From contig JAFRXI010000008.1 in NCBI GenBank assembly GCA_017437755.1, forward strand, positions 1 through 64,000: 64,000 nt of DNA, in the 5' to 3' direction. The notes under the pieces were generated by a model. That model saw only the letters and a list, made by a program, of their open reading frames with translations. It had not been told where the DNA came from and did not search any database. Origin of the DNA: Bacteroidales bacterium (GTDB lineage Bacteria > Bacteroidota > Bacteroidia > Bacteroidales > UBA932). Below are positions 1-64,000 of the stretch, piece after piece. How positions within the stretch are numbered: position 1 is the first letter of the stretch; the number at the start of each line of letters is the position of its first letter. Position numbers and translations under genes: made by a program.

Positions 1-12
1 AGTTTCGCATAG

Positions 13-94
13 TGGGGAGAGCAGGATTCGAACCTACGAAGGCATCGCCAGCAGATTTACAGTCTGCCCCAGTTGGCCACTTTGGTATCTCCCC
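13..94 (-). tRNA. tRNA-Tyr (anticodon GTA)
   Basis: Class II tRNA with a long variable arm. The acceptor stem pairs GGGGAGA (94-88) with TCTCCCC (20-14), with discriminator A at 13. The anticodon loop contains GTA within CTGTAAA, and the T loop TTCGAAT is intact. No CCA is encoded. It follows tRNA-Thr on the same strand. The order Thr-Tyr matches the widely conserved tRNA-Thr-Tyr-Gly-Thr-tuf cluster, so tRNA-Gly, tRNA-Thr and tuf may lie just outside the left edge (inference). Confidence 0.95.
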
Positions 95-127
95 AAATTG
101 TTTATAGTCAGCGCCTTGGAGCGTTGG

Positions 128-201
128 AGCCGATAGAGGGATTCGAACCCACGACCCCGAGATTACAAATCACGTGCTCTGGCCAACTGAGCTATATCGG
201 C
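128..201 (-). tRNA. tRNA-Thr (anticodon TGT)
   Basis: The acceptor stem GCCGATA (201-195) pairs with TATCGGC (135-129). The D arm contains AGCTCAGTTGGC, the anticodon loop TTTGTAA gives TGT, and the T loop TTCGAAT is intact. The discriminator is T at 128. The next three bases (127-125) read CCA, so the 3' end may be encoded, although this could be chance. It has its own strong promoter upstream at 235-264 and probably shares a transcript with tRNA-Tyr. Confidence 0.95.
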
Positions 202-234
202 ATATTTCAAAGCCCAATTTCCCAAAAGGGACTG

Positions 235-264
235 CAAAGATAGGTAATAATTCTGATTCTGCAA
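235..264 (-). promoter_or_regulatory. Bacteroidetes-type promoter for the tRNA-Thr/Tyr transcript
   Basis: On the minus strand, TTG (264-262), a 19-base spacer, then TATCTTTG (242-235), an exact match to TAnnTTTG. It sits 33 bases before the 5' end of tRNA-Thr, which is right for a short precursor leader. Confidence 0.75.
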
Positions 265-322
265 ATAATTTTGAACTAATTTTGAATCAGTTTCGGTCCA
301 TGTCAACTTGCGGTATGTCAGT

Positions 323-353
323 GCTCTCCGTCCAAAAGAAATGGACGGGGAGC
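323..353 (-). terminator. Possible hairpin terminator after dxs
   Basis: An 11-base stem, GCTCTCCGTCC against GGACGGGGAGC (one G-T pair), with a 9-base loop lies 18 bases beyond the dxs stop codon. It is not followed by a clear T tract on the minus strand, so termination efficiency is uncertain. The rest of 202-371 holds the tRNA promoter and no gene. Confidence 0.45.
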
Positions 354-371
354 GCGCTGGCGGTAGTGCGG

Positions 372-2243
372 CTATGAAATTGCTTCAATCACCGCCGAGG
401 CGATGCCTTCGGGGGTGAGGCCGCAGAGGGTTCGCTGGGCGTTTTGGGCGGCGTGGGTGATGAAACGGTCGGGGATTCCCAAGCCTTTGATGACCGGGGA
501 GCCGGCAAGCGGGGCGAGGGCCTCGGAGACCGCGCCGAAGAGTCCGCCCTTGAGGGTGCCGTCCTCCACAGTCACCACAGCCTTGAACGATGCCGCCTCC
601 CGGATTATGTCCATGTCCAGCGGTTTGAGGAAGCGCATGTCCCAGACGGCCGGGGAGACTCCGGTCCTTTCCTCCACCATGGAAGCCGCCCGGAGGGCTG
701 CTCCCGCAAAGGGACCTATGGTAAGGATTGCCGCCACGGCGCCGTCGCGGAGTTTCTCTCCGCGGCCCTTTTCAAGCAGGGTGAAAGGCTGTTCCTTCCA
801 TTCCGTTCCCTCGCCGCATCCGCGCGGGTACCTTATAATATATGGTCCCCCCTCATGGCTTATGGCGGAATACATCAAGTTCCTGAGTTCCAGTTCGTCC
901 CGGGGTGCGGTGACCACTGCGTTGGGAATGCTCCGGTATGCTGCCATGTCAAAGCAGCCGTTGTGTGTGGCACCGTCTTCACCCACCAGTCCGGCCCTGT
1001 CGAAACACAGCACTACGGGCAGGTTCTGCAGGGCTACGTCGTGTATGATCTGGTCGTAGGCCCTCTGCGAGAAAGATGAATAGATGTTGCAGAAAGGCTT
1101 CAGGCCCCCGGCGGCGAGCCCGGCGGAGAACGTGACTGCGTGTTCCTCCTCGATTCCCACGTCAAAGAACCTTTCCGGCATGGCTTTCTCCAGGGCGGTC
1201 ATCCCGCATCCGGAAGCCATGGCCGGGGTGATGCCCACGACCCTGGAATCCTTCCTGGCTAGTTCCACCAGGGTCTGCCCGAAGACGTCCTGGTAGCGGT
1301 CGGCCTTGTGGGCGGAGGTTATCCTTTCGCCGGTTGCAGGGTCGAATCTTCCCGGGGCGTGCCACACGGTAGGATTCTCCTCGGCAGGGGCGTAGCCCTT
1401 GCCTTTCTTGGTGAGGCAGTGGAGGATGCGCGGTCCCTTGAGGTCCCTCAGTTTCCGAAGGATGTCGGTCACCTGGCCGATATCGTTTCCGTCGATGGGA
1501 CCGAAATACCTGAATCCCAGGGCCTCGAACAGGGCGCCTCCGGAGCTCCTCACCAGATTGGACTTGCTGTCCTTCACCTTTTTCTGGACCCAGTCGCGAA
1601 GCCGTCCCTCGCCAAGGGTATCCCAAACCCTGCGCTTGAGGGAGTTGTAACGTGGGTCGGTGGTTATCTTCAGCAGGTAGTTGTGGACTGCGCCGGTATT
1701 GTCGTCGATGGATATGTTGTTGTCGTTGAGGATCACCAGGATGTCGGCCTTGCTGGAGCCGGCGTTGTTCAGCCCTTCCCAGGCGAGTCCGCCGGTTAGT
1801 GCCCCGTCGCCGATCACCGCCACCACCTTCTCGCCTGTCCCCTTCATCCTCGCGGCCTCGGCAAGCCCGAGCGCCGCCGATACCGAAGTGGAGGAGTGGC
1901 CGGTCCCGAAGGAGTCGTATTCGCTCTCGGACATTTTGGGGAAACCGCTTATCCCGCCCTCGGTCCTGATGCCGCGGAAGGCCTCGCGGCGGCCGGTGAG
2001 TATCTTGTGGGCGTAGGCCTGGTGCCCCACGTCAAATACAAGTTTGTCCTTGGGGGTATCGTACACCCGGTGCAGCCCCACGATGAGTTCCACGCTTCCC
2101 AGGCTCGATCCTATGTGTCCCGGATTCCTGGAGCAGCACTCCACCATGTAGGAGCGTACTTCCGAGCAGAGTTCGCCAAGCGCCTCTTCCGGCAGTGCCC
2201 TCACGTCATCGGGGGAGTTTATGTTGTCAAGATATTTGTACAT
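372..2243 (-). CDS. dxs: 1-deoxy-D-xylulose-5-phosphate synthase
   Basis: Cytoplasmic thiamine-diphosphate enzyme that condenses pyruvate with glyceraldehyde 3-phosphate to form DXP, the entry step of the MEP isoprenoid pathway and a precursor for thiamine and pyridoxal. It is 623 residues, normal for the family. Visible signatures are DVGHQAYAHK (about 71-80), the TPP motif GDGALTGG at 145 with its downstream Asn (NDNN, about 173), the transketolase-type Glu region DVGIEEEHA, and CFDRAGLVGEDGATH. The open frame extends upstream to 2366, but that would run into the divergent MFS gene and the extra residues are not Dxs-like. ATG at 2243 (MYKYL...) is therefore chosen. A TATTTTTG box lies 9 bases upstream. 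Confident call. Confidence 0.97.
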   Translation of the reverse strand: MYKYLDNINSPDDVRALPEEALGELCSEVRSYMVECCSRNPGHIGSSLGSVELIVGLHRVYDTPKDKLVFDVGHQAYAHKILTGRREAFRGIRTEGGISGFPKMSESEYDSFGTGHSSTSVSAALGLAEAARMKGTGEKVVAVIGDGALTGGLAWEGLNNAGSSKADILVILNDNNISIDDNTGAVHNYLLKITTDPRYNSLKRRVWDTLGEGRLRDWVQKKVKDSKSNLVRSSGGALFEALGFRYFGPIDGNDIGQVTDILRKLRDLKGPRILHCLTKKGKGYAPAEENPTVWHAPGRFDPATGERITSAHKADRYQDVFGQTLVELARKDSRVVGITPAMASGCGMTALEKAMPERFFDVGIEEEHAVTFSAGLAAGGLKPFCNIYSSFSQRAYDQIIHDVALQNLPVVLCFDRAGLVGEDGATHNGCFDMAAYRSIPNAVVTAPRDELELRNLMYSAISHEGGPYIIRYPRGCGEGTEWKEQPFTLLEKGRGEKLRDGAVAAILTIGPFAGAALRAASMVEERTGVSPAVWDMRFLKPLDMDIIREAASFKAVVTVEDGTLKGGLFGAVSEALAPLAGSPVIKGLGIPDRFITHAAQNAQRTLCGLTPEGIASAVIEAIS

Positions 2244-2252
2244 GTCAAAAAA

Positions 2253-2260
2253 CAAAAATA
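2253..2260 (-). promoter_or_regulatory. Candidate -7 box for dxs
   Basis: TATTTTTG on the minus strand matches TAnnTTTG and ends 9 bases before the dxs ATG. No good TTG is found 19 bases upstream, so this is weaker than the other promoters listed. It implies a very short leader. Confidence 0.4.
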
Positions 2261-2273
2261 CGAATAAAATTAG

Positions 2274-2281
2274 TATCTTCG
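2274..2281 (+). promoter_or_regulatory. Candidate -7 box for the MFS pair
   Basis: TATCTTCG differs from TAnnTTTG at one base and lies 27 bases before the ATG at 2309. There is no obvious -33 TTG. The 65-base divergent gap between dxs and the transporters would have to hold both promoters. Confidence 0.3.
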
Positions 2282-2308
2282 CCCGATGTGTAAAAAATAA
2301 ACCAAGAT

Positions 2309-3736
2309 ATGGCAGAGAAAATTTACCGCCTGATGAATGACAATCCGGCCCTGCGCTGGACCGCACTCATCCTGATTGCCCTGATGATGTTCTTCGGGTA
2401 CATGTTCGTGGACGTGATGTCGCCGCTGCAGGCCCTTGTGGAGCAGCAGAGGGGCTGGACCCCCGGAGTGTTCGGGACTTACGCCAGCGCCGAGTACATA
2501 CTCAACGTCTGCGGCTTCCTGATCCTCGCCGGAATCATACTGGACAAGATGGGAGTCCGATTCACCGGAATCCTTTCCGCGTCGATGATGTTCGTTGGGG
2601 CGGCGATCAAGTATATCGGAATCAGTGACTGGTTCCAGGCAACCGCATTCTGCAACTGGCTCGGATCGTGGTGGACGGCGATGCCGGGCAGCGCAAAGAT
2701 GGCCGCCCTTGGCTTCATGATATTCGGCTGCGGCTGCGAGATGGCCGGCACCACGGTGTCCAAGGCGATAGCCAAGTGGTTCAAGGGCAAGGAGATGGCC
2801 ATGGCAATGGGAATCGAGATGGCAATAGCCCGTGTGGGCGTTTTCGCAATCTTCTCCATCAGCCCGTTCATCGCCAGCAAGCTGGGCGGCGTGGCCGCTC
2901 CGGTTGGCTTCTGCACGGTGCTGCTGCTCATCGGCCTCATCAACTTCATAGTTTTCTCCGTCATGGACGCCAAGTTCGACAAGCAGCTGGTGGCGGCAGG
3001 GGAGAAGCAGGAGGATTCCTCCGAGGATGAATTCAAGGTATCGGACCTCGGCGAGATATTCTCGTCGCTCAGTTTCTGGGTGGTCGCCCTGCTTTGCGTC
3101 CTTTACTACAGCGCCATCTTCCCGTTCCAGAGATACGGGGCCAACATGCTCCAGTGCAACCTCGACGGAATAGCCCCCGAGACCGCGGCCAACATATTCC
3201 GCTGGTTCCCCATCGGGGCCGCGGTCCTCACCCCGTTCCTCGGCCGCTTCCTGGACAAGAAAGGAAAAGGTGCCACTATGCTCATCTGGGGAGCCGTGCT
3301 CCTTATAGTCTGCCACCTGGTGTTCGCCTTCGTCCTGCCTGCAACCCATTCACGTGTACTTGCTTACGCTACTATCGTGATACTCGGCGTCAGTTTCTCG
3401 CTGGTGCCAGCTGCGCTCTGGCCCTCGGTGCCCAAGATCATCCCCGAGAAGATCCTCGGCAGCGCCTACTGCCTGATTTTCTGGGTGCAGAACATCGGCC
3501 TCTGCTTCGTCCCGCTCCTCATCGGCAAGGTCCTCGAGAGCGCCAACGCCGCCAATCCTGCGGTGATCGCAGCCAAGGAGGCAGGTGCGGAGTTCATCCC
3601 GTACAACTACACCGTTCCCCTGGTGATCTTCGCCTGCTTCGGGGTGGCGGCGCTTCTGATAGCACTCTATCTCAAGGTCCTCAACGGCAAGCGTAAGCTG
3701 GGCCTCGAGGATCCCAACATCAAACCTGCAGAATAA
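2309..3736 (+). CDS. MFS transporter (MFSD1-like), first of a tandem pair
   Basis: A 475-residue polytopic inner-membrane protein with about 12 hydrophobic segments. The MFS motif A-like loop is GIILDKMGVRFTG after the second segment, with a repeat-like GRFLDKKGKG in the second half. An acidic cytoplasmic loop (EKQEDSSEDEF) separates the two six-helix halves. The stretch LWPSVPKIIPEKILGSAY, followed by WVQNIGL, resembles the signature region of the MFSD1 family, whose animal member carries dipeptides; this is recalled, so the substrate is inference. Its stop overlaps the start of the next gene (TAATG), indicating translational coupling with a paralogue, and both may act as separate carriers or as a pair. 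The symporter or uniporter mode cannot be read from sequence. Confidence 0.85.
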   Translation: MAEKIYRLMNDNPALRWTALILIALMMFFGYMFVDVMSPLQALVEQQRGWTPGVFGTYASAEYILNVCGFLILAGIILDKMGVRFTGILSASMMFVGAAIKYIGISDWFQATAFCNWLGSWWTAMPGSAKMAALGFMIFGCGCEMAGTTVSKAIAKWFKGKEMAMAMGIEMAIARVGVFAIFSISPFIASKLGGVAAPVGFCTVLLLIGLINFIVFSVMDAKFDKQLVAAGEKQEDSSEDEFKVSDLGEIFSSLSFWVVALLCVLYYSAIFPFQRYGANMLQCNLDGIAPETAANIFRWFPIGAAVLTPFLGRFLDKKGKGATMLIWGAVLLIVCHLVFAFVLPATHSRVLAYATIVILGVSFSLVPAALWPSVPKIIPEKILGSAYCLIFWVQNIGLCFVPLLIGKVLESANAANPAVIAAKEAGAEFIPYNYTVPLVIFACFGVAALLIALYLKVLNGKRKLGLEDPNIKPAE

Positions 3737-5091
3737 TGTCTTCCGGCAGCAAAAGCAAGGCGTGGCTCGCATGGGCTGCGCTTGCATGTCTTGTGGTCCC
3801 GATGTTCGGGTCCTACTTCTTTGACGATATGTTCTCCACCGTGTCGGGTATCTTCCAGGACCCGTCACGGCTTCAACTGGGCTGGGATTCGGCCGCCTAC
3901 GGCTTCTATGCCGGGGGATACTCCACACTCTGCGTATTCGGAGGCCTGGTTGTCTGCGGAATCCTCCTGGACAAGTGGGGAGTGAGGGTGACGGGGTCGT
4001 TATTCGTGGCCATGATGACGCTGGGGGCTGCATTGGTGTACTATGCGCTCCGTTCCGGCCTGCCAGCCCCGAGTTCCCTTACAATCGCATATGTCGGGTG
4101 CATGTTCTTCGGCCTCGGCAGCGAGATTGCCGGGACGGCGGTCAACCGGTCCATTGCCAAGTGGTTCAAAGGAGGGAACATGGCCCTTGCGATGGGAATC
4201 CAGCTCTCCGTGGCCAGGCTCGGAAGCGTCGCAGCCATGGTGGTCGCCCCGATGCTGATAAAGGAGAAGGAGGGGATATATACCCTCGGGGAAACCGCCC
4301 GTCCCGCCTTCGTGGGCCTGATGCTGCTGCTGCTGGGATCGGTCATGTGGGGACTTTTCGTGGCGCTTGACGCCGGGAATGACACAATGGCTGCCGGGGA
4401 TGACAAAGGCTCTTCCGAAGATGAGTTCCGCCTTTCCGACGTATGGAAGGTCCTCACAAACAAGAATTTCATACTGCTCAGCCTGCTCTGCGTCTTTTTC
4501 TACAGCAGCATAATAGCGTTCAAGAAATTCGGCGGGGCGATTCTGGTTCCCCGCTTTGGGATCAGTACCCAGACCGCCGGATGGATGGTAGCGGCCCTGC
4601 CGTTCTCCACTGTGGTATTCGCTCCGCTCTTCGGCCTTCTGGTGGACCGTACGGGAAACGGAACACGTTGGATGATAATTGGTTCCATACTGGCAGTGGC
4701 GGCTCACCTGTTGCTGGCATTCGCCCCGCAGGGAGTCCCGTTCTGGGGATACCTGGCCATGGCCCTGCTGGGCTTCGGCTATTCGCTTGTCCCGGCAGCG
4801 CTCTGGCCGTCGGTTCCCAAGATAGTGCCGGAAAAGGTGCTCGGGACCACATTCGCCCTGGTCTACTGGGTCCAGAACCTGGGACTGATGCTTTTCAAGA
4901 TGGTTGCCGGACTGATCTTCTCGGCGGCAACGGGAGAAGGCGCCGGTCTCGGTGAGAGACTGTCCGGCGCCTTCAACGTGGAACTTATGTTCATCGGCCT
5001 TGCGGCCCTTTCAATCCTGACGGCCTTCGCTTTCCGAAGGAGTTCCGCAAGGAACCCGGGCCTCGGCCTTGACGCTCCGGCCCGGCAGTAA
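3736..5091 (+). CDS. MFS transporter (MFSD1-like), second of a tandem pair
   Basis: A 451-residue paralogue of the preceding protein with the same layout. Motif A is GILLDKWGVRVTG, the central acidic loop contains SSEDEFRLSDV, and the late signature is ALWPSVPKIVPEKVLGT with WVQNLGL. The ATG shares its A with the TAA stop of the first transporter, so the two are translated together. Its stop codon (TAA, 5089-5091) lies one base from the stop of the convergent lipoprotein gene at 5093, leaving no room for an intergenic terminator. The solute is unknown. Peptides or organic anions are possible by family analogy only. Confidence 0.85.
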   Translation: MSSGSKSKAWLAWAALACLVVPMFGSYFFDDMFSTVSGIFQDPSRLQLGWDSAAYGFYAGGYSTLCVFGGLVVCGILLDKWGVRVTGSLFVAMMTLGAALVYYALRSGLPAPSSLTIAYVGCMFFGLGSEIAGTAVNRSIAKWFKGGNMALAMGIQLSVARLGSVAAMVVAPMLIKEKEGIYTLGETARPAFVGLMLLLLGSVMWGLFVALDAGNDTMAAGDDKGSSEDEFRLSDVWKVLTNKNFILLSLLCVFFYSSIIAFKKFGGAILVPRFGISTQTAGWMVAALPFSTVVFAPLFGLLVDRTGNGTRWMIIGSILAVAAHLLLAFAPQGVPFWGYLAMALLGFGYSLVPAALWPSVPKIVPEKVLGTTFALVYWVQNLGLMLFKMVAGLIFSAATGEGAGLGERLSGAFNVELMFIGLAALSILTAFAFRRSSARNPGLGLDAPARQ

Positions 5092-5092
5092 C

Positions 5093-7117
5093 TTATTCTT
5101 CAACTACCAGTCTGCGGCAGCGCAGGTTGTGACCCTGCGAGCTGAAAGGCTGGACGTCAAATGTATAGTTGTAGTTCCCGGCCGTACTTGCGGTAGCGCC
5201 GGAACCGTTGATCAGGCACCTGCGGAACAGGTTGTCCATATTGTACCTGCTGTCCACGAAGTAAGCCCAGTAAACGACCCTTGAGCCTACCAGGGAGTAC
5301 TTCCCGGATCCCAGATATCCCGCCGCGGGGTTCCAGAGCAGGTTCTCGCTTGCGTCTGTGTAGTATATACCGGCAAAGCTCACGTCGCCAAGAGCCTTGT
5401 ATCCCCACGTTGTCCTTGCCGACTGGTATATGTGCGTTGCAGTAGGCATCACATAACCCTGGGGGCAGGGATCGTAGTCGTTCTCCTTTTCGGTTGCCGA
5501 GTTGCTGGTCTTCCAGATATCCTGCAGTTCACCTGTAACCCCGCCTTTCAGTTTTACGGTTGTCCAGATGGTCTCATTCCCTGTTGTTATGGTTTTCCCG
5601 CTTGGATCCGTGAAAGTATACGTGACACTCGTCCCCTTATGGTACTGGTAATTGGGGAATTGTTCCTGCTCGGCAAGGGTGGCCTTGGCTCCGGCGGAGG
5701 TGACCATCCTGTGGCAGTAGTTTGAGAAACCGTACTGCAGCGCTATCCTGTGGGAAGTGAAAGCGGCGGTAGTGTTCTCGAACTTGGCCATCCTGGGATA
5801 GGGGATATGATTGCCGTACTGGTAATAGGTACCGGTGGATTCAAGCAGCTGCCCGGCGGTCATGTTCTGGATGTCCTCAATGGTCTGGGGAGCCCATGTG
5901 GAACCCACGTTGCGGTCCATAAGCGGCTGAGGCTGGTCGGTCTCGTCAATCAATATGTCATTGGGCTGGTCGGTAACCCAGATATGGAAATTCCACAGCA
6001 GGGTGGTCGCGGCGCCCTGGAGGTTCTGGTCGATGGCGATCAGTGCATTGCCTTCCTCGTTTTTACCTCCGTACAGGAAGGTCACAAGGTTGGTATTCTT
6101 GTCGAAGGTGATGTTGTTGACGAGAGTCTTTGACTCGCTCCATACCAGGTTGGCGGTCTTTGCGAGGTCAAAGGTGTCTCCAAGGATCTTCTGAGCGTGG
6201 AAACTGTAGGCCTGAGGCTCGTCGGAGGCAATCACCATGTAGCAGTTGGACCTTCCTCCCTTGTCCAGCGCAACGGGATCCCGAGGGAACAGTGAATCCA
6301 CATTGATGTCCTTGAGGGTCTTGACCTTGCCCCTTTCCACCACTATGTCGTTCTTTGAAATGACTGCGGCAGCCGTGCCGTCAGTGAACTCCAGGATGAG
6401 TTCGCTGTCCTTGTAGGTTGCCGGGGGAACGGCCACGATTATGCCCTTGGAGGTGCGCCCGAGCGGGATTTCCTGTCCCTGGACATTTGTGTAGGCAAAC
6501 TGGCCGGTACCGCTGCTCACCGTGCTCATTACCGGATAGGTAATGACGGGTGTGGAGGCGTTAACGTCTATGGAGGCCTTTCCGGTGAGGGCTATGGAGT
6601 TGATGGTGTTGCTCTTGAACGAGAGTTTCGAGAGCGTCTTGGCCCCGGTCAGCTGGAAGCGGATGAAGCCGCAGAGGTGGGTGAACTTGAGGATGTCGCC
6701 TTCCAGTTTGCCGAACATCGGGGCCGCCCCGTCGCCGATAGCCTGGCCGTCGGCCGAAAGCACCTGGTTGGTGGGCCTTGTCCAGGTTGCGGTATTCCCG
6801 CTGACGGTGAGTGCGGCTGACGGATAGATCACCCACTGGGTGTTCTCGGGAACCTCGAAAGTGGCGATTCCGCCTTCAAGGGAGGTCATTGCACAATTTG
6901 TGGTAGCGGCAGAGCCGTCCCAGGCAACCAGCTTGTCGTTCTCGTTCCACTTGAACTCGGTCTGGCCTTCGGAAAGGTTCACCCTGGAAAGGGGATCCTC
7001 CTCAGAGAGGACAGCCTTTACCGTTTTCATCTTGACGGGTGCAGGTGATTCGTTCTCGGTCACCTGGCAAGCGGCAATAGCCGCGAGTGCGATTGTTGTC
7101 AGTATTATCTTTTTCAT
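5093..7117 (-). CDS. Fimbrillin-like / FISUMP-like exported lipoprotein
   Basis: A 674-residue lipoprotein with signal MKKIILTTIALAAIAAC and lipidated Cys17. Residues about 25-270 look like a fimbrillin-type beta-sandwich region (FKWNENDKLVAWDG, then FTHLCGFIRFQLTGAKTLSK). The second half, from LLWNFHIWV through MDRNVGSTWAPQT and GTYYQYGNHIPYPR, to DYDPCPQGYVMPTATH, is the pattern of FISUMP-type domains found in Bacteroidetes surface proteins. It is the last gene of the SusCD/EEP operon, 12 bases after the 47-residue gene. The role is probably surface adhesion or ligand capture for the locus (inference). No enzymatic motif is seen. Confidence 0.75.
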   Translation of the reverse strand: MKKIILTTIALAAIAACQVTENESPAPVKMKTVKAVLSEEDPLSRVNLSEGQTEFKWNENDKLVAWDGSAATTNCAMTSLEGGIATFEVPENTQWVIYPSAALTVSGNTATWTRPTNQVLSADGQAIGDGAAPMFGKLEGDILKFTHLCGFIRFQLTGAKTLSKLSFKSNTINSIALTGKASIDVNASTPVITYPVMSTVSSGTGQFAYTNVQGQEIPLGRTSKGIIVAVPPATYKDSELILEFTDGTAAAVISKNDIVVERGKVKTLKDINVDSLFPRDPVALDKGGRSNCYMVIASDEPQAYSFHAQKILGDTFDLAKTANLVWSESKTLVNNITFDKNTNLVTFLYGGKNEEGNALIAIDQNLQGAATTLLWNFHIWVTDQPNDILIDETDQPQPLMDRNVGSTWAPQTIEDIQNMTAGQLLESTGTYYQYGNHIPYPRMAKFENTTAAFTSHRIALQYGFSNYCHRMVTSAGAKATLAEQEQFPNYQYHKGTSVTYTFTDPSGKTITTGNETIWTTVKLKGGVTGELQDIWKTSNSATEKENDYDPCPQGYVMPTATHIYQSARTTWGYKALGDVSFAGIYYTDASENLLWNPAAGYLGSGKYSLVGSRVVYWAYFVDSRYNMDNLFRRCLINGSGATASTAGNYNYTFDVQPFSSQGHNLRCRRLVVEE

Positions 7118-7129
7118 GCCTTGTCCTCC

Positions 7130-7273
7130 TTAGAATTCTTTTTCTTCCCCGTCGTCATAGACAATGGGCTCAAGCTGGCTGAAGCAGAAGGAGGCATCCA
7201 GCATAAGATCCCTGACAACAAGGGAAGGGGCCTCATACCCCTTCCCTTTGTAAAGTGTTGATTTTCTGTTCAT
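7130..7273 (-). CDS. 47-residue small protein with a Y-x-A-P motif (overlooked small gene)
   Basis: ATG at 7273 to TAA at 7130 gives 47 residues. The start is 2 bases after the stop of the 817-residue lipoprotein gene, and the stop is 12 bases before the start of the FISUMP-like gene, so it fills the only wide gap of the operon's distal part. It begins MNRKSTLYKGKGYEAPSL and ends in LEPIVYDDGEEKEF: a basic start, a YEAP motif, a short hydrophobic middle (VVRDLMLDASFCF) and a very acidic tail. There is no signal peptide or membrane helix. From memory, Bacteroidales genomes contain small proteins of this style (basic start, YxxP/YEAP, acidic end) beside fimbrillin-type genes, but their function is unknown to me. 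Confidence 0.65.
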   Translation of the reverse strand: MNRKSTLYKGKGYEAPSLVVRDLMLDASFCFSQLEPIVYDDGEEKEF

Positions 7274-7275
7274 TA

Positions 7276-9729
7276 CTATTTATTGTAACGTATTGCGAAG
7301 TATTCCAGGTTGCTTGCGTGGGCAGCCGCTGAATTGCCGCTGAGGGTTGATCCGGAGTAATTGGACCCGTCGCTGCAGGCGTCGCTTGTAGGACGGAGGC
7401 GGATGTACACGTTCTCATGCCCCAGGATCTCCAGCGGAAGTTCAAAGTCGATGGGCTTGAACTGGACGTTGGAGGAGATGAGGGTGTTACCCCAGACGCA
7501 GACGTCGGGAATGGTGTAGTCCCCGATAGTATGCCACTGGGAATCGTCCTTGGGTTCCATGCTGTCTATCAGCGACCATTCGGCCCTCCAGAAACGGGGG
7601 GAATAGAATGACTGCTGGGTATTCATCACGGAAATCTGCATGGAGATATGGTCGGTGGATATACCCTCGGTGGAAAAATTGATGATCCAGGCATGGGGGC
7701 GGTTGGTATCATAGTCCCACCAGTAGTGCGATGCGAAGGAAGTATAGCAGGCTCCGTAGACATTGCTCTTCCCGCACATAGACGTGCTGTGGTTGTTGAT
7801 TCCGCCCGCTCCGCGGGAGCTGTTGTTTACTGCGTCCTTGCTGGTTGCATAAGGGCCGCACCACTCGATCGTGCCGTCGGGATTGTAGCTCACGAGGGAC
7901 GACAGTGCGGTGTGCTCGGTGTCAAAGTGCTCCTTTGCGGGATCTATGACGATACCGCATCCGTTATGGTTGCCCCAGTTGTCGCCGAACAAATAGTTCA
8001 CGTTGTTGCCCATGGGGCCCAGGTAGATGTAAGTACCGCCGCCCCACATATGCTGACTTAACGCGGTCTGGAGATATTCCTTGGCGGGATCGTGGGTGTA
8101 TTTCTCCTGATAGGTGTGGGTCAGCCATCCGTTCTCGCCGTAGGTGGGCAGGCAGATCTGTCTCTCAATGTCGGGATACCAGTAGCGGTACTCGGTGAGG
8201 AGGGCGGAGAAACTGTCTTCCACACTGTCGTTCATCTGGCTCCAGATATCCTCCTTGTTCTGGTGGCGAAGCTCATAACGGCCGATGTTTCCGAGGGTTA
8301 CGTCATCTTCAATGTCAGCCAGGTCGGCATCTTCCTTCCAGTCGAAACGGGAATGGCGCTCATGTACTATCACACCGCTTATCTTTCCGGATCCGTAGGG
8401 AAGGCGGGTACCATCGTTACGGTAGCGGCAGACGGTGTTGGTGAGGATGTACATGTGGTCGGCGTTGATGTCCCTGAGAAGGATAGGCGCCTTTGACAGG
8501 TAGTTGGCGTTGGTGGCGAGGGTATAGCCCTCATTCACCGGGGCGAGTGCTCCCTTGCGGACCGGAAGCTCCACGTCCAGCAGGGTCACATAAGTGTAGA
8601 GGTCGTCGTCGGTGAGCTCGTTCATGTGCTTTTCCTTCAGGGGAACGTCGCCCTTGCTTCCGGCCACCTGTGAGATGACCATGTTCTTGGTGATGTCTTT
8701 GACATTGATCCTGTCGGGCTCGCTGAGAAGGTCGGCGGTAGCTCCGTGAAGCAGTATCTGGACCTTGTCGTACTGCTTGAAGATGTTGTCGTCGGAGGTC
8801 TTTGTTACGAGCATCGCTCCCATGAGACCCTTCTCCGGCTCTTCAAGGTAGACGGTCCTTTCACTGACGGTGTAGTCGATGGCCGAGGCGCTGATCTGCT
8901 CGTTCTCTCCGGCATTTCCGCCCTCGGTGTTGCTCACCACGATACCTTCAAGGACCACATAGTCCTCTATCACCTTTCCGGTTGCATAGACGTCTTTCAG
9001 TTCCTTGAATGTGATCGCTTCTCCAATCCCTTCCTTGGCGTTCCGCTGGACGATGTTGAGGTTGACTTCCACCTCGTCTCCCCAGCCGTCGGTGTAGGAA
9101 ATGACTACGGAAGCGGTGCGCGGGGTCTTCTCGTTGGTGTTTGGATCCGTGTTGATGATGAGTTCATGGGAGTTTCCCATCACGGTGTTGTCGTCGATGG
9201 TGATGTCTTTTATCCAGTCGGGATCAGACTCGTGAGGGTAAGTCTTCACCACCTTCATGTAGGAGAACGGGATGTTGGTGTTCACGTAGTCCACCGTTTC
9301 ACCGCCGGCTCCGGGGATGATTATGGAGGTGTTCTCCTTGCTTAGGGCGGCCGGAAGGGCTCCTTCCTGCTTGAGGGAGACGGTATCCTTGCGCTCGTCC
9401 ACGTCGCTGCACAGGACGATCCGGCTCATCCTCTTGAACTCCTCGTTCATGGTGACGGTGGCGTTGATCACGCCGTCGCCGTTACCGGAAGTCCTGTCAA
9501 GGGATACCCAGGGCGCATTGTCCAGGGACTCGATATGGTAGGCTCCGTTGGAGTATACCTGGATTTCTATGGCGCCGCCGTCCTCGTCGATAATGTATTC
9601 CTTCTGAAGCGAACCCAGTTCCACCAGTGCAACCTCGGTTGCGTCGTCGTAGTCGCAGGCGGTGAAAAGCGCCGCAGCTGCGAGGGAAAGGACCGCTGAT
9701 TTGAGTATGTTGATGTTTTTCATATCCAT
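7276..9729 (-). CDS. BACON / DUF5689 lipoprotein (A)
   Basis: An 817-residue exported lipoprotein with lipobox Cys25 (LFTAC). An alternative start at codon 3 gives the same mature protein. Residues about 40-125 form a BACON-type domain (WVSLDRTSGNGDG, then DTVSLKQEG), with a second BACON-like repeat to about 235. From ITFKELKDVYATGKVIEDY to about 460 lies a DUF5689-type domain. The C-terminal third (WWDYDTNRPHAW to VYIRLRPTSDACSDG) looks like a beta-sandwich binding module ending in NLEYFAIRYNK. It sits downstream of SusD and is probably a surface-exposed ligand-binding accessory protein. It is paralogous to the next gene upstream in the operon, 3 bases away. Confidence 0.8.
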   Translation of the reverse strand: MDMKNINILKSAVLSLAAAALFTACDYDDATEVALVELGSLQKEYIIDEDGGAIEIQVYSNGAYHIESLDNAPWVSLDRTSGNGDGVINATVTMNEEFKRMSRIVLCSDVDERKDTVSLKQEGALPAALSKENTSIIIPGAGGETVDYVNTNIPFSYMKVVKTYPHESDPDWIKDITIDDNTVMGNSHELIINTDPNTNEKTPRTASVVISYTDGWGDEVEVNLNIVQRNAKEGIGEAITFKELKDVYATGKVIEDYVVLEGIVVSNTEGGNAGENEQISASAIDYTVSERTVYLEEPEKGLMGAMLVTKTSDDNIFKQYDKVQILLHGATADLLSEPDRINVKDITKNMVISQVAGSKGDVPLKEKHMNELTDDDLYTYVTLLDVELPVRKGALAPVNEGYTLATNANYLSKAPILLRDINADHMYILTNTVCRYRNDGTRLPYGSGKISGVIVHERHSRFDWKEDADLADIEDDVTLGNIGRYELRHQNKEDIWSQMNDSVEDSFSALLTEYRYWYPDIERQICLPTYGENGWLTHTYQEKYTHDPAKEYLQTALSQHMWGGGTYIYLGPMGNNVNYLFGDNWGNHNGCGIVIDPAKEHFDTEHTALSSLVSYNPDGTIEWCGPYATSKDAVNNSSRGAGGINNHSTSMCGKSNVYGACYTSFASHYWWDYDTNRPHAWIINFSTEGISTDHISMQISVMNTQQSFYSPRFWRAEWSLIDSMEPKDDSQWHTIGDYTIPDVCVWGNTLISSNVQFKPIDFELPLEILGHENVYIRLRPTSDACSDGSNYSGSTLSGNSAAAHASNLEYFAIRYNK

Positions 9730-9732
9730 GGA

Positions 9733-12195
9733 TTAATTATAACGGACGGTAATGGTACCTATACGTATCTCGGTTGCCTTGTCGGTAAGGGTTCCCTTCT
9801 CGATACCGAGGTTCTCCAGATATGTGTCGGCTGCGGTGCCCGGCTTGATATCGGTCACCTTGTCGGCAACCTGGAGGCGGAGAACCACCTTGTCCTTGCC
9901 GAAGCACTCGTCAGGGAGCTTGCGGAGATGGTCCTTGAAACCAGGGCAGGAATCCTGTGAAGTGGTTGTCCACCAGACAATCGAGCGGTTCTTGATCATG
10001 TCGCCGGGAACTGGCTTGAACTCTCCTCCGTCAATTGAGTAGAGCAGGTTCCAGTGGGCGGGCGAGTCAAGGGTGGTATTGCCCATGGCTCCGTGGTTCC
10101 ATACTATCCCGAAGATCATGTTGCTTCCGGAAATACCTGAAGTCGAGAAGCTTACATCGATGTATTCACCCTTGTCCTCGGCAAAGTTCCACCATTTCTT
10201 TGTCAGCTTCAATGCTGCGTTGGGAACAAGGCCCTTCTGGGACCCGTCGTAAGGCTGCATGCTGTTGAAGTCTGAGGCGGCAGCTGTGGTTGCACCGTAC
10301 ACGTTGAGGGTACCGCTGCCGATTTCAGGAGTAGTATCGGTAACCTTGTTGTTCCAGTTCCACTCCACGATGGTCTTTGAGAAGGCCGGATTCTCAAGCT
10401 GGATGTCGTTCTTTTCAAGGGGACGGATCTTATACCTTCCGAGTTCGCCGTAACGGACAAGTTCCTCGGCGGTGATGATTCCCCTGTAGGTTCCGGAACC
10501 CTGGGCCACGATCTCGGTGCCGTTCCCGTAGACGCTTCCGTTCCTTCTCCAATTCACCCGCGCATTGGTAAGCATGTAGATTACATTGCCGCTCTTGTCG
10601 CTCATGAGGAGTGGTGCGGTGTCCCATCTGGGGGAAGTGGTACCTGCGGTGGGGTTGACGCCCGGGTCCTTATAGGAATAGCCGTCGGTGGCGTTGGTAT
10701 AGCAGCCGTCCTTGCACATGATTTCAATGTCCTGGAGGGAAACCATGGTAAAGATGTCATCGTCGGTAAGTTCGGCGATGCTCCTCTTCTTGGCAGGCAC
10801 GTTGAACTCGTCGGGCTCGCCGATGGTCTCGATGATGTTTCCGGCGGTGAGTCCCCTGAGGGTGAAGCAGAGGGGATCGGCCTGCCTTTCAAGGGTGAGG
10901 CCGTTGATCCCTATCCTTACCCTCTGCCAGCGCTTGGTGACATTGTCCTCGCGGGTGTTGAACTTGAGGCAGAAACCGTATTTACCGTCCGTGCTCTCGA
11001 TGTAGGCGGTCTTGTCGTTCTCATCGAAGTCGAACTTGAACTGGGCTGTCTGCAGATTCTGGCAGACATTTGCGCTGGCAGGATCGCTGACGATATACCC
11101 TTCTATGAACTTGTCGGCGCTGAGGGTTCCGGCAGGCATAGACCTCACTTCCTGGAACGATATGGCGCTGGGGTAGGAAAGCTGGGTCACAGTGTAGCTG
11201 ACGGAAAGCATGGTACCGTTGCCGTCGTTGAACGTAGCTGTGACATCGGCGTTCCTGGGTGAGCCGGTATCGTTGGTGGAAACGGTGAAGTTGAGACCGT
11301 TCTTGTCAAGGGAAACATCTGATATCCAGTCGGCTCCGCTCTGGCAGCTGATGAACTGCGTATAAGGGAATACGTTGTTGGTAGGGGTGTCGATGGTATA
11401 GTTCGAGCTGAATCCGCTGTACTGTCCCGAATCGCTTTCGAGGGTGAGTGCGGCTTCCTCCAGGCCCTGGGTGATGGTCTGGCGGCTGTCGTAAACGGTT
11501 CCGTCGGCGGCATCCACCTTGATGGTGAGGACGGCGAAGCGGGCTTCACCGGTGTTGTTCTCATCCACGTTGTACTTTACGCTGACATCGCTGGGATTCT
11601 CGCCCTGTACTATCTCCATGTTGCTGATCCATGGAGTGATGTGAAGGGTGTCGGGAATTTCCTCCCCGGCGGTCACGACGCCCAGGGACTCGTTATAGGC
11701 ATCAAAGAATTCCACGCTGGGGACGATCATGTCCGTCCCGTAAATCATCGAAGTGCTGACGGGGGAGTTCACTGAATAGCCATTGCGGAGCAGGGTGAGG
11801 GCGGAAGTCTTGAAATTGAGGGAGGCGTTGTCACCCGTGGTGGTGCCTGCCTGGACAAGTTTGATGGTGTCCTTCAGGCTTCCCTTGGTGAGGATGAGGT
11901 CCACGCTCCTTGCCACGCCGAAGTTCTTGGCGTACTTGAAGACAATGTCGTTGTTGCCCTCGCCCGATAGTTTGTTGAGGGATCCCCAGCCGATGGTCTT
12001 CCCGAACGAAGCCGTCCACGGGCCGTCGGCCCACACCATGATGTGTGTGGAACCTGCCTCGGCGCTGAGCGACACCTTGTGGGAATTCACTGCAAGGGGA
12101 AGGTCCATCTCAAAGGGCCTGTCGCAACCGATGGCCCAAAGCATCGCACCTGCGGCGATGAGGGCTGTCCTTATTATATGTTTAATTCCTTTCAT
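9733..12195 (-). CDS. BACON / DUF5689 lipoprotein (B)
   Basis: An 820-residue lipoprotein (lipobox WAIGC, Cys24) with the same domain order as its neighbour. Two or three BACON-like repeats occupy the first 340 residues (VSLSAEAGSTHIMVWADGPW, SVDLILTKGSLKDTIKLVQAG). DUF5689 begins at AISFQEVRSMPAGTLSADKF (about 345). The C-terminal beta-sandwich contains KGEYIDVSFSTSGISGSNM and ends in RIGTITVRYN. DUF5689 is known next to EEP nuclease domains in exported Bacteroidetes proteins, which fits the four EEP genes of this operon. Two related binding lipoproteins after one SusD suggest recognition of different parts of one polymer, or of two substrates (inference). Confidence 0.8.
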   Translation of the reverse strand: MKGIKHIIRTALIAAGAMLWAIGCDRPFEMDLPLAVNSHKVSLSAEAGSTHIMVWADGPWTASFGKTIGWGSLNKLSGEGNNDIVFKYAKNFGVARSVDLILTKGSLKDTIKLVQAGTTTGDNASLNFKTSALTLLRNGYSVNSPVSTSMIYGTDMIVPSVEFFDAYNESLGVVTAGEEIPDTLHITPWISNMEIVQGENPSDVSVKYNVDENNTGEARFAVLTIKVDAADGTVYDSRQTITQGLEEAALTLESDSGQYSGFSSNYTIDTPTNNVFPYTQFISCQSGADWISDVSLDKNGLNFTVSTNDTGSPRNADVTATFNDGNGTMLSVSYTVTQLSYPSAISFQEVRSMPAGTLSADKFIEGYIVSDPASANVCQNLQTAQFKFDFDENDKTAYIESTDGKYGFCLKFNTREDNVTKRWQRVRIGINGLTLERQADPLCFTLRGLTAGNIIETIGEPDEFNVPAKKRSIAELTDDDIFTMVSLQDIEIMCKDGCYTNATDGYSYKDPGVNPTAGTTSPRWDTAPLLMSDKSGNVIYMLTNARVNWRRNGSVYGNGTEIVAQGSGTYRGIITAEELVRYGELGRYKIRPLEKNDIQLENPAFSKTIVEWNWNNKVTDTTPEIGSGTLNVYGATTAAASDFNSMQPYDGSQKGLVPNAALKLTKKWWNFAEDKGEYIDVSFSTSGISGSNMIFGIVWNHGAMGNTTLDSPAHWNLLYSIDGGEFKPVPGDMIKNRSIVWWTTTSQDSCPGFKDHLRKLPDECFGKDKVVLRLQVADKVTDIKPGTAADTYLENLGIEKGTLTDKATEIRIGTITVRYN

Positions 12196-12205
12196 GTCCT
12201 TTCAA

Positions 12206-13726
12206 TTAGAGGCCGTATGCGTTATAAGCCTTGTTGTCAAGGTTGTATTTGGATTTGATGACCTCCTGCTCGGGGATTGGGTAGTATTCGTGGCAGGGGA
12301 GTATGTTGTTCTGGAGGGCGGTGTAGTCGGTGTTCGACGAGGTCTCGTCGTACCAGATACCCCAGCGGACAAGGTCGAACTTGCGCTGGAACTCGCCAAA
12401 CAGCTCGCGGGCGCGCTCGTTGCGGATTTCTGCCATGAGGCGGAGGGGCGTACGGAAGGTGTATTCGCCGAGTCCGGCCCTGATGCGGGTCTTGTTGAGG
12501 TATTGCACCGCCAGCTCGTTCTCATTGGTGTTGGCATAGCACTCGGCCTTCATCAGCATGGCGTCGGCGTAGCGGAAGACCTTGTAGTTGTTGCCGTCGG
12601 CAGTCTGCACCATTCCGGGGCACCAGAACTTGGGACCGCACCAGGGGCGGGGAGTGATGCTGGCGAACTCATGGCCGTCGTATTCCCATGCCATGTTGTA
12701 GTTCTTGCGGATATCCTTGCCGCGGCGGGTCTGGAGACCCTGGCAGAACACCACGTTGGGACGCATCGCCGCCCATGCGGTGGCTTCGTTCCCGAGTTCG
12801 GAAACGTCCACGCCGGCGTAGATGCTGGTTCCGGTGGTCCTTGGAGTAGGCATGCAGATGGCCGCCACGTTGGAGGTGTAGCTTATACCGCCCCTGACAT
12901 ATTCATGCTGGATCTCCAGGATGGATTCCGGGGTGTTCTTGTTGCGGAACATGGCGTTCTCGGCATAGTCGTACTGCGAGAAGTCTCCGTAGATCTCCTC
13001 GAGGTGCCCGATTGCGTCGATGGCCGTTTCCCACTGCCGGTTCCACATGGCCATCTTTGCTATGAGCATCCAGGCGCAGGCGGCGCCGAGCCTGTGGTTC
13101 TCGTTGTCGGAGGTGCGGGTCTGGGGAACCAGCGGGGCGATTGCCTTGAGGTCCTCGATCAGGGTGTTGCGGGTTTCCACGGCGCTCATCCTGGGCAGGA
13201 GGGCTATGCGGTCCAGCGTCTCCAGGTCGTTGATGTCGTCAAAGTAGAACGGAACGTCGCCGAAGAAGCAGGTGAGGGTGTAGTAGTAGAACGCCCTGAG
13301 CACCTTTGCCTCGCAGAGAAGGAGGTTCAGTTTTGAGTTGGTGGTGTCGAGTTCCCCGTTTTCGTCCATGAAGACCTTGGAGTTCTCGATACCCTTGATT
13401 GCGAAATTGCACCTTTGGACGCCCGTATAGCACTGTGTCCAGACTGTCTGTCCGTGGCGCGGTGTGGCCGGGGAGATGTCAAGACGTGCGTCGAGTGTTC
13501 CGGAAGGGCAGTAGGCGATGTCCGTGCAGCACTCGGTGGCGAGCATGTATGTATAGGTGTAGAAATTCTTCATCGGGATGTAGCAGCTGTTTATCACCTG
13601 CTGGCACGAAGCCGCCGAGTCGAAGGAGTTGTCCGGCGTGGCTATGACGGAAAGGTCTTCCTTAAGGGAGCATCCTGCAAGCAGTGCTGCGCCTGCCAAT
13701 GAGAGAAGTATGTGTCTTGCTTTCAT
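12206..13726 (-). CDS. SusD/RagB family outer-membrane lipoprotein
   Basis: A 506-residue surface lipoprotein (signal MKARHILLSLAGAALLAGC, Cys19). It has the usual SusD layout: an N-terminal helical TPR-like scaffold (CYTGVQRCNFAIKGI, LCEAKVLRAFYYYTLTCFFG) and the C-terminal family signature ELFGEFQRKFDLVRWGIWYDE. It would act as the ligand-capturing lid on the SusC transporter encoded 13 bases upstream. The substrate cannot be inferred from SusD itself. The operon's other enzymes suggest a phosphodiester-containing molecule. Confidence 0.95.
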   Translation of the reverse strand: MKARHILLSLAGAALLAGCSLKEDLSVIATPDNSFDSAASCQQVINSCYIPMKNFYTYTYMLATECCTDIAYCPSGTLDARLDISPATPRHGQTVWTQCYTGVQRCNFAIKGIENSKVFMDENGELDTTNSKLNLLLCEAKVLRAFYYYTLTCFFGDVPFYFDDINDLETLDRIALLPRMSAVETRNTLIEDLKAIAPLVPQTRTSDNENHRLGAACAWMLIAKMAMWNRQWETAIDAIGHLEEIYGDFSQYDYAENAMFRNKNTPESILEIQHEYVRGGISYTSNVAAICMPTPRTTGTSIYAGVDVSELGNEATAWAAMRPNVVFCQGLQTRRGKDIRKNYNMAWEYDGHEFASITPRPWCGPKFWCPGMVQTADGNNYKVFRYADAMLMKAECYANTNENELAVQYLNKTRIRAGLGEYTFRTPLRLMAEIRNERARELFGEFQRKFDLVRWGIWYDETSSNTDYTALQNNILPCHEYYPIPEQEVIKSKYNLDNKAYNAYGL

Positions 13727-13739
13727 GTTCTTTCCCTTT

Positions 13740-16700
13740 TTAATATCTTACCTGGATGCTGAAAGTGATGGTGCGGGCCTTGGGGTAGGCACCGAGGTCC
13801 ACTCGCCTCAATGTGGAGGATGTCCCTTCCGAAGAAACGTCGGGATCGAATCCGTTGTAGTTCTTCCACAGCCAGAGGTTGTCGCCGATCGCGCTGAACG
13901 TCACGTCGCGCAGGAATTTCACCTTCTTGAGCGGGAGCGTGTAGGAGATGGAGACGGTCTTGAGACGGAGGTAGGAGGCGTCATGGATCATGAAGTCGCT
14001 CGGAAGGGCGGCGTCGGTCTTGGCACCGGCACGGGGAATGTCGGAGAGGGGATTCCTCTCGGGATGCCAGGCGTTGAGCATGTAGCGGTACTGGTTGCCG
14101 AAGATGGAACCTCCCATGTAGAATTCGGAATAGTTGTAGATCTTTCCGCCCAGCGAATAGGCCAGGTAGAATCCGAACTTGAGATTCTTGTAATGGAAGG
14201 TGTTCTGGAGACCTCCGTAGATGAACGGGTCCGCGTTGCCCATGTAGAGCAGGTCGTCCTGCGAGAGGATGCCGTCATGGTTGATGTCGTAGTAACGCGG
14301 GCCGCCGTTGGTCCCGGAGTTGGTGGTGTAGGTCTGCGTAACGGTGTTGCGCTCCCTTTCCTCGGCACTCTTCCAGGTGCCGCCGTATTTGAAGCCCCAG
14401 AGCGAGTTGAGGGGATATCCGGCCACGTAGCCGTACATCATGTACTTGTTGTTGCCTGGGCTGTCATAGGCCGAGACGAACTCCTCGCCGCCGATGTCAT
14501 CCACCATCTGGGAGTTGTGGGAGATGGTGAAGGAAGTCAGCCAGCTGAAGTTCCTCTTGACGATGTTCCTGGTCTCCAGGGAGAATTCGATACCCTTGTT
14601 GGAGGTCTTTCCGATGTTGATGAACTTGGAGGAATAACCAACCTGGGTGGCCACCGGAACGTTGAGGAGAAGGTCGGAAGTCTTTGTCATGTAGGCTTCC
14701 ACGGTCATCTTCACCCTTTCGTTGAAGGCGGAAAAGTCCAGACCGGCATTGTACGAGGCCGTCTTCTCCCATTTGAGGTCGGGGGAGTCGAGCCTGGAAC
14801 GGTATGCCGCAGCGGGCTGCTTCCCGTCAAAGATATATCCTCCGGTGGTGGTGGACATGGCGGCGTGTGAACGGTAGGCCGAGATGGCGTCGTTTCCGGT
14901 AAGACCGGCACTGAGCCTGAGCGACAGTTCATCCAGCCATTTGGCTCCCTTCATCCAGGGCTCGTTGGAGATGTTCCACTTGAAAGCTCCGGAAGGGAAG
15001 GTGGCGTACTTGTTGTGTTCCGCAAAGTTGGAGGCACCGTCACGCCTGACTGTAGCGGTGAGGTAGTACCTGGAGCCGTAGTTCCAGTCGATCCTTCCGA
15101 ATACGGAGAACTTGTCCTTCCTGGAGGTGGCGGTACCGGCGGAGTAGGTCTCCTTGTCCTGGACGGCGTTCATGTTGTTCCACATCACGTCGTCAATCAG
15201 GTAACCGCTTCCCGAAAGGTTGAAATCATGTGACCCGAAGGTGTATGCGGAGAGTCCGGCCATGAAGTTGACGGTATGTTTCTTCAGCTTCAGGGTATAT
15301 GTGGCCGTGTTCTCGCTTGACAGGGAGTGCTCGTCCCATTCAGCCCTGTAGGCGTCGCCTCCCTGGCCGTCCACCTTGGTGGGAAGGGTTCCGGGATAGT
15401 AGCGGTATGTGTGCCTCTGGTAGAGATAGTAGGAGAAGGTGCTCTTGATCACGAGGTTCTTCACGGGCTTGATGGTGGCGGTGAAGTTGTGGGTGGATGA
15501 ATGGCGCTCAAGGTAGTAGGTGTTCTTGTCGATGAGGGAGCGCGGGGTATTGATCCAGGCACCGGAGTAGTAGTAATCGTTGAAGGTATCTTCGGGCTTC
15601 ATTCCCGGGTTCAGGTACATTGCACCCTGATACCATGCGGTACCTCCGAGGGTGGCCTTGTTTTGGTCGTTATGGCGCCAGGTGTAGGAACCGTTGTATC
15701 CCACTTCCAGCCACTTGAACAGCTTGCGGTCCACCCTGATTCGGCCGGTGAACCTCTTCTGGCCGCTGTCCTGGATGATACCCTGGGTGTCGTTGTAACC
15801 GAACGATGCAAGGTAGTTGTGCTTCTCGTCCTGGCCGGTAAGTGAGAGGGAATAGTTCTGGATGAGGGCCGTGCGGGTGATCTCCTTTATCCAGTCGGTG
15901 CCTTCTCCGGCTCCGTACGGGTCCTTGTAGATGGACTCGGATACGGGAGTGTCGAGGCCGATTCCGGTGTGGTTGGCGTCGGCTCCGAACGAGGCCAGTT
16001 CGTTGCGGTACATCTGGAACTCGGTCTTGTTCATGATGTCGAGCCCGCGCGGAAGCTGGGAGAATCCAACGTCGCCCTTGAAGGTGATGTTGACCTTACC
16101 GTTACGGCCCGAGCCCTTCTTGGTGGTGATGATTATGACGCCGTTCGCACCCCTTGAACCGTAGATTGCGGTGGAGGAGGCATCCTTCAGCACCGAGATG
16201 CTGGCTATATCGCTGGAGTTGATGTCGTTGAGGTCATGGATGGCGTCGATGACACCGTCAACTACGAACAACGGCTCGTTGGAGGCGGTGATGGAACGGG
16301 ATCCGCGGATACGGATGGAGGTGGTGGAACCCGGGGCGCCGTCGGTGGAAAGGAAATCGGCACCGGCGATACGGCCCTGGAGGGCGTTGTCCACTGAAAG
16401 CACCGGAACATCCTGGATATCCTGCATCTTGACGTTGGTGACAGCTCCGGTGAGGTCCTGTTTCTTGACCGAACCGTAGCCGATCATGACCACTTCCTGG
16501 AGAACGTTCTCGTCCTCGGTGAGGGTGAAGTCGTACACCGAACGGTTCCCGGCGATCTTTGCGCTCTGGGTTTCATAACCCATGAACAGGGCCTCGATGG
16601 TCTCGCCGCGCTTTACCCTTATGGAATAGGAGCCGTCGGCCGATGTAACCGCGCCCCTGGAAGTGCCGGCAATGCGGATGGTTGCGCTGGGAAGGGGCTG

Positions 16701-16835
16701 TCCCTCCGAGTCGAGCACCTTGCCGGTGACGGTAATCTCGTTTGACTGGGCATAGAGCTCACCGTAGGCCGCTCCCGAAAGGAAGGCCGACATTGCCGCG
16801 ATGGACAATATTATTATATGTAATCTGGTACGCAT
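13740..16835 (-). CDS. SusC/RagA TonB-linked outer-membrane transporter
   Basis: 1031 residues with a signal peptide (about 1-30). The N-terminal carboxypeptidase-regulatory-like domain runs from VTGKVLDSEGQPLPSATIRI, followed by the TonB-box-like EVVMIGYGSVKKQDLTGAV. The plug contains RIRGSRSITASNEPLFVVDG and SVLKDASSTAIYGSRGANG, both SusC signatures. About 800 residues of beta-barrel end in the aromatic terminus FSIQVRY. It imports ligands delivered by SusD using TonB energy, plausibly from the ExbB/ExbD/TonB operon at 42.3-44.3 kb. It is translated 12 bases after the upstream lipoprotein gene. Confidence 0.97.
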   Translation of the reverse strand: MRTRLHIIILSIAAMSAFLSGAAYGELYAQSNEITVTGKVLDSEGQPLPSATIRIAGTSRGAVTSADGSYSIRVKRGETIEALFMGYETQSAKIAGNRSVYDFTLTEDENVLQEVVMIGYGSVKKQDLTGAVTNVKMQDIQDVPVLSVDNALQGRIAGADFLSTDGAPGSTTSIRIRGSRSITASNEPLFVVDGVIDAIHDLNDINSSDIASISVLKDASSTAIYGSRGANGVIIITTKKGSGRNGKVNITFKGDVGFSQLPRGLDIMNKTEFQMYRNELASFGADANHTGIGLDTPVSESIYKDPYGAGEGTDWIKEITRTALIQNYSLSLTGQDEKHNYLASFGYNDTQGIIQDSGQKRFTGRIRVDRKLFKWLEVGYNGSYTWRHNDQNKATLGGTAWYQGAMYLNPGMKPEDTFNDYYYSGAWINTPRSLIDKNTYYLERHSSTHNFTATIKPVKNLVIKSTFSYYLYQRHTYRYYPGTLPTKVDGQGGDAYRAEWDEHSLSSENTATYTLKLKKHTVNFMAGLSAYTFGSHDFNLSGSGYLIDDVMWNNMNAVQDKETYSAGTATSRKDKFSVFGRIDWNYGSRYYLTATVRRDGASNFAEHNKYATFPSGAFKWNISNEPWMKGAKWLDELSLRLSAGLTGNDAISAYRSHAAMSTTTGGYIFDGKQPAAAYRSRLDSPDLKWEKTASYNAGLDFSAFNERVKMTVEAYMTKTSDLLLNVPVATQVGYSSKFINIGKTSNKGIEFSLETRNIVKRNFSWLTSFTISHNSQMVDDIGGEEFVSAYDSPGNNKYMMYGYVAGYPLNSLWGFKYGGTWKSAEERERNTVTQTYTTNSGTNGGPRYYDINHDGILSQDDLLYMGNADPFIYGGLQNTFHYKNLKFGFYLAYSLGGKIYNYSEFYMGGSIFGNQYRYMLNAWHPERNPLSDIPRAGAKTDAALPSDFMIHDASYLRLKTVSISYTLPLKKVKFLRDVTFSAIGDNLWLWKNYNGFDPDVSSEGTSSTLRRVDLGAYPKARTITFSIQVRY

Positions 16836-16847
16836 CTATGTGTCTTT

Positions 16848-17966
16848 TTAGTTTGAACTGTCTGTCTGAAGCGGTGCCGGTCCAAGGAGGTTGTCCTTTC
16901 CGCTGCCGCCGTTTGCGAGGAAGAGGTCCTCGTCGCCGTTTTTCTCCACTATCTTCCGGATATAGACGTTGTCTATGAATATCCGGTTGGGGGTTCCGGT
17001 CGCAGCCGGGTCACCTGCGGTGAAGCGGATGCGGGTGTTGCCGGTAAACGGATTCTTGGGCAGGGAAACGATCCCGAGGAGATATTCCGACCCCCACCAG
17101 AAGTTGGCGGGATAGTTCTCCGATGTGATGTCGGCTCCGGGAACGTCGAATTCCATGACGGTCTCGCCGTTGTCGCGGAAAGCTCCTCCGCCGATTATCT
17201 CGACGGTGAGTTTCCCGTTGTCCCTGTGTCCTTCCAGGTCGCTGTAGGTGACGGCACGGAACGATACCACTGCAAGGGAGTCGTTCCTTATGTCATCCAC
17301 GAACGGGGTGTGGATTACGGCGCCGTGTCCCTCGTCGTCGCCCAGCTGGATGAATCCGTTCTTGCCGAATACGGCAGGTTTGTATTCCTTTGCCTCATCC
17401 GGGTCGGTGGGAACGGGAAGCCATCCCCTTTCCCTGTCGGTGAGGATCCAGGAAGCAAACGGGATTCCGTCCAGTTTCCTGGGGTCGGAGGTGCCGTACT
17501 TGGCCCATGAGAAATCGTTGGAAAGGCGGGCCAGGAGTCCCTGGTGCACGTCTACGTAGCATCCGAGACTCTTCTCGGGGGCGCTCAGAAGCAGCATTCC
17601 GCTCCTTCTGGTGTAATAGCCGTATGTGGAGCGGGGCTTGACCTCAAGGGTGACCTCATAGAGGTCGTCACCTTTCTTCTCCACAGCCGTCACCTTGCCC
17701 CAAGGCGAGGTAAGCTCGTCCTGCCATGAAGCGGTGAACTCTACGTTCGCCTTAACCGGCAGTTTCACCTCGCCGCCCATTACGGGAACGCTCACCCACG
17801 TGGATGGCTCCTCGTCTTCAAGGCTCCTGTAAAATTCGATGTACTCCTTGCGGTCGGCGTTGGGGTCGTCCTTCCGGCAGGAAGGGAGCGACACTCCGGC
17901 GGCCAATACCGCGCCCAGGAGGGCACCGAGGCGGACAAGGTCTCTTAAAGTGTTACTGTTTGACAT
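16848..17966 (-). CDS. Lipoprotein of unknown function in the SusCD/EEP locus
   Basis: A 372-residue lipoprotein with a long n-region and lipobox SLPSC (Cys30). It is beta-rich with no recognised catalytic motif. An N-terminal Ig/BACON-like stretch (WVSVPVMGGEVKLPVKANV) precedes a jelly-roll-like C-terminal module ending in RIFIDNVYIRKIVEKNGDED, similar in style to the binding module of the 829-residue EEP protein encoded upstream. Its place between EEP enzymes and SusC suggests a surface binding protein. I do not recognise the family. Confidence 0.65.
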   Translation of the reverse strand: MSNSNTLRDLVRLGALLGAVLAAGVSLPSCRKDDPNADRKEYIEFYRSLEDEEPSTWVSVPVMGGEVKLPVKANVEFTASWQDELTSPWGKVTAVEKKGDDLYEVTLEVKPRSTYGYYTRRSGMLLLSAPEKSLGCYVDVHQGLLARLSNDFSWAKYGTSDPRKLDGIPFASWILTDRERGWLPVPTDPDEAKEYKPAVFGKNGFIQLGDDEGHGAVIHTPFVDDIRNDSLAVVSFRAVTYSDLEGHRDNGKLTVEIIGGGAFRDNGETVMEFDVPGADITSENYPANFWWGSEYLLGIVSLPKNPFTGNTRIRFTAGDPAATGTPNRIFIDNVYIRKIVEKNGDEDLFLANGGSGKDNLLGPAPLQTDSSN

Positions 17967-17981
17967 AAATAATGTGATTGG

Positions 17982-20471
17982 TTATTTTGTAAGATCGAAA
18001 TCAACGAGTATAGGACGATGGTCGGAAGGGTCGTAGAAGGAACTTACGAACTTGCTCTTGACCGGATACACCCACTTGTCGCCAAGTATCAGTGCGTTGA
18101 CCACCTTGTCCATAAGGCCTGATGAGACGTACACGTAGTCTATCCTGGCGGTACCTCCGGTCGATGAGACCAGGTTGTCCGGGGCGGGGTAGCATTCGGC
18201 GATGACGTCCTTTAGCTGGGTCTTGTTCAGGACCACGTCCTGCGTGAGCAGGCGGGTGTCGTTTTCAGGGTAACCGTAATACCAGTTGTCCTTCCTGGAG
18301 CGGGAGTTCATGTCGCCAAGCAGCATCCAGTCGGAGACCGACGAATACTTGGAGTTGTTTATGGTCTGGGCTACGATGTATTCCATCTCGAATTCACGGT
18401 AGTAGTCGCCCTCGTTCCTCGCGGCGCTGGCATCCCTGTTGGCGGTGGCGACCCCGTAGCCGTAGGCCTGGGGCCACATGTGGCAGGTTACCAGGTTCAG
18501 CAGCCGTCCATTCACGTTAACCTGCTGGATGGCGGCCCCGTGAGCTATGGGCTTGCCGCTGACATTGGAGTCGGTGATCTTCAGGAGGGTGGTGATAGGA
18601 TACTTTGAGGTAACTTCCTGGGGGTAGTTGTCCCTGAATCCTCCCAGGGCGGAGTAGTTGTGCCCGTAACGTGCCGCCAGGGCTGCCCATCCGTTGGGGA
18701 GGAACCTCTTGGACGTGCTCTCGCTTGTGCTGGTGTTGTCCTTGTATATCGAGGAGGCCTCGCACCAGACGCAGATGTCGGGGTCGTATTTCCTGACAAA
18801 CGCAACGAAGTTGTCGTAATTGTTGGCCTGGTCGGACCACATCCCGTTCTGGATGTTCCAGTACAGCAGGCGGAGGTTGCCCTTGCGGCCAGACCCCGGG
18901 ACGGAGCGGACGGTGATGTCGTCGATGTAGATTCCGTGGACGCCGCTGCCTGAGTCGTTCCCGGCGATGTAGAGCCTGGTGCCGTCGGTGGCGTTTGTCA
19001 GTGTGAGTTCAATGTTGTGCCAGGTCTTTGAAGCACTCTCGGCGGGTATGGTGACGCTCCTGTGGCCCACTATCTTCACCGAGGCGTTGGCCGAGTAGTT
19101 CTGCTTGAAATCCACAGGTGAACCGTCTATCTTGCAGGAAGTTATATATCCGGCATTGATCACCTGGACCAGCATGTCGTCGGTGGCGCCGGCCATGAAG
19201 CAGAAATTGAAGGAGATGGTTGCGTCGGTGATTCCCTGAAGGTTGCCTATGGGCGGGGTCTGCATTATTCCGCGTCCCTGGTTTCCGCAGCCTATTGCCA
19301 GTATCCCGTGGTATTCCTGGCAGCGGAAAAGGTAGAACCAGTCGCGGATGTTGCGGCTGTCTATGTAGGATTCGCTCATAACATGGGAGGAGGCGACCCC
19401 TATACCGTTCACTTCATCCCAGGTGTTTGACTGAATGAAGCCGGTCCCCGGATTGTTGTACTCCACGGCCTTGAAGGCGTCGGCATAGCCGTCGCGTCCG
19501 GTACCGTCAGAAATGCCTATCTTGTTGGCGTCGGGGGAGAAACCCGTGGAGCCGGAACCACCCATTATGTTTCCGCCCCACACAAAGTTGTCGAAGCCCT
19601 CGTACCAGACTATGTCGCTTTCCGGGGAATAGGAGACGTTCTCGGTGACCACGGTGCCGGGCTTGATCGCACCCGGAGTGATGGTCTTGCGCATCATCCT
19701 GTGGTTGGAATCGCAGATGGTAAGCTCCAATCCCTGCCTGAGCGAGGACTGGTTGAGGATGACCGGTACCGTTACGGGCGACTCTCCGAGTTTGACGAAT
19801 TTCCCGTTCTCGGTGCAGTTCACCACTGCCTGGTCCAGCCCGGTGGTAATGTTGAGGTTTCCCTTGCTCGGCTGGAAAACGGCGAGTCCGGCGATGTTGT
19901 CACCGCCAAGGGCCCTGACTTTCACCGAGCAGAGGGAACCCTCGCCGGAGATGACGAGCTTCAGTATGGAAACCGCGTCGCTGAAGGCCAGCAGGTTCCC
20001 GGTACTTTCAGAATATGAGGCGTATCTGGGGTAGTCCTTGAAAGAGGCCCTGGTGGCGCTGAAAAACTGCGAAAACGGGACAGCGACGTCCTTGAAAGCG
20101 CTGGACCCGTACCATTTCTGGGAATTCCTGGTGACGAGCACGGCGTTGTATACATTGTTGTTTACCGCAGTGACGTCGATGTACCAGTTGCCGCCGGTAT
20201 CTTTCTGGAGCATGTAATCCGACCCGTTCACGTTGACCTTGAATCCCGTGAAGTCGTCGGCCTTGAGCCCCATGGCATCCCTTACTGCCGAGGTCTCTCC
20301 GGCGGCGGTAATAAAGAAACGGACCTTTCCGTCGACCACTTCTATCGGAGCGCCGAATTTTGAATTATCTCCGTTATCTCCGTTTCCACCTTTTTCGGGA
20401 TCCACTCCCTTGCACGATAAAGCCGTGGCAATCAGCAAGAAAACCGGGACGAAGGACTTAAATACAGTCAT
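17982..20471 (-). CDS. Large lipoprotein with binding module and C-terminal EEP hydrolase domain
   Basis: 829 residues, lipidated at Cys20 (TALSC). After a low-complexity linker there are beta-rich domains (about 45-285), then a jelly-roll-like module (about 285-525) ending in GIYIDDITVRSVPGSGRKG. The C-terminal endonuclease/exonuclease/phosphatase domain (532-829) keeps every catalytic position: Asn539 (YWNIQNG), Glu571 (CVWCEAS), His664, Asp720/Asn722 (LLGDMNS), Asp778 (RIDYVYV) and Asp817/His818 (SDHRPI). These enzymes cleave phosphodiester or phosphomonoester bonds in nucleic acids, sphingomyelin or inositol phosphates. The exact substrate is not readable. A 65-base gap upstream may carry an internal promoter. 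Confidence 0.85.
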   Translation of the reverse strand: MTVFKSFVPVFLLIATALSCKGVDPEKGGNGDNGDNSKFGAPIEVVDGKVRFFITAAGETSAVRDAMGLKADDFTGFKVNVNGSDYMLQKDTGGNWYIDVTAVNNNVYNAVLVTRNSQKWYGSSAFKDVAVPFSQFFSATRASFKDYPRYASYSESTGNLLAFSDAVSILKLVISGEGSLCSVKVRALGGDNIAGLAVFQPSKGNLNITTGLDQAVVNCTENGKFVKLGESPVTVPVILNQSSLRQGLELTICDSNHRMMRKTITPGAIKPGTVVTENVSYSPESDIVWYEGFDNFVWGGNIMGGSGSTGFSPDANKIGISDGTGRDGYADAFKAVEYNNPGTGFIQSNTWDEVNGIGVASSHVMSESYIDSRNIRDWFYLFRCQEYHGILAIGCGNQGRGIMQTPPIGNLQGITDATISFNFCFMAGATDDMLVQVINAGYITSCKIDGSPVDFKQNYSANASVKIVGHRSVTIPAESASKTWHNIELTLTNATDGTRLYIAGNDSGSGVHGIYIDDITVRSVPGSGRKGNLRLLYWNIQNGMWSDQANNYDNFVAFVRKYDPDICVWCEASSIYKDNTSTSESTSKRFLPNGWAALAARYGHNYSALGGFRDNYPQEVTSKYPITTLLKITDSNVSGKPIAHGAAIQQVNVNGRLLNLVTCHMWPQAYGYGVATANRDASAARNEGDYYREFEMEYIVAQTINNSKYSSVSDWMLLGDMNSRSRKDNWYYGYPENDTRLLTQDVVLNKTQLKDVIAECYPAPDNLVSSTGGTARIDYVYVSSGLMDKVVNALILGDKWVYPVKSKFVSSFYDPSDHRPILVDFDLTK

Positions 20472-20502
20472 TATACGTAGTTATTATTATGTTATTAGCA
20501 AA

Positions 20503-20510
20503 CAAAAATA
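20503..20510 (-). promoter_or_regulatory. Possible internal promoter -7 box in the EEP operon
   Basis: TATTTTTG on the minus strand lies 31 bases before the start of the 829-residue EEP gene, within the widest early gap of the operon. No TTG is found at the right spacing, so confidence is low. If active, it would allow SusCD expression independently of purA. Confidence 0.3.
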
Positions 20511-20536
20511 AGCAAAAAAAACAATAAAGTGTAACT

Positions 20537-21799
20537 TTATAACCGGATATCTGCATAGTTTGGATAGTGGTCGGTCACCGGGACCAGGAACCATGCATAC
20601 ATGCGGTGGAAGGTCCTGATTTCCGTGCTGCCGCCGTTGAACATGACAAACTGGTCTATGGAATCGCGACCATTGTCCTTGGTGGTGGAACTGCGGGAGA
20701 ACCCGTCCGGGAAGCAGTAGTGGTGGCCGCCCCTCCTGTCGCCGAATACGGTGGCGGCGTCCCAGGCAGGAACGTATCCCGCGTCGATCATCTGTTTCAT
20801 CGCCTTTGAGGTGAAACGGCAGTTGAGGTCGCCCATCACGAAGACGGGCCCTCCTCCCGCCAGCACGTAGTCGTCGGCGGCGGTCATGATTTTCCGCATC
20901 TGGGCCTCGCGGGCGTAGTTGCTGCCCGGCTGGGCCTTCTCGCTCTTCCACCAGAGGTGGGTGTTGATGACCATGAATTCCTTTCCGGTGGCGTTGTGGC
21001 GGAAAGTGCCGCTGCAGTAGCTTTTGGAACCGTGGTTGCTCCATGGCTTTTCGGGCTCATAGCGGTGATACTTGCTGTCTACCAGCGTAAGCGCGTCGGA
21101 CTTGTAGAAAACCGGGGTCCAGTTCCACATTTCAGCCTTTGCAGGGTAGGCCAGGACATATCCCTTCTCCTCGAGCGAAGGCCTCATCAGCGGATCCATG
21201 TATGTGGAATACTCCTGAAGGCAGATTATGTCGGGCATAGTTGCCCATACCACTTCCAGCAGCGCCCTCACCCTCACTTCGTCGCGGCAGTCAAAGCCGG
21301 TTCCTTCCCACTGGGGGGAATTGTAGGGCTTTCCCCAGTTCCATATATTGTCGTCCAGGATGCGCAGGTTGCTCACGGAATCCCTTGGGAAGATCATCTC
21401 ACCGTAGATATTGCCCTCTTCAGGTTTTGAAGGGACCCTTTCCGAGAGCCGGGATGCCGCCCTGGCAAGTGCCCAGCAGCCACCTCCCTGTACCAGCACC
21501 TTGCTTCCCTTCCTGGCAAGCCTCCAGTCGAAGGTGTCGGGCGATGCGGCATAGAAGGGTCCGGATTCGGGCCGGTTGGTCCTGCCGATGAGTATTTCAT
21601 GTCTGACTGCCGGAGCCTCGTCGGAAACCACCGGCAGTTCCATCCCGACCGCCTTGTTTACAAGGGCCGCGATCTCCGTACCTTCTTCGGCCTCGGCTCC
21701 GGCGGGATAGACTATCACATATCCGGAAAGGTCCCCTCCGGCCCAAACGGATGAAACCGATAACCAAAAGAGAATCAGTGTCAGGAAAAACCTTTTCAT
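20537..21799 (-). CDS. Secreted EEP hydrolase with glycosidase-type N-terminal accessory domain (A)
   Basis: 420 residues with a signal peptide cleaved after VWA (residue 20) and no lipobox, so periplasmic or secreted. Residues about 25-120 (GYVIVYPAGAEAEEG, HEILIGRTNR, then GSKVLVQGGGCWALARAASR) resemble the accessory domain found before the catalytic domains of some GH20 and GH67 glycosidases (recognition from memory). The EEP domain (about 143-420) has Asn151, Glu196 (CLQEYS), His281 (NTHLWW), Asp324/Asn326 (VMGDLNC), Asp382 and Asp410/His411 (TDHYPN), so it appears active. It overlaps the upstream EEP gene by 4 bases and is its close paralogue. Confidence 0.85.
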   Translation of the reverse strand: MKRFFLTLILFWLSVSSVWAGGDLSGYVIVYPAGAEAEEGTEIAALVNKAVGMELPVVSDEAPAVRHEILIGRTNRPESGPFYAASPDTFDWRLARKGSKVLVQGGGCWALARAASRLSERVPSKPEEGNIYGEMIFPRDSVSNLRILDDNIWNWGKPYNSPQWEGTGFDCRDEVRVRALLEVVWATMPDIICLQEYSTYMDPLMRPSLEEKGYVLAYPAKAEMWNWTPVFYKSDALTLVDSKYHRYEPEKPWSNHGSKSYCSGTFRHNATGKEFMVINTHLWWKSEKAQPGSNYAREAQMRKIMTAADDYVLAGGGPVFVMGDLNCRFTSKAMKQMIDAGYVPAWDAATVFGDRRGGHHYCFPDGFSRSSTTKDNGRDSIDQFVMFNGGSTEIRTFHRMYAWFLVPVTDHYPNYADIRL

Positions 21800-23118
21800 A
21801 AAGCTATGTCTGTGTAATTTGGATAATGGTCGGTCAGCATGACCGTGAAGTAGGGTTGTATCCTCCAGAATGTAAGCACTTTGGAGGTGCCCATGTTATG
21901 TGCGAAAATGTAGTCTATCGCACTCATGCCGTCGTCTGGCTTGGTGGAGCTGCGGGAAAAGCCGTCGGCGGAGCACTGGTGGTGTCCGTTCCGTCTGTCG
22001 CCATATACGGTGGCGGCGTGCCATGCGGTGACGTATCCGGCATTGGTGAACTGCTTCAGGGCGGTGGAATTGAGGTTGCAGTTCATGTCGCCGGCAACGA
22101 ACACCGGACAGGCATACTTCTGCTCCAGTTCGGCAACCTTGGTTATGATGGATTTGGCCTGGGTTTCCCTGGCTGAGTTGCTGCCGGCCTGCACCGACTC
22201 GCTCTTCCACCACAGGTGGGTACTGAACACTATGAATGTCTTGCCCGTGGCTTTGTGCGTAAAGGCGGCCCACTGGTAGGATTTGCTGCCCGAATCGCTC
22301 CAGGAACTGTCATACCTGAGGTATCCCGAGTCTTTAAGGGTAAGGGTTGAGGTGCGATAGAAAACCGGTGTCCAGTTCCACTGGCTTCCGGGGGTGTAGG
22401 ACATGGCATATCCCCTGTCGGTGAGGATTTTGGACATGTAATCGTCATGCATGGACTTGTGGTATTCCTGCATGGTGAAGACGTCCGGCATGTAGGCGCA
22501 GATAATGGCCTCGAAGCCCCGCGAGCGGACCTTGTTGGTGCAGTCGGCGCCCACTGCCTCCCAGGCCGGGGCGTTTGCCTTTGTGTAGTTCCAGATGTTG
22601 TCGTCGAGGATCCTCAGGTTTGAGCCCTCCTCGGGAGGGAACAGCATCTTGCCGAATATGTTGCCCTTTTCCGACAGGGTGGTCTTCATGGGCGCGGACT
22701 TCATCCTGTCGACCGCCTTGTCCAGCGCCCAGCATCCGCCTGCCGCCGCGACTATCTTGCCACCGGAGTGGAAGAGGGCCCAGTCGAAGGTGTCGTGCGC
22801 TGCGGAGTACCACTGGACGGATTCCTTCCTGGAAGTGGGGCCTATGAGGATTTCCCGGGCCTTTTCCTGCACCTCGTCGGAAACGATCGGGAGTTCCTTT
22901 CCGGTCTTGGACTTGACCGCCGCCTTCATGGCCATGGCGGCGTCGCGTCCTTCCTCGGCCTCGGCTTCGTGGCTGAAGACGATCACATACTCCGACAGGT
23001 CAAGGGCATCGTTTTCAGGAACATCCGTGTTCCCGTTGCCGCCATCTTCCGGATTGCCCTTGGTGCAGCATGAAAGCAGCAGGACGATTGCTGTCAGAAC
23101 CAGCGATTTGACTTTCAT
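21796..23118 (-). CDS. EEP hydrolase lipoprotein with glycosidase-type N-terminal accessory domain (B)
   Basis: 440 residues from the ATG at 23118. A longer frame begins with TTG at 23136, but this ATG is 1 base after the upstream stop and starts a proper signal MKVKSLVLTAIVLLLSC (lipid at Cys17). Architecture matches the downstream gene: accessory domain about 43-140 (SEYVIVFSHEAEAEEG, REILIGPTSR, KIVAAAGGCWALDKAVDR), then EEP with Asn174, Glu218 (FTMQEYH), His301, Asp344/Asn346 (VAGDMNC), Asp402 (IDYIFAHN) and Asp430/His431. Unlike its sister it is membrane-anchored, so the pair may act at different sites, one at the surface and one in the periplasm or outside. Confidence 0.85.
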   Translation of the reverse strand: MKVKSLVLTAIVLLLSCCTKGNPEDGGNGNTDVPENDALDLSEYVIVFSHEAEAEEGRDAAMAMKAAVKSKTGKELPIVSDEVQEKAREILIGPTSRKESVQWYSAAHDTFDWALFHSGGKIVAAAGGCWALDKAVDRMKSAPMKTTLSEKGNIFGKMLFPPEEGSNLRILDDNIWNYTKANAPAWEAVGADCTNKVRSRGFEAIICAYMPDVFTMQEYHKSMHDDYMSKILTDRGYAMSYTPGSQWNWTPVFYRTSTLTLKDSGYLRYDSSWSDSGSKSYQWAAFTHKATGKTFIVFSTHLWWKSESVQAGSNSARETQAKSIITKVAELEQKYACPVFVAGDMNCNLNSTALKQFTNAGYVTAWHAATVYGDRRNGHHQCSADGFSRSSTKPDDGMSAIDYIFAHNMGTSKVLTFWRIQPYFTVMLTDHYPNYTDIAL

Positions 23119-23119
23119 T

Positions 23120-24298
23120 TCATTCAATGATCTCAAGTTCGGCTGTGATGGGGTAGTGGTCGGAAATGAACGGTATGTCCTGGAACTTCTCCTTCACCAC
23201 CCGGTATGAGAGGATGCGGTTGAATCCCTTGTGCCAGATGTAGTCGATGATCTTGCCTCCGGAACTGCTGTATCCGTTGTAGGTGGGTGAATTGTCGGTA
23301 ACGGCGGCGGTCAGCCTGGCATCGTTCATCACACCGATCAGGGGCGTGAGGCAACTGCTGGAAGGGGTGACGTTGAAGTCCCCGGTAAGGATGGCGGGAA
23401 GTCCGGATGGGTTGATTACGGCAAGTCTCTGGATGATCAGTTTCAGACCCTCCTCCCTTGCCTTGGTGCCCTTGTGGTCCAGATGGGTGTTGATGTGGAT
23501 GAACTTCTTCCCGGAAGCCTTGTGTGTGAAAACGCACCAGGTGGCGGTCCTCCTGCAGGCTGCGTCCCAGCCCAGGGAGCACTTGTCGGGAGTCTCTGAC
23601 AGCCAGAAGGTTCCGTGGTCCCCAAGGGTAAGCTGGTTCTTGTCGTAGAAGATGGCCATCATCTCTCCGGTGGTTCCGGTCTGGGCGTCACGGCCGATTC
23701 CGTAATAGGCGTAGTCCGTTGCATTCGAGGCTATATAGGAAACCTGGGCGGCCTTGGCTTCCTGGACGCCCATCACCAGGGGCTTCTCGGCCTTGAGCAT
23801 GGCGGGGAAGGCCACCTTGCGAACATCCCAGTTGTTGTTGGGATCGGTCTCGGAAGTTATCAGCCTCACGTTGAAGGACATTACCTTTAAGGTCCAGGTC
23901 TTGGCTTCGGCCTGGGTGCTGGAGGTGAGGTCCACCCAGGGCGATGCTTCCGCTCCCTCGGCGATGCACCTTATACGGAACAGGTATCCGGTATCGGGAG
24001 TCAGTCCTGAGAATGTCCAGGTGTCCAGGCCCCGGTTCAAAGTCTTTGTGGCCACGGGATTCCCTTCCTGGTAAGGAGTCTTGTAGAGATGCAGCTCATA
24101 CTGGGCCCCGTTCTGGGTTGTTACGTCCCATTTGAAAGTGAGCGAGGACGAGCCGGTTTTTTCAAGCATTACGCCCGTAGGGGCGGTCAGTACGGTGATT
24201 TCGGGATCATTGTCATCCTGGGGGGTAATCTCAGGTGCCGGCTTTTTGCATGCTTCAAGTGCGAGTGGCAGCAAAAAAGCCAAAACCAATTTCTTCAT
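23120..24298 (-). CDS. Fibronectin type III - EEP hydrolase lipoprotein
   Basis: 392 residues, lipidated at Cys17 (ALEAC). A fibronectin type III domain (about 36-132: PTGVMLEKTGSSSLTFKWDV, then GLTPDTGYLFRIRCIAEG) is followed by an EEP domain (about 136-392). All catalytic positions are present: Asn143 (VMSFNVR), Glu180 (GVQEAK), His272 (NTHLDHKG), Asp307/Asn309 (LTGDFNV), Asp352 (IIDYIWH) and Asp380/His381 (SDHYPI). It is the first accessory gene after purA, only 13 bases from the purA stop, so it may be read from the purA transcript. Its EEP domain is more classical than those of the two neighbours and could be the main endo- or exo-acting enzyme. Confidence 0.87.
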   Translation of the reverse strand: MKKLVLAFLLPLALEACKKPAPEITPQDDNDPEITVLTAPTGVMLEKTGSSSLTFKWDVTTQNGAQYELHLYKTPYQEGNPVATKTLNRGLDTWTFSGLTPDTGYLFRIRCIAEGAEASPWVDLTSSTQAEAKTWTLKVMSFNVRLITSETDPNNNWDVRKVAFPAMLKAEKPLVMGVQEAKAAQVSYIASNATDYAYYGIGRDAQTGTTGEMMAIFYDKNQLTLGDHGTFWLSETPDKCSLGWDAACRRTATWCVFTHKASGKKFIHINTHLDHKGTKAREEGLKLIIQRLAVINPSGLPAILTGDFNVTPSSSCLTPLIGVMNDARLTAAVTDNSPTYNGYSSSGGKIIDYIWHKGFNRILSYRVVKEKFQDIPFISDHYPITAELEIIE

Positions 24299-24311
24299 GT
24301 GTTATTATGTG

Positions 24312-25616
24312 TTATCTCTCTATTGTGGCTTCACGGTCAGGTCCCAGTGAAATTATCTTCACCGGAACGCCTATGTATCCTTCTATAAAATCTATGTACT
24401 CCGTAAATCTTGCAGGAAGTTCGCTGAAACTTCTGGCACCGGTGAGGTCTTGCTGCCATCCTGGGAACTCGGTATAAACCGGTTCGGCGTCGGCCAGGTC
24501 AAACGGAAGTTCCTCTGTAACAACACCTTTCACCTTATATGAGGTGCATGCCTTGATGGCGCTGAATGTGTCCAGGCAGTCCGATTTCATCATTATCAGG
24601 TGGGTGACCCCGTTTACCATGACGGAGTATTTGAGGGCAACGAGGTCCAGCCATCCGGTCCGGCGTGGCCTTCCGGTCACCGCCCCGAATTCGTGACCGA
24701 TACGGCGGAGTTCCTCGCCGGTGGAGTCATTGAGTTCGGTGGGGAAGGGACCGCTTCCCACCCTGGTGCAATAGGCCTTGAAAATGCCGAAAACCTTCCC
24801 TACAGCCGAAGGAGGAACGCCGAGTCCCGTGCATACTCCGCCGCAGGTGGTGTTCGACGAGGTCACAAATGGATAGGAACCGTAGTCTATGTCCAGGAGG
24901 GAACCCTGTGCGCCTTCGGCAAGGAGGGGAGTGCGTTCCAGGAGTGAGGATACAAAATACTCGCAGTTCACAAGGCGGAAGCCCTTCAGGAATTCCACGG
25001 CTTCCAGCCACGACGCGGTATACTGGGCCAGGCTGCAGCCGAACACCTTGTCCTCGAGGGCGGGAATGTCGAGTCCGGCTCCTTCAGCGATCAGCTTTAT
25101 GGTTTCCAGGTGCTTTGCGGTGTGCTCCCCGAATTTCTGGACGAAACCGGGCGTGAGGCAGTCTCCGGTCCGGAGACCCTGGCGGGAAATCTTGTCGGTG
25201 TAGGCGGGACCTATCCCCTTGAGGGTGGAACCTATCTTGCCCTTACCCGCTGCGGCCTCCTTCACGGCGTCCAGCAGGCGGTGGGTGGGCAGGATCAGGT
25301 GGGCCTTGGTGGAGATGGCTATCCTCTTTTCCGGGACGATCCCCATGGCGGCCACGCTCCGGCATTCCTCCCTGAATGCCAGCGGATCCAGCACCACGCC
25401 GTTCCCGATTATGTTTTCCGAGCCCTCGCGGAAGATTCCGGAGGGAATGCTCCTGACGACGAAACTCTTGCCGTCGAACTGGAGGGAATGGCCCGCGTTA
25501 GGCCCGCCCTGGAACCTCGCCACGGCGGGATAGGCGGCAGCGAGCACGTCAACAATCTTTCCCTTGCCTTCGTCTCCCCATTGGAGACCGAGTACTACGT
25601 CTACCTTATTCTTCAT
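24312..25616 (-). CDS. purA: Adenylosuccinate synthetase
   Basis: Cytoplasmic enzyme that joins aspartate to IMP using GTP, the first committed step to AMP. It is 434 residues from the ATG at 25616. The frame upstream is not PurA-like, and this start places LGLQWGDEGKGKIVD (GTP-binding loop) at the N-terminus as in the family. Further signatures are GGPNAGHS, STLKGIGPAYTDKISR, EGAQGSLLDIDYGSYPFVTSS and GRPRRTGWLDLVAL. It follows ssb by 13 bases and precedes the first EEP gene by 13 bases, with no visible terminator between. Confidence 0.97.
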   Translation of the reverse strand: MKNKVDVVLGLQWGDEGKGKIVDVLAAAYPAVARFQGGPNAGHSLQFDGKSFVVRSIPSGIFREGSENIIGNGVVLDPLAFREECRSVAAMGIVPEKRIAISTKAHLILPTHRLLDAVKEAAAGKGKIGSTLKGIGPAYTDKISRQGLRTGDCLTPGFVQKFGEHTAKHLETIKLIAEGAGLDIPALEDKVFGCSLAQYTASWLEAVEFLKGFRLVNCEYFVSSLLERTPLLAEGAQGSLLDIDYGSYPFVTSSNTTCGGVCTGLGVPPSAVGKVFGIFKAYCTRVGSGPFPTELNDSTGEELRRIGHEFGAVTGRPRRTGWLDLVALKYSVMVNGVTHLIMMKSDCLDTFSAIKACTSYKVKGVVTEELPFDLADAEPVYTEFPGWQQDLTGARSFSELPARFTEYIDFIEGYIGVPVKIISLGPDREATIER

Positions 25617-25629
25617 TGTTCCTGGAATC

Positions 25630-26109
25630 TTAGAATGGAAGGTCGTCATCCGGAATATCCTGTCCCTGGACAGGTTGCGGAGCAGGGGCGGGCGCCGGAC
25701 GGGGTGCCTGTTGCCATCCCGGCTGCGGCTGGGCGTACGTGTTCTCCTGCTGGACGGGTGCGTCGGGACGGCGGCCCAGGAGCTGGAGGCTGTCAACCAC
25801 CACTTCGGTGGTGTATTTCTTCACTCCGGTCTGGTCCGTCCAGGAACGGGTGCGGAGGCGGCCCTCCACATAGATCTGGGAACCCTTCCGGATATATTTC
25901 TCGGCGATGTCGGCACTGTTGCGCCAGGCCACTATATTGTGCCATTCAGTGTTTTCGCGAAGTTCTCCGCCGCGGTCGCGGTACCTTTCAGTGGTGGCGA
26001 GGGTGAAGGATGCCACCTTTGCGTTCCCCTGTGATGAATTCTGCTCAAGATAACGTACCTCGGGGTCTCTTCCAACGTTACCGATCAGCATTACTTTGTT
26101 AAGTGACAT
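25630..26109 (-). CDS. ssb: Single-stranded DNA-binding protein
   Basis: 159 residues. An OB-fold covers about 1-105 (MSLNKVMLIGNVGRDPEVRY, WHNIVAWRNSADIAEKYIRKG, YVEGRLRTRSW), followed by a Pro/Gln/Ala-rich flexible linker and the acidic partner-binding tip DDDLPF. It binds ssDNA during replication and repair and recruits partners, including RecJ, whose gene heads the same run. It lies 45 bases downstream of aroE and 13 bases before purA. Confidence 0.96.
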   Translation of the reverse strand: MSLNKVMLIGNVGRDPEVRYLEQNSSQGNAKVASFTLATTERYRDRGGELRENTEWHNIVAWRNSADIAEKYIRKGSQIYVEGRLRTRSWTDQTGVKKYTTEVVVDSLQLLGRRPDAPVQQENTYAQPQPGWQQAPRPAPAPAPQPVQGQDIPDDDLPF

Positions 26110-26154
26110 GATTATGAATGGTTTAAATCAAATTAGCGTGAACCGGGGACCAAG

Positions 26155-26979
26155 TTAGTGATTTTCGGCGATATTTCCGATAACTTTCCGCATTGCTTCG
26201 GCGTCGGGGTCGAGCCCGGTGAAGATGCCGTAGCCGGCTACCGCCTGAAGCAGCAGCCACCTTAGTCCGCTGATGTACCTGCATCCACCTTTATGGAGCG
26301 TTTCAAGCAGTTCCCCGGAGAACGACGGGGTTTTGTAGTTTGCCTCCAGCAGCACCTTGGGACCCCTGCCGGTCGGTGCGAAAACATCCTCCCGCAGCTC
26401 CCGGAGGCCGTCCATCGCGGAGGGCACCGTGTAGATGACGAGGTCGCTGTCTCGGAGCCTCCCGCCCAGGTCCTGCACAGGGGCCACCTCGAGGCCGTAT
26501 TCCGGCAGGGCTTCAGCCAGGGCGCGGGCCCTTCCGGCCGAGCGGTTCATGACCGTGGTCTTGAACCCCGACTGCGCCGCCGCAGCCGCCGCAGCCCTTC
26601 CGGCGCCTCCGCATCCAACGATCAATGCTCTTGGAGTATCTGTGTATGAATTGCTTACGGTTTCAGCTATGATCATCTTTATGCCCAGGAAATCAGTATT
26701 GTGGGCTTCAGTTCCCAATGGGGTCTTGACAATGAGGTTGGCAGCTCCCACAGCCTTTGCCGATGGGGTGATGACCCCGGCCTTGCGGAAGGCATCCTCC
26801 TTGAACGGAGCGGTGACGTTGATTCCGTGATATCCTTCAAGGAACCGCTCCCAGGCCTTGTCAAAGCCGGGTTCCTCAATGAGGTCGTAGGCGAACCGGC
26901 CCCCGTAAGCGGCTCCGAACAGCAGAGGGCTCAGGGACCCCTTAACCGGGTTGCCGATTATTCCAAACCGTTTTTCCAT
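26155..26979 (-). CDS. aroE: Shikimate dehydrogenase
   Basis: 274 residues. It reduces 3-dehydroshikimate to shikimate with NADPH in the aromatic amino-acid pathway. The N-terminal substrate domain shows GNPVKGSLSPLLF and GINVTAPFKEDAF (catalytic Lys), followed by a Rossmann nucleotide loop VGCGGAGRAAAAAA and the C-terminal GLRWLLLQAVAGYGIFTG (Gln of the substrate site). The ATG at 26979 lies within the last 22 bases of the methyltransferase gene upstream. Its pathway partner aroK lies 10 kb away on the same strand. Confidence 0.95.
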   Translation of the reverse strand: MEKRFGIIGNPVKGSLSPLLFGAAYGGRFAYDLIEEPGFDKAWERFLEGYHGINVTAPFKEDAFRKAGVITPSAKAVGAANLIVKTPLGTEAHNTDFLGIKMIIAETVSNSYTDTPRALIVGCGGAGRAAAAAAAQSGFKTTVMNRSAGRARALAEALPEYGLEVAPVQDLGGRLRDSDLVIYTVPSAMDGLRELREDVFAPTGRGPKVLLEANYKTPSFSGELLETLHKGGCRYISGLRWLLLQAVAGYGIFTGLDPDAEAMRKVIGNIAENH

Positions 26980-27782
26980 AATTGCCTCTGCCTTACGGCT
27001 TCGAACAGCAGGATCGAAGCCGAAACCGATACATTGAGCGAATCCAGGCGTCCCAGCATGGGAATCATGATATGGGCGTCGGCGGCCTGCCTCCAGGTTT
27101 CCGAAAGGCCGGTGGCCTCAGTCCCGAAAACTATCGCCACCGGACCGGTCATGGGGGTGTGGTAGTAGGGGACGGAATCCTGCAGCTGGGCGGTAAGTAT
27201 GCCGATGCCCTTTTCCTTGAGCCAGGCGATCGCCCGGGCGGAAGTGCACGCCACAGTGGGAACGGTGAAAATGCCCCCCGTGGACGAACGGATCAGGTTG
27301 GGGTTGTAAAGGTCGGTGAGCGGGTCGCATACTATTACCGCATCGGCCCCTGCGGCGTCGGCGCTTCGGAGCACGGCCCCGAGGTTGCCGGGCTTCTCAA
27401 CCGACTCAAGTACCACCAGAAGGGGTGATGCGGAAAGCTGCAAGTCCTTCAGTTCCAGGTTTTTCTGCCTAAAGACGGCGATTACTCCCTCGGTCCCTTC
27501 CCTGTATGCCGCCTTGGCGTACACGGCTGGGGAGACCTCGTAACAACGGCATTGGGGATTGGCCGCGGTTACGGCGTCCAGCACCCCGGAGGCCTCTTCG
27601 GGAAGGATTATCTCCCTGCAAAGGTACACCTCTTCCGGAATGAAGCCGGCCTCGGCGCAACGGACGGTCTCCCTCCGCCCCTCTACGGTAAAAAGCCCCT
27701 TCCCGCGCCTGTCACGGGATTTTTCCCGAAGCGTAAGGAGGGACTTTACCTTTGGGTTCTGCACCGAGGTGATGACGTCCAT
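26958..27782 (-). CDS. TrmH/SpoU-family RNA methyltransferase
   Basis: 274 residues from the ATG at 27782; a longer frame starts with a non-ATG codon and non-homologous residues. An N-terminal RNA-binding substrate domain (SVQNPKVKSLLTLREKSRDR) precedes a SPOUT trefoil-knot domain with motifs VLESVEKPGNLGAVLRSADA, VFGTEATGLSETW and LDSLNVSVSASILLFEAVR, the SAM-binding knot. It should 2'-O-methylate a ribose in rRNA or tRNA. The target nucleotide is not determinable here. It overlaps aroE by 22 bases. Confidence 0.92.
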   Translation of the reverse strand: MDVITSVQNPKVKSLLTLREKSRDRRGKGLFTVEGRRETVRCAEAGFIPEEVYLCREIILPEEASGVLDAVTAANPQCRCYEVSPAVYAKAAYREGTEGVIAVFRQKNLELKDLQLSASPLLVVLESVEKPGNLGAVLRSADAAGADAVIVCDPLTDLYNPNLIRSSTGGIFTVPTVACTSARAIAWLKEKGIGILTAQLQDSVPYYHTPMTGPVAIVFGTEATGLSETWRQAADAHIMIPMLGRLDSLNVSVSASILLFEAVRQRQLWKNGLE

Positions 27783-27792
27783 ACCGGGGACC

Positions 27793-28002
27793 CTACTGCT
27801 CTTCGGGGATATCGACAACCTCCTCTGCAGCCGGGGCTACCGCCCAGACTATGATGTAGGCCCAGAAGCCGAAGCTTCCGCAGATCAATGCGATAAGGAA
27901 GAGGATGCGGACCACCGCGACATCCACCACCAGGTAGTTTGCGATGCCGGCGCAGACACCGGCGATCTTCTTGTTCTTCTTGTCCAGGTAGAGCTTTTTC
28001 AT
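27793..28002 (-). CDS. PspC-domain small membrane protein
   Basis: 69 residues, the typical length of a stand-alone PspC domain. A basic start (MKKLYLDKKNKKIAGVCAG) is followed by AGIANYLVVDVAVVRILFL and a second hydrophobic stretch to AYIIVWAVAP, then a short acidic tail. PspC-domain proteins relate to envelope-stress responses, but no PspA or PspB gene is nearby. It is inside the recJ-lysS housekeeping run, with a 4-base gap after lysS. Confidence 0.92.
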   Translation of the reverse strand: MKKLYLDKKNKKIAGVCAGIANYLVVDVAVVRILFLIALICGSFGFWAYIIVWAVAPAAEEVVDIPEEQ

Positions 28003-28006
28003 GATA

Positions 28007-29524
28007 TCAGAATTTTTCCGGTCTCATCATGGGGAAAAAGAGTACGTCCTGTATGGCTTCCGCCCCCGTCATGAACATGGTGAGGCGGTCTATGCCGATG
28101 CCGATTCCCGAAGTCGGCGGCATGCCGTATTCAAGGGCGCGGACAAAGTCGTAGTCGATGTACATGGCCTCGTCGTCGCCCTTTGACTTGAGTGCAGCCT
28201 GCTCCTCAAAGCGGTGGAGCTGGTCAATGGGGTCGTTGAGTTCGGAATAGGCGTTTGCGAGTTCCTTGCCGGAGACGAACAGTTCGAACCTTTCGGTAAG
28301 GGTGTCGTCGTAGCGGCAGCGCTTTGTGAGGGGGGACATCGCAACCGGATAGTCCGTGATGAAGGTGGGCTGCACCAGGTTGTGCTCCACATATTCCCCG
28401 AAGATGGCGTCGATGAGCTTTCCCTCTCCCATGGTGGGGTCGATCTCCACGTTCAGCCTGCGGCAGGTGGCGCGGAGGCCGTCTTCGTCCATCCCCGCAA
28501 GGTCCACCCCGGCATATTCCTTTATGGCGTCGAGGATCCTTAGCCGGCGGAACGGGGCCTTGAACGACACCCGGTTGCCTCCGACGGTGATTTCCGTAGT
28601 CCCGTTCACCGCGGTGCAGACCTTCTCCAGCATCTTCTCCGTGAATTCCATCATCCAGACGTAGTCCTTGTATGCGATGTACATCTCCACGCAGGTGAAC
28701 TCCGGGTTGTGGGTCTTGTCCATGCCCTCGTTCCGGAAGTTCTTGGCAAATTCGTACACCCCGTCGAACCCGCCCACGATCAGCCTCTTGAGGTACAGTT
28801 CGTTGGCGATCCTCATGTACATGTCAACGTCCAGGGCGTTGTGGTGGGTGATGAACGGGCGGGCCGTTGCGCCGCCGGGAATTGCCTGGAGCACAGGCGT
28901 TTCCACCTCAAGGCATCCGGCCGCGTTGAACTCGGCCCTCATGGTCTCTATTATCCTGGCCCTCTTGACGAACACATCCTTGACCTGAGGGTTCACCACC
29001 AGGTCCACGTACCTCTGGCGGTAGCGGAGCTCGGGATCGGAAAAGCCGTCGTGGACTGTTCCGTCGGCGTCGGTCTTCACTATCGGAAGCACCCTCAGGG
29101 ACTTGCCGAGTACGGTCAGTTCCTTTGCATGGACCGACAGCTGTCCGGTCTGGGTGAAGAAGGCAAAGCCCTTGATTCCCACAAAGTCGCCGATGTCGAG
29201 GAGTTTCTTGAAGACGGTGTTGTACATGGTCTTGTCCTCGCCGGGGCAGATCTCGTCCCTCTTGACGTAGACCTGGATCCTGCCCGTGGAATCCTGGAGT
29301 TCCATGAACGACGCCGCGCCCATTATCCGTCGCGACATGATCCTTCCGGCTATGCACACGTCCTGGAGGTTGCCGACGGCCGGGTCGTATTCGGCCTCGA
29401 TGCTCTTTGCCGAGGCGTTCACCGGGTACAGCGGCGCCGGATAGGGGTTGATTCCAAGTTCACGAAGTTTCTGCAGGGATTCCCTCCTTCCGAGTTCCTG
29501 TTCGTTCAGATCGTTATATGCCAT
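28007..29524 (-). CDS. lysS: Lysine--tRNA ligase (class II)
   Basis: 505 residues. An N-terminal OB-fold anticodon-binding domain ([20 protein letters not shown]) precedes a class II catalytic core with motif 1 ([25 protein letters not shown]), motif 2 ([20 protein letters not shown]) and motif 3 ([19 protein letters not shown]). It charges tRNA-Lys with lysine. It lies 4 bases after recJ and is co-transcribed with it. Confidence 0.97.
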
Positions 29525-29528
29525 AAAA

Positions 29529-31262
29529 TCAGATAATTTCGTTTCTTTCTTTCATATCCTTGAGGCGGAGCTGGACGGTTGAACTGCCGCGATAGAAATT
29601 CTCCACCACCGAGTAGCAGATATCCACCGGGTTGCCTGCCTTGATGTATTCGTAGAATTCGGCCTTGTTGAAGGCGATTGCGGCAATCTGGTGGTATGGC
29701 TGGGATTCCTGCATGAGGTCCAGCTTCAGGTGCACTCCGCCTGCCCCCACCTTGCGGCCGTTCCCGGCGTCGTAGACGTTCTCGGTCATGAAAACCGGAT
29801 TGGAGTTGCCGGGGCCGAAGGGCTGGAACTGCTTGAGTATCCTCAGGAATTTGGGCGATATCTGGGAGAAGTCCAGCCTCGAATCCAGTTCTATTACGGG
29901 GACAAGCATCTCCGGGGTGATCTTCCCGTCTATGAAAGAGTCCATACGGCGGCAGAATTCGTCCAGGTTCTCTTCCTTGAGGGTAAGGCCGGCAGCATAT
30001 ACGTGTCCGCCGAAGTTCTCCAGCAGTTCGGACGCGCTTTCTATGGCCTGGTAGAGGTCGAATCCCTGGATGCTCCTGGCCGAGCCGGTGATGAATCCGT
30101 TGGACTTGGTGAGCACGATTGCCGGCTTGTAGAACGCTTCCACCAGCCTCGAGGCCACGATTCCCACCACTCCCTTGTTCCAGGTGGGGTTGTAGACGAT
30201 GGTTATGTTGCCGCTTGCCTTGGCCTTTCCGGAAGATACCATTCCCAGGGCCTCCTGGGTGATTTCCTTGTCTATGCTCTTGCGGTCGTTGTTGTTTTCG
30301 TTGATCTTCTCGCCGATCCTGACGGCCACGCTGTCGTCGTCGGCGGTGAGCAGTTCCACCGCCAGCCGTCCGGTTTCCATCCTTCCCGCCGCGTTGATGC
30401 GCGGACCTATCTTGAAGACGATGTCGTCTATGGTGATGTGACCCGGTTCCAGTTTGGCCAGGTCTATCATGGCGAGGAGCCCTTTCCTCGGGTCCTCGTT
30501 CAGCCTCTTGAGCCCGTAATGGGCGAGTATGCGGTTCTCTCCCACCATGGTCACCAGGTCCGACGATATGCTCACCACAAGCAGGTCCAGCAGCGGTTCC
30601 AGGCTCTCGAAAGGAATCCCGTACTTCTGGGAATAGGCCTGCACCAGTTTGAATCCCACCCCGCAGCCGCACAGGTCGTCAAAGGGATAGTGGCAGTCCT
30701 CCCGCTTGGGATCCAGGACCGCAATCGCCTCGGGCAGGGATTCTTCCGGAAGGTGATGGTCGCAGATGATCACGTCTATGCCCTTGCTGGCGGCGTATGC
30801 GACCTTGTCGATGGCCTTGATGCCGCAGTCCAGGGTTATGATGAGCCCGGTGCCGTTGTCCGAGGCCCAGTCTATTCCCTTGAAGGACACGCCGTAACCC
30901 TCGTCGTACCGGTCCGGGATGTAGAAGTCGACCTGCGGGGTGAAGCGGCGGATGAACGAGTACATAAGCGCCACGGCGGTTGTGCCGTCAACGTCGTAAT
31001 CGCCGTAGACGAGGATTTTCTCCCTCGAGGCGATGGCCTCATGCAGCCTTTCCACCGCCTTGTCCATGTCCTTCATCAGGAAGGGGTCGTGCAGGTCCTC
31101 GAGGCGGGGGCGGAAGAAGGAACGGGCCTGGTCAAAGGTCTCCACGCCGCGTTTCACCAAAAGCTCGGCCAGGACCCGGTCTATTCCGAGTTCCGCGCCA
31201 AGGCGGCTGACCTTCTCCGGGTCCGCCGGCTCCTTCAGTATCCATTTCCTTTCCACAGCCAT
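29529..31262 (-). CDS. recJ: Single-stranded-DNA-specific exonuclease RecJ
   Basis: 577 residues from the ATG at 31262 (MAVERKW); the frame upstream starts with TTG and is not used. It has the DHH phosphoesterase motifs [13 protein letters not shown] and ICDHHLPEE, the region [13 protein letters not shown] and the DHHA1 motif [21 protein letters not shown] 5'-3' exonuclease in recombination and repair, needing Mn or Mg. The promoter at 31269-31298 ends 6 bases before the ATG, so the mRNA may be nearly leaderless. It is the first gene of the long minus-strand run. Confidence 0.95.
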
Positions 31263-31268
31263 ATCACG

Positions 31269-31298
31269 CAAATATAACCCAAATTGTTGGCTTTTCAA
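31269..31298 (-). promoter_or_regulatory. recJ: Promoter of recJ, abutting the start codon
   Basis: TTG (31298-31296), a 19-base spacer and TATATTTG (31276-31269) on the minus strand, a full match to the Bacteroidetes consensus. Only 6 bases separate it from the recJ ATG. The likely transcription start is therefore at or within a few bases of the A of ATG. Confidence 0.72.
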
Positions 31299-31310
31299 AA
31301 TGTTGGGCTT

Positions 31311-33986
31311 TTATCTGAAGGTGTGCGAATATGACAGCACGATTGCACGGCCTAAATATGCCGTGTATGAATTTGTAACCATTCTGTCCGCAACGTTCCT
31401 GGAAAGTGGATGCCGGTTGTTCAGGAGGTCTTCTCCGGACAACAGTATTTTCGAGCTCAGCTCCTTTCCAAAACTGTATTGGATACTGAAATTCAATAAA
31501 TGGTTGATAAAAGGAATGGCCGCAAGACCCCTGACTGACCGGTCTGAATGGAGGCTATAATAAGAAGAAATCCTCCAGTGCCTGACAGGATCCACATGTG
31601 CAGTTACCTTCAGGTTGTTGCTTAGTTGTCCCATTATGAGTTCCATGTCCCGGTAGTTGGAGGTATACGAGCACTCTCCATTGACTACCAGTCTTCCCCA
31701 GGTGCCGAATGATGCATTGGCGCTTAATTGGAAACCGTAACTGGCAGAAGTGTGGCTCTGAATGATTCCGTTGGTCATCATGGGGCTACCGCTGAATCTT
31801 GCAGTGACGGCGGGGGCAAGATACAAGTCGAGGAAACTCATTTTAATTCCGGCGCTGATACTTGCCTCGGAACTCCAGGCGCCGTTCATGTTTACAGGGC
31901 GGCTCAATCTGGAACCGGCCACAGCGGTATAGCCGAAATCTTCCAGCAGGGTATCCCCGGTGAAGTAATTCACGGCTGTCCCTACGTAGTTTTGCACCAA
32001 TGAACCGGAAAGGTCTATTTTCAAGGAAGTCCTTGATTTTGGAAGAGTTACGGCAGCAGAGAAGCCGGCAGCCGCCTTGTTTGAATTCTTAAGTTCCGGA
32101 TTTCCGGCTACAAGGTACAGGGGAGAGAGTGTCTGTAAGCGCTTTTCCAGTTGGATCAGTGACGGCTGAACCGGTTTCAGGGCAGCGTTGAATGACAGGC
32201 TGAATGGCTTATTTACGTAGTACAGTCTCAAATCAGGGGAGAACCCCGGTGCGGAATAAACCACATCCTGCATGAGGGGTGCCTGGTTGGATCTTTTGTC
32301 ATAAAAATACAGTCCTTTGACGGTCGCAGTCAAGTTGAATTTGTCGGATGGGAGGAACTGGAATTCGGAAGATATATGGCTGATGGAGTGCAAATCAATG
32401 GCACTGACGGAGTTATCCCAGTCATCCATTGAGAGAAGCTTGTCAAACCAAATATCTTTCATGTCTTGTATGCTGAATTCCTCTCCGGCCGAAAAGATAA
32501 TTCGGAACTGCTTGTTCAGCGGGATGGAAAAGCCTGCTACGGCCGTCGTAATGTCAGAGATTCCCCTTTCGCTCAGGGTTCTCCATTGCCCGGAAGAGGT
32601 AGTTTGGGTTGTGTCAATGGAGTAGCCGCTGCCTTTGGAGAATGATGCTTTATTTGACAGGTACACGGTCAGGCTGTTATTCTTGAATGGGCGTTTGAAC
32701 TGCAAATCAACTCCGGCTTCAGCGCTGCCTTCTTTATTCAGGCGGCTTATGGCTGTACGTTTTACGTCTCCCGCAGACAGCATTGTCATGCTTTCTATAT
32801 CTGATGTGGTGCGGTTGAACCGGATGTCGGCATGAGGAATCACTTTTATAAAAAGATCACCCGACTTTTTCTCAACAGCACCATGGTATTTTGCGAATAC
32901 TCCTCCATCCCTGTTAACCGATTCATTTGATTCTTTCCGGAGAGAGCCGTCGGTCATGGCTGCGTTGAATGACGATTCCCGTTGTGAAGATGAATATCCA
33001 ACCTGTGCTTCATGCGTAATCCTGTCCTTGAAAGGCCGCCCCCTGTCGTACTTGATGGAAGTGGCTATTTTTGTGTTAGGAGTGGATCCTCCGGGCACCC
33101 CTACGTTCTTGCCTGCCGATGCACCGGCATCGATTCTGGGTGCATTCCGGCCGTAACTCTTAACATCCAGTGACGCATATCCGCCACCTGCAAAGGGTTT
33201 TTCCTTCTGCTTCTGGGGATAAATCCTAGGAGCGACCGTAATATTTATATCCCTCAATCTGTCAATTGGCCGTTTGGTGGTGACATCCATGACTTTCTCC
33301 TTGTCGGTCCATACAGTATCGGCCTGGTCTATCCTCTCCCTGTTGTATTCTGAATAAAACTTGATGTTCTTGACATCCTTTGCCTTAAGGAGGGTCAGTG
33401 CCGACGCTATGTGTGAGCCAAAGAACAGATCTCCGTTCAGGTGGACTTTCTTTACTTCCTCTCCGTCAATCTTTATGGAATTGCCGCTGACTTGGACGCC
33501 CGGCATTTTTTCAAGCAGTGTCCTGATGCCGTCATCCTCCATATATTTGAGCGATGTGGTATTGTAAATGGTTGTGTCTCCTTTGATTACAATTGCAACC
33601 TCCTTTGCCGTGATTATGACTTCCGGAAGATCTTCAGGGTTCTGGTGCATCTGGATGGTAAGGGGTTCCCTGAAATTACTTTTGAAAACATTTCCCCGCA
33701 TTGGAAAGTATCCAAGCAGGGAAACTTCATAGGAAAAATTCTTATCAGTGTGTCTTGATACGGGAAAAAATGCTTCTCCATCGTCATTTGCAGCAGTCAT
33801 CAGGGTATCCTTGCCGTTGAAAGCCACTGAAACAATAGCTCCAGGGAGCCGGTCCCCAGTGTCCTGGTCTGTCACAATCACGCACAACCGGTTCCTGTCC
33901 TGATGTTTTGCTCCGTCCCGAGCCAGCGCAGACCATCCGGTTATGGACAACAGAAAAAGGATAATAACAGACTCGGCGCACCTCAT
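31311..33986 (-). CDS. Outer-membrane beta-barrel protein with carboxypeptidase-regulatory and plug-like domains
   Basis: 891 residues from the ATG at 33986, which overlaps the stop of the upstream gene (ATGA). The signal peptide ends near WSALA. A carboxypeptidase-regulatory-like domain (about 33-115, VTDQDTGDRLPGAIVSVAF) precedes a plug-like segment (EVIITAKEVAIVIKGDT, LLEKMPGVQVSG, IDGEEVKKVHLNGD) and a long beta-barrel ending in IVLSYSHTFR. This is the TonB-receptor-like outer membrane beta-barrel family of Bacteroidetes and lacks the SusC plug signatures. DNA is visibly less GC-rich than the flanking core genes. The cargo is unknown. It is partnered with the lipoprotein gene upstream. 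Confidence 0.82.
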   Translation of the reverse strand: MRCAESVIILFLLSITGWSALARDGAKHQDRNRLCVIVTDQDTGDRLPGAIVSVAFNGKDTLMTAANDDGEAFFPVSRHTDKNFSYEVSLLGYFPMRGNVFKSNFREPLTIQMHQNPEDLPEVIITAKEVAIVIKGDTTIYNTTSLKYMEDDGIRTLLEKMPGVQVSGNSIKIDGEEVKKVHLNGDLFFGSHIASALTLLKAKDVKNIKFYSEYNRERIDQADTVWTDKEKVMDVTTKRPIDRLRDINITVAPRIYPQKQKEKPFAGGGYASLDVKSYGRNAPRIDAGASAGKNVGVPGGSTPNTKIATSIKYDRGRPFKDRITHEAQVGYSSSQRESSFNAAMTDGSLRKESNESVNRDGGVFAKYHGAVEKKSGDLFIKVIPHADIRFNRTTSDIESMTMLSAGDVKRTAISRLNKEGSAEAGVDLQFKRPFKNNSLTVYLSNKASFSKGSGYSIDTTQTTSSGQWRTLSERGISDITTAVAGFSIPLNKQFRIIFSAGEEFSIQDMKDIWFDKLLSMDDWDNSVSAIDLHSISHISSEFQFLPSDKFNLTATVKGLYFYDKRSNQAPLMQDVVYSAPGFSPDLRLYYVNKPFSLSFNAALKPVQPSLIQLEKRLQTLSPLYLVAGNPELKNSNKAAAGFSAAVTLPKSRTSLKIDLSGSLVQNYVGTAVNYFTGDTLLEDFGYTAVAGSRLSRPVNMNGAWSSEASISAGIKMSFLDLYLAPAVTARFSGSPMMTNGIIQSHTSASYGFQLSANASFGTWGRLVVNGECSYTSNYRDMELIMGQLSNNLKVTAHVDPVRHWRISSYYSLHSDRSVRGLAAIPFINHLLNFSIQYSFGKELSSKILLSGEDLLNNRHPLSRNVADRMVTNSYTAYLGRAIVLSYSHTFR

Positions 33987-34486
33987 GGATACAATGACGC
34001 TACTCCCCAATAATCAACATTTGTAAATCCGTTACTCATGTCCAGACCTAATCTGAAATATACAGATAATCCGGATCCTGCTGAACCATTGAAAACGGCG
34101 CCTATACGTACTTGATCTGATTCTATATCATATAGATCGAACGACGATTCTTGCAACTCCCACCCTGTATTTGTACTCATAAATACAGCAGTGAAAGGGA
34201 AAGAGACGACCCAGTCTACTTGAAAACTACATGAGAGGTAAACAGTGCCGTATTCCTCTGTGAAGCTGATTTCAGCTTCGGAAATCTCTCCATGGTTCGG
34301 AAATCGCATCAGCTTCTGTGTCATTGTATTTTTAGTAGATGAATCTATTGCTGAAGAGGTATTATCCTCAATAAGCAAATCAGATTCGTCTAATTCCTGA
34401 ACAAATACATCATAGAATAATGAATCTGCTTTTGAACATGAAATAAGTGAGGTAACTACGAGAAGGACAAAGAGTAATTGCTTCAT
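33983..34486 (-). CDS. Small lipoprotein of unknown function
   Basis: 167 residues with signal MKQLLFVLLVVTSLISC (Cys17). An acidic Ser/Thr-rich linker (residues about 20-60) precedes a beta-rich domain containing YLSCSFQVDWVVSFPF and ending near DYWGVASLYP. No family is recognised. Its stop overlaps the start of the outer-membrane barrel gene by 4 bases, so the two are translated together and may form a barrel-lipoprotein pair. A+T-rich codon use suggests transfer. A promoter lies at 34530-34558. Confidence 0.7.
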   Translation of the reverse strand: MKQLLFVLLVVTSLISCSKADSLFYDVFVQELDESDLLIEDNTSSAIDSSTKNTMTQKLMRFPNHGEISEAEISFTEEYGTVYLSCSFQVDWVVSFPFTAVFMSTNTGWELQESSFDLYDIESDQVRIGAVFNGSAGSGLSVYFRLGLDMSNGFTNVDYWGVASLYP

Positions 34487-34529
34487 TTTCTTTTAGATAA
34501 TTGGATTCAGTGGACATCGTGTTTCTTGA

Positions 34530-34558
34530 CAAAAATACGAAAATTCAGAGGAAATCAA
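34530..34558 (-). promoter_or_regulatory. Promoter of the lipoprotein/barrel pair
   Basis: TTG (34558-34556), an 18-base spacer and TATTTTTG (34537-34530) on the minus strand. It lies 43 bases before the ATG at 34486. Spacing is one base shorter than in the other promoters seen here. Confidence 0.6.
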
Positions 34559-34580
34559 TACTTTCTGGACGTAAAGATTA

Positions 34581-35354
34581 CTATCTTTTTCGTTCGGGAG
34601 TTTTCTTCCACTCCTTGTACCTGCAATTCCTGATGATGAATTGCAGCTGTTCATCGGATAGAACAGGTGAAGGGAATGATGGCTTCTTCTGGATAAGGTT
34701 GATGTATAGTTGATCTACGTCATATGGAACCACATCGGCCGGAAGAGGATTTCTTCCATAATAAGTGTCGTAAGATATAAATCCTGCTCTTACTACTTTA
34801 TTTGAAGGGAATGTCACCATATACAATGCTCCTTCTTCCAAACGGCCATTGTTATAACAGCCAACCCTGAAGTGATAACACTCGGAGTCAGTAGTTTGTA
34901 GCAAAGATTTGTACTTTAATCGTGACCGGTTCAATGACATTCCTTCCCCGTGGGGCTTTTTGTTCAGCATGCAGCCAACATAAATAGCACCGGAGTGGTA
35001 GTACAGGGTATCTGTGCCCGTAGCGGTACCGTTGAAGAAATCCCCGGTTATCACATTGCCGGCAAGCGTCCAGTATCTGCCTTTCCCAAAGGCCTGTCCA
35101 TCAGACATTTCCCCTTCATAAATGCTTCCGTTAGTCTTGTAATGAATGCAATGGCCCTCAGGAATACCTTCTTCGAATTCGCCCACAATCATTCCTTTGT
35201 CCTCGGAATAAAGTGTCCCTTTGCCCGAAGGCCACTCTCCTACATACCTGTCACCTCCTTCAAAGACGACAGTGGTGTCAATGCTGGAAAGGTTTTCGGA
35301 CGTCAGAGGTGCTGTAAAGCATGAAAGAATACAAAATAAGTTTGTTATCAACAT
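34581..35354 (-). CDS. MORN-repeat lipoprotein
   Basis: 257 residues from the ATG at 35354; a GTG 8 codons upstream is less likely because this ATG directly precedes a signal-like segment MLITNLFCILSC. Several MORN-type repeats of about 20 residues follow: GGDRYVGEWPSGKGTLYSE, GMIVGEFEEGIPEGHCIHY, GSIYEGEMSDGQAFGKGRYW, GAIYVGCMLNKKPHGEGM. The C-terminal part (about 165-257) is not repeat-like. MORN repeats often bind lipid or protein, and no enzymatic motif is present. It lies in the A+T-rich block between the toxin gene and the lipoprotein gene. Confidence 0.8.
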   Translation of the reverse strand: MLITNLFCILSCFTAPLTSENLSSIDTTVVFEGGDRYVGEWPSGKGTLYSEDKGMIVGEFEEGIPEGHCIHYKTNGSIYEGEMSDGQAFGKGRYWTLAGNVITGDFFNGTATGTDTLYYHSGAIYVGCMLNKKPHGEGMSLNRSRLKYKSLLQTTDSECYHFRVGCYNNGRLEEGALYMVTFPSNKVVRAGFISYDTYYGRNPLPADVVPYDVDQLYINLIQKKPSFPSPVLSDEQLQFIIRNCRYKEWKKTPERKR

Positions 35355-35403
35355 CAGTGAAAAGTGTATGGGACACACGGGGATTCCATTGCAAATGGTA
35401 CTA

Positions 35404-35679
35404 TTATTTTTTCTGATAATGTCCCTTCATGGAAAAGATATAGACCAGCACGGTTTCGCCGTCCACGGAGTAGATGATACGGTCGGCCTTGTTAATGCGG
35501 CGTGACCATTTGCCGGTGAGGTTGTGTCTGAGCGGCTCCGGTTTTCCGATACCGGAGTACGGGTGCTCTGCGATGTCGCGCAGGATCTCCTTGATTTTCT
35601 CGACCGTCTTCTCGTCGGTCTTCTTCCACTCGTCGAAGTCTTTCCGTGCGCGGGGAAGGAAAGCAATCTTATAGCTCAT
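35404..35679 (-). CDS. yoeB: YoeB-type mRNA interferase toxin
   Basis: 91 residues, RelE/ParE fold. Family features are ARKDFDEWKKTDEKTVEKI, PYSGIGKPEPLRHNLTG, GKWSRRINKADRIIYSV and the C-terminal GHY with basic residues, where the His and Tyr correspond to the catalytic pair of YoeB. Ribosome-dependent mRNA cleavage is expected. The ATG overlaps the antitoxin gene by 11 bases, the usual antitoxin-first arrangement. No catalytic residue appears lost, so the toxin should be functional. Confidence 0.93.
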   Translation of the reverse strand: MSYKIAFLPRARKDFDEWKKTDEKTVEKIKEILRDIAEHPYSGIGKPEPLRHNLTGKWSRRINKADRIIYSVDGETVLVYIFSMKGHYQKK

Positions 35680-35923
35680 CGATGTTCACAACTTCATAGT
35701 TTCCGTTCTTCACGTCCTCATCACCCTGACGGATGGCCTCCACCAGATCCGGCTGAGACATGACGTAAGCCGTTTCCATCAAGGATTCATACTCTTCCAT
35801 GGACATGATTACCACGGCGGAGCCGCCTCCACGGTTCACTATAACGTTGTCGGAATCCTTGACAACCCTGTCAAGGTAGCCCTTCAAATTTGACCTCAGG
35901 TCTGTATAGGTTGCAGTAATCAT
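35669..35923 (-). CDS. yefM: YefM/Phd-type antitoxin
   Basis: 84 residues. The N-terminal Phd/YefM DNA-binding fold shows TATYTDLRSNLKGYLDRVV and the typical MSMEEYESLMET, followed by an acidic C-terminal half (PDLVEAIRQGDEDVKNG) that would wrap the toxin. It neutralises YoeB and represses its own promoter. A consensus promoter with palindromic sequence lies directly upstream (35931-35981). Confidence 0.94.
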   Translation of the reverse strand: MITATYTDLRSNLKGYLDRVVKDSDNVIVNRGGGSAVVIMSMEEYESLMETAYVMSQPDLVEAIRQGDEDVKNGNYEVVNIDEL

Positions 35924-35930
35924 AATGCAA

Positions 35931-35950
35931 TAAGTACTTAAATACGTACT
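35931..35950 (-). promoter_or_regulatory. Probable YefM operator
   Basis: A perfect 10-base palindrome TAAGTACTTA (35931-35940) is followed by AATACGTACT, giving inverted AGTAC/GTACT half-sites (35933-35937 and 35946-35950) that span the expected transcription start. YefM antitoxins bind palindromes at their own promoters, so autoregulation is the likely role. The identity of the half-site is inference. Confidence 0.5.
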
Positions 35951-35951
35951 G

Positions 35952-35981
35952 CAAAGATAATGCTTAATTGTGAAAATGCAA
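35952..35981 (-). promoter_or_regulatory. Promoter of yefM-yoeB
   Basis: TTG (35981-35979), an exact 19-base spacer and TATCTTTG (35959-35952) on the minus strand. This is one of the clearest promoters in the window. It lies 28 bases before the antitoxin ATG, with the candidate operator between them. Confidence 0.75.
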
Positions 35982-36005
35982 TATCTGAATCAAAAAAAGC
36001 CCCGC

Positions 36006-36374
36006 CTATTTAAGCATTGTTAAGAGGCTCGGCGAGTTCAAATAGTATAACTGGCTGAAATCCATTTCAAACTGATCTGAGCTGGCGTGGGTGACAAAAG
36101 AAGAATCGTTAAATTGGTTTATGACCTGTCCGTCCTTTGATATCCACTTATGTGATACTAATATTGACTTTACCTTTTTCCCGTTTCTTATTCTGGGTAA
36201 AAGACCTTTAATCTTCTCAGGAGTTCTCAGTGAGAACATACTTTCCGGGCCGGCTATTTTCCCTTTCAAAATGCTGTCAATACTGACAACTTCTTTCTTT
36301 GACTCCTGTCGCTCCGTGTCTTGGGACATTAAGGCGTATAAAGTAATAATACTGCCTATGCTGGTTCGAACCAT
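36006..36374 (-). CDS. Unknown protein, paralogue of its upstream neighbour
   Basis: 122 residues from the first ATG (36374). The frame stays open to a TTG at 36437, two bases after the upstream stop, which is a possible coupled start. The N-terminus MVRTSIGSIITLYALM is weakly signal-like. The core EKIKGLLPRIRNGKKVKSIL with HKW matches the upstream paralogue (KIKGPRPKIRNGKKIMSIL with NKW). I do not recognise the family. A+T-rich composition differs from the adjacent aroK and topoisomerase genes. Confidence 0.55.
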   Translation of the reverse strand: MVRTSIGSIITLYALMSQDTERQESKKEVVSIDSILKGKIAGPESMFSLRTPEKIKGLLPRIRNGKKVKSILVSHKWISKDGQVINQFNDSSFVTHASSDQFEMDFSQLYYLNSPSLLTMLK

Positions 36375-36439
36375 TATATGATCAGACCTTACTTCCAATA
36401 ATTCCCATAAATATGCCAAGTTATTATAGCCTTTCAATA

Positions 36440-36850
36440 CTATGTATTTATACCCTTTAGTCGTTCCACCTTTGTCTTATCAAATTGTTTGTCAGGAGTG
36501 TTGCTCAGATAGAAGGGTTGATGTGCGTCATGTACTTTATTTGATGAGTCTCCGAATAAATCATCAGAATGAGAATGACAAGAATTCGCGGAAAATGACC
36601 ATGTACATGTATAATCGGCAGTATGTGAAAACCATTTATTTGAAGAAAGGATTGACATGATTTTTTTACCGTTCCTTATCTTTGGGCGAGGGCCTTTGAT
36701 CTTTACCGGGACAGTCCTTTCTTTGGCTGTCGGCGGCGCCATTGTCCTGGCCTGAACAGCACTGTCAACAGGTTCCATCTGGGATATTTGTGCTTGTGCG
36801 GCATAAGATATGGAAAGCCCTAAAATAAATATTAAGAATTCCTTATTCAT
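36440..36850 (-). CDS. Unknown exported protein, paralogue of its downstream neighbour
   Basis: 136 residues from the ATG at 36850. The longer frame reads through aroK in the wrong phase. It has a clear signal peptide MNKEFLIFILGLSISYAAQA cleaved before QISQ. The conserved core VKIKGPRPKIRNGKKIMSIL followed by NKWFS is shared with the next gene. The C-terminal half (about 90-136) is His/Ser/Asp-rich and poorly structured. The start overlaps the end of aroK by 8 bases, so it is read from the aroK transcript although its composition looks acquired. Confidence 0.6.
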   Translation of the reverse strand: MNKEFLIFILGLSISYAAQAQISQMEPVDSAVQARTMAPPTAKERTVPVKIKGPRPKIRNGKKIMSILSSNKWFSHTADYTCTWSFSANSCHSHSDDLFGDSSNKVHDAHQPFYLSNTPDKQFDKTKVERLKGINT

Positions 36851-37382
36851 AAGTGACAAAACCGAGAGATAGGGCGACCTCTTCCGCCACCTCGCGGGGA
36901 GTCTTGCCGTCGACGGAGATTGTGAGGGTGGCGGCGGATTCGTAGATGGGGGAGCGTTCATCCAGAAGGACCTCGATCCTGTGGCGCAGGGCCTCGCCGG
37001 AGATGGCGCCGTCAAGAAGCGGCCTCGATGGGGCGGAACCTTCCAGGTTACGGGCGAGGGTCTCTACCGATGCCTTCAGGTAAACGCATATCGTACAGGC
37101 TCTTACGGTTTCCCTGGCGGCTGCTCCGGTAAGGGTGCCGCCGCCGAGTGAAAGTACCATGGGGGTACCGTCGTAGGAGGAAATGACATCGGACAGAGCC
37201 TCGAGTTCCATCAGGCGGAAGGCGGCCTCTCCGTCGGTGGCAAAGATTTCAGGGATTTTCCGGCCGGTAGTTTCCTCAATATAGGAATCCAGGTCAACCA
37301 CCGTGCAGCCCGTGATCTCTCCCAGCAGGGAGGCCACGCTGCTTTTCCCGCAGCCCATGAAGCCTGCGAGGGAAAGTATCAT
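36843..37382 (-). CDS. aroK: Shikimate kinase
   Basis: 179 residues. It phosphorylates shikimate at O3 with ATP in the chorismate pathway. The P-loop is GFMGCGKSS (about 8-16), with VVDLDSYIEETTGR (Asp binding shikimate), VLSLGGGTL and the lid RPLL. The ATG shares one base with the TGA of the topoisomerase gene (TGATG), so translation is coupled. Its end overlaps the start of an unknown exported protein by 8 bases. Confidence 0.95.
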   Translation of the reverse strand: MILSLAGFMGCGKSSVASLLGEITGCTVVDLDSYIEETTGRKIPEIFATDGEAAFRLMELEALSDVISSYDGTPMVLSLGGGTLTGAAARETVRACTICVYLKASVETLARNLEGSAPSRPLLDGAISGEALRHRIEVLLDERSPIYESAATLTISVDGKTPREVAEEVALSLGFVTYE

Positions 37383-40171
37383 CAGAAGAGGGTTGGCTCA
37401 AAGTCTATGATATCGTCGTCTCCGGCCGTTTCCTGACGTTCCTGTTCACGCCTGAGTATGTCGCCGGCTTCTCCGGAATGCTGAATCTCGGAAAGGTCGG
37501 GCATCTCCGGAACATCCAGGATATCAATTGCTTCCTCAACTTCTTCCGGAGCGGCAGTGGATTCCGGTACATCGGACGGGGCATCGTCCTCCGGCTTGTG
37601 CAATGGTTCCCCGAAGGCAACCTTCTTGAGGTCGTACTGGTGGCATTTCTTCCCCTTGGCGGCAATGCCTTTCTTTGCTATGTACTCCTCCGCGTCGATT
37701 GTCTCCGGCTCCCTGTGGGCGTATTTGCCGCCAAAGGTCACCACAATCTGCGGATGAAGGTCGCTGCTCAGGTCCACGAGGTATGAATTCTTGCCCTCGG
37801 CGATGAAAAGCATGGGGGTGTTGTCGCTCTCCACAAAGGAGAAACGCTTGACATAGAAGGCTTTGGCCGAAGCGTCCCAATACAGGGCCGTAAAGGTCTT
37901 GCCAGTGTCCAGCTTCTCTATCCGGATTACCTCGCCCTGGTATTTGTTCACAAGGTCGAAGGATGTGGTGTAGAAGGACCCGTCCTTGAAGATGGCAAGG
38001 ACCTTGTCGTCGGAGCCGAACTGCCCGAGATACTGGCCCCTTCCGTCCTCGTTGAGCCTCTGGATGTCGGCATCGTACCAGATGTCCTTGCCGCCGATGG
38101 TGGAGACTCCCTTGGACTTCATCACGATCTTCTGGATGGGCGTCTTTGCCACCAGGTTGCCCCTGGAACCCTTGCCCTTGATGGCGAGGGTGGAGAAGTC
38201 ATACTCTATCTGGGTCTTCTTAAGCTTTGGCTTGGGACGGAGGTATATCTTCACGCTCTCCGCCTCGCCGTTGTGGTTGACGGTGAACCAGAGGATGGAA
38301 GAATCCGGTGTCCCGTTGGTTATATCATACTCCTTATCCCTTGTGACAGAGGTGATTGCAAAGCGCTTGGCATAGTATACCGGCTGCTTCCCGTCGCGGT
38401 AGATAACGTTGTAGATGGTCCTTTCGTCGCCGCGGTTGAACACTCCCACGTAGAGGAGGTTCTTCCCGAAGAAGGCCTTGTCGGCGACCTTGGTAATGCG
38501 GTAGCGCCCGTCCTTCCCGATGACTATTATTTCGGAGAGGTCGGAGCAGTCGCCTATGTACACGCCGTTGTCGTCCTTCTTCAGGGACATTCCCACAAAG
38601 CCTTCCTCCATGTTGGCGTAGAGCTTTGCGTTGTTGTTCACGACCTTGGTGGCGGCTATCGTTTCCAGCGAGGTGATCTCGGTGAGGCGCGGATAGTCCT
38701 TGCCGTATTTCTTCTTGAGGGAGCGAAACCAGTCGATGGTGTAGTCGGTGAGGTGCTCCAACTTGTCGTCGATGTCCCTCATCTGGTCCTCAAGGGCGTA
38801 GATCTTCTGGTCCAGTGCCTTGGTGTCGAACTTGGATATCTTACGGACCGGCTTCTCCACCAGTTTCAGGATGTCGTCCATGGTGATCTCACGGCGCAGA
38901 AGGTCCTGATACTGCTTCATTTGTGTGAATACGTCATCAAGCTGCTCCTCCCAGGTCATCTGGTCCTGCTCCAGGACCTTGTAAATCCTGTTCTCGAAGA
39001 AGATGCGCTCCAGAGAACTGTAATGCCACTCGTCCTCCAGTTCCCCCAGCTTGATCCGGAGCTCCTCGCCCAGGATGTCGCGGGTATGGAAGGTATCGTA
39101 TTCCAGGATGTCCTCCACTGACAGGAACTGCGGCTTGCCGTCCACTATCACGCATGCGTTGGGCGCAATGGTGGTCTCGCAGTCGGTGAAGGCGTAAAGG
39201 GCGTCGATGGTCTTGTCGGGGGATACGTCGTTTGGAAGATGGATCAGGATTTCCACCTTTTCGGTGGTCATGTCGTCAATCTTCTTGATCTTTATCTTTC
39301 CCTTGTCCTTTGCCTTGAGGATGGAGTCGATGAGGGCGTGGGTGGTCTTTCCGTAGGGGATTTCTGTGATGGAGATGGTGTTCTTGTCTATCTTCTCTAT
39401 CCTGGCCCTGACCTTGACCATGCCACCCCGGCGGCCGCCGTTGTACTTGCTGCAGTCGGCCATACCGCCGGTGGGGAAGTCGGGATAGAGCTCATAGGAC
39501 TTGCCCTGGAGGATTGCCACCGAAGCGTCCAGAAGTTCGTTGAAGTTGTGCGGGAGTATCTTGGAGGCCATTCCCACGGCGATTCCTTCCGTGCCCTGGG
39601 CCAGCAGCAGCGGGAAGCGGACCGGAAGCTCGGTGGGCTCCTGGTTGCGTCCGTCGTAGGATGTCATCCAAGGGGTCACCTTGGGGTCGAATACCACTTC
39701 CTTGGCAAATTTCGACAGCCTGGCCTCGATGTACCGGGGCGCGGCGTTGCTGTCGCCGGTGAGGATGTTTCCCCAGTTTCCCTGGCAGTCTACGGTGAGT
39801 CCTTTCTGGCCCAGCTGGACCAGGGCACCGAGGATGGACTGGTCGCCGTGCGGATGGTACTGCATGGCCTGTCCCACGATGTTCGCCACCTTGGTGAAGG
39901 CGCCGTCGTCCATCCTGTACATGGCGTGCAGGACCCTTCGCTGCACCGGCTTCAAGCCGTCAACTATGTGAGGTACAGCCCTTTGCAGGATAACGTACGA
40001 TGAGTAGTCAAGGAACCAGTCCTTGAACATTCCGGAAAGCTTGAACTTCCGGCTGTCGGAACCCAGCAGCCGTGAAAACTTTCCTTCCTTACCGTCGTCG
40101 GCACCTTCGAGCGGTTCCTCTATCGGAGCCTCTTCCGCTTCCTGGGGGATGTCATCCCATTCTTCGCTCAT
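37382..40171 (-). CDS. parC: DNA topoisomerase IV subunit A (GyrA/ParC family)
   Basis: 929 residues from the ATG at 40171 (MSEEWDD); the upstream TTG extension would enter era. It has the breakage-reunion domain DYSSYVILQRAVPHIVDGLKP, the active-site Tyr in APRYIEARLS and the loop GTEGIAVGMASKILPHNF, followed by a C-terminal beta-pinwheel-like region and a long acidic tail (EEVEEAIDILDVPEMPDLSE). Bacteroidetes carry this acidic-tailed type beside a canonical gyrase, hence parC rather than gyrA. Its ParE partner is not in the window. The quinolone-pocket helix reads HPHGDQSILGALVQ, which lacks the usual Ser and acidic residue (see findings). Confidence 0.9.
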   Translation of the reverse strand: MSEEWDDIPQEAEEAPIEEPLEGADDGKEGKFSRLLGSDSRKFKLSGMFKDWFLDYSSYVILQRAVPHIVDGLKPVQRRVLHAMYRMDDGAFTKVANIVGQAMQYHPHGDQSILGALVQLGQKGLTVDCQGNWGNILTGDSNAAPRYIEARLSKFAKEVVFDPKVTPWMTSYDGRNQEPTELPVRFPLLLAQGTEGIAVGMASKILPHNFNELLDASVAILQGKSYELYPDFPTGGMADCSKYNGGRRGGMVKVRARIEKIDKNTISITEIPYGKTTHALIDSILKAKDKGKIKIKKIDDMTTEKVEILIHLPNDVSPDKTIDALYAFTDCETTIAPNACVIVDGKPQFLSVEDILEYDTFHTRDILGEELRIKLGELEDEWHYSSLERIFFENRIYKVLEQDQMTWEEQLDDVFTQMKQYQDLLRREITMDDILKLVEKPVRKISKFDTKALDQKIYALEDQMRDIDDKLEHLTDYTIDWFRSLKKKYGKDYPRLTEITSLETIAATKVVNNNAKLYANMEEGFVGMSLKKDDNGVYIGDCSDLSEIIVIGKDGRYRITKVADKAFFGKNLLYVGVFNRGDERTIYNVIYRDGKQPVYYAKRFAITSVTRDKEYDITNGTPDSSILWFTVNHNGEAESVKIYLRPKPKLKKTQIEYDFSTLAIKGKGSRGNLVAKTPIQKIVMKSKGVSTIGGKDIWYDADIQRLNEDGRGQYLGQFGSDDKVLAIFKDGSFYTTSFDLVNKYQGEVIRIEKLDTGKTFTALYWDASAKAFYVKRFSFVESDNTPMLFIAEGKNSYLVDLSSDLHPQIVVTFGGKYAHREPETIDAEEYIAKKGIAAKGKKCHQYDLKKVAFGEPLHKPEDDAPSDVPESTAAPEEVEEAIDILDVPEMPDLSEIQHSGEAGDILRREQERQETAGDDDIIDFEPTLF

Positions 40172-40184
40172 AGATATCAACTTG

Positions 40185-41069
40185 TTACGCTTCGTATCCA
40201 AACCTGCGGAGTTCCTTGCGGGATGTACGCCAGTCCGGATCGACCTTTACAAATGTACTCAAAAAAACCTTTTTCTGGAAGAAGTCTTCCATCTCAAGGC
40301 GGGCCTCGGTGCCAACCTTCTTGAGCGCCGCACCCTTCTTCCCGATGATGATTCCCTTCTGCGATTCCCGCATCACATTGATCACTGCGGCAATCTCATA
40401 CCGGTCCTCGCCCTCCTTGAATGCCTCGATCTCCACCTCGCAGCAGTAGGGAATCTCCTCGTCGTAGTTGAGGAGGATCTTCTCGCGGATAATCTCCGAG
40501 GCAAAGAAACGGAGGTTCCTGTCGGTGAAGGTGTCCTTGTCGAACCAGGCGGGTGCAACGGGCAGCCTGGACTGGATTTCGTCCATCACGGCTTCAAGGT
40601 TGAACCTTTCCCTGGCTGAAACCGGAATGATGGTGGCATCCGGCAACTGCTCCTTCCACCACTGCATCAGCTGGATGACCTTGTCCTGGGTGCTCAGGTC
40701 TATCTTGTTGATTACCAGCACCACGGGACATTGCACCCGCTGCAGTTTGGCTATGTAGGCCTCGTTCTTGTCGCCCTTTTCCACCACGTCGGTGACATAC
40801 AGGATGATGTCGGCGTCGCCTATCGCGGTGTCCACGAAGTTCATCATGTTCTCCTGGAGGCGGTAGCCCGGCTTGAGTATGCCGGGGGTGTCGGAATAGA
40901 CTATCTGCCAGTCCTCTCCGCTGACGATGCCCATGATGCGGTGCCGCGTGGTCTGGGCCTTGGCCGTCACTATCGACAGCTTTTCCCCGACCAGGGCGTT
41001 CATCAGGGTTGACTTGCCCACATTGGGGTTCCCGATTATGTTTACGAAGCCTGCCCTGTGACTAGACAT
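40185..41069 (-). CDS. era: GTPase Era
   Basis: 294 residues. The GTPase domain shows G1 GNPNVGKST, G3 DTPG and G4 NKID, with the Era-specific KAQTTRHRIMGI switch. A C-terminal KH domain follows, with GKKGAALKKVGTEARLEMEDFF. It binds 16S rRNA and assists 30S assembly. The start lies inside the last codons of the pseudouridine synthase gene (8-base overlap), and the stop is 13 bases before parC. Confidence 0.96.
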   Translation of the reverse strand: MSSHRAGFVNIIGNPNVGKSTLMNALVGEKLSIVTAKAQTTRHRIMGIVSGEDWQIVYSDTPGILKPGYRLQENMMNFVDTAIGDADIILYVTDVVEKGDKNEAYIAKLQRVQCPVVLVINKIDLSTQDKVIQLMQWWKEQLPDATIIPVSARERFNLEAVMDEIQSRLPVAPAWFDKDTFTDRNLRFFASEIIREKILLNYDEEIPYCCEVEIEAFKEGEDRYEIAAVINVMRESQKGIIIGKKGAALKKVGTEARLEMEDFFQKKVFLSTFVKVDPDWRTSRKELRRFGYEA

Positions 41070-42276
41070 AGGCGCCCATTTTCAGGATGTTGACCTCTCC
41101 TTCGGTGAGGAACCGCCAGTCGCCTTTCTTGAGGCCCTTCTTGGTGAGCCCCGCGAAATAAACGCGGTCCAGGGCCTTCACGTCATAGCCCAGGGATTCG
41201 AAAATCCTGCGTACGATGCGGTTCTTTCCGGAATGGATCTCGATTCCGAGCTTGCGGTGGTCGTGCTCGTCAACGTATTCCAGTTCATCGGCTGCGATGA
41301 CGCCGTCGCCCAGTTCTATGCCGGCGAGGACCTTGTCCTTGTCTTCCTGCGAGAGGTTGTGGTCCACCACCACCTGGTAGATCTTCTTCTTGTTGTACGA
41401 GGGATGGGTGAGCCTCTCGGCCATCTCGCCGTCATTGGTGAACATCAGGACGCCGGTGGTGTTCTTGTCCAGTCTTCCAACGGGGAAAACCCTTACGGGA
41501 CAGCCTTTTATGAGGTCCATCACGGTCTTTTCCGCATGGGGGTCACCGGCGGTGGTGACATAGCCCTTGGGCTTGTTCATCACTATGTATACCTTCTCTT
41601 CGCCCTTGAGCCTCTCCCCGTTGAAGCGGACGTCGTCCATGAGGATGTTGACCTTGGTGCCGAGTTCGGTAACCACCTCGCCGTTGACGGTGACCACGCC
41701 GCTCTGGATGAGGGTGTCGGCTTCCCGGCGGGAACATACTCCCGAGTTGGCGATATACTTGTTGAGCCTGACTATCTCCTGGACGGGCGTCTTTACGGTA
41801 TCATTGTCGGAGAATGCCACATTCTCCACCTTGGGTTTGCGGTTTATCATCGCGTTGATGCCCGAGCTGGCACCGGCGCCGCGGTCCTGGCGGGGCTTCC
41901 TGGCGGAAGGATATTTCTTTGCGTACGGCTTGTCTCCGTACTGCCTTTCGCCGTAAGGCCTCTCGCTGCGGGAGCGCTCTGTACGGGGGCGGTCTGTGCG
42001 GGGACGGTCGCTGTACGGGCGGTCCCCATGGCTGCGTTCGCCATAGGCACGTTCCCCGTAGCTGCGTTCAGTGCGCGGCTTGTCGGAGAAGCGGCGGGGA
42101 CGTTCCTCGGAGAAGGGTCTGTCAGTTGAGTAACTCCTGTCGGCCGACCAGACCTTCTCGGCTCCGGAAACGGGCTTCCTTGTTGTAAAATGCTTCCTCT
42201 GGGGTCTCCCAGTGCTGTTTTTGTCGTAATCCCTACGACCCTGGCGGCTGAATCCGCCTTTCTTGTTGTCTTCCAT
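41062..42276 (-). CDS. RluB/RsuA-type pseudouridine synthase with a long Arg/Tyr/Ser-rich N-terminal extension
   Basis: 404 residues, about 170 longer than a minimal enzyme. Residues 1-170 are low-complexity and highly basic, with repeats such as YGERAYGERSHGDRPYSDR and DRPRTDRPRTERSRSER. The S4 RNA-binding domain follows (VRLNKYIANSGVCSRREADT), then the catalytic domain with GRLDKNTTGVLMFTNDGE (catalytic Asp) and RIFESLGYDVKALDRV. It should isomerise a uridine in 23S or 16S rRNA. The tail-like extension may aid RNA binding and is common in Bacteroidetes relatives. It overlaps era by 8 bases. Confidence 0.93.
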   Translation of the reverse strand: MEDNKKGGFSRQGRRDYDKNSTGRPQRKHFTTRKPVSGAEKVWSADRSYSTDRPFSEERPRRFSDKPRTERSYGERAYGERSHGDRPYSDRPRTDRPRTERSRSERPYGERQYGDKPYAKKYPSARKPRQDRGAGASSGINAMINRKPKVENVAFSDNDTVKTPVQEIVRLNKYIANSGVCSRREADTLIQSGVVTVNGEVVTELGTKVNILMDDVRFNGERLKGEEKVYIVMNKPKGYVTTAGDPHAEKTVMDLIKGCPVRVFPVGRLDKNTTGVLMFTNDGEMAERLTHPSYNKKKIYQVVVDHNLSQEDKDKVLAGIELGDGVIAADELEYVDEHDHRKLGIEIHSGKNRIVRRIFESLGYDVKALDRVYFAGLTKKGLKKGDWRFLTEGEVNILKMGAYV

Positions 42277-42332
42277 GATATGTTATTCTGTATGCGGCTC
42301 ACGCCGATTTATCTGTTCCCGGAAAATCCGGA

Positions 42333-43121
42333 TCATTGCAATTTGAATTTGTATGTTATCGTACCTATCTGGAGGGCCGGTGCGTCGGCGCTCTGGTTGA
42401 AGTGGGCCTTCATGGCCGCGTTGCGGGCCGCCTGCCAGAGGGCTTTGTCGGTTACCGTGGTACCCTCCACTCCGGCGATGGCCTCGGTCACGTTCCCGTA
42501 CTGGTCCACCTTGATCTGTACCACCACGGTGCCTTCCTTCTGGATGGAGTATGACGGTTTGGGAATGCTTCCGACCACGTTCCGGCCCTGCAGGTGGGCG
42601 TTTGCGCTGCCGTCCAGCTTGCCTACGGCGGTGTTGCCGTCGGGCTGGCCGGCCTTGAATCCCTGCGACGGTTCATTGGCCGAATGCGGGGCGGTGGTGG
42701 TTGCATCCTTGGTCCCCATTCCGGGGAAGGATGCCCTGGGGTCGAGTTTGGGCTCTTCCTGTTTAGGCGTTGGAACCTCCACGTCACCATGAGGGTCGGG
42801 TTTGGTGGCTGGGGTGACGTTAGGCTTGGTGCTCACATGGGGCGATTCCGCCTTCTGAACCAGTTCCACGGGCTTTTCCGGGTCGGTCACTTCCGCCTGT
42901 GGCTGCCTTCCGGTCTTGGTCTGAAGGGCTTTTACCTCTTCCGGAACCTCCTCGGAGAAGTCTATGAGGAAGGTGTTCTCGGGCGGCGGCGGATAAAGGT
43001 ATGTGAGCGATGCAAAGGCACAGAAAACAGCCACCGCGATGTGAATGCCCGCGGTGAGCGCGATTCCCATCACCAGGGACCTGCGCTCCTGCTGCTGTCT
43101 TGTGCGGATGAACGGTTGCAT
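42333..43121 (-). CDS. tonB: TonB-family energy transducer
   Basis: 262 residues. A cytoplasmic basic start (RTRQQQERRS), one membrane helix (about 17-42), a periplasmic Pro/Lys/Glu-rich linker and a C-terminal TonB domain (GSIPKPSYSIQKEGTVVVQI, YGNVTEAIAGVEGTT, ITYKFKLQ). It carries proton-motive energy from ExbB/ExbD to outer-membrane receptors such as the SusC proteins here. It lies 3 bases after exbD. The region 42277-42332 downstream shows no gene and no clear terminator. Confidence 0.9.
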   Translation of the reverse strand: MQPFIRTRQQQERRSLVMGIALTAGIHIAVAVFCAFASLTYLYPPPPENTFLIDFSEEVPEEVKALQTKTGRQPQAEVTDPEKPVELVQKAESPHVSTKPNVTPATKPDPHGDVEVPTPKQEEPKLDPRASFPGMGTKDATTTAPHSANEPSQGFKAGQPDGNTAVGKLDGSANAHLQGRNVVGSIPKPSYSIQKEGTVVVQIKVDQYGNVTEAIAGVEGTTVTDKALWQAARNAAMKAHFNQSADAPALQIGTITYKFKLQ

Positions 43122-43124
43122 CTG

Positions 43125-43535
43125 TTATTCCGGTTGCGTTGCCAGTATTACCTTGTAGTGGTTCCTCTTGGCGATGTTCATTATGGACACCACCTCCCTT
43201 ACCGGGACGCTCTCGTCGGAGAAGATGGAGAAGGTGGGGTCCTCCTCGTTCTGGAGGAGTTCAATCAGCCCGTCTTCCACGGCAGAGTACTCCAGGGGAG
43301 TCTCATCTCCGTTGATATGGTAGGTGTAAGTATCGTTCTGCCAATCCTTTATGCTTACGCTGACGGTAGCCTTGGCACTTACCTGCCCGGTGCTCTTGGG
43401 AAGCAGGAGCTTCAGGGCGTTGGGGTTTATGAGGGTGGACGTCACCAGGAAGAAGATCAGCAGGAGGAACACGATATCGGTCATTGACGATACCGCGAAC
43501 GAAGCGTCCACCTTTGTGTTTCTCTTGAGTGCCAT
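43125..43535 (-). CDS. exbD: ExbD-type biopolymer transport protein
   Basis: 136 residues. A short cytoplasmic start, one membrane helix with the essential Asp (SSMTDIVFLLLIFFLVTST) and a periplasmic domain (SDESVPVREVVSIMNIAKRN). Together with the ExbB homologue it forms the proton channel of the TonB system. Gaps of 3 bases to exbB and tonB show a tight three-gene operon. Confidence 0.94.
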   Translation of the reverse strand: MALKRNTKVDASFAVSSMTDIVFLLLIFFLVTSTLINPNALKLLLPKSTGQVSAKATVSVSIKDWQNDTYTYHINGDETPLEYSAVEDGLIELLQNEEDPTFSIFSDESVPVREVVSIMNIAKRNHYKVILATQPE

Positions 43536-43538
43536 GAC

Positions 43539-44270
43539 CTACTTGTTCTCGTCGTCGCCGGGTTCGTGAAGCACGATGTCGATGAATTCCATGGTGGAAC
43601 TCTCCATCTTGTACACCAGGTCGCTCACGTTGGAAGTGAGCCAGTTGTAGCCGAAGTAGGCGATGATGCCCACGATGAGGCCGCCCACGGTGGTGAGCAT
43701 GGCGGTGTAGATTCCGTCGGACAGCAGCGTGATGTCTATGTTGTTGCCTGCCTTGGACATGTTGAAGAAGGCCTTGACCATGCCGAGTACCGTTCCGAGG
43801 AAACCGATCATCGGGGCGCCGCCGGCGATGCTGGCGAGCAGCGGAAGACCTTTCTCAAGCCTGGCGACTTCCACGTTTCCGGTGTTCTCGATTGCGCTCT
43901 GGATGTCGGTAAGCGGCCTTCCCAGGCGGTTGATTCCGGTTTCGATCATCCTGGCAACGGAATTGTCATACCTGCGGCACAGGGTTACGGCCGATTTGAA
44001 CTTCCCTTCACCCATGTAGTCGCGGATGTCCTTCATGAAGTTCTGGTCGATTTTGGAGGCATGGCGGATCACCCACCATTTCTTGCCGATGATGTAGATG
44101 GCCAGCACCGACAGGGCCAGGAGCACCCACATCAGGGCTCCGCCCATCCTGAACATGGAGAAGAGACTTTCGTGCATCTCGGTGGCCTGGGGGGCTGCCT
44201 GGACTGCATTTTCCATTGCCCCGGAGATGGCCTCCATGGTGGTGTCGGCCTGCAAGAGATTGAATATCAT
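43539..44270 (-). CDS. exbB: ExbB/TolQ/MotA-family proton channel protein
   Basis: 243 residues. A periplasmic N-terminal segment precedes a first helix (ALMWVLLALSVLAIYIIG), then a cytoplasmic loop with RRYDNSVARMIETGINRLG, and two more helices carrying GLPLLASIAGGAPMIGFLGTVLGMV and the Thr-rich ALTTVGGLIVGIIAYFG-type segment typical of the family. It is the first gene of the exbB-exbD-tonB operon, with a palindrome 4 bases before its ATG and a -7 box at 44334-44341. Confidence 0.94.
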   Translation of the reverse strand: MIFNLLQADTTMEAISGAMENAVQAAPQATEMHESLFSMFRMGGALMWVLLALSVLAIYIIGKKWWVIRHASKIDQNFMKDIRDYMGEGKFKSAVTLCRRYDNSVARMIETGINRLGRPLTDIQSAIENTGNVEVARLEKGLPLLASIAGGAPMIGFLGTVLGMVKAFFNMSKAGNNIDITLLSDGIYTAMLTTVGGLIVGIIAYFGYNWLTSNVSDLVYKMESSTMEFIDIVLHEPGDDENK

Positions 44271-44274
44271 ATTA

Positions 44275-44286
44275 TTAAGTACTTAA
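44275..44286 (-). promoter_or_regulatory. 12-base palindrome before exbB
   Basis: TTAAGTACTTAA, perfectly self-complementary, ends 4 bases before the exbB ATG. The same 10-base core TAAGTACTTA lies 7 bases before the yefM ATG. It could be a repressor site or chance. Confidence 0.3.
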
Positions 44287-44333
44287 TTGATTAATCGTTA
44301 TTGGCTGCATTGGCCTTATCGGCCATCAAACTA

Positions 44334-44341
44334 CAAAAATA
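44334..44341 (-). promoter_or_regulatory. Candidate -7 box of the exbB operon
   Basis: TATTTTTG on the minus strand lies 63 bases before exbB, with no TTG at the ideal distance. The leader contains a short hairpin TGGCC-TTATC-GGCCA (44311-44325). Confidence 0.42.
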
Positions 44342-44362
44342 GCAATTTTTTTATAAAAAAAA

Positions 44363-44386
44363 TGCTCCCCCGGTGAAGGGAGAGCA
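44363..44386 (-). terminator. Terminator after the 195-residue barrel gene
   Basis: Stem TGCTCTCCC against GGGGGAGCA on the minus strand (one mismatch, 6-base loop), followed by a run of eight T. A T run on the other side means it could work in both directions. It separates the barrel gene from the exbB promoter. Confidence 0.75.
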
Positions 44387-44412
44387 CTTTTTTATCGTTT
44401 TTGGGGGTTGGA

Positions 44413-45000
44413 TCAGAAGGTGTAGAAGAGGCCGAGATTGCCAATGCCGCCGTTCACGCCGAAATCGAAGCCTACGTCGACACCATCTGCTCCCTTATAC
44501 TTGGTAAGGTTCAGGCCGATGCCGCCCAGGCGGGTAACCAGGGAAAGCTTGTCGGAAAGGGAGATGGCGAGGCCTGGGCGTGCAGCTAAGCCGAAGGTAA
44601 AGTGGGTTCCGCCATATACTGGATAATAATCCCCACTTATTTCAACAACGGCTTCTTCAATGTATACATCCGCCGAATCGTGCCGGCTTTTACCGTAGGT
44701 TGTGTAGTTCAATCCGACAATACCGTCGACGAACAGGCTTGCAATTCCGCTCTTCCAGAAAGTGTAGCGTGCATAAGGGCTGAGGCCGATGCCGGTACGC
44801 CCCTCGGCGAAGTCGAGGTCAAGCAGGGCGCCAACCGACCAGGGACCACCGTTGAAGGTGTAGCCGACTTCGGGGGCGATTCCAACGCTCACGGATTTGT
44901 CGTAACTGTTCAAACTGAATGAACCTCCGGCCCAGAACTGGGCGTTTGCCGAGAAAACGGCCGAGATGGCAATGATTGCCGAAAGGAGTAATTTTTTCAT
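44413..45000 (-). CDS. Small outer-membrane beta-barrel protein
   Basis: 195 residues. A signal peptide MKKLLLSAIIAISAVFSANA is cleaved before QFWAGG. About eight amphipathic beta-strands alternate with turns (VGIAPEVGYTF, GIGLSPYARYTF, HFTFGLAARPGLAISL), ending in the aromatic GNLGLFYTF suited to BAM insertion. This matches small OmpA/OprF-like or porin-family barrels without a peptidoglycan domain. The substrate, if any, is unknown. It is a single-gene unit with its own promoter (45039-45068) and terminator. Confidence 0.85.
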   Translation of the reverse strand: MKKLLLSAIIAISAVFSANAQFWAGGSFSLNSYDKSVSVGIAPEVGYTFNGGPWSVGALLDLDFAEGRTGIGLSPYARYTFWKSGIASLFVDGIVGLNYTTYGKSRHDSADVYIEEAVVEISGDYYPVYGGTHFTFGLAARPGLAISLSDKLSLVTRLGGIGLNLTKYKGADGVDVGFDFGVNGGIGNLGLFYTF

Positions 45001-45038
45001 TATGCTTTTGGTTTAAAGTTTGTCACACGGACCATCTA

Positions 45039-45068
45039 CAAAAATAATAAAAATTTTTCAGTTATCAA
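45039..45068 (-). promoter_or_regulatory. Promoter of the small barrel gene
   Basis: TTG (45068-45066), a 19-base spacer and TATTTTTG (45046-45039) on the minus strand, 38 bases before the ATG. The -33 element lies inside the last codons of the methyltransferase gene upstream. Confidence 0.72.
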
Positions 45069-45624
45069 GGTTTTCTGCGCTTTTCTGATTACAGGAACAG
45101 CCTGCGGTCGCATGCCACAGGACTACTCCGGCGGCTACGGAAACGTTGAGAGAATGCTTGGTTCCGCGCTGCGGAATCTCCAGCGCGAGGTCCGAAGCAT
45201 CCACCACGTCCTGGCTCACGCCATCCACCTCGTTCCCGAAAATGAAGGCGTATTTCCGGCCCTTCTCCCGGACGAAACAGCCTAATTCCAAGGAGTTTAC
45301 GGTCTGTTCCACCGCTATGGTGACATACCCCTCGGCCTTAAGCCTTCCCACGACCTCCAGGGTGTGGGGACAGTGCTCCCACGGGACGCTGAACTCGGCG
45401 CCCAGGGCGCTCTTGTGGATTTCGGCCGAGGGAGGGACGGGGGTGATGCCGCAGAGGTATACCTTGTCGGCCTTGAAGGCGTCGCAACTGCGGAAAACGG
45501 AGCCGGCGTTGTGCGCGCTCCGGATATTGTCCAGCACCACCACGATGCCTTCCTGGGGAAGCTGCCTGTACTCCTCAGGCGTAAGCCTTCCCATCTCGAT
45601 TCCCAGAAGTTTCCTGTTTTTCAC
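45058..45624 (-). CDS. SpoU/TrmH-type RNA methyltransferase
   Basis: 188 residues from a GTG at 45624. An ATG 10 codons later (45594) is the alternative. The GTG is preferred because the residues after it (NRKLLGIEMGRL) align with the usual N-terminus of Bacteroidetes relatives. A SPOUT domain shows VVLDNIRSAHNAGSVFRSCD, FIFGNEVDGVSQDVV and the knot LEIPQRGTKHSLNVSVAAGV. It likely 2'-O-methylates a tRNA or rRNA ribose. The frame is open far upstream but enters the divergent serpin gene. A -7 box ends 4 bases before the GTG. Confidence 0.9.
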   Translation of the reverse strand: MKNRKLLGIEMGRLTPEEYRQLPQEGIVVVLDNIRSAHNAGSVFRSCDAFKADKVYLCGITPVPPSAEIHKSALGAEFSVPWEHCPHTLEVVGRLKAEGYVTIAVEQTVNSLELGCFVREKGRKYAFIFGNEVDGVSQDVVDASDLALEIPQRGTKHSLNVSVAAGVVLWHATAGCSCNQKSAENLDN

Positions 45625-45628
45625 GTTG

Positions 45629-45644
45629 CAAATATATATCTTTG
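45629..45644. promoter_or_regulatory. Back-to-back -7 boxes for the methyltransferase and serpin genes
   Basis: The minus strand has TATATTTG (45636-45629), 4 bases before the methyltransferase GTG. The plus strand has TATCTTTG (45637-45644), 65 bases before the serpin ATG. Neither has a TTG at 19 bases. If both are used, polymerases would compete for the same DNA. Confidence 0.45.
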
Positions 45645-45709
45645 TATGCAAGATTCCGTCTGTGACGGCATTTATTTTGATGTGTGAACCCTGTAAAGTT
45701 TGTTTTAAT

Positions 45710-46975
45710 ATGGAAAGAATCATGATCAAAACCATTGCTGCAGTTATGTCTATATTGTCCTTTTTCGGTTGCCGCCAGCCCGAGTCACCCTCGGACCCGC
45801 CGGCCCTCAAGGAGCGCCAGGACATAGTCCTCTCCAAAGCGCAGAAGGAATACGTCCAGGCAGGTAACTCCTTCGCTTTCAACCTGATGAAGCAGATCAA
45901 CAAGGAAAAGAGCGGGAAGAGCTGGATCATGTCGCCGCTCAGCGTCCAGTATGCCATGGGCATGGTGCTGAACGGTGCCCTGGGGGAGACGGCTTCCCAG
46001 ATCAGCAATACCCTGGGTTACGGGAAAGACGGTGCCGCCGGGGTGAACGGATTCTGCAAGGCCCTCACCGACGGCATCGGGGAAGTGGACCCGTCCACAG
46101 CGGTGAAAATAGCCAACGTGCTGGTTTACAATACCCACAACGACAACGGCGGTGGTGTCAGGCTCAAGGAGCCGTTCGTCAAGGCCCTTAGCGACTTCTA
46201 CTATGCCGGAGTGGAGACCTTCGATTTTACGGCCGACAACAAGGCCGCCCTGGACAGGATCAACGGCTGGAGCTCGGAAAAGACCAACGGGATGATTCCC
46301 ACCATCCTCGACGAGGTGGATCCCCGCTGCCTGTCATACTTCCTCAATGCCGTGTATTTCAAGGGGATGTGGGCCAACAAGTTCAACAAGGACTACACTT
46401 CCAAGAAGACGTTCACCAAGGACGACGGCTCCACCCTCAAGGTGGACATGATGAGCCAGACGGAAGACTTCGGATACTTCGGGGGCGACAAGTACAAGGC
46501 CCTCTCCATGCCCTATGGCAACGGCGCCTTCAAGATGACGGTCATCCTTCCCCACAAGGGAATTGCCCTTGACGACGTGGCTGCGTCGCTGGATCCCGCC
46601 GCATGGGAGTCGCTGAGGTATCTCCGCACCAGGGAGGTGGACGTGGAATTCCCCAAGTTCGAGACGGCTTCCTCGCTGCCCCTCAACGATGCCCTGAAGG
46701 CCCTGGGAATGGTTCTTCCGTTCAAGGCCGGTGCCGATTTCACCGCCATGAGCGATGCTGCCGACCATATCTCCATGGTATTCCAGAAGGCAAAGATAAA
46801 GGTGGACGAGGAAGGCTCCGAGGCTGCTGCCGTGACCGTGGTGGGCATGATTGAGGCAACAGCCCTTCCCAATCCCGAGAACTATGTTTTCCACGCCGAG
46901 AGGCCGTTCCTTTACGTGATATCGGAAGTCAGCACGGGCGCGATTCTCTTCATGGGACGCTTCAACGGGGACTGA
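45710..46975 (+). CDS. Serpin-family lipoprotein (protease inhibitor)
   Basis: 421 residues from the ATG at 45710; a start 4 codons later is equally possible. The signal ends in the lipobox-like FFGC (Cys21), so it should be anchored in the outer membrane. The serpin fold is complete: [43 protein letters not shown], and the C-terminal [24 protein letters not shown]. The hinge [10 protein letters not shown] matches inhibitory serpins, and counting from it puts P1-P1' at Ala383-Thr384, suggesting inhibition of an elastase-like protease (inference). It may protect the cell from host or competitor proteases. Confidence 0.93.
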
Positions 46976-47001
46976 TTCCGGCAAAACGAATTTTTTATGG
47001 G

Positions 47002-47027
47002 GCCGTTTTGATGTTTTTCAAAACGGC
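47002..47027 (+). terminator. Terminator after the serpin gene
   Basis: A perfect 9-base stem, GCCGTTTTG and CAAAACGGC, with an 8-base loop, followed by TTTATTATATTT. The T-rich tail doubles as the -7 box of glyA. Confidence 0.7.
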
Positions 47028-47032
47028 TTTAT

Positions 47033-47040
47033 TATATTTG
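47033..47040 (+). promoter_or_regulatory. glyA: Promoter -7 box of glyA
   Basis: TATATTTG, an exact TAnnTTTG, lies 21 bases before the glyA ATG. The nearest TTG (47008-47010) is 22 bases upstream, inside the terminator stem of the serpin gene. Confidence 0.5.
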
Positions 47041-47061
47041 CATGATTCTAACACTTGCACA

Positions 47062-48372
47062 ATGAAACAGGACTTGCAGGTCTTCGACCTCATCAAGAAA
47101 GAAAAGGAAAGGCAGGCGTCGGGCCTCGAGCTCATAGCCTCCGAGAATTATGTATCTTCCCAGGTGCTCGAGGCAATGGGCTCGATATGCACCAACAAAT
47201 ACGCCGAGGGCTATCCCGGACGCCGTTATTACGGGGGATGCGAGGTCGTGGACCAGATCGAGCAGCTGGCAATCGACCGTCTGAAGGAGCTCTACGGGGC
47301 CGAGTATGCCAATGTCCAGCCCCATTCGGGCGCACAGGCCAACCTCGCCGTGGAGATGGCCGTGCTCCGTCCCGGCGACACCTTCATGGGACTTGACCTG
47401 GCCCACGGCGGCCACCTTACCCACGGGTCCCCGGTAAACGCCTCCGGAATCCTCTACAAGGCCGTTTCATACGGTTTGAACCCTGAAACCGGCATGATAG
47501 ATTACGACCAGATGGAGAAGACCGCCCTGGAAACATCTCCCAAGCTGATAATCGGCGGTGCCTCGGCCTATTCCCGCGAGTGGGACTACAAGAGGATGAG
47601 GGAGATTGCCGACAAGGTGGGAGCCCTCCTGATGGTGGACATGGCCCATACCGCAGGACTCATTGCTGCAGGACTGCTCGATAATCCCGTAAAATACGCA
47701 CACATAGTTACTTCCACCACCCACAAGACCCTTCGCGGACCCCGTGGCGGAGTTATCCTGATGGGGCGTGACTTTGACAATCCATGGGGCCTTACCACTC
47801 CCAAGGGCGTGGTCAAGAAGATGTCGCAGATACTCGACTCTTCAGTATTCCCGGGAGTGCAGGGCGGTCCCCTGGAACATGTCATCGCCGCAAAGGCCGT
47901 GGCTTTCTATGAGGCGCTCCAGCCGGAATACAAGGCTTACCAGAAGCAGGTGGTTGACAACGCCAAGGCCATGTGCGAGGCCTTCATCGAGAGGGGATAC
48001 AAGGTGGTGTCCGGCGGTACCGACAACCATCTGATGCTCATAGACCTGCGTCCAAAGTTCCCCGAGGTCACCGGCAAGATGGCGGAAAAGGAACTGGTCA
48101 AAGCCGACATCACCGTGAACAAGAACATGGTCCCGTTCGACTCCAGGAGCCCCTTCCAGACTTCGGGAATCCGGGTTGGAACTCCGGCCGTGACCTCCAG
48201 GGGATTTGTCGAGAAGGATATGGTGGATATCGTGGAACTCATCGATGCCGTCCTCACCGCCGTGTCGCAGAATGCCTCCGACCTGGAGTCTCCCGCGTAC
48301 AGGAAGGTCCTGGACAATGTGCGCCACAAGGTTCACATGATTACCAGCGGGCGTCCGCTCAACCGTTATTGA
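47062..48372 (+). CDS. glyA: Serine hydroxymethyltransferase
   Basis: 436 residues from the ATG at 47062 (MKQDLQVF). PLP enzyme converting serine and tetrahydrofolate to glycine and methylene-THF, the main one-carbon source. Signatures are [67 protein letters not shown] and the PLP-lysine motif [14 protein letters not shown] strong hairpin terminator follows (48407-48439). It links functionally to folC, 5.6 kb downstream, through folate. Confidence 0.97.
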
Positions 48373-48406
48373 CAACCGGCGGGCCAGGCGCCCGGCAATA
48401 AATAAA

Positions 48407-48439
48407 GGTGGCAGGAGTCGTAAAGACTGTCCTGCCACC
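48407..48439. terminator. Bidirectional terminator between glyA and ppdK
   Basis: A perfect 10-base stem, GGTGGCAGGA and TCCTGCCACC, extended by an inner GTC-GTAAA-GAC stem. TTTTGTTT follows on the plus strand and TTTATTTATT on the minus strand, so it can serve both convergent genes. Confidence 0.85.
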
Positions 48440-48467
48440 TTTTGTTTCGTATCCGGGTGATACCGGA

Positions 48468-51194
48468 TTACTTGGCCTGGAGGATCTGTGCCTGGGCGGA
48501 AGCGAGGCGTGCGATGGGCACGCGGAACGGCGAGCAGGACACGTAGTTGATGCCGATGGTGTTGAAGAACCTGATGGAAGCGGGGTCTCCGCCGTGCTCA
48601 CCGCAGATTCCGCAGGTGAGGTCGGGCCTTGAGGAACGTCCGCCTTCAACGCCGATCTTGACAAGCTGTCCCACAGCCTTGGTGTCGATGGTCTGGAACG
48701 GATCGGAATCGAGGATCTTGTTGCCAAGATAGTCGCCCATGAAGGTGCCGATGTCGTCGCGGGAGAAGCCGAATGTCATCTGGGTGAGGTCGTTGGTTCC
48801 GAACGAGAAGAACTCGGCGGCACGTGCCATCCTGTCGGCGGTGAGGGCTGCGCGGGGGATTTCGATCATGGTACCGAACTGGTACTGGATGAACTCGCGG
48901 GATGCGCCTTCAACCTCGGCCTTGACCCTGTCGCAGATAGCCCTCTGGAAGCTGAGCTCGCGGGCGGAAATGGTCACGGGGATCATGATTTCCGGATGCG
49001 GGTGCATGCCTTCCTTCAGGAGTTCGGCGGTGGCGGTGAAGATGGCCCTGTACTGGGTCTCGGCGATGAGGGGGAAGCTGACGTGGAGACGGACTCCGCG
49101 GTGACCCATCATCGGGTTCACCTCGTGGAGGTTCTCGCCCCTCTTCTCGATTTCGCGGACGCTTACGCCGAGGTCCTTTGCAATCTCGGCCTTCTTGTCC
49201 TCGGTCTTGGGAACGAACTCATGCAGAGGCGGATCCAGGAGACGGAACACGACGGGCTTGCCGTCCATCACACGGAGGGTCTCCTTGACGGCCGCCTTCA
49301 TGTAGGGCTCCAGTTCGGCAAGTGCGGACTTGCGCTCCTCGTCGGTGTCGCAGAGGATCATCTTGCGCAGCTTGCTGAGCGGGGTCTCGCTGTTGCGGCC
49401 GTAGAACATGTGCTCGATACGGAAGAGGCCGATTCCCTCGGCGCCGAACTTGAGGGCGCGGGCGGCATCCTCAGGAGTGTCGGCGTTGGTGCGGACACCC
49501 AGTTTGCGGTATTTGTCGCAAAGGCTCATGAACGTGTTGAAGAGGGGATTCTCGGAAGCGTCCATGGTAGCGATGGCACCGTCATAGACGAGGCCCTTGG
49601 CGCCGTTGAGGCTCACTGTGTCACCTTCCTTGAATACCTTGTCGCAGCCTGCGAACGAGACGGTCTTGTCCTTGAAGTTGATCTTCATGGCGTCGCATCC
49701 CACGATGCAGCACTTGCCCCAGCCGCGGGCCACGAGGGCTGCGTGGGAGGTCATACCGCCCCTTTCGGTGAGGATTCCAACGGATGCATGCATACCGTCG
49801 ATGTCCTCGGGAGAAGTCTCTTCACGCACCAGGATCGAGGGCTTTCCGGCCTTCAGGCAGGCGATTGCGTCCTCGCTGGTGAAAACGATCTGTCCCACTG
49901 CTCCGCCCGGAGATGCAGGCAGACCCTGTGCGATAGCGGTGCTCTTCTTCTCGGATGCGGGGTCGAGTATCGGGTGAAGGACTTCGTCCAGCTGGGCGGG
50001 CGAAACCCTCATGATGGCGGTCTTCTCGTCGATCATTCCCTCGTCAAGCATGTCGCATGCCATCTGGAGGGCGGCGAGGCCGGTGCGCTTGCCGATACGG
50101 CACTGGAGCATCCAGAGGTGGCCCTCCTGGATGGTGAACTCTATGTCCTGCATGTCGTGGAAGTGCTCTTCCAGGCGGCTGCGGATACCGTCAAGCTCCT
50201 TGTAAACCTCAGGCATGGCGGTCTCGAGGGAAGCTAGGTTCTTGTTCTTCTCGCTCTTGGTGGCCTCGTTGAGGGGATTGGGGGTACGGATACCGGCAAC
50301 CACGTCCTCGCCCTGGGCGTTGATGAGCCATTCGCCGTAGAACTTGTTGTCGCCGTTGGCAGGGTTGCGGGAGAACGCCACGCCGGTGGCGGAGGTGTCG
50401 CCCATGTTTCCGAATACCATGGACTGTACGTTGACGGCTGTGCCCCAGTCATCGGGAATGTGCTCGATCTGGCGGTAGCGGATGGCCCTCTTTCCGTTCC
50501 ATGACTTGAAAACACCTCCGATGGAGCCCCAGAGCTGTGCCTGGGCGTCGTCGGGGAATTCCACTCCCAGGACCTCCTTGATGCGGACCTTGAACGCCTC
50601 GGCGAGGTCGCGGAGTTCGTCGGCGGAGATCTCGGTATCGGACTTGTAGCCCTTTGCTGCCTTGAGGTCCGACATCATCTTGTCAAGCTGCTGGCGGATG
50701 CCCATCCCGTCCTCGGGCTCGATGCCCTCGGCCTTCTCCATAACCACGTCGGAATACATCATTATAAGACGGCGGTAGGCGTCGTAGACGAACCTGGGGT
50801 TGCCGGTCTTGCGGATCATTCCGGGTATGGTCTTGGAGCAGAGTCCTATGTTGAGGATGGTATCCATCATGCCGGGCATGGAACTGCGGGCGCCTGAGCG
50901 GCAGCTGACGAGGAGGGGATCGTTCTCATCCCCGAAGGTCTTGCCCATTATCTTCTCGGTGGCCTTGAGCGCTTCGGCAACGTCTCTCTTGAGTGCATGG
51001 GTGTAGCCGCCTCCGAGGGCATAATACTCGGTACAGCATTCAGTTGTGATAGTGAAACCGGCGGGAACCGGCATGCCAAGAAGGCTCATCTCGGCCAGGT
51101 TGGCACCCTTTCCGCCGAGGAGTTCCCTCATCTTACCGTCGCCTTCAGCGGTTTTGCCGCCAAAGCGATAGACTCTTTTCCTCTGTTCTTCCAT
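48468..51194 (-). CDS. ppdK: Pyruvate, phosphate dikinase
   Basis: 908 residues. It interconverts pyruvate, ATP and phosphate with PEP, AMP and pyrophosphate in central metabolism. The N-terminal ATP-grasp domain begins LLGGKGANLAEMSLLGMPVP, the phosphohistidine domain has ERGGMTSHAALVARGWG (catalytic His), and the C-terminal PEP-binding barrel has GIGLFRIEHMFY and FSFGTNDLTQMTFGFSRDD. Length is normal. It stands alone on the minus strand, with PhoH ending 78 bases upstream. That gap is T/A-rich with no convincing promoter. Confidence 0.97.
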   Translation of the reverse strand: MEEQRKRVYRFGGKTAEGDGKMRELLGGKGANLAEMSLLGMPVPAGFTITTECCTEYYALGGGYTHALKRDVAEALKATEKIMGKTFGDENDPLLVSCRSGARSSMPGMMDTILNIGLCSKTIPGMIRKTGNPRFVYDAYRRLIMMYSDVVMEKAEGIEPEDGMGIRQQLDKMMSDLKAAKGYKSDTEISADELRDLAEAFKVRIKEVLGVEFPDDAQAQLWGSIGGVFKSWNGKRAIRYRQIEHIPDDWGTAVNVQSMVFGNMGDTSATGVAFSRNPANGDNKFYGEWLINAQGEDVVAGIRTPNPLNEATKSEKNKNLASLETAMPEVYKELDGIRSRLEEHFHDMQDIEFTIQEGHLWMLQCRIGKRTGLAALQMACDMLDEGMIDEKTAIMRVSPAQLDEVLHPILDPASEKKSTAIAQGLPASPGGAVGQIVFTSEDAIACLKAGKPSILVREETSPEDIDGMHASVGILTERGGMTSHAALVARGWGKCCIVGCDAMKINFKDKTVSFAGCDKVFKEGDTVSLNGAKGLVYDGAIATMDASENPLFNTFMSLCDKYRKLGVRTNADTPEDAARALKFGAEGIGLFRIEHMFYGRNSETPLSKLRKMILCDTDEERKSALAELEPYMKAAVKETLRVMDGKPVVFRLLDPPLHEFVPKTEDKKAEIAKDLGVSVREIEKRGENLHEVNPMMGHRGVRLHVSFPLIAETQYRAIFTATAELLKEGMHPHPEIMIPVTISARELSFQRAICDRVKAEVEGASREFIQYQFGTMIEIPRAALTADRMARAAEFFSFGTNDLTQMTFGFSRDDIGTFMGDYLGNKILDSDPFQTIDTKAVGQLVKIGVEGGRSSRPDLTCGICGEHGGDPASIRFFNTIGINYVSCSPFRVPIARLASAQAQILQAK

Positions 51195-51272
51195 GTGAAT
51201 AAATAATTGAATATGTTAGAATTATATATGTCTTGAAAAAGCCGCCGCGAATTTACGAAAAAAAACGTCTTG

Positions 51273-52613
51273 TTACAACAACTTGGCCGCCAATTCGGAA
51301 AGTTCGCTCCTTTCGCCCTTGCGGAGGAAGACGTGCTGGAACACTTTCTGCCCCGACATCTTTTCTCCCAGATGGGTGAGGCCGTTGGACCACTGGTCCA
51401 GGTACGGCTGGTCGATCTGGAAGATGTCGCCGGTGAAAACGATCTTGGTCCCTTCCGCGGCCCGGGTGATCACGGTCTTGATTTCGTGCGGTGTCAGGTT
51501 CTGCGCCTCGTCTATGATGAAGAAGGACCTCCCGAGGCTGCGCCCCCTGATGTAGGCGAGCGGCATGATCAGGAGTTTCTCGTCCTTGAGCAGGTTCTCT
51601 ATCTTCAGATACTGGCGGCTGCCTGGCCTGAATACCGATTTGATTACCTCCAGGTTGTCCATCAGCGGCATGAGGTAGGGGCTCATCTTGCTCTTCTGGT
51701 CGCCGGGGAGGAAACCAATGTCCTGGTTCCCAAGCACCACGGTGGGCCTGGACAGTATTATCTTGTCAAAGTCCTTTTCCTGCTCCAGGGCCGATGCAAG
51801 GGCGAGCAGCGTCTTTCCCGTTCCCGCCCCTCCGGTCAGTGATACCAGGCTGATGTCGGGGTTGAGGCAGGCGTCAATGGCGAATTTCTGCTCGTCGTTG
51901 CGGGGGCGGATACCGTAGGCTTCCTTTTCCCTCACAAGCACAATGCAGTCCCTTTTGGCGTCGTACCTGGCGCATGTCACGCTGCTCCCGTCGCCCTGGC
52001 CCCACTGGAGTTTGTAAAGCTGGTTGGGGGAGGGCCTTGTCTTTGAGAGCACCCGCCAGTCCATGCAGTTGTCCTGCCCGTAGGCGAGTTTCTGAAGTGC
52101 GGCCGAGTCGTCGGCCACCAGGGTCTGGATCTCCTTCTGGCTCTGGTCCAGGCGGTCTTCCTCGATCCTGTCGGTGAGGTAGTCCTGGACTTCCATACCT
52201 GCGGCCTTTGCCTTCAGGCGGAGGTTTATGTCCTTGGTTACCAGCGCCGTGAATCTGCCGGGGTTGTTGTCCCTGACCCACATTGCGGTGGACAGGATGC
52301 GGTGGTCCTGGATATCGTCCAGGAACAGGTCGCGATACTCGGGAGGGAAGGGGTGGTTTGGCTCTATCTTGATGAACCCCAGGTTCTTCCCGATGGGAAC
52401 ACCCCTTGGGCCGAATTTCTTTCCGTCGGTGAGTTTGTTGATTTCCCTCATGAAGCCGCGGGCATTGAACGAGAGCGCGTCGGTGCCCTTCTTGAACTTG
52501 TCCAGTTCCTCCACTACGGCGATGGGGATCACCAGGTCATTGTCCTGGAATTTTCGGAGCGCCTTGTAATCGTGAAGGATAACGTTGGTGTCCAGAACGA
52601 AAATCTTGCTCAT
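51273..52613 (-). CDS. PIN-domain PhoH-family ATPase
   Basis: 446 residues. The N-terminal PIN ribonuclease-type domain has KIFVLDTNVILHDY (metal Asp8) and VVEELDKFKKG. The C-terminal PhoH ATPase has Walker A GGAGTGKTLLALASA, then DKIILSRPTVVLGNQDIGFLPG and Walker B FFIIDEAQNLTPHEIKTVI. The PIN-PhoH fusion is a known RNA-unwinding and cleaving family, also called PhoH2. It directly follows the PurL-like gene with no gap and is probably expressed from that gene's promoter. Confidence 0.93.
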   Translation of the reverse strand: MSKIFVLDTNVILHDYKALRKFQDNDLVIPIAVVEELDKFKKGTDALSFNARGFMREINKLTDGKKFGPRGVPIGKNLGFIKIEPNHPFPPEYRDLFLDDIQDHRILSTAMWVRDNNPGRFTALVTKDINLRLKAKAAGMEVQDYLTDRIEEDRLDQSQKEIQTLVADDSAALQKLAYGQDNCMDWRVLSKTRPSPNQLYKLQWGQGDGSSVTCARYDAKRDCIVLVREKEAYGIRPRNDEQKFAIDACLNPDISLVSLTGGAGTGKTLLALASALEQEKDFDKIILSRPTVVLGNQDIGFLPGDQKSKMSPYLMPLMDNLEVIKSVFRPGSRQYLKIENLLKDEKLLIMPLAYIRGRSLGRSFFIIDEAQNLTPHEIKTVITRAAEGTKIVFTGDIFQIDQPYLDQWSNGLTHLGEKMSGQKVFQHVFLRKGERSELSELAAKLL

Positions 52614-53786
52614 TTAGTCTTCTCCTTCAGGGGCCTGGCCCTGCAATAGTGATTCCAAAATCCCGGATACGGAATTGCCGTCGTCGAAAGCTACCGAGAT
52701 GTCGCCGCTTCCGGGCCGGGGATGCCCGATGGGGAAGTAGGCCACGTCCTGGAGCAGCAGTTCCGCGTCCACGTAGTCGTAATCGGCGTCGTCAATCTGT
52801 ATCAGAATGCCCGGAACCTCGGCAAAGAGGACCCGGGTGGGGTGTTCGTTGGCATAGGCTCTGCGGAGGGCGCTGATTCCCACCGCGGCGCCGGTTTCAT
52901 GGGTGACCATCCTGCCCAGGGCGGAGGCCAGTCCGCCGTCGCAGACGGTGACCCCGGCCTTTACCACGCCGTCTTCCACCAGCTCCCGTGCAACTTCATA
53001 GCAGTCAATGAAATAGTCGGCATCCGAGATGTCAGGTGCAACGGCGCTGCGGGCATCCACGGCTTCCGAAAGGAGGGAGCCTCCAAGACGGAAATCGCAG
53101 GTGTCAAAGGGAATGTAGATCAGCCAGTCGCTGCTGTCGGGGCGGATTGTTGCGGGGCATCGGCGCCTGCGCACCATCCTGGGATTGACGGTCTTGAAAG
53201 GCAGTTCCCTGAAGAAACCGTCCTCTCCTTCCACGTCATCGTCTTCATCATCGCTGTCGCGGATGGTCCCTTCATGCATGGACGCCCTGGCCCAGAAGGA
53301 ACTTTCCTCGCGGGTCTCGCATAACCGGAACTGTGAAAGGGGGATGCCAAGGGCGTCGAGGTATGCCCCGGCCGCTTCCACGGAGGAATAGAATGCCGCC
53401 ATGTTCCCTATGGGAGAGGGATTCCATCGCCATTCGGCCTTCACCGACAGGTCGCCGAGCCGGAAATGGCCGCCCAGCCAGATGGCGTCCAGCAGGGACC
53501 GCGCAATCTGTCCGGCTGTATGGGAAGCGGCAAAGTGGACGGGGAAGGGCCTCTTTTTCAATACTTTACCGATAACCATCGACAGGTACTCCCCGAAGCG
53601 GTTGCCGTCAAACTTGTAAGTGCTGGGCGCAAGGTCCACCGTCTCGTCCACCACGGGGTCGAAAGGACCGTCGTCGGGAAGAGGCAGGCCTGACGGACAG
53701 CAATCCATGAGGATCTGTCCCGGAGTCAGCGGCTGGGCCGCGCCGTCGATTATGTAACTGCTGTATAAAGCTGACGTTTTGCCCAT
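52614..53786 (-). CDS. Orphan C-terminal half of PurL (AIR-synthase-related domains), probably not catalytic
   Basis: 390 residues instead of about 1200. Residues about 85-200 resemble the second half of FGAM synthase (DAIWLGGHFRLGDLSVKAEW, AAFYSSVEAAGAYLDALGI). About 215-360 resemble its AIRS-C domain (WLIYIPFDTCDFRLGGS, AGVTVCDGGLASALGRMV, VLFAEVPGILIQIDD, YFPIGHP). There is no PurS-like start, no first AIRS half and no glutaminase. The place of the conserved GKDSLSM loop reads CETREESSF, so the active site is probably lost. An acidic insert (SDDEDDDVEGEDG) is unusual. It abuts the PhoH gene with no gap. Family assignment is from memory of PurL sequences. Confidence 0.7.
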   Translation of the reverse strand: MGKTSALYSSYIIDGAAQPLTPGQILMDCCPSGLPLPDDGPFDPVVDETVDLAPSTYKFDGNRFGEYLSMVIGKVLKKRPFPVHFAASHTAGQIARSLLDAIWLGGHFRLGDLSVKAEWRWNPSPIGNMAAFYSSVEAAGAYLDALGIPLSQFRLCETREESSFWARASMHEGTIRDSDDEDDDVEGEDGFFRELPFKTVNPRMVRRRRCPATIRPDSSDWLIYIPFDTCDFRLGGSLLSEAVDARSAVAPDISDADYFIDCYEVARELVEDGVVKAGVTVCDGGLASALGRMVTHETGAAVGISALRRAYANEHPTRVLFAEVPGILIQIDDADYDYVDAELLLQDVAYFPIGHPRPGSGDISVAFDDGNSVSGILESLLQGQAPEGED

Positions 53787-53793
53787 AAGACTA

Positions 53794-53823
53794 CAAAAAT
53801 AACCAAATTATGTCGTTTTTCAA
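53794..53823 (-). promoter_or_regulatory. Promoter of the PurL-like/PhoH pair, abutting the start codon
   Basis: TTG (53823-53821), a 19-base spacer and TATTTTTG (53801-53794) on the minus strand. The ATG at 53786 lies 7 bases after the box, so the leader should be almost absent. Confidence 0.72.
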
Positions 53824-53896
53824 AAATACCGGTATTGGTTTTTCGACTGTCTCCTCTGAAATACCGTTGTGCCCGGTTATTTTTGTAGTGTTTTCA

Positions 53897-53937
53897 TTGA
53901 GGGGGATCCCTCAAACTCCCCTTGTAGGCCTTCGGCC
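53897..53937. repeat. Two small hairpins in the divergent 53787-54003 gap
   Basis: A perfect inverted repeat TTGAGGG-GGAT-CCCTCAA (53897-53914) is followed by GGCC-TTC-GGCC (53927-53937). A similar GGCC-TAC-GGCC occurs at 58143-58153 after the GH3 gene. The role is unknown; they could be structured remnants or protein sites. Confidence 0.4.
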
Positions 53938-53966
53938 GTGTGTTTCACTTGACTTTGGGCCGTGTG
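53934..53966. repeat. Direct repeats GGCCGTGTG upstream of folC
   Basis: Two copies of GGCCGTGTG (53934-53942 and 53958-53966), 24 bases apart, lie just before the folC -33 element. The spacing suits a regulator on one face of the helix, but this is unproven. Confidence 0.3.
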
Positions 53967-53969
53967 GTT

Positions 53970-53999
53970 TTGAAATGTGGATTATGTTGGCTATTTTTG
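53970..53999 (+). promoter_or_regulatory. folC: Promoter of folC, abutting the start codon
   Basis: TTG (53970-53972), a 19-base spacer and TATTTTTG (53992-53999). The ATG starts 4 bases later at 54004, predicting a leaderless transcript. Confidence 0.75.
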
Positions 54000-54003
54000 T
54001 AGT

Positions 54004-55329
54004 ATGGATATCACCGAGGCGGAATACAGGAGGTTGACGGAGGACCTTTTCCGGAGGTTCCCTTCGGTCCAGAAAGGCGGATTCTCCGGCGGGGCATACA
54101 AGCCCGGCCTGCAGAATATGAAGGATTTCGCAGCCGCCCTGGGCAATCCACAGGACACATACAGGACAATCCATGTTGCCGGCACAAACGGCAAGGGTTC
54201 GGTCTGCAACATGCTCGCATCGGTGCTCCGTTCGGCCGGATATAAGGTGGGCCTGTACACTTCACCCCATATCCTGGACTTTCGTGAAAGGATGCGCGTG
54301 GATGGAGAAATGCCTCCGAAAGAATGGGTTACGGCCTTCATCAAGGAATGGATGCCCTGGTTCGACAGCAGGGCGCTGTCTTTCTTTGAGATTACTACGG
54401 GTATGGCCTTCAAGTGGTTTGCCGAGTCGGGTGTGGATGCAGCCGTGATAGAGACCGGTCTCGGAGGGCGGCTTGACAGCACCAACATAATCGATCCTGA
54501 CCTCGCGATAGTAACTTCCATCGGTTATGACCACTGCGACCTGCTGGGCAGCACCCTGGCCGGGATTGCGGCCGAGAAGGCGGGGATATTCAAGCCCGGG
54601 GTCCCGGCGCTGGTGGGAGAGACCGACGGGGAAACAGCTCCCGTATTCGACTCCGCATCGTGGATGTTCTGCCCGCTGACCTATGCCGACAGGGCAAAAC
54701 CCTCTCTGGGATACCGCCAGAAGGCGATCCTGTCCAGAATGGACATGAAGGGTGAATACCAGGCCATGAACCTCAGGACCGTCCTCGCCGCGGTGGACAT
54801 CCTCAAGGGAATGTCTTTCTACCACCGCCTCCGTGATGACGGGAAGGTGGAGGACGGTATTATCCATGCCGCGTCGGCCATGCATTTCAGGGGCCGGTGG
54901 GAAAGGCTGTCGCTCCAGCCGTACGTAATAACCGACATCGGCCATAATCCTCCTGCACTCAAACACAATTTCGCCCAATTGGAAGCCCTGGTCAAGGGCG
55001 GGTCATTCGGCTCATTGATAATTGTTTACGGCATTATGGCCGATAAGGACCTGTCCTCGATCCTGCCACTGATGCCGGTGGACGCCACCTACGTTTTCAC
55101 CGCTCCCGACACTCCCAGGGCGCTCCCCGCGGACGACCTTCTGTCGGCATGCCGGGCATACAGGCAGTCCAAAGGCCTGTCCTCCGAGCGTCTTTACTGC
55201 GCTGAAAGCGTCAGGGACGGTGTTAGGATGGCCCTTTCGCTTGCGCAGGTCATGGGCGGGAGCGTACCACCTCTAGTATATATCGGCGGCAGCACATTCG
55301 TTGTGGCCGAGGCTGTGAAACTGTTTTAG
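54004..55329 (+). CDS. folC: Folylpolyglutamate synthase / dihydrofolate synthase
   Basis: 441 residues from the ATG at 54004; an earlier in-frame ATG at 53977 lies between the promoter elements and is excluded. Mur-ligase-fold enzyme adding glutamate to folates and probably joining glutamate to dihydropteroate. The P-loop is IHVAGTNGKGSVCNMLAS, with LYTSPHILDFRERM, VIETGLGGRLDSTNII, the Lys loop AAEKAGIFKPGVP and VITDIGHNPPAL. The GH3 gene begins 12 bases after its stop, so the two may be co-transcribed. Confidence 0.95.
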   Translation: MDITEAEYRRLTEDLFRRFPSVQKGGFSGGAYKPGLQNMKDFAAALGNPQDTYRTIHVAGTNGKGSVCNMLASVLRSAGYKVGLYTSPHILDFRERMRVDGEMPPKEWVTAFIKEWMPWFDSRALSFFEITTGMAFKWFAESGVDAAVIETGLGGRLDSTNIIDPDLAIVTSIGYDHCDLLGSTLAGIAAEKAGIFKPGVPALVGETDGETAPVFDSASWMFCPLTYADRAKPSLGYRQKAILSRMDMKGEYQAMNLRTVLAAVDILKGMSFYHRLRDDGKVEDGIIHAASAMHFRGRWERLSLQPYVITDIGHNPPALKHNFAQLEALVKGGSFGSLIIVYGIMADKDLSSILPLMPVDATYVFTAPDTPRALPADDLLSACRAYRQSKGLSSERLYCAESVRDGVRMALSLAQVMGGSVPPLVYIGGSTFVVAEAVKLF

Positions 55330-55341
55330 AATACCATACCC

Positions 55342-58110
55342 ATGAGACGTATCGGATTGCTGCTGCTGCCGTGCCTCCTGCTGCCGGCCCTGCTCCCGGC
55401 CGCCCCGCGTAAGGCACAGAAAACCGGAAGCATATACCACAAGGACTGGACGGACTTCAACAAAAACGGCATCAAGGATGTCTATGAAGATCCTTCCGCC
55501 GCCCTGGAAGACCGTATCGAAGACCTTCTTGGCAGGATGACGCTGGAGGAGAAGACCTGCCAGATGGCAACCCTTTACGGTTACCGCAGGGTGCTCAAGG
55601 ACCAGCTTCCCACCCCGGCATGGAAGGATGCAATCTGGAAGGACGGCATCGGCGCAATAGACGAGCACCTGAACTCGTTCGTGGGATGGACCAACCCTCC
55701 CAGCACCGAAAGTCCCTACATCTGGCCCGCTTCCCGCCATGCATGGGCGCTCAACCAGGTCCAGAAGTTCTTTGTGGAAGAGACCCGCCTGGGGATACCG
55801 GTGGATTTTACGAACGAGGGAATCCGCGGCGTGGAGGCATACAAGGCCACCAATTTTCCCACCCAGCTGGGACTCGGCCATACCTGGGACCGGGAACTCA
55901 TCCGCCAGGTGGGGTATGTGACCGGCCGTGAGGGCAGGCTCCTGGGCTATACGAATATCTATTCGCCCATCCTGGACGTGGGCCGCGACCAGCGCTGGGG
56001 CCGCTACGAGGAAGTCTACGGCGAGGATCCGTATCTTGTGGCCGAACTTGGAATCCAGATGGTCAGGGGCCTTCAGGCGGATTTCCAGGTCGCATCCACC
56101 GCAAAGCACTACGCCATCTATTCGGCAGGCAAGGGCGCACGCGAAGGAATGGCCCGTTGCGACCCCCAGGTTCCGCCCCACGAGGTCGAGAACATACACA
56201 TGTACCCCTGGCGCAGGGTCGTGGGCGAAGCCGGCCTGCTGGGGGCCATGAGTTCCTACAACGACTACGACGGCGAGCCGGTCCAGGGAAGCAGATACTG
56301 GCTGTACGACCGTCTGAGGGGCGATTTCGGTTTCAGGGGATATGTGGTCTCGGACTCCGATGCGGTGGAATACCTCCACATGAAGCACCACACCTCGCCC
56401 GATATGAAGGAATCCGTCCGGCAGAGCGTGGAGGCCGGCCTGAATGTGCGCTGCACCTTCCGCAGCCCTGACAGCTACATCCTTCCCCTGAGGGAACTTG
56501 TCCGGGAGGGACAGCTTTCGATGGAAACGGTCGACGACAGGGTCCGCGACATACTGAGGGTGAAGTTCCTGACAGGTCTTTTCGACCATCCCTACAGCAC
56601 CGAAGGGGAGATGGCGGCGGCCGACCGCGAGGTGGACGGGCCGGAGAACAACGAGGTGGCGCTGAGAGCGTCGCTCGAGTCGCTGGTTCTCCTCAAGAAC
56701 GACGGCATACTGCCTCTTGATGCCTCTTCCCTTAAGAAGGTGGCCGTGCTGGGCCCCAATGCCGACGAAGACGGTTATGCCCATACGCATTACGGTCCCC
56801 AGGCCACCGGGTCGGTTACAGTGTTCCAGGGCTTGAAAAAGGCATTGGAGGGGCGTGCAGAGGTGGTTTATGCAAAGGGATGCGCCCATGTGGACTCCCG
56901 TTGGCCGGATTCTGAAACCGACGGTTTCGAGCCCACGCAGGAAGAGCTGGACGGGATTGCGGAAGCGGTACGGACAGCCCGGGGTGCCGACGTGGCGGTG
57001 GTAGTTGCCGGCGGAAACCTCCGCACCTGCGGAGAAAACCGGTCCCGGACCAGCCTCGACCTCCCTCCCATCCAGGAACTGCTCCTGAAGGAGGTCCATA
57101 AGGCCGGAATTCCCCTCGTGGTGGTCCTGGTCAACGGCCGCCCGCTTTCCATAAACTGGGCCGACAGGAACGCCCACGCCATACTGGAAGCCTGGTATCC
57201 CGGTTCGCACGGCGGTACGGCCGTGGCCAGGGCGCTGCTCGGAGACTACAATCCCGGTGGCAAGCTTACGGTCACTTTCCCGCGGACGGTGGGACAGGTC
57301 CCGTTCAATTTCCCGTACAAGCCCAATTCCCAGGTGGACGGGTATACAGGCGTGGGTCCTTCCGGACAGAAGACCCGTGCGGCAGGGGCGTTGTACAGCT
57401 TTGGTTACGGCCTGAGCTACACTACTTTCGCTTATTCCGACATGGTTCTGTCAAAAGACAGGATAATGCCCGGGGATTCGCTGACGGTGTCGTGCAAGGT
57501 CACCAATACCGGCTCCCGCAAGGGCGACGAGGTTGTGCAGCTCTATATCCACGACCTGGTCAGTTCCATCACCGTATACGACCGCATGCTCAGGGGATTC
57601 GAGCGCGTGACACTGGAACCCGGGGAAACAAAGACTGTTACGTTCCGCCTTGGCCCTGAGGACTTTACGATGCTGGACCGGAATATGAAGCCGGTCATCG
57701 AACCCGGACTTGTTGAAATCTATGCCGGAGCATCCTCCACCGACCTCCGGCTCGGGGCGACCCTCACCATCCAGGACCCTTCCGATCCCGGCAGGCTGTT
57801 CTCGTCGGGAAACACCGCCCTCAAGGGGGTGCTGCCGTGCACCCTGGAAGCCGGTGAAGAGATAACCTTCCCCCTCCGGAACGAAATGCCTTTCAACAGG
57901 TTCGACCTCCAGTGGAGGATGGATTCGCACTGCCGATATGCTGTTCAGGTAAACCTTGGAGGCGGGCAGTTCCAAACCTTGATGGAGCGGAAGACGACAG
58001 GCGGACTGGAGCGTCCCAGGCTCAAGGAGGACTGCAAGGCATCGGACATCCGGATACTGATCCTGGAAGGCAGCGGAACATTGAACGACTTTGACTGTAT
58101 CGCCCTGTAA
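55342..58110 (+). CDS. Glycoside hydrolase family 3 (beta-glucosidase or beta-xylosidase type)
   Basis: 922 residues with a signal peptide (MRRIGLLLLPCLLLPALLPAA), so periplasmic or exported. The GH3 N-terminal barrel has LLGRMTLEEKTCQMATLYG, KHYAIYSAGKGAREGMARCD and the nucleophile motif GYVVSDSDAVEYL (Asp338). The GH3 C-terminal sandwich starts near VALRASLESLVLLKNDGILP, with the FnIII-like domain TNTGSRKGDEVVQLYIHD. An extra beta-rich domain of about 110 residues (VLPCTLEAGEEITFPLRN onward) ends the protein. It removes non-reducing glucose or xylose from beta-linked glycans. Exact specificity is not readable. No SusCD pair adjoins it. Confidence 0.93.
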   Translation: MRRIGLLLLPCLLLPALLPAAPRKAQKTGSIYHKDWTDFNKNGIKDVYEDPSAALEDRIEDLLGRMTLEEKTCQMATLYGYRRVLKDQLPTPAWKDAIWKDGIGAIDEHLNSFVGWTNPPSTESPYIWPASRHAWALNQVQKFFVEETRLGIPVDFTNEGIRGVEAYKATNFPTQLGLGHTWDRELIRQVGYVTGREGRLLGYTNIYSPILDVGRDQRWGRYEEVYGEDPYLVAELGIQMVRGLQADFQVASTAKHYAIYSAGKGAREGMARCDPQVPPHEVENIHMYPWRRVVGEAGLLGAMSSYNDYDGEPVQGSRYWLYDRLRGDFGFRGYVVSDSDAVEYLHMKHHTSPDMKESVRQSVEAGLNVRCTFRSPDSYILPLRELVREGQLSMETVDDRVRDILRVKFLTGLFDHPYSTEGEMAAADREVDGPENNEVALRASLESLVLLKNDGILPLDASSLKKVAVLGPNADEDGYAHTHYGPQATGSVTVFQGLKKALEGRAEVVYAKGCAHVDSRWPDSETDGFEPTQEELDGIAEAVRTARGADVAVVVAGGNLRTCGENRSRTSLDLPPIQELLLKEVHKAGIPLVVVLVNGRPLSINWADRNAHAILEAWYPGSHGGTAVARALLGDYNPGGKLTVTFPRTVGQVPFNFPYKPNSQVDGYTGVGPSGQKTRAAGALYSFGYGLSYTTFAYSDMVLSKDRIMPGDSLTVSCKVTNTGSRKGDEVVQLYIHDLVSSITVYDRMLRGFERVTLEPGETKTVTFRLGPEDFTMLDRNMKPVIEPGLVEIYAGASSTDLRLGATLTIQDPSDPGRLFSSGNTALKGVLPCTLEAGEEITFPLRNEMPFNRFDLQWRMDSHCRYAVQVNLGGGQFQTLMERKTTGGLERPRLKEDCKASDIRILILEGSGTLNDFDCIAL

Positions 58111-58141
58111 GGCAAAGAGAATAACAACTCGCCCCGGTCTT

Positions 58142-58154
58142 GGGCCTACGGCCT
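58142..58154 (+). terminator. Weak hairpin after the GH3 gene
   Basis: GGCC-TAC-GGCC with an outer G-T pair, followed by GTATTTTG. It may be a weak terminator. The same motif type occurs at 53927. Confidence 0.35.
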
Positions 58155-58162
58155 GTATTTTG

Positions 58163-58193
58163 TTGATAAATAATCGTTTTTTTCGTATCTTAG
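58163..58193 (+). promoter_or_regulatory. Candidate promoter of the alpha-2-macroglobulin-like gene
   Basis: TTG (58163-58165), a 20-base spacer and TATCTTAG (58186-58193), one base off consensus, 6 bases before the ATG at 58200. Again a very short leader is implied. Confidence 0.42.
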
Positions 58194-58199
58194 CAGATT

Positions 58200-61100
58200 A
58201 TGAAACGGATATTCTATCTAATCGCAGCCGTGGTGCTCCTGGTCGGGGCCGTGGCTGCCTCAATAGCATTTGGAATGGGCAGTCAATCAAACGTATCACC
58301 CGGCCCTGAGGGGCTGAAGCTGAATTCCTTATGGAACGACTACAGGAAGGCAAGCGCAGACGACCTCCCCAAGAAGGCATCCTCAATCCTGGAAGAGATC
58401 AAGGACAGGGCGCTGAGGGAGAGGCTCGACCTTGATTACTATGAGGCCTGCTGTTCCTACGTTTCCGTGATGGGCAGCCGGAACTGGAAGATCAGGGACT
58501 CCCTCCTTACGGCCATGGAGAAGGAAATCAAGGATTACGGTGAGCCCATTGTGACCTTTGCATGGCTCCAGGACTATTCCCGCCAGTCCTCTGACCAGAA
58601 GTTCCTGTTTGTGAAAAACAACGCCAGGCGGCTTCAGGGGAGGAATACCACCACCATGCACCGTGACCTTTTCATGGATGATCCCCTGCAGGAATTCATC
58701 AGGGATGACTACGAGTATGCGCTCTGGACCCTGCTGCCGCAGCGCCGCTACAGCAATTATCATCCCATGAATGACGAGGTCTACTCTGCCCTTACGGAGT
58801 ATCTTGACGGGCGCTATCCGCTGTCGCAATATCTGGAATATTACAACGAATCGGGCAAGTACGGGGCTGACCGCAAGAAGGCGATGCGGGACCTTTCCGC
58901 AAAGTTCGCCGGCAAGGCCATCGGATGCTATCCTTCCCAGGCCGTGCTCCAGATAGTGGCCGATTCCCTGTTCGACAAGAACGGCAAGGCGGAGGAGTTC
59001 AAGGCCCTGGACCAGAAGTGCCGCGAGTTTGAAAAGGTCAGGGCCAGGTTCACAGGATCGGAAAAGAAGATCGCGTCGTCATGCACCGGAGCCGCATCGC
59101 TCAGCGACCGCCTGAATTCCAGGGACCTGTGGGTATCCATTGACAGGAAGAACATCACGGTGATGTTCAGGAACCTGCCCACTGCCGACCTGGTGCTGTT
59201 CTCCACCGATGAGAACGGCAAGGAAACCAAGGAGATTCGAAAATGGACGGTCAAGAATCCCAAGTGCAGCTTCTATGTCCAGGATACCGTGAAGGTTGCG
59301 ATGCCGGACCTCGAGGACGGGACCTACGGAGCCAGGGTGGTGAACGGCCAGGTAACAAGCCGCTGTTCCTACCAGCAGTTCACCGTGTCGGTGGCGGTCA
59401 GGAAGCATTCCGACGGATGGGCCGCATACCCTGCCGTCTATGATTCAGGGGCTCCGGTCGAGGCCGGTACCATATCGCTATGGAAAGGGGATAAGCAGAT
59501 GGCTTCCAAAACTATGGCTTTCAGGGGTTTCACCCGTCTGCCGGATGAGTTCCAGACCCAGGTGGGCTCTTCAAAGGGGACCTATTACAACCTTAAGATG
59601 GAGTACACCGATTCCAAGGGCCTCCGCCGGAGGAGCCAGGGTGTAAGCCTGTGGACCGGGTACGATTCCTCATCAGACGGGGTATATTCCCTCAGCGACT
59701 ATTGCAATATATATAAGGACAAGGGCGCGTACAATCCGGGTGATATCCTGAAATTCAAGGCAATCCTTTATCGGGGCAACCTCGTGGACCAGGTGAAAGT
59801 CCTGCCGGAGGGCGATAAGGTAACGGTTGAACTATACAATTCGGAAGGTACCAAGATTGAGTCTTCTTCCTTGAAAACCAATGAGTTCGGTTCTGTTTCC
59901 GGTGAATTCCAGCTGCCGGTGGGCCAGCGAAACGGCATGTTCTCGCTGAAGGTGATCCGCGGCAGCAGGACTCTCGCCACGGATTCTTTCCGGGTGGACG
60001 AATTCGTGCTCCCCACCTTCGACCTCACATTCGTGCCGGACGACCGGCTCTATTTCACCGGCGACGAGATCCGCGTCAAGGGAAAGGTCCAGAGTTATTC
60101 CGGGCACAGCCTCACTGGCGCCAAGATAGCTGCAAAGGTGAACCGCTGGGGTACCGTAGTGCTTGAAAAAGAGATAGTTCCCAATGCCGACGGTTCCTTT
60201 GAGGTGGTGTTCCCTGCGGAGTCTTCCGGAAACTACCATACGGAAGTGAAGGTGACCGACGGGACCGGCGAAACGCTGTCGTTCTCCACGTCGAGGTATG
60301 TTACTTCCTCACTGAACCTTTCGGTACGCCTGGCCAATTCGGCCGACGGACACTTTACCGCGGTCGGAGACAACGATTACAACTACCGTTACCGTTCCTT
60401 CAGGCCGTCGTGGACCCGCGGGATACTGGACGGGAACGAGGCTTCCATGGTCTTTACCGTAAGCAATTCCGAGGGGGTTACCGTCCCGGTTGACGTCAAG
60501 TATACAGTACGGGACCACGCCGGGGAAACGGTCGTGTCCGGGATGGCAAAATCGGGAGATCCCGTCACGGTCGACCTTACCGGAAAGCCTTCCGGGCTGT
60601 ATTTCATCAAGGCCGAGTCAAGCGTTAAGGACAGCAATGGTTCCGTAATCAGCGATGATGAGGAATATACCCTGCTTAAGATAGATGCGTCGGAGAAGTC
60701 ATTCCCCGACAAGGATGTGTCCAGGGCGTTCTTCGCCAGGGAGAAAGAGGTTGAGACCGGCGGGAGCATGACGTTTGGATATGCTGCCGGAAAGAAACCG
60801 CTGTATGTAGTAGCGACAGTATTCGGGAAAGACCGTACGGTCTTGGACAACAAGGTGCTGGCATTCAAGTCAGGGACCTGCGGAACTGTGGATTTCACTT
60901 ACCGTGAGAGCTATCCCGATGCAGTCAGGCTCCAGGTTTTCCTGTTCGCTGACGGCACTTCCGAAACATTCGACCGTGAATTCCACTGCAAGCGGAGGAC
61001 GCTGGACCTGCCGCTCTCGTTCGTGTCGTTCACCGACAAGGCGCTTCCTTCCACCAGGTATACCGTGACCATGAAGGCCGACCGTGACGTAGAGGCCGTG

Positions 61101-63551
61101 GCTTCGGTCTACGACAAGAGCATCGATGCCATTGCCAGGAACGTGTGGAGGGGCGTTTCCCTGAGGGATTTCTCGGTTACCTATGTAAATGTCTCTGCCG
61201 CATGCGGTACCGTGGGACAGCGCCAGGATGATTTCGGGCAGATACGGATCCGCGGAGTAAGCAGCCGTGCCGGAGCCAAGGGAGCCCTGGGTGGTGCGGT
61301 GGAATACGCGGTGATGGACGAAGCGGTTGCAATGGAGCCGATGGAAGCCCCGATGATGATGCAGAAGAACACGATGTCCACCGATACGGCCTCTGCAAAG
61401 GAGGAATCCGAAGAGGAGGAGGGACCTGCCGCCGACGTGGATGTCAGGGAGGTGTTCTCCACATCCCTCGCATTCGTGCCGCACATCCGTTCCGCTGCCG
61501 ACGGGACGCTCTCGTTCGACTTTGAGACTTCCGACAAGCTCTCTACCTATTACGTTAAGGTGTTCGCCCATGACAAGGGAATGCGTAATGCCCAGGCGGT
61601 GAATGAGATGGTGGTTTCCGTGCCGGTAAAGGTGGCGGTCGTGGAGCCGGGTTACCTCTATAGGGGCGACACCTATTATTTCGCCGCAACCGTTTCCGGA
61701 AATACCGACGGGCCCGTAAAGGGCAAGTTCTATCTCTATACTTATCCGGGGAGCGACCACAAGCATCTTGAACCGGTTTCCGTCCAGAGGAGCGCCGTAT
61801 CCCTGGCACCTCATGGAACTGCATCCGTAAAGTTCCCGGTGACGGCTCCGTCCGGAGTCGATACCCTCGGACTGAAGGCGGTGTTCGTGGCGGAAGGCGG
61901 CGATACGGAATTCTCCGATGCGGTTTTCGTCACCGTTCCGGTGTACGGGAACGAGCAGACCATCACCGAGACCCACTCGGCGGTACTCCTTCACGGGGCT
62001 GACCGGGAGGCCCTCCTCAGGGACCTCCGCTCCCGCTTCGTGAATGTTGACCCGGATCAGGCGGAACTTCAGGAAAAGTCTGTGAAACAGATGGTTGAAG
62101 ATGCCATTCCGTCAAAGGTGGAGCCTGACGGCAAGGATGTACTCTCGCTGAGTGAGGCCTATTACGTGGGGCTTCTCTCGGGTGCCGTTCCCGGCGGGGA
62201 CAAGGAAATCCTGGACAAGATACTTGCCTGCAGGAATTCCGACGGTGGATTCGGCTGGTTCGAGGGGATGACTTCCAGCCAGATGATTACCGCGGTCCTG
62301 CTGGAACGCTTTGGCAAACTGCGTTCGAGGGGCTTCCCTGTTCCTGAGCTTTCATCGGCTGTCAAGTTCCTGGACGACAAGCATTTCAGCACTTCGTATC
62401 CATACTGGTGCGGGTCTGTCTCGGACGAGCAGTACATGTATATACGTTCACTTTATCCCGAAGTCGCGTTCACTGTGAAACCGCGCCTTGACAAGGAATT
62501 GTCCAAGCGTCTTTCCGAGTTCAGGTCCGACGCCAAATCCTACCTCGTCCCCCGGAAGAAGGACGGCAGGGGGCTCCAGGGCAACATCCTGGGCAAGGCC
62601 AGGAGGATCAAGACGCTCAAGAACCTCCTCTCCGCCGACGGCGGCAAGGCCCTTGCCAAGGCATGGGGCATAAGGCTGGGCACCGTTTCAAGGATGCGCA
62701 GGTCAGTGACTGCCGATGTCAATTCCCTGGTCGAATACGCTGTACGCCATGTTGACGGAGGCTGGTACTATCCCAACGCCGTGATGCCGTTCAGGGGGCT
62801 TCTGGAAAGCGAGGCCTATGCCCACTCCCTGATATGCGACCTTCTTTCTTCCGAAGGGCACGGTGACCTTGCCGACGGAATCCGGCTCTGGCTTATGCTG
62901 CAGAAGGAAACCCAGAAATGGGACGAGGATCCGGCATTCCTCGATGCCGTGACCTCGATACTCGAAGGCTCCGAGGAACTCCTTGATACAAAGATACTTA
63001 TCTATAAGGCGGAGTATAGCAAGCCATTCGCCTCGATCAAGGCGGCCGGAAACGGCTATACCGTGGAGAGGAAATTCTACCGGGTAGTGACAGTGGAACG
63101 GAAATACGACGACAAGACTTCCGACAAGAATGACAAGGTATCCTCTCTGGAGGAGATCAAGCCCGGCTCGCCGGTCAGGAGAGGGGAGAGGATCATTGCC
63201 AATTATAACATCTGGAGCCAGGAGAACCGCAGCTTCGTACGCCTGCTTGCCCCGCGCGAGGCCTCGCTCAGGCCGGTGTATCAGCTTTCCGGCCATCTCG
63301 GCTGGTGGCTGTCACCCCTGCCTGTTCCGGGAGGTTACCGCATCAGCCCGCAGGGCTACCGTAACGTCAAGAACGACCGTACCGAGTACTATTTTGACTC
63401 CTATCCTGAGGAAAAGACCACGGTGACCGAAGAGTTCTTCGTGACCCAGGACGGCAGTTTCGCCGCTCCGGTGGTTACGATAGAGTCGCTGTATGCCCCT
63501 CATTACAGGGCTAACGGAGGTTTCTCAGGGGTGCTGGATTCCAGGGAGTAA
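58200..63551 (+). CDS. Alpha-2-macroglobulin-like protein without thioester motif
   Basis: 1783 residues. An N-terminal signal or membrane anchor (MKRIFYLIAAVVLLVGAVAA) has no lipobox. An alpha-helical region (about 30-300) precedes macroglobulin-type beta-domains. The MG2-like part has CNIYKDKGAYNPGDILKFKA and GNLVDQVKVL, and the later part has VFSTSLAFVPHIRSAADGTL followed by YYVKVFAHDKGMRNA. An acidic, low-complexity Met/Glu/Asp stretch (about 1040-1080) sits where a protease bait or linker would be. The helical thioester-type domain has GGFGWFEGMTSSQMITAVLLE, but no CxEQ motif is present anywhere. It may trap proteases mechanically or act in envelope maintenance. The function is uncertain. 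Confidence 0.85.
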   Translation: MKRIFYLIAAVVLLVGAVAASIAFGMGSQSNVSPGPEGLKLNSLWNDYRKASADDLPKKASSILEEIKDRALRERLDLDYYEACCSYVSVMGSRNWKIRDSLLTAMEKEIKDYGEPIVTFAWLQDYSRQSSDQKFLFVKNNARRLQGRNTTTMHRDLFMDDPLQEFIRDDYEYALWTLLPQRRYSNYHPMNDEVYSALTEYLDGRYPLSQYLEYYNESGKYGADRKKAMRDLSAKFAGKAIGCYPSQAVLQIVADSLFDKNGKAEEFKALDQKCREFEKVRARFTGSEKKIASSCTGAASLSDRLNSRDLWVSIDRKNITVMFRNLPTADLVLFSTDENGKETKEIRKWTVKNPKCSFYVQDTVKVAMPDLEDGTYGARVVNGQVTSRCSYQQFTVSVAVRKHSDGWAAYPAVYDSGAPVEAGTISLWKGDKQMASKTMAFRGFTRLPDEFQTQVGSSKGTYYNLKMEYTDSKGLRRRSQGVSLWTGYDSSSDGVYSLSDYCNIYKDKGAYNPGDILKFKAILYRGNLVDQVKVLPEGDKVTVELYNSEGTKIESSSLKTNEFGSVSGEFQLPVGQRNGMFSLKVIRGSRTLATDSFRVDEFVLPTFDLTFVPDDRLYFTGDEIRVKGKVQSYSGHSLTGAKIAAKVNRWGTVVLEKEIVPNADGSFEVVFPAESSGNYHTEVKVTDGTGETLSFSTSRYVTSSLNLSVRLANSADGHFTAVGDNDYNYRYRSFRPSWTRGILDGNEASMVFTVSNSEGVTVPVDVKYTVRDHAGETVVSGMAKSGDPVTVDLTGKPSGLYFIKAESSVKDSNGSVISDDEEYTLLKIDASEKSFPDKDVSRAFFAREKEVETGGSMTFGYAAGKKPLYVVATVFGKDRTVLDNKVLAFKSGTCGTVDFTYRESYPDAVRLQVFLFADGTSETFDREFHCKRRTLDLPLSFVSFTDKALPSTRYTVTMKADRDVEAVASVYDKSIDAIARNVWRGVSLRDFSVTYVNVSAACGTVGQRQDDFGQIRIRGVSSRAGAKGALGGAVEYAVMDEAVAMEPMEAPMMMQKNTMSTDTASAKEESEEEEGPAADVDVREVFSTSLAFVPHIRSAADGTLSFDFETSDKLSTYYVKVFAHDKGMRNAQAVNEMVVSVPVKVAVVEPGYLYRGDTYYFAATVSGNTDGPVKGKFYLYTYPGSDHKHLEPVSVQRSAVSLAPHGTASVKFPVTAPSGVDTLGLKAVFVAEGGDTEFSDAVFVTVPVYGNEQTITETHSAVLLHGADREALLRDLRSRFVNVDPDQAELQEKSVKQMVEDAIPSKVEPDGKDVLSLSEAYYVGLLSGAVPGGDKEILDKILACRNSDGGFGWFEGMTSSQMITAVLLERFGKLRSRGFPVPELSSAVKFLDDKHFSTSYPYWCGSVSDEQYMYIRSLYPEVAFTVKPRLDKELSKRLSEFRSDAKSYLVPRKKDGRGLQGNILGKARRIKTLKNLLSADGGKALAKAWGIRLGTVSRMRRSVTADVNSLVEYAVRHVDGGWYYPNAVMPFRGLLESEAYAHSLICDLLSSEGHGDLADGIRLWLMLQKETQKWDEDPAFLDAVTSILEGSEELLDTKILIYKAEYSKPFASIKAAGNGYTVERKFYRVVTVERKYDDKTSDKNDKVSSLEEIKPGSPVRRGERIIANYNIWSQENRSFVRLLAPREASLRPVYQLSGHLGWWLSPLPVPGGYRISPQGYRNVKNDRTEYYFDSYPEEKTTVTEEFFVTQDGSFAAPVVTIESLYAPHYRANGGFSGVLDSRE

Positions 63552-63558
63552 AAAATAT

Positions 63559-63588
63559 TTGTTTTCTCGGATAAGTTGTATATCTTTG
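63559..63588 (+). promoter_or_regulatory. Promoter of the right-edge susC gene
   Basis: TTG (63559-63561), an exact 19-base spacer and TATCTTTG (63581-63588), full consensus. It is 76 bases before the ATG, leaving a structured leader. Confidence 0.77.
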
Positions 63589-63593
63589 CCTCG

Positions 63594-63632
63594 GGGGAAA
63601 TTGGTTGACCAGTTTGGCCTACCAATTTCCCC
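63594..63632 (+). repeat. 12-base perfect inverted repeat in the susC leader
   Basis: GGGGAAATTGGT (63594-63605) and ACCAATTTCCCC (63621-63632) flank a 15-base loop that itself contains CCA-GTT-TGG. Transcription should begin near 63593, so the hairpin would form the very 5' end of the mRNA. It could stabilise the transcript or act as a regulator binding site. Confidence 0.65.
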
Positions 63633-63664
63633 TCAAGGATTTATTATTTAATAACACTTATCCT

Positions 63665-64000
63665 ATGTTTTCAAAAAGGCTGAAATTTGCCTTCATGGTC
63701 TTATTGGCCGTGACGCAGGCGCTTGTCGCCTCGGCTCAGCAGAAGACCGTGAAAGGTGTAGTGTCTGACTCCGACGGCCCGCTTATCGGGGTTTCCGTCG
63801 TGGTCAAGGGCACTTCCGGGGGTGCGTCCACCGACATAGACGGTAAATATTCCGTACAGGTTCCCTCCGATGACGCCGTGCTCGTTTTCTCCTATGTCGG
63901 TTTCAAGACAGAGGAGGTCCGGGTCGGCTCGTCCCGCGAGATCAACATGACCATGCTCGCCGACGAGAATCTTCTCGACGATGTGGTTGTGGTTGGTTAC
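63665..64000 (+). CDS. SusC/RagA TonB-linked outer-membrane transporter (5' part only)
   Basis: 112 codons are present before the window ends. A signal peptide MFSKRLKFAFMVLLAVTQAL is cleaved near ASAQ, then a carboxypeptidase-regulatory-like domain (KTVKGVVSDSDGPLIGVSVV, TDIDGKYSVQVPSDDAVLVF, SYVGFKTEEV) and the start of the TonB-box region DDVVVVGY. It clearly opens another SusCD-type locus. Substrate and partners lie outside the window. It has its own strong promoter and leader hairpin. Confidence 0.93.
   Translation, partial: MFSKRLKFAFMVLLAVTQALVASAQQKTVKGVVSDSDGPLIGVSVVVKGTSGGASTDIDGKYSVQVPSDDAVLVFSYVGFKTEEVRVGSSREINMTMLADENLLDDVVVVGY

Follow-up and report, generated by a model that had tools for sequence, protein, structure and literature searches.

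An accessory SusCD uptake locus with an EEP-fold core enzyme in a Bacteroidales genome and its possible role in phosphodiester polymer uptake

Gene content of the locus

The window analysed here, a stretch of 64,000 nucleotides from a gut-type Bacteroidales bacterium (contig JAFRXI010000008.1), contains a SusCD uptake locus at positions 5093-24298 that consists of ten open reading frames (ORFs), all on the minus strand, encoding proteins of 372-1031 aa each. The ORF list and the Pfam matches bear out the original prediction of ten same-strand genes that combine a SusCD pair with four EEP-fold hydrolases. In the order of transcription, these are EEP1 (23120..24298), a lipoprotein with fn3 and Exo_endo_phos domains; EEP2 (21796..23118), a lipoprotein with a C-terminal Exo_endo_phos domain; EEP3 (20537..21799), a secreted protein whose gene overlaps that of EEP2 by 4 bp; and EEP4 (17982..20471), an 829-aa lipoprotein with a C-terminal EEP domain (residues 536-818). 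They are followed by g5 (16848..17966), a surface-type lipoprotein outside the Pfam families, relatives of which lie directly upstream of SusC; a SusC-type TonB-dependent transporter (13740..16835) with Plug, CarbopepD_reg_2 and TonB barrel domains; a SusD-type substrate-binding lipoprotein (12206..13726; Pfam SusD), for which a PDB profile search returned SusD-family entries only; and three further lipoproteins. Of the latter, g9 (7276..9729) carries both BACON and DUF5689, as had been proposed for two proteins of the locus, whereas in g8 (9733..12195) BACON is accompanied by a DUF5689 match below the cut-off (E 1.4e-4), the Dysgonomonas counterpart of g8 being above it; g10 (5093..7117) shows a sub-threshold lipoprotein signal in Pfam and no assigned family.

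Pfam families of CAZymes or sensors were absent from the locus and from the ten flanking ORFs scanned, and neither a glycosidase, a lyase nor a sulfatase was recognised in the ten genes, in agreement with the prediction. With susC and susD adjacent, the locus qualifies as a SusCD utilisation locus, the broad definition of a polysaccharide utilisation locus (PUL), but, lacking a Pfam CAZyme family, it is no PUL in the strict sense. It shares with SusCD PULs the SusC/SusD pair, the surface lipoproteins and the co-directional genes, and PULs can include an EEP-fold enzyme; it differs from them in having neither a CAZyme nor a sensor gene, EEPs being the only recognised enzymes.

Immediately upstream, purA (24312-25796, same strand) ends 13 bp before the locus, and a search of the locus strand between 5 and 31 kb yielded no strict Bacteroidales promoter, so that any start assigned to the operon is tentative. 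An AT-rich gap of 65 bp before EEP4 (20472..20536, minus strand), which contains a -7-type element, TATTTTTG, and no good -33 element, is a possible start of a core operon.

The EEP enzymes and the conserved core

PF03372 scored above the cut-off in all four EEP genes (23120-24298, 21796-23136, 20537-21799 and 17982-20471); the listed ORF of EEP2 begins at TTG 23136, and the ATG at 23118 is the more likely start. The motif set of the EEP superfamily (N, QE/CE, H, GDxN, ID, [ST]DH), which we take to mark the catalytic residues, is complete in 4/4 enzymes, as the prediction of intact active sites held. The predicted division into three lipoproteins and one secreted enzyme is likewise consistent with the N-termini, which appear lipobox-like in EEP1, EEP2 and EEP4 and Sec-type in EEP3. 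EEP2 and EEP3 are paralogues (50-53% identical), which indicates that the EEP cluster is partly a product of tandem duplication. A GH20b-like N-domain suspected in these two proteins found no support on checking. The genome encodes 14 PF03372 matches, four of them within the locus.

Related loci were sought with g9, rather than an EEP, as the query, and 19 were obtained. Excluding L022, in which the contig ends inside SusC, and L031, in which SusCD was not found, an EEP4-clade gene lies inside or adjoining the SusCD block in 16 of the 17 decidable loci, which are non-independent, being mostly close relatives, with L016 and L026 sharing one genome. This clade has a tree support of 99/99 (23 rows, with one locus among them counted twice). 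The EEP of L029 is a fragment at a contig end, and the EEP4-clade copy of L021 lies downstream on the opposite strand, unlike the usual position. In the seventeenth locus (L030, Alistipes montrealensis), a region related to the N-terminal part of EEP4 (24%) bears AP_endonuc_2, with an S1/P1 nuclease gene next to it. For six loci (L032-L037), the analysis extended into the upstream DNA, and the plus-strand genes of L018 were assessed by tblastn because long antisense frames masked them in ORF calling. The eight catalytic columns are invariant in 20/20 aligned EEP4 rows; the sequences thus directly show the gene content, the complete catalytic motifs and the conserved linkage of a single EEP clade to the SusCD/g8/g9 set.

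The other three EEPs lie outside this core. Neither EEP2 nor EEP3 had a tblastn match (E 1e-8) across the 19 loci, and EEP1 was matched only in L024 and L031 among them, and in L011 besides. Accordingly, the proposed check by synteny upholds the association of EEP with SusCD for EEP4 and not for EEP1-3. Close counterparts of g10 occur only in L013-L016 and L021, with a weak one in L026. Other enzymes beside the core vary among the relatives, including a different second EEP (L025, L026), metallophosphatases after the EEP (L024, L011) and a beta-lactamase-fold hydrolase (L027). The nine core loci with matched contigs gave no Endonuclease_NS (one match lies 28 kb off on the same contig, in genome G536). 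SusD relatives at E 1e-60 occur in 3/393 genomes of the order, with at most three candidates scored per genome, and a plasmid search with SusD gave distant matches only: of 41 records, the ten that were listed all fall below 28% identity. The locus is an accessory element, patchily distributed in the order.

DUF5689 and its genomic neighbourhood

The neighbourhoods of DUF5689 were compared with those of control SusD genes. Among 20 best-hit DUF5689 loci, selected from 34 genomes of the order with an above-cut-off match, 16 contain an EEP within ~9 kb, compared with 2/20 control loci, which were hand-picked in roughly even steps down the match list and come from nine genomes, with six loci from G166 (Fisher p 1.7e-5, the sets not being fully independent). 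The EEP-less loci are L042, L046, L055 and L057, the last two on short contigs. A homologue of one outer-membrane protein lies directly before DUF5689 in 20/20 best-hit loci and in 0/20 controls. Long-form DUF5689 proteins are nearer to g9 in length; among 20 hand-picked loci encoding them, four have a DUF5689-EEP fusion and 14 have no EEP. Pfam still lists DUF5689 as a domain of unknown function.

Several observations connect this domain with nucleic acids. In one fusion, the DUF5689 part matched the ExeM/NucH DNase model at E 5e-6, below the cut-off, and a control match of DUF5689 was found in a B. subtilis protein that we take to be YhcR. According to PMC6085458, the DNase activity of ExeM requires both an OB-fold-like region and the EEP domain. 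The DUF5689-EEP fusions of Bacteroidota resemble this arrangement in ExeM, which belongs with NucH and B. subtilis YhcR to the extracellular nucleases; in the window, by contrast, DUF5689 and EEP are on separate proteins beside SusCD, and model NF033681 (cut-off 300 bits) gave 30.2 bits for EEP2 and 22.4 for EEP3, with EEP1 and EEP4 unlisted. PDB profile searches with g9 and DUF5689 returned nothing useful. Within the same genome, a DUF5689 protein with a sub-threshold match to the OB-fold nucleic-acid binding family PF01336 (E 4e-5, 23.9 of 27 bits) has a DNA/RNA non-specific endonuclease in its neighbourhood, together with an EEP. Another SusCD locus of this genome, on contig 14, combines an EEP with an S1/P1 nuclease, along with a GH28 match.

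Natural transformation of Riemerella requires both a DUF5689 protein and the outer-membrane protein next to it (PMC8459023). The Riemerella genes (RA0C_RS04915/RS04920) and the Bacteroidales pair have in common a DUF5689 protein and a CarboxypepD_reg outer-membrane protein, with an EEP nearby in the 16/20 Bacteroidales loci; this kinship is drawn from domains rather than from an alignment with Riemerella. The occurrence of the pair with a nearby EEP in many Bacteroidales genera suggests that the function of DUF5689 is connected with nucleic acid. The partner of DUF5689 in the window is SusC/SusD instead of a non-SusC CarboxypepD_reg protein, and the locus is accessory, with several EEPs. That it helps to take up DNA in transformation instead of serving nutrition, as the Riemerella precedent might suggest, is highly improbable: the genome already holds a separate EEP/outer-membrane protein/DUF5689 set on contig 34, the distribution of the locus is patchy, and several degradative enzymes would be expected to destroy donor DNA.

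Possible substrates and mode of action

Taking these lines of evidence together, we tentatively regard the locus as an accessory operon through which a phosphodiester polymer from outside the cell would be taken up by SusCD; the likeliest polymer is nucleic acid, either DNA or RNA or both. Our confidence in this reading falls just short of even. Nucleic acid is favoured because of the DUF5689-EEP fusions, the neighbourhoods of outer-membrane protein and EEP, and the role of the Riemerella proteins in DNA uptake. The nuclease/phosphatase-type utilisation locus originally predicted is thereby retained as the leading reading, whereas the inositol phosphates and phospholipids also put forward gained no positive support here. 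The evidence is nevertheless split between nucleic acid and phosphate-containing glycans. A Dysgonomonas enzyme of the EEP4 clade gave a match below the cut-off (E 3e-17) to the exonuclease III model, extending along its length. A PDB profile search with EEP4 gave partial matches only, in the C-terminal part, to LINE-1 endonucleases (best E 1e-10), and EEP4 has His at the position of Tyr in AP endonucleases. This residue, the EEP-less long-form DUF5689 loci, the absence of Endonuclease_NS from core loci and the GH28 match on contig 14 all argue against nucleic acid.

Under the main alternative, which we consider possible if somewhat doubtful, the substrate would be a phosphate-containing glycan, such as phosphomannan or a phosphodiester-linked capsular or teichoic-type polymer, from which the EEPs split or remove phosphates to enable the import of oligosaccharides, with glycosidases encoded elsewhere. 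The yeast-mannan PUL of B. thetaiotaomicron contains a mannosyl-6-phosphatase, and EEP1, whose closest solved relatives are 3g6s, 3mpr and the mannosyl-6-phosphatase 4c1r, qualifies by this kinship and its complete motifs as a candidate enzyme of that type. In the tree, EEP1 groups with the EEP of a Dysgonomonas SusCD locus that contains GH130 and an alkaline phosphatase, and a relative of EEP2 (40%) fused to DUF6528 lies in a GH29/GH95/sulfatase locus. In a second Dysgonomonas locus, where the SusC-type gene appears as two ORFs, the order SusC-type, SusD, EEP and DUF5689 runs on into GH3 and a GDSL esterase, indicating that DUF5689 with EEP does not invariably mean nucleic acid. An EEP4-like EEP and a NAGPA phosphodiester glycosidase domain occur in one region of the same genome, which has eight NAGPA matches; however, none was detected on any of the nine matched core contigs. 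Similarly, a GH20 gene adjoins the syntenic Dysgonomonas locus (L025, Dysgonomonas sp. 511), but no other CAZyme was seen next to the core of relatives in the parts of the flanks that were scanned, and a promoter-like site between locus and GH20 makes the latter probably a separate transcription unit. The window locus itself is devoid of CAZymes, and the other core-side enzymes are a second EEP, metallophosphatases, S1/P1, AP_endonuc_2 and the beta-lactamase-fold hydrolase.

Phosphorus scavenging appears unlikely; the imports would then be small molecules with phosphodiester or phosphomonoester bonds, such as nucleotides, inositol phosphates or the head groups of phospholipids. As described in PMC8115612, the PusCD loci of Flavobacterium couple SusCD with phosphodiesterases and phosphomonoesterases in place of CAZymes, an arrangement that the EEPs of the window locus may parallel, and the metallophosphatases of L024 and L011 would fit such a function. 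However, the window locus lacks the enzymes named there (PhoA-type, pf00149/pf16670 phosphodiesterases) and has, in place of PhoA- or calcineurin-type enzymes, EEPs with BACON/DUF5689 proteins; the large size of the latter suggests a polymer.

For the favoured nucleic-acid reading, we propose a working scheme in which the substrate and the enzyme activity, the surface location, the direction of transport and the fold of DUF5689 are all inferred. Lipoproteins at the cell surface (g8 and g9, perhaps also g5 and g10), equipped with BACON domains and OB-fold-like DUF5689 domains, would hold the polymer; EEP4, anchored at the surface, would cut its phosphodiester bonds; and the fragments would be enclosed by SusD and imported through SusC with TonB energy. 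EEP1-3, extras of this lineage, may trim phosphates or shorter fragments. That the core operon is a dedicated nucleic-acid importer of gut and rumen Bacteroidales, in which OB-fold DUF5689 lipoproteins akin to those of the DNA-uptake machinery of the phylum would capture DNA or RNA, an EEP nuclease would cut it and oligonucleotides would be taken up through SusCD as food, is a slightly more tentative proposal still.

SusCD systems are for the most part regarded as importers of glycans, peptides being one exception. Organic phosphorus is another (PMC8115612). Beside that known combination of SusCD with organic phosphorus enzymes, the present locus pairs SusCD with an EEP core and DUF5689 proteins, an arrangement of which we found no description in literature titles and abstract openings, a scope outside which subscription papers and preprints fall. 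The nucleic-acid pointer for DUF5689, given by the outer-membrane pair and EEP, stands independently of how the window locus is read. If the interpretation is correct, a conserved SusCD family with an EEP core enzyme and DUF5689 binding proteins would bring phosphodiester polymers within the reach of SusCD systems, and feeding of gut Bacteroidales on nucleic acid would become testable.

Architecture of the locus

ORF listing and Pfam searches confirmed the ten minus-strand ORFs of the locus, with the expected domains. In order of transcription, these are EEP1 (23120-24298, fn3 and EEP domains), EEP2 (21796-23118), EEP3 (20537-21799), EEP4 (17982-20471, EEP domain at the C-terminus), g5 (16848-17966, without a family), SusC (13740-16835), SusD (12206-13726), g8 (9733-12195, BACON), g9 (7276-9729, BACON and DUF5689) and g10 (5093-7117, without a family over the cut-off). 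All four EEP enzymes contain the complete EEP motif set. All but two of the intergenic gaps measure -4 to 15 bp; EEP4 is preceded by 65 bp and g10 by 158 bp. On the upstream side, 13 bp separate purA from EEP1, and on the downstream side two MFS genes run towards the locus. No strict Bacteroidales promoter was detected on the strand of the locus between 5 and 31 kb of the window, and the 65-bp gap contains a -7-type element alone.

Conservation of the SusCD core and its EEP enzyme

Close relatives of the SusD are rare: at E 1e-60, and with at most three candidates scored per genome, 3 of the 393 genomes searched in the order encode one, the genome containing the window included. One relative (54% identity) comes from another family, in locus L025 of Dysgonomonas sp. 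511, where genes for a g5-like protein, DUF5689, SusC, SusD, an EEP, g8-like and g9-like proteins and a second EEP all lie on a single strand. Synteny was assessed by scanning named genomes with a g9 alignment, which yielded 19 loci (L013-L031) that, given this query, were not selected through an EEP; their titles are mostly uncultured Bacteroidales, several of rumen origin. SusC and SusD matches are present in 18 of the 19, and L022, where the contig ends within SusC, was dropped from the synteny count. In 15 loci (L013-L020 and L023-L029, the L029 copy being a fragment), an EEP of the EEP4 clade is part of the block or immediately precedes it; in L021 such an EEP lies downstream, and L030 has none.

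EEP1-3 were not found in six upstream stretches of relatives' loci. Within the 19 loci, tblastn gave no match to EEP2 or EEP3 and matches to EEP1 in L024 and L031; EEP1 is also matched in a locus of genome G041 (L011). Because the EEP4 clade recurs, EEP1-3 are mostly absent and the second EEP of L025 and L026 is a different one, we conclude that a single EEP of the EEP4 type is the core and that the window's remaining three were added to it. The four-EEP architecture of the original prediction is real in the window but lineage-specific as far as seen.

L013 (17363-20530), L015, L016, L021 and a further locus, L033, carry a second EEP4-like gene that encodes ~1050 aa, with additional sequence at the N-terminus; a uvrD-type helicase gene adjoins it in all three loci scanned (L015, L016 and L033). 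A Dysgonomonas SusCD locus (L080:2150-17280) combines three EEPs with alkaline phosphatase, GH130 and MFS genes. On contig 29 of the window's own genome, an EEP (24131-24856) and NAGPA (26092-26673) lie ~1.2 kb apart on opposite strands.

Nucleic acid or phosphoglycan as the probable substrate

The EEP enzyme sequences themselves do not decide between nucleic acid and phosphoglycan; we tentatively favor nucleic acid, mainly because of DUF5689. Of the genomes searched, 60 of 118 in the phylum and 35 of 60 in the order encode this domain. Among the best-hit DUF5689 loci, one from each of 20 genomes, 16 have an EEP gene no more than ~9 kb away, and a homologue of a 900-1000-aa outer-membrane protein, shown in two loci to contain a CarboxypepD_reg domain, directly precedes DUF5689 in all 20, the two query loci included. 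Control SusD loci, by comparison, contain an EEP in 2/20 and this outer-membrane protein in 0/20. Long-form DUF5689 loci contain an EEP in 6/20, four of these being DUF5689-EEP fusions, and in 3/20 they encode a protein distantly related to the outer-membrane protein. The fusions (loci L073, L074, L075 and L077) all match T9SS sorting domains, that of L075 below the cut-off. On contig 34 of the own genome (L058:8356-14756), Endonuclease_NS, an EEP (PF19580), a 993-aa CarboxypepD_reg outer-membrane protein and DUF5689 are encoded consecutively, and the DUF5689 protein matches PF01336 below the cut-off. In Riemerella, natural transformation requires both a DUF5689 protein and its CarboxypepD_reg neighbor (PMC8459023). 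The outer-membrane protein/DUF5689 pair of the sampled Bacteroidales loci resembles this DNA-uptake pair, and profile alignment relates the g9 region of the window to the short DUF5689 proteins with 97% probability. L030 encodes a region related to the N-terminal part of EEP4, then an AP_endonuc_2 domain, with an S1/P1 nuclease next; AP_endonuc_2 includes sugar isomerases as well, and no solved relative turned up. Outside Bacteroidota, DUF5689 was matched over the cut-off in Bacillus subtilis, a control genome; this match may be the nuclease YhcR.

A phosphoglycan substrate, which we regard as possible and the less probable of the two, also has evidence on its side. EEP1 is akin to the mannosyl-6-phosphatase 4c1r and groups with an EEP from a GH130/alkaline-phosphatase SusCD locus, and a relative of EEP2 is a DUF6528-EEP fusion (L004:12506-14305) in a GH29/GH95/sulfatase/DUF4861/KduI locus of a same-genus genome. 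GH20 adjoins the Dysgonomonas syntenic locus, but the 309 bp separating the two contain a promoter-like site (four such sites in this 16-kb stretch vs 0.77 expected by chance). Another locus in Dysgonomonas encodes SusD, an EEP and DUF5689 and is continued by genes for GH3 and a GDSL esterase. The own genome encodes EEP4-like EEPs as well, on contig 1 and on contig 45, where the region (L103:3-8754) comprises a SusD end, BACON with a match to the phosphodiester glycosidase NAGPA, and the EEP4-like EEP; in the contig 14 SusCD locus (L101:7079-18001), a single strand carries a BACON-EEP and an S1/P1 nuclease together with a GH28 match. Neither NAGPA nor Endonuclease_NS was found within nine core loci with matched contigs (the window and those of genomes G041, G536, G537, G540, G542, G546, G547 and G548). 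The 18 genomes of the g9-found loci are EEP-rich overall (9-24 EEPs each), and EEP4-type enzymes themselves occur in 9/149 genomes from the family.

Inositol phosphates and phospholipids, also proposed as substrates, gained no positive support. The closest described systems are the PusCD loci (PMC8115612) and the mannan-PUL phosphatase; the tests applied did not establish that the locus belongs with either. We read the locus as a conserved variant of SusCD systems that would serve a phosphodiester-containing substrate, and the central idea of the original prediction stands.
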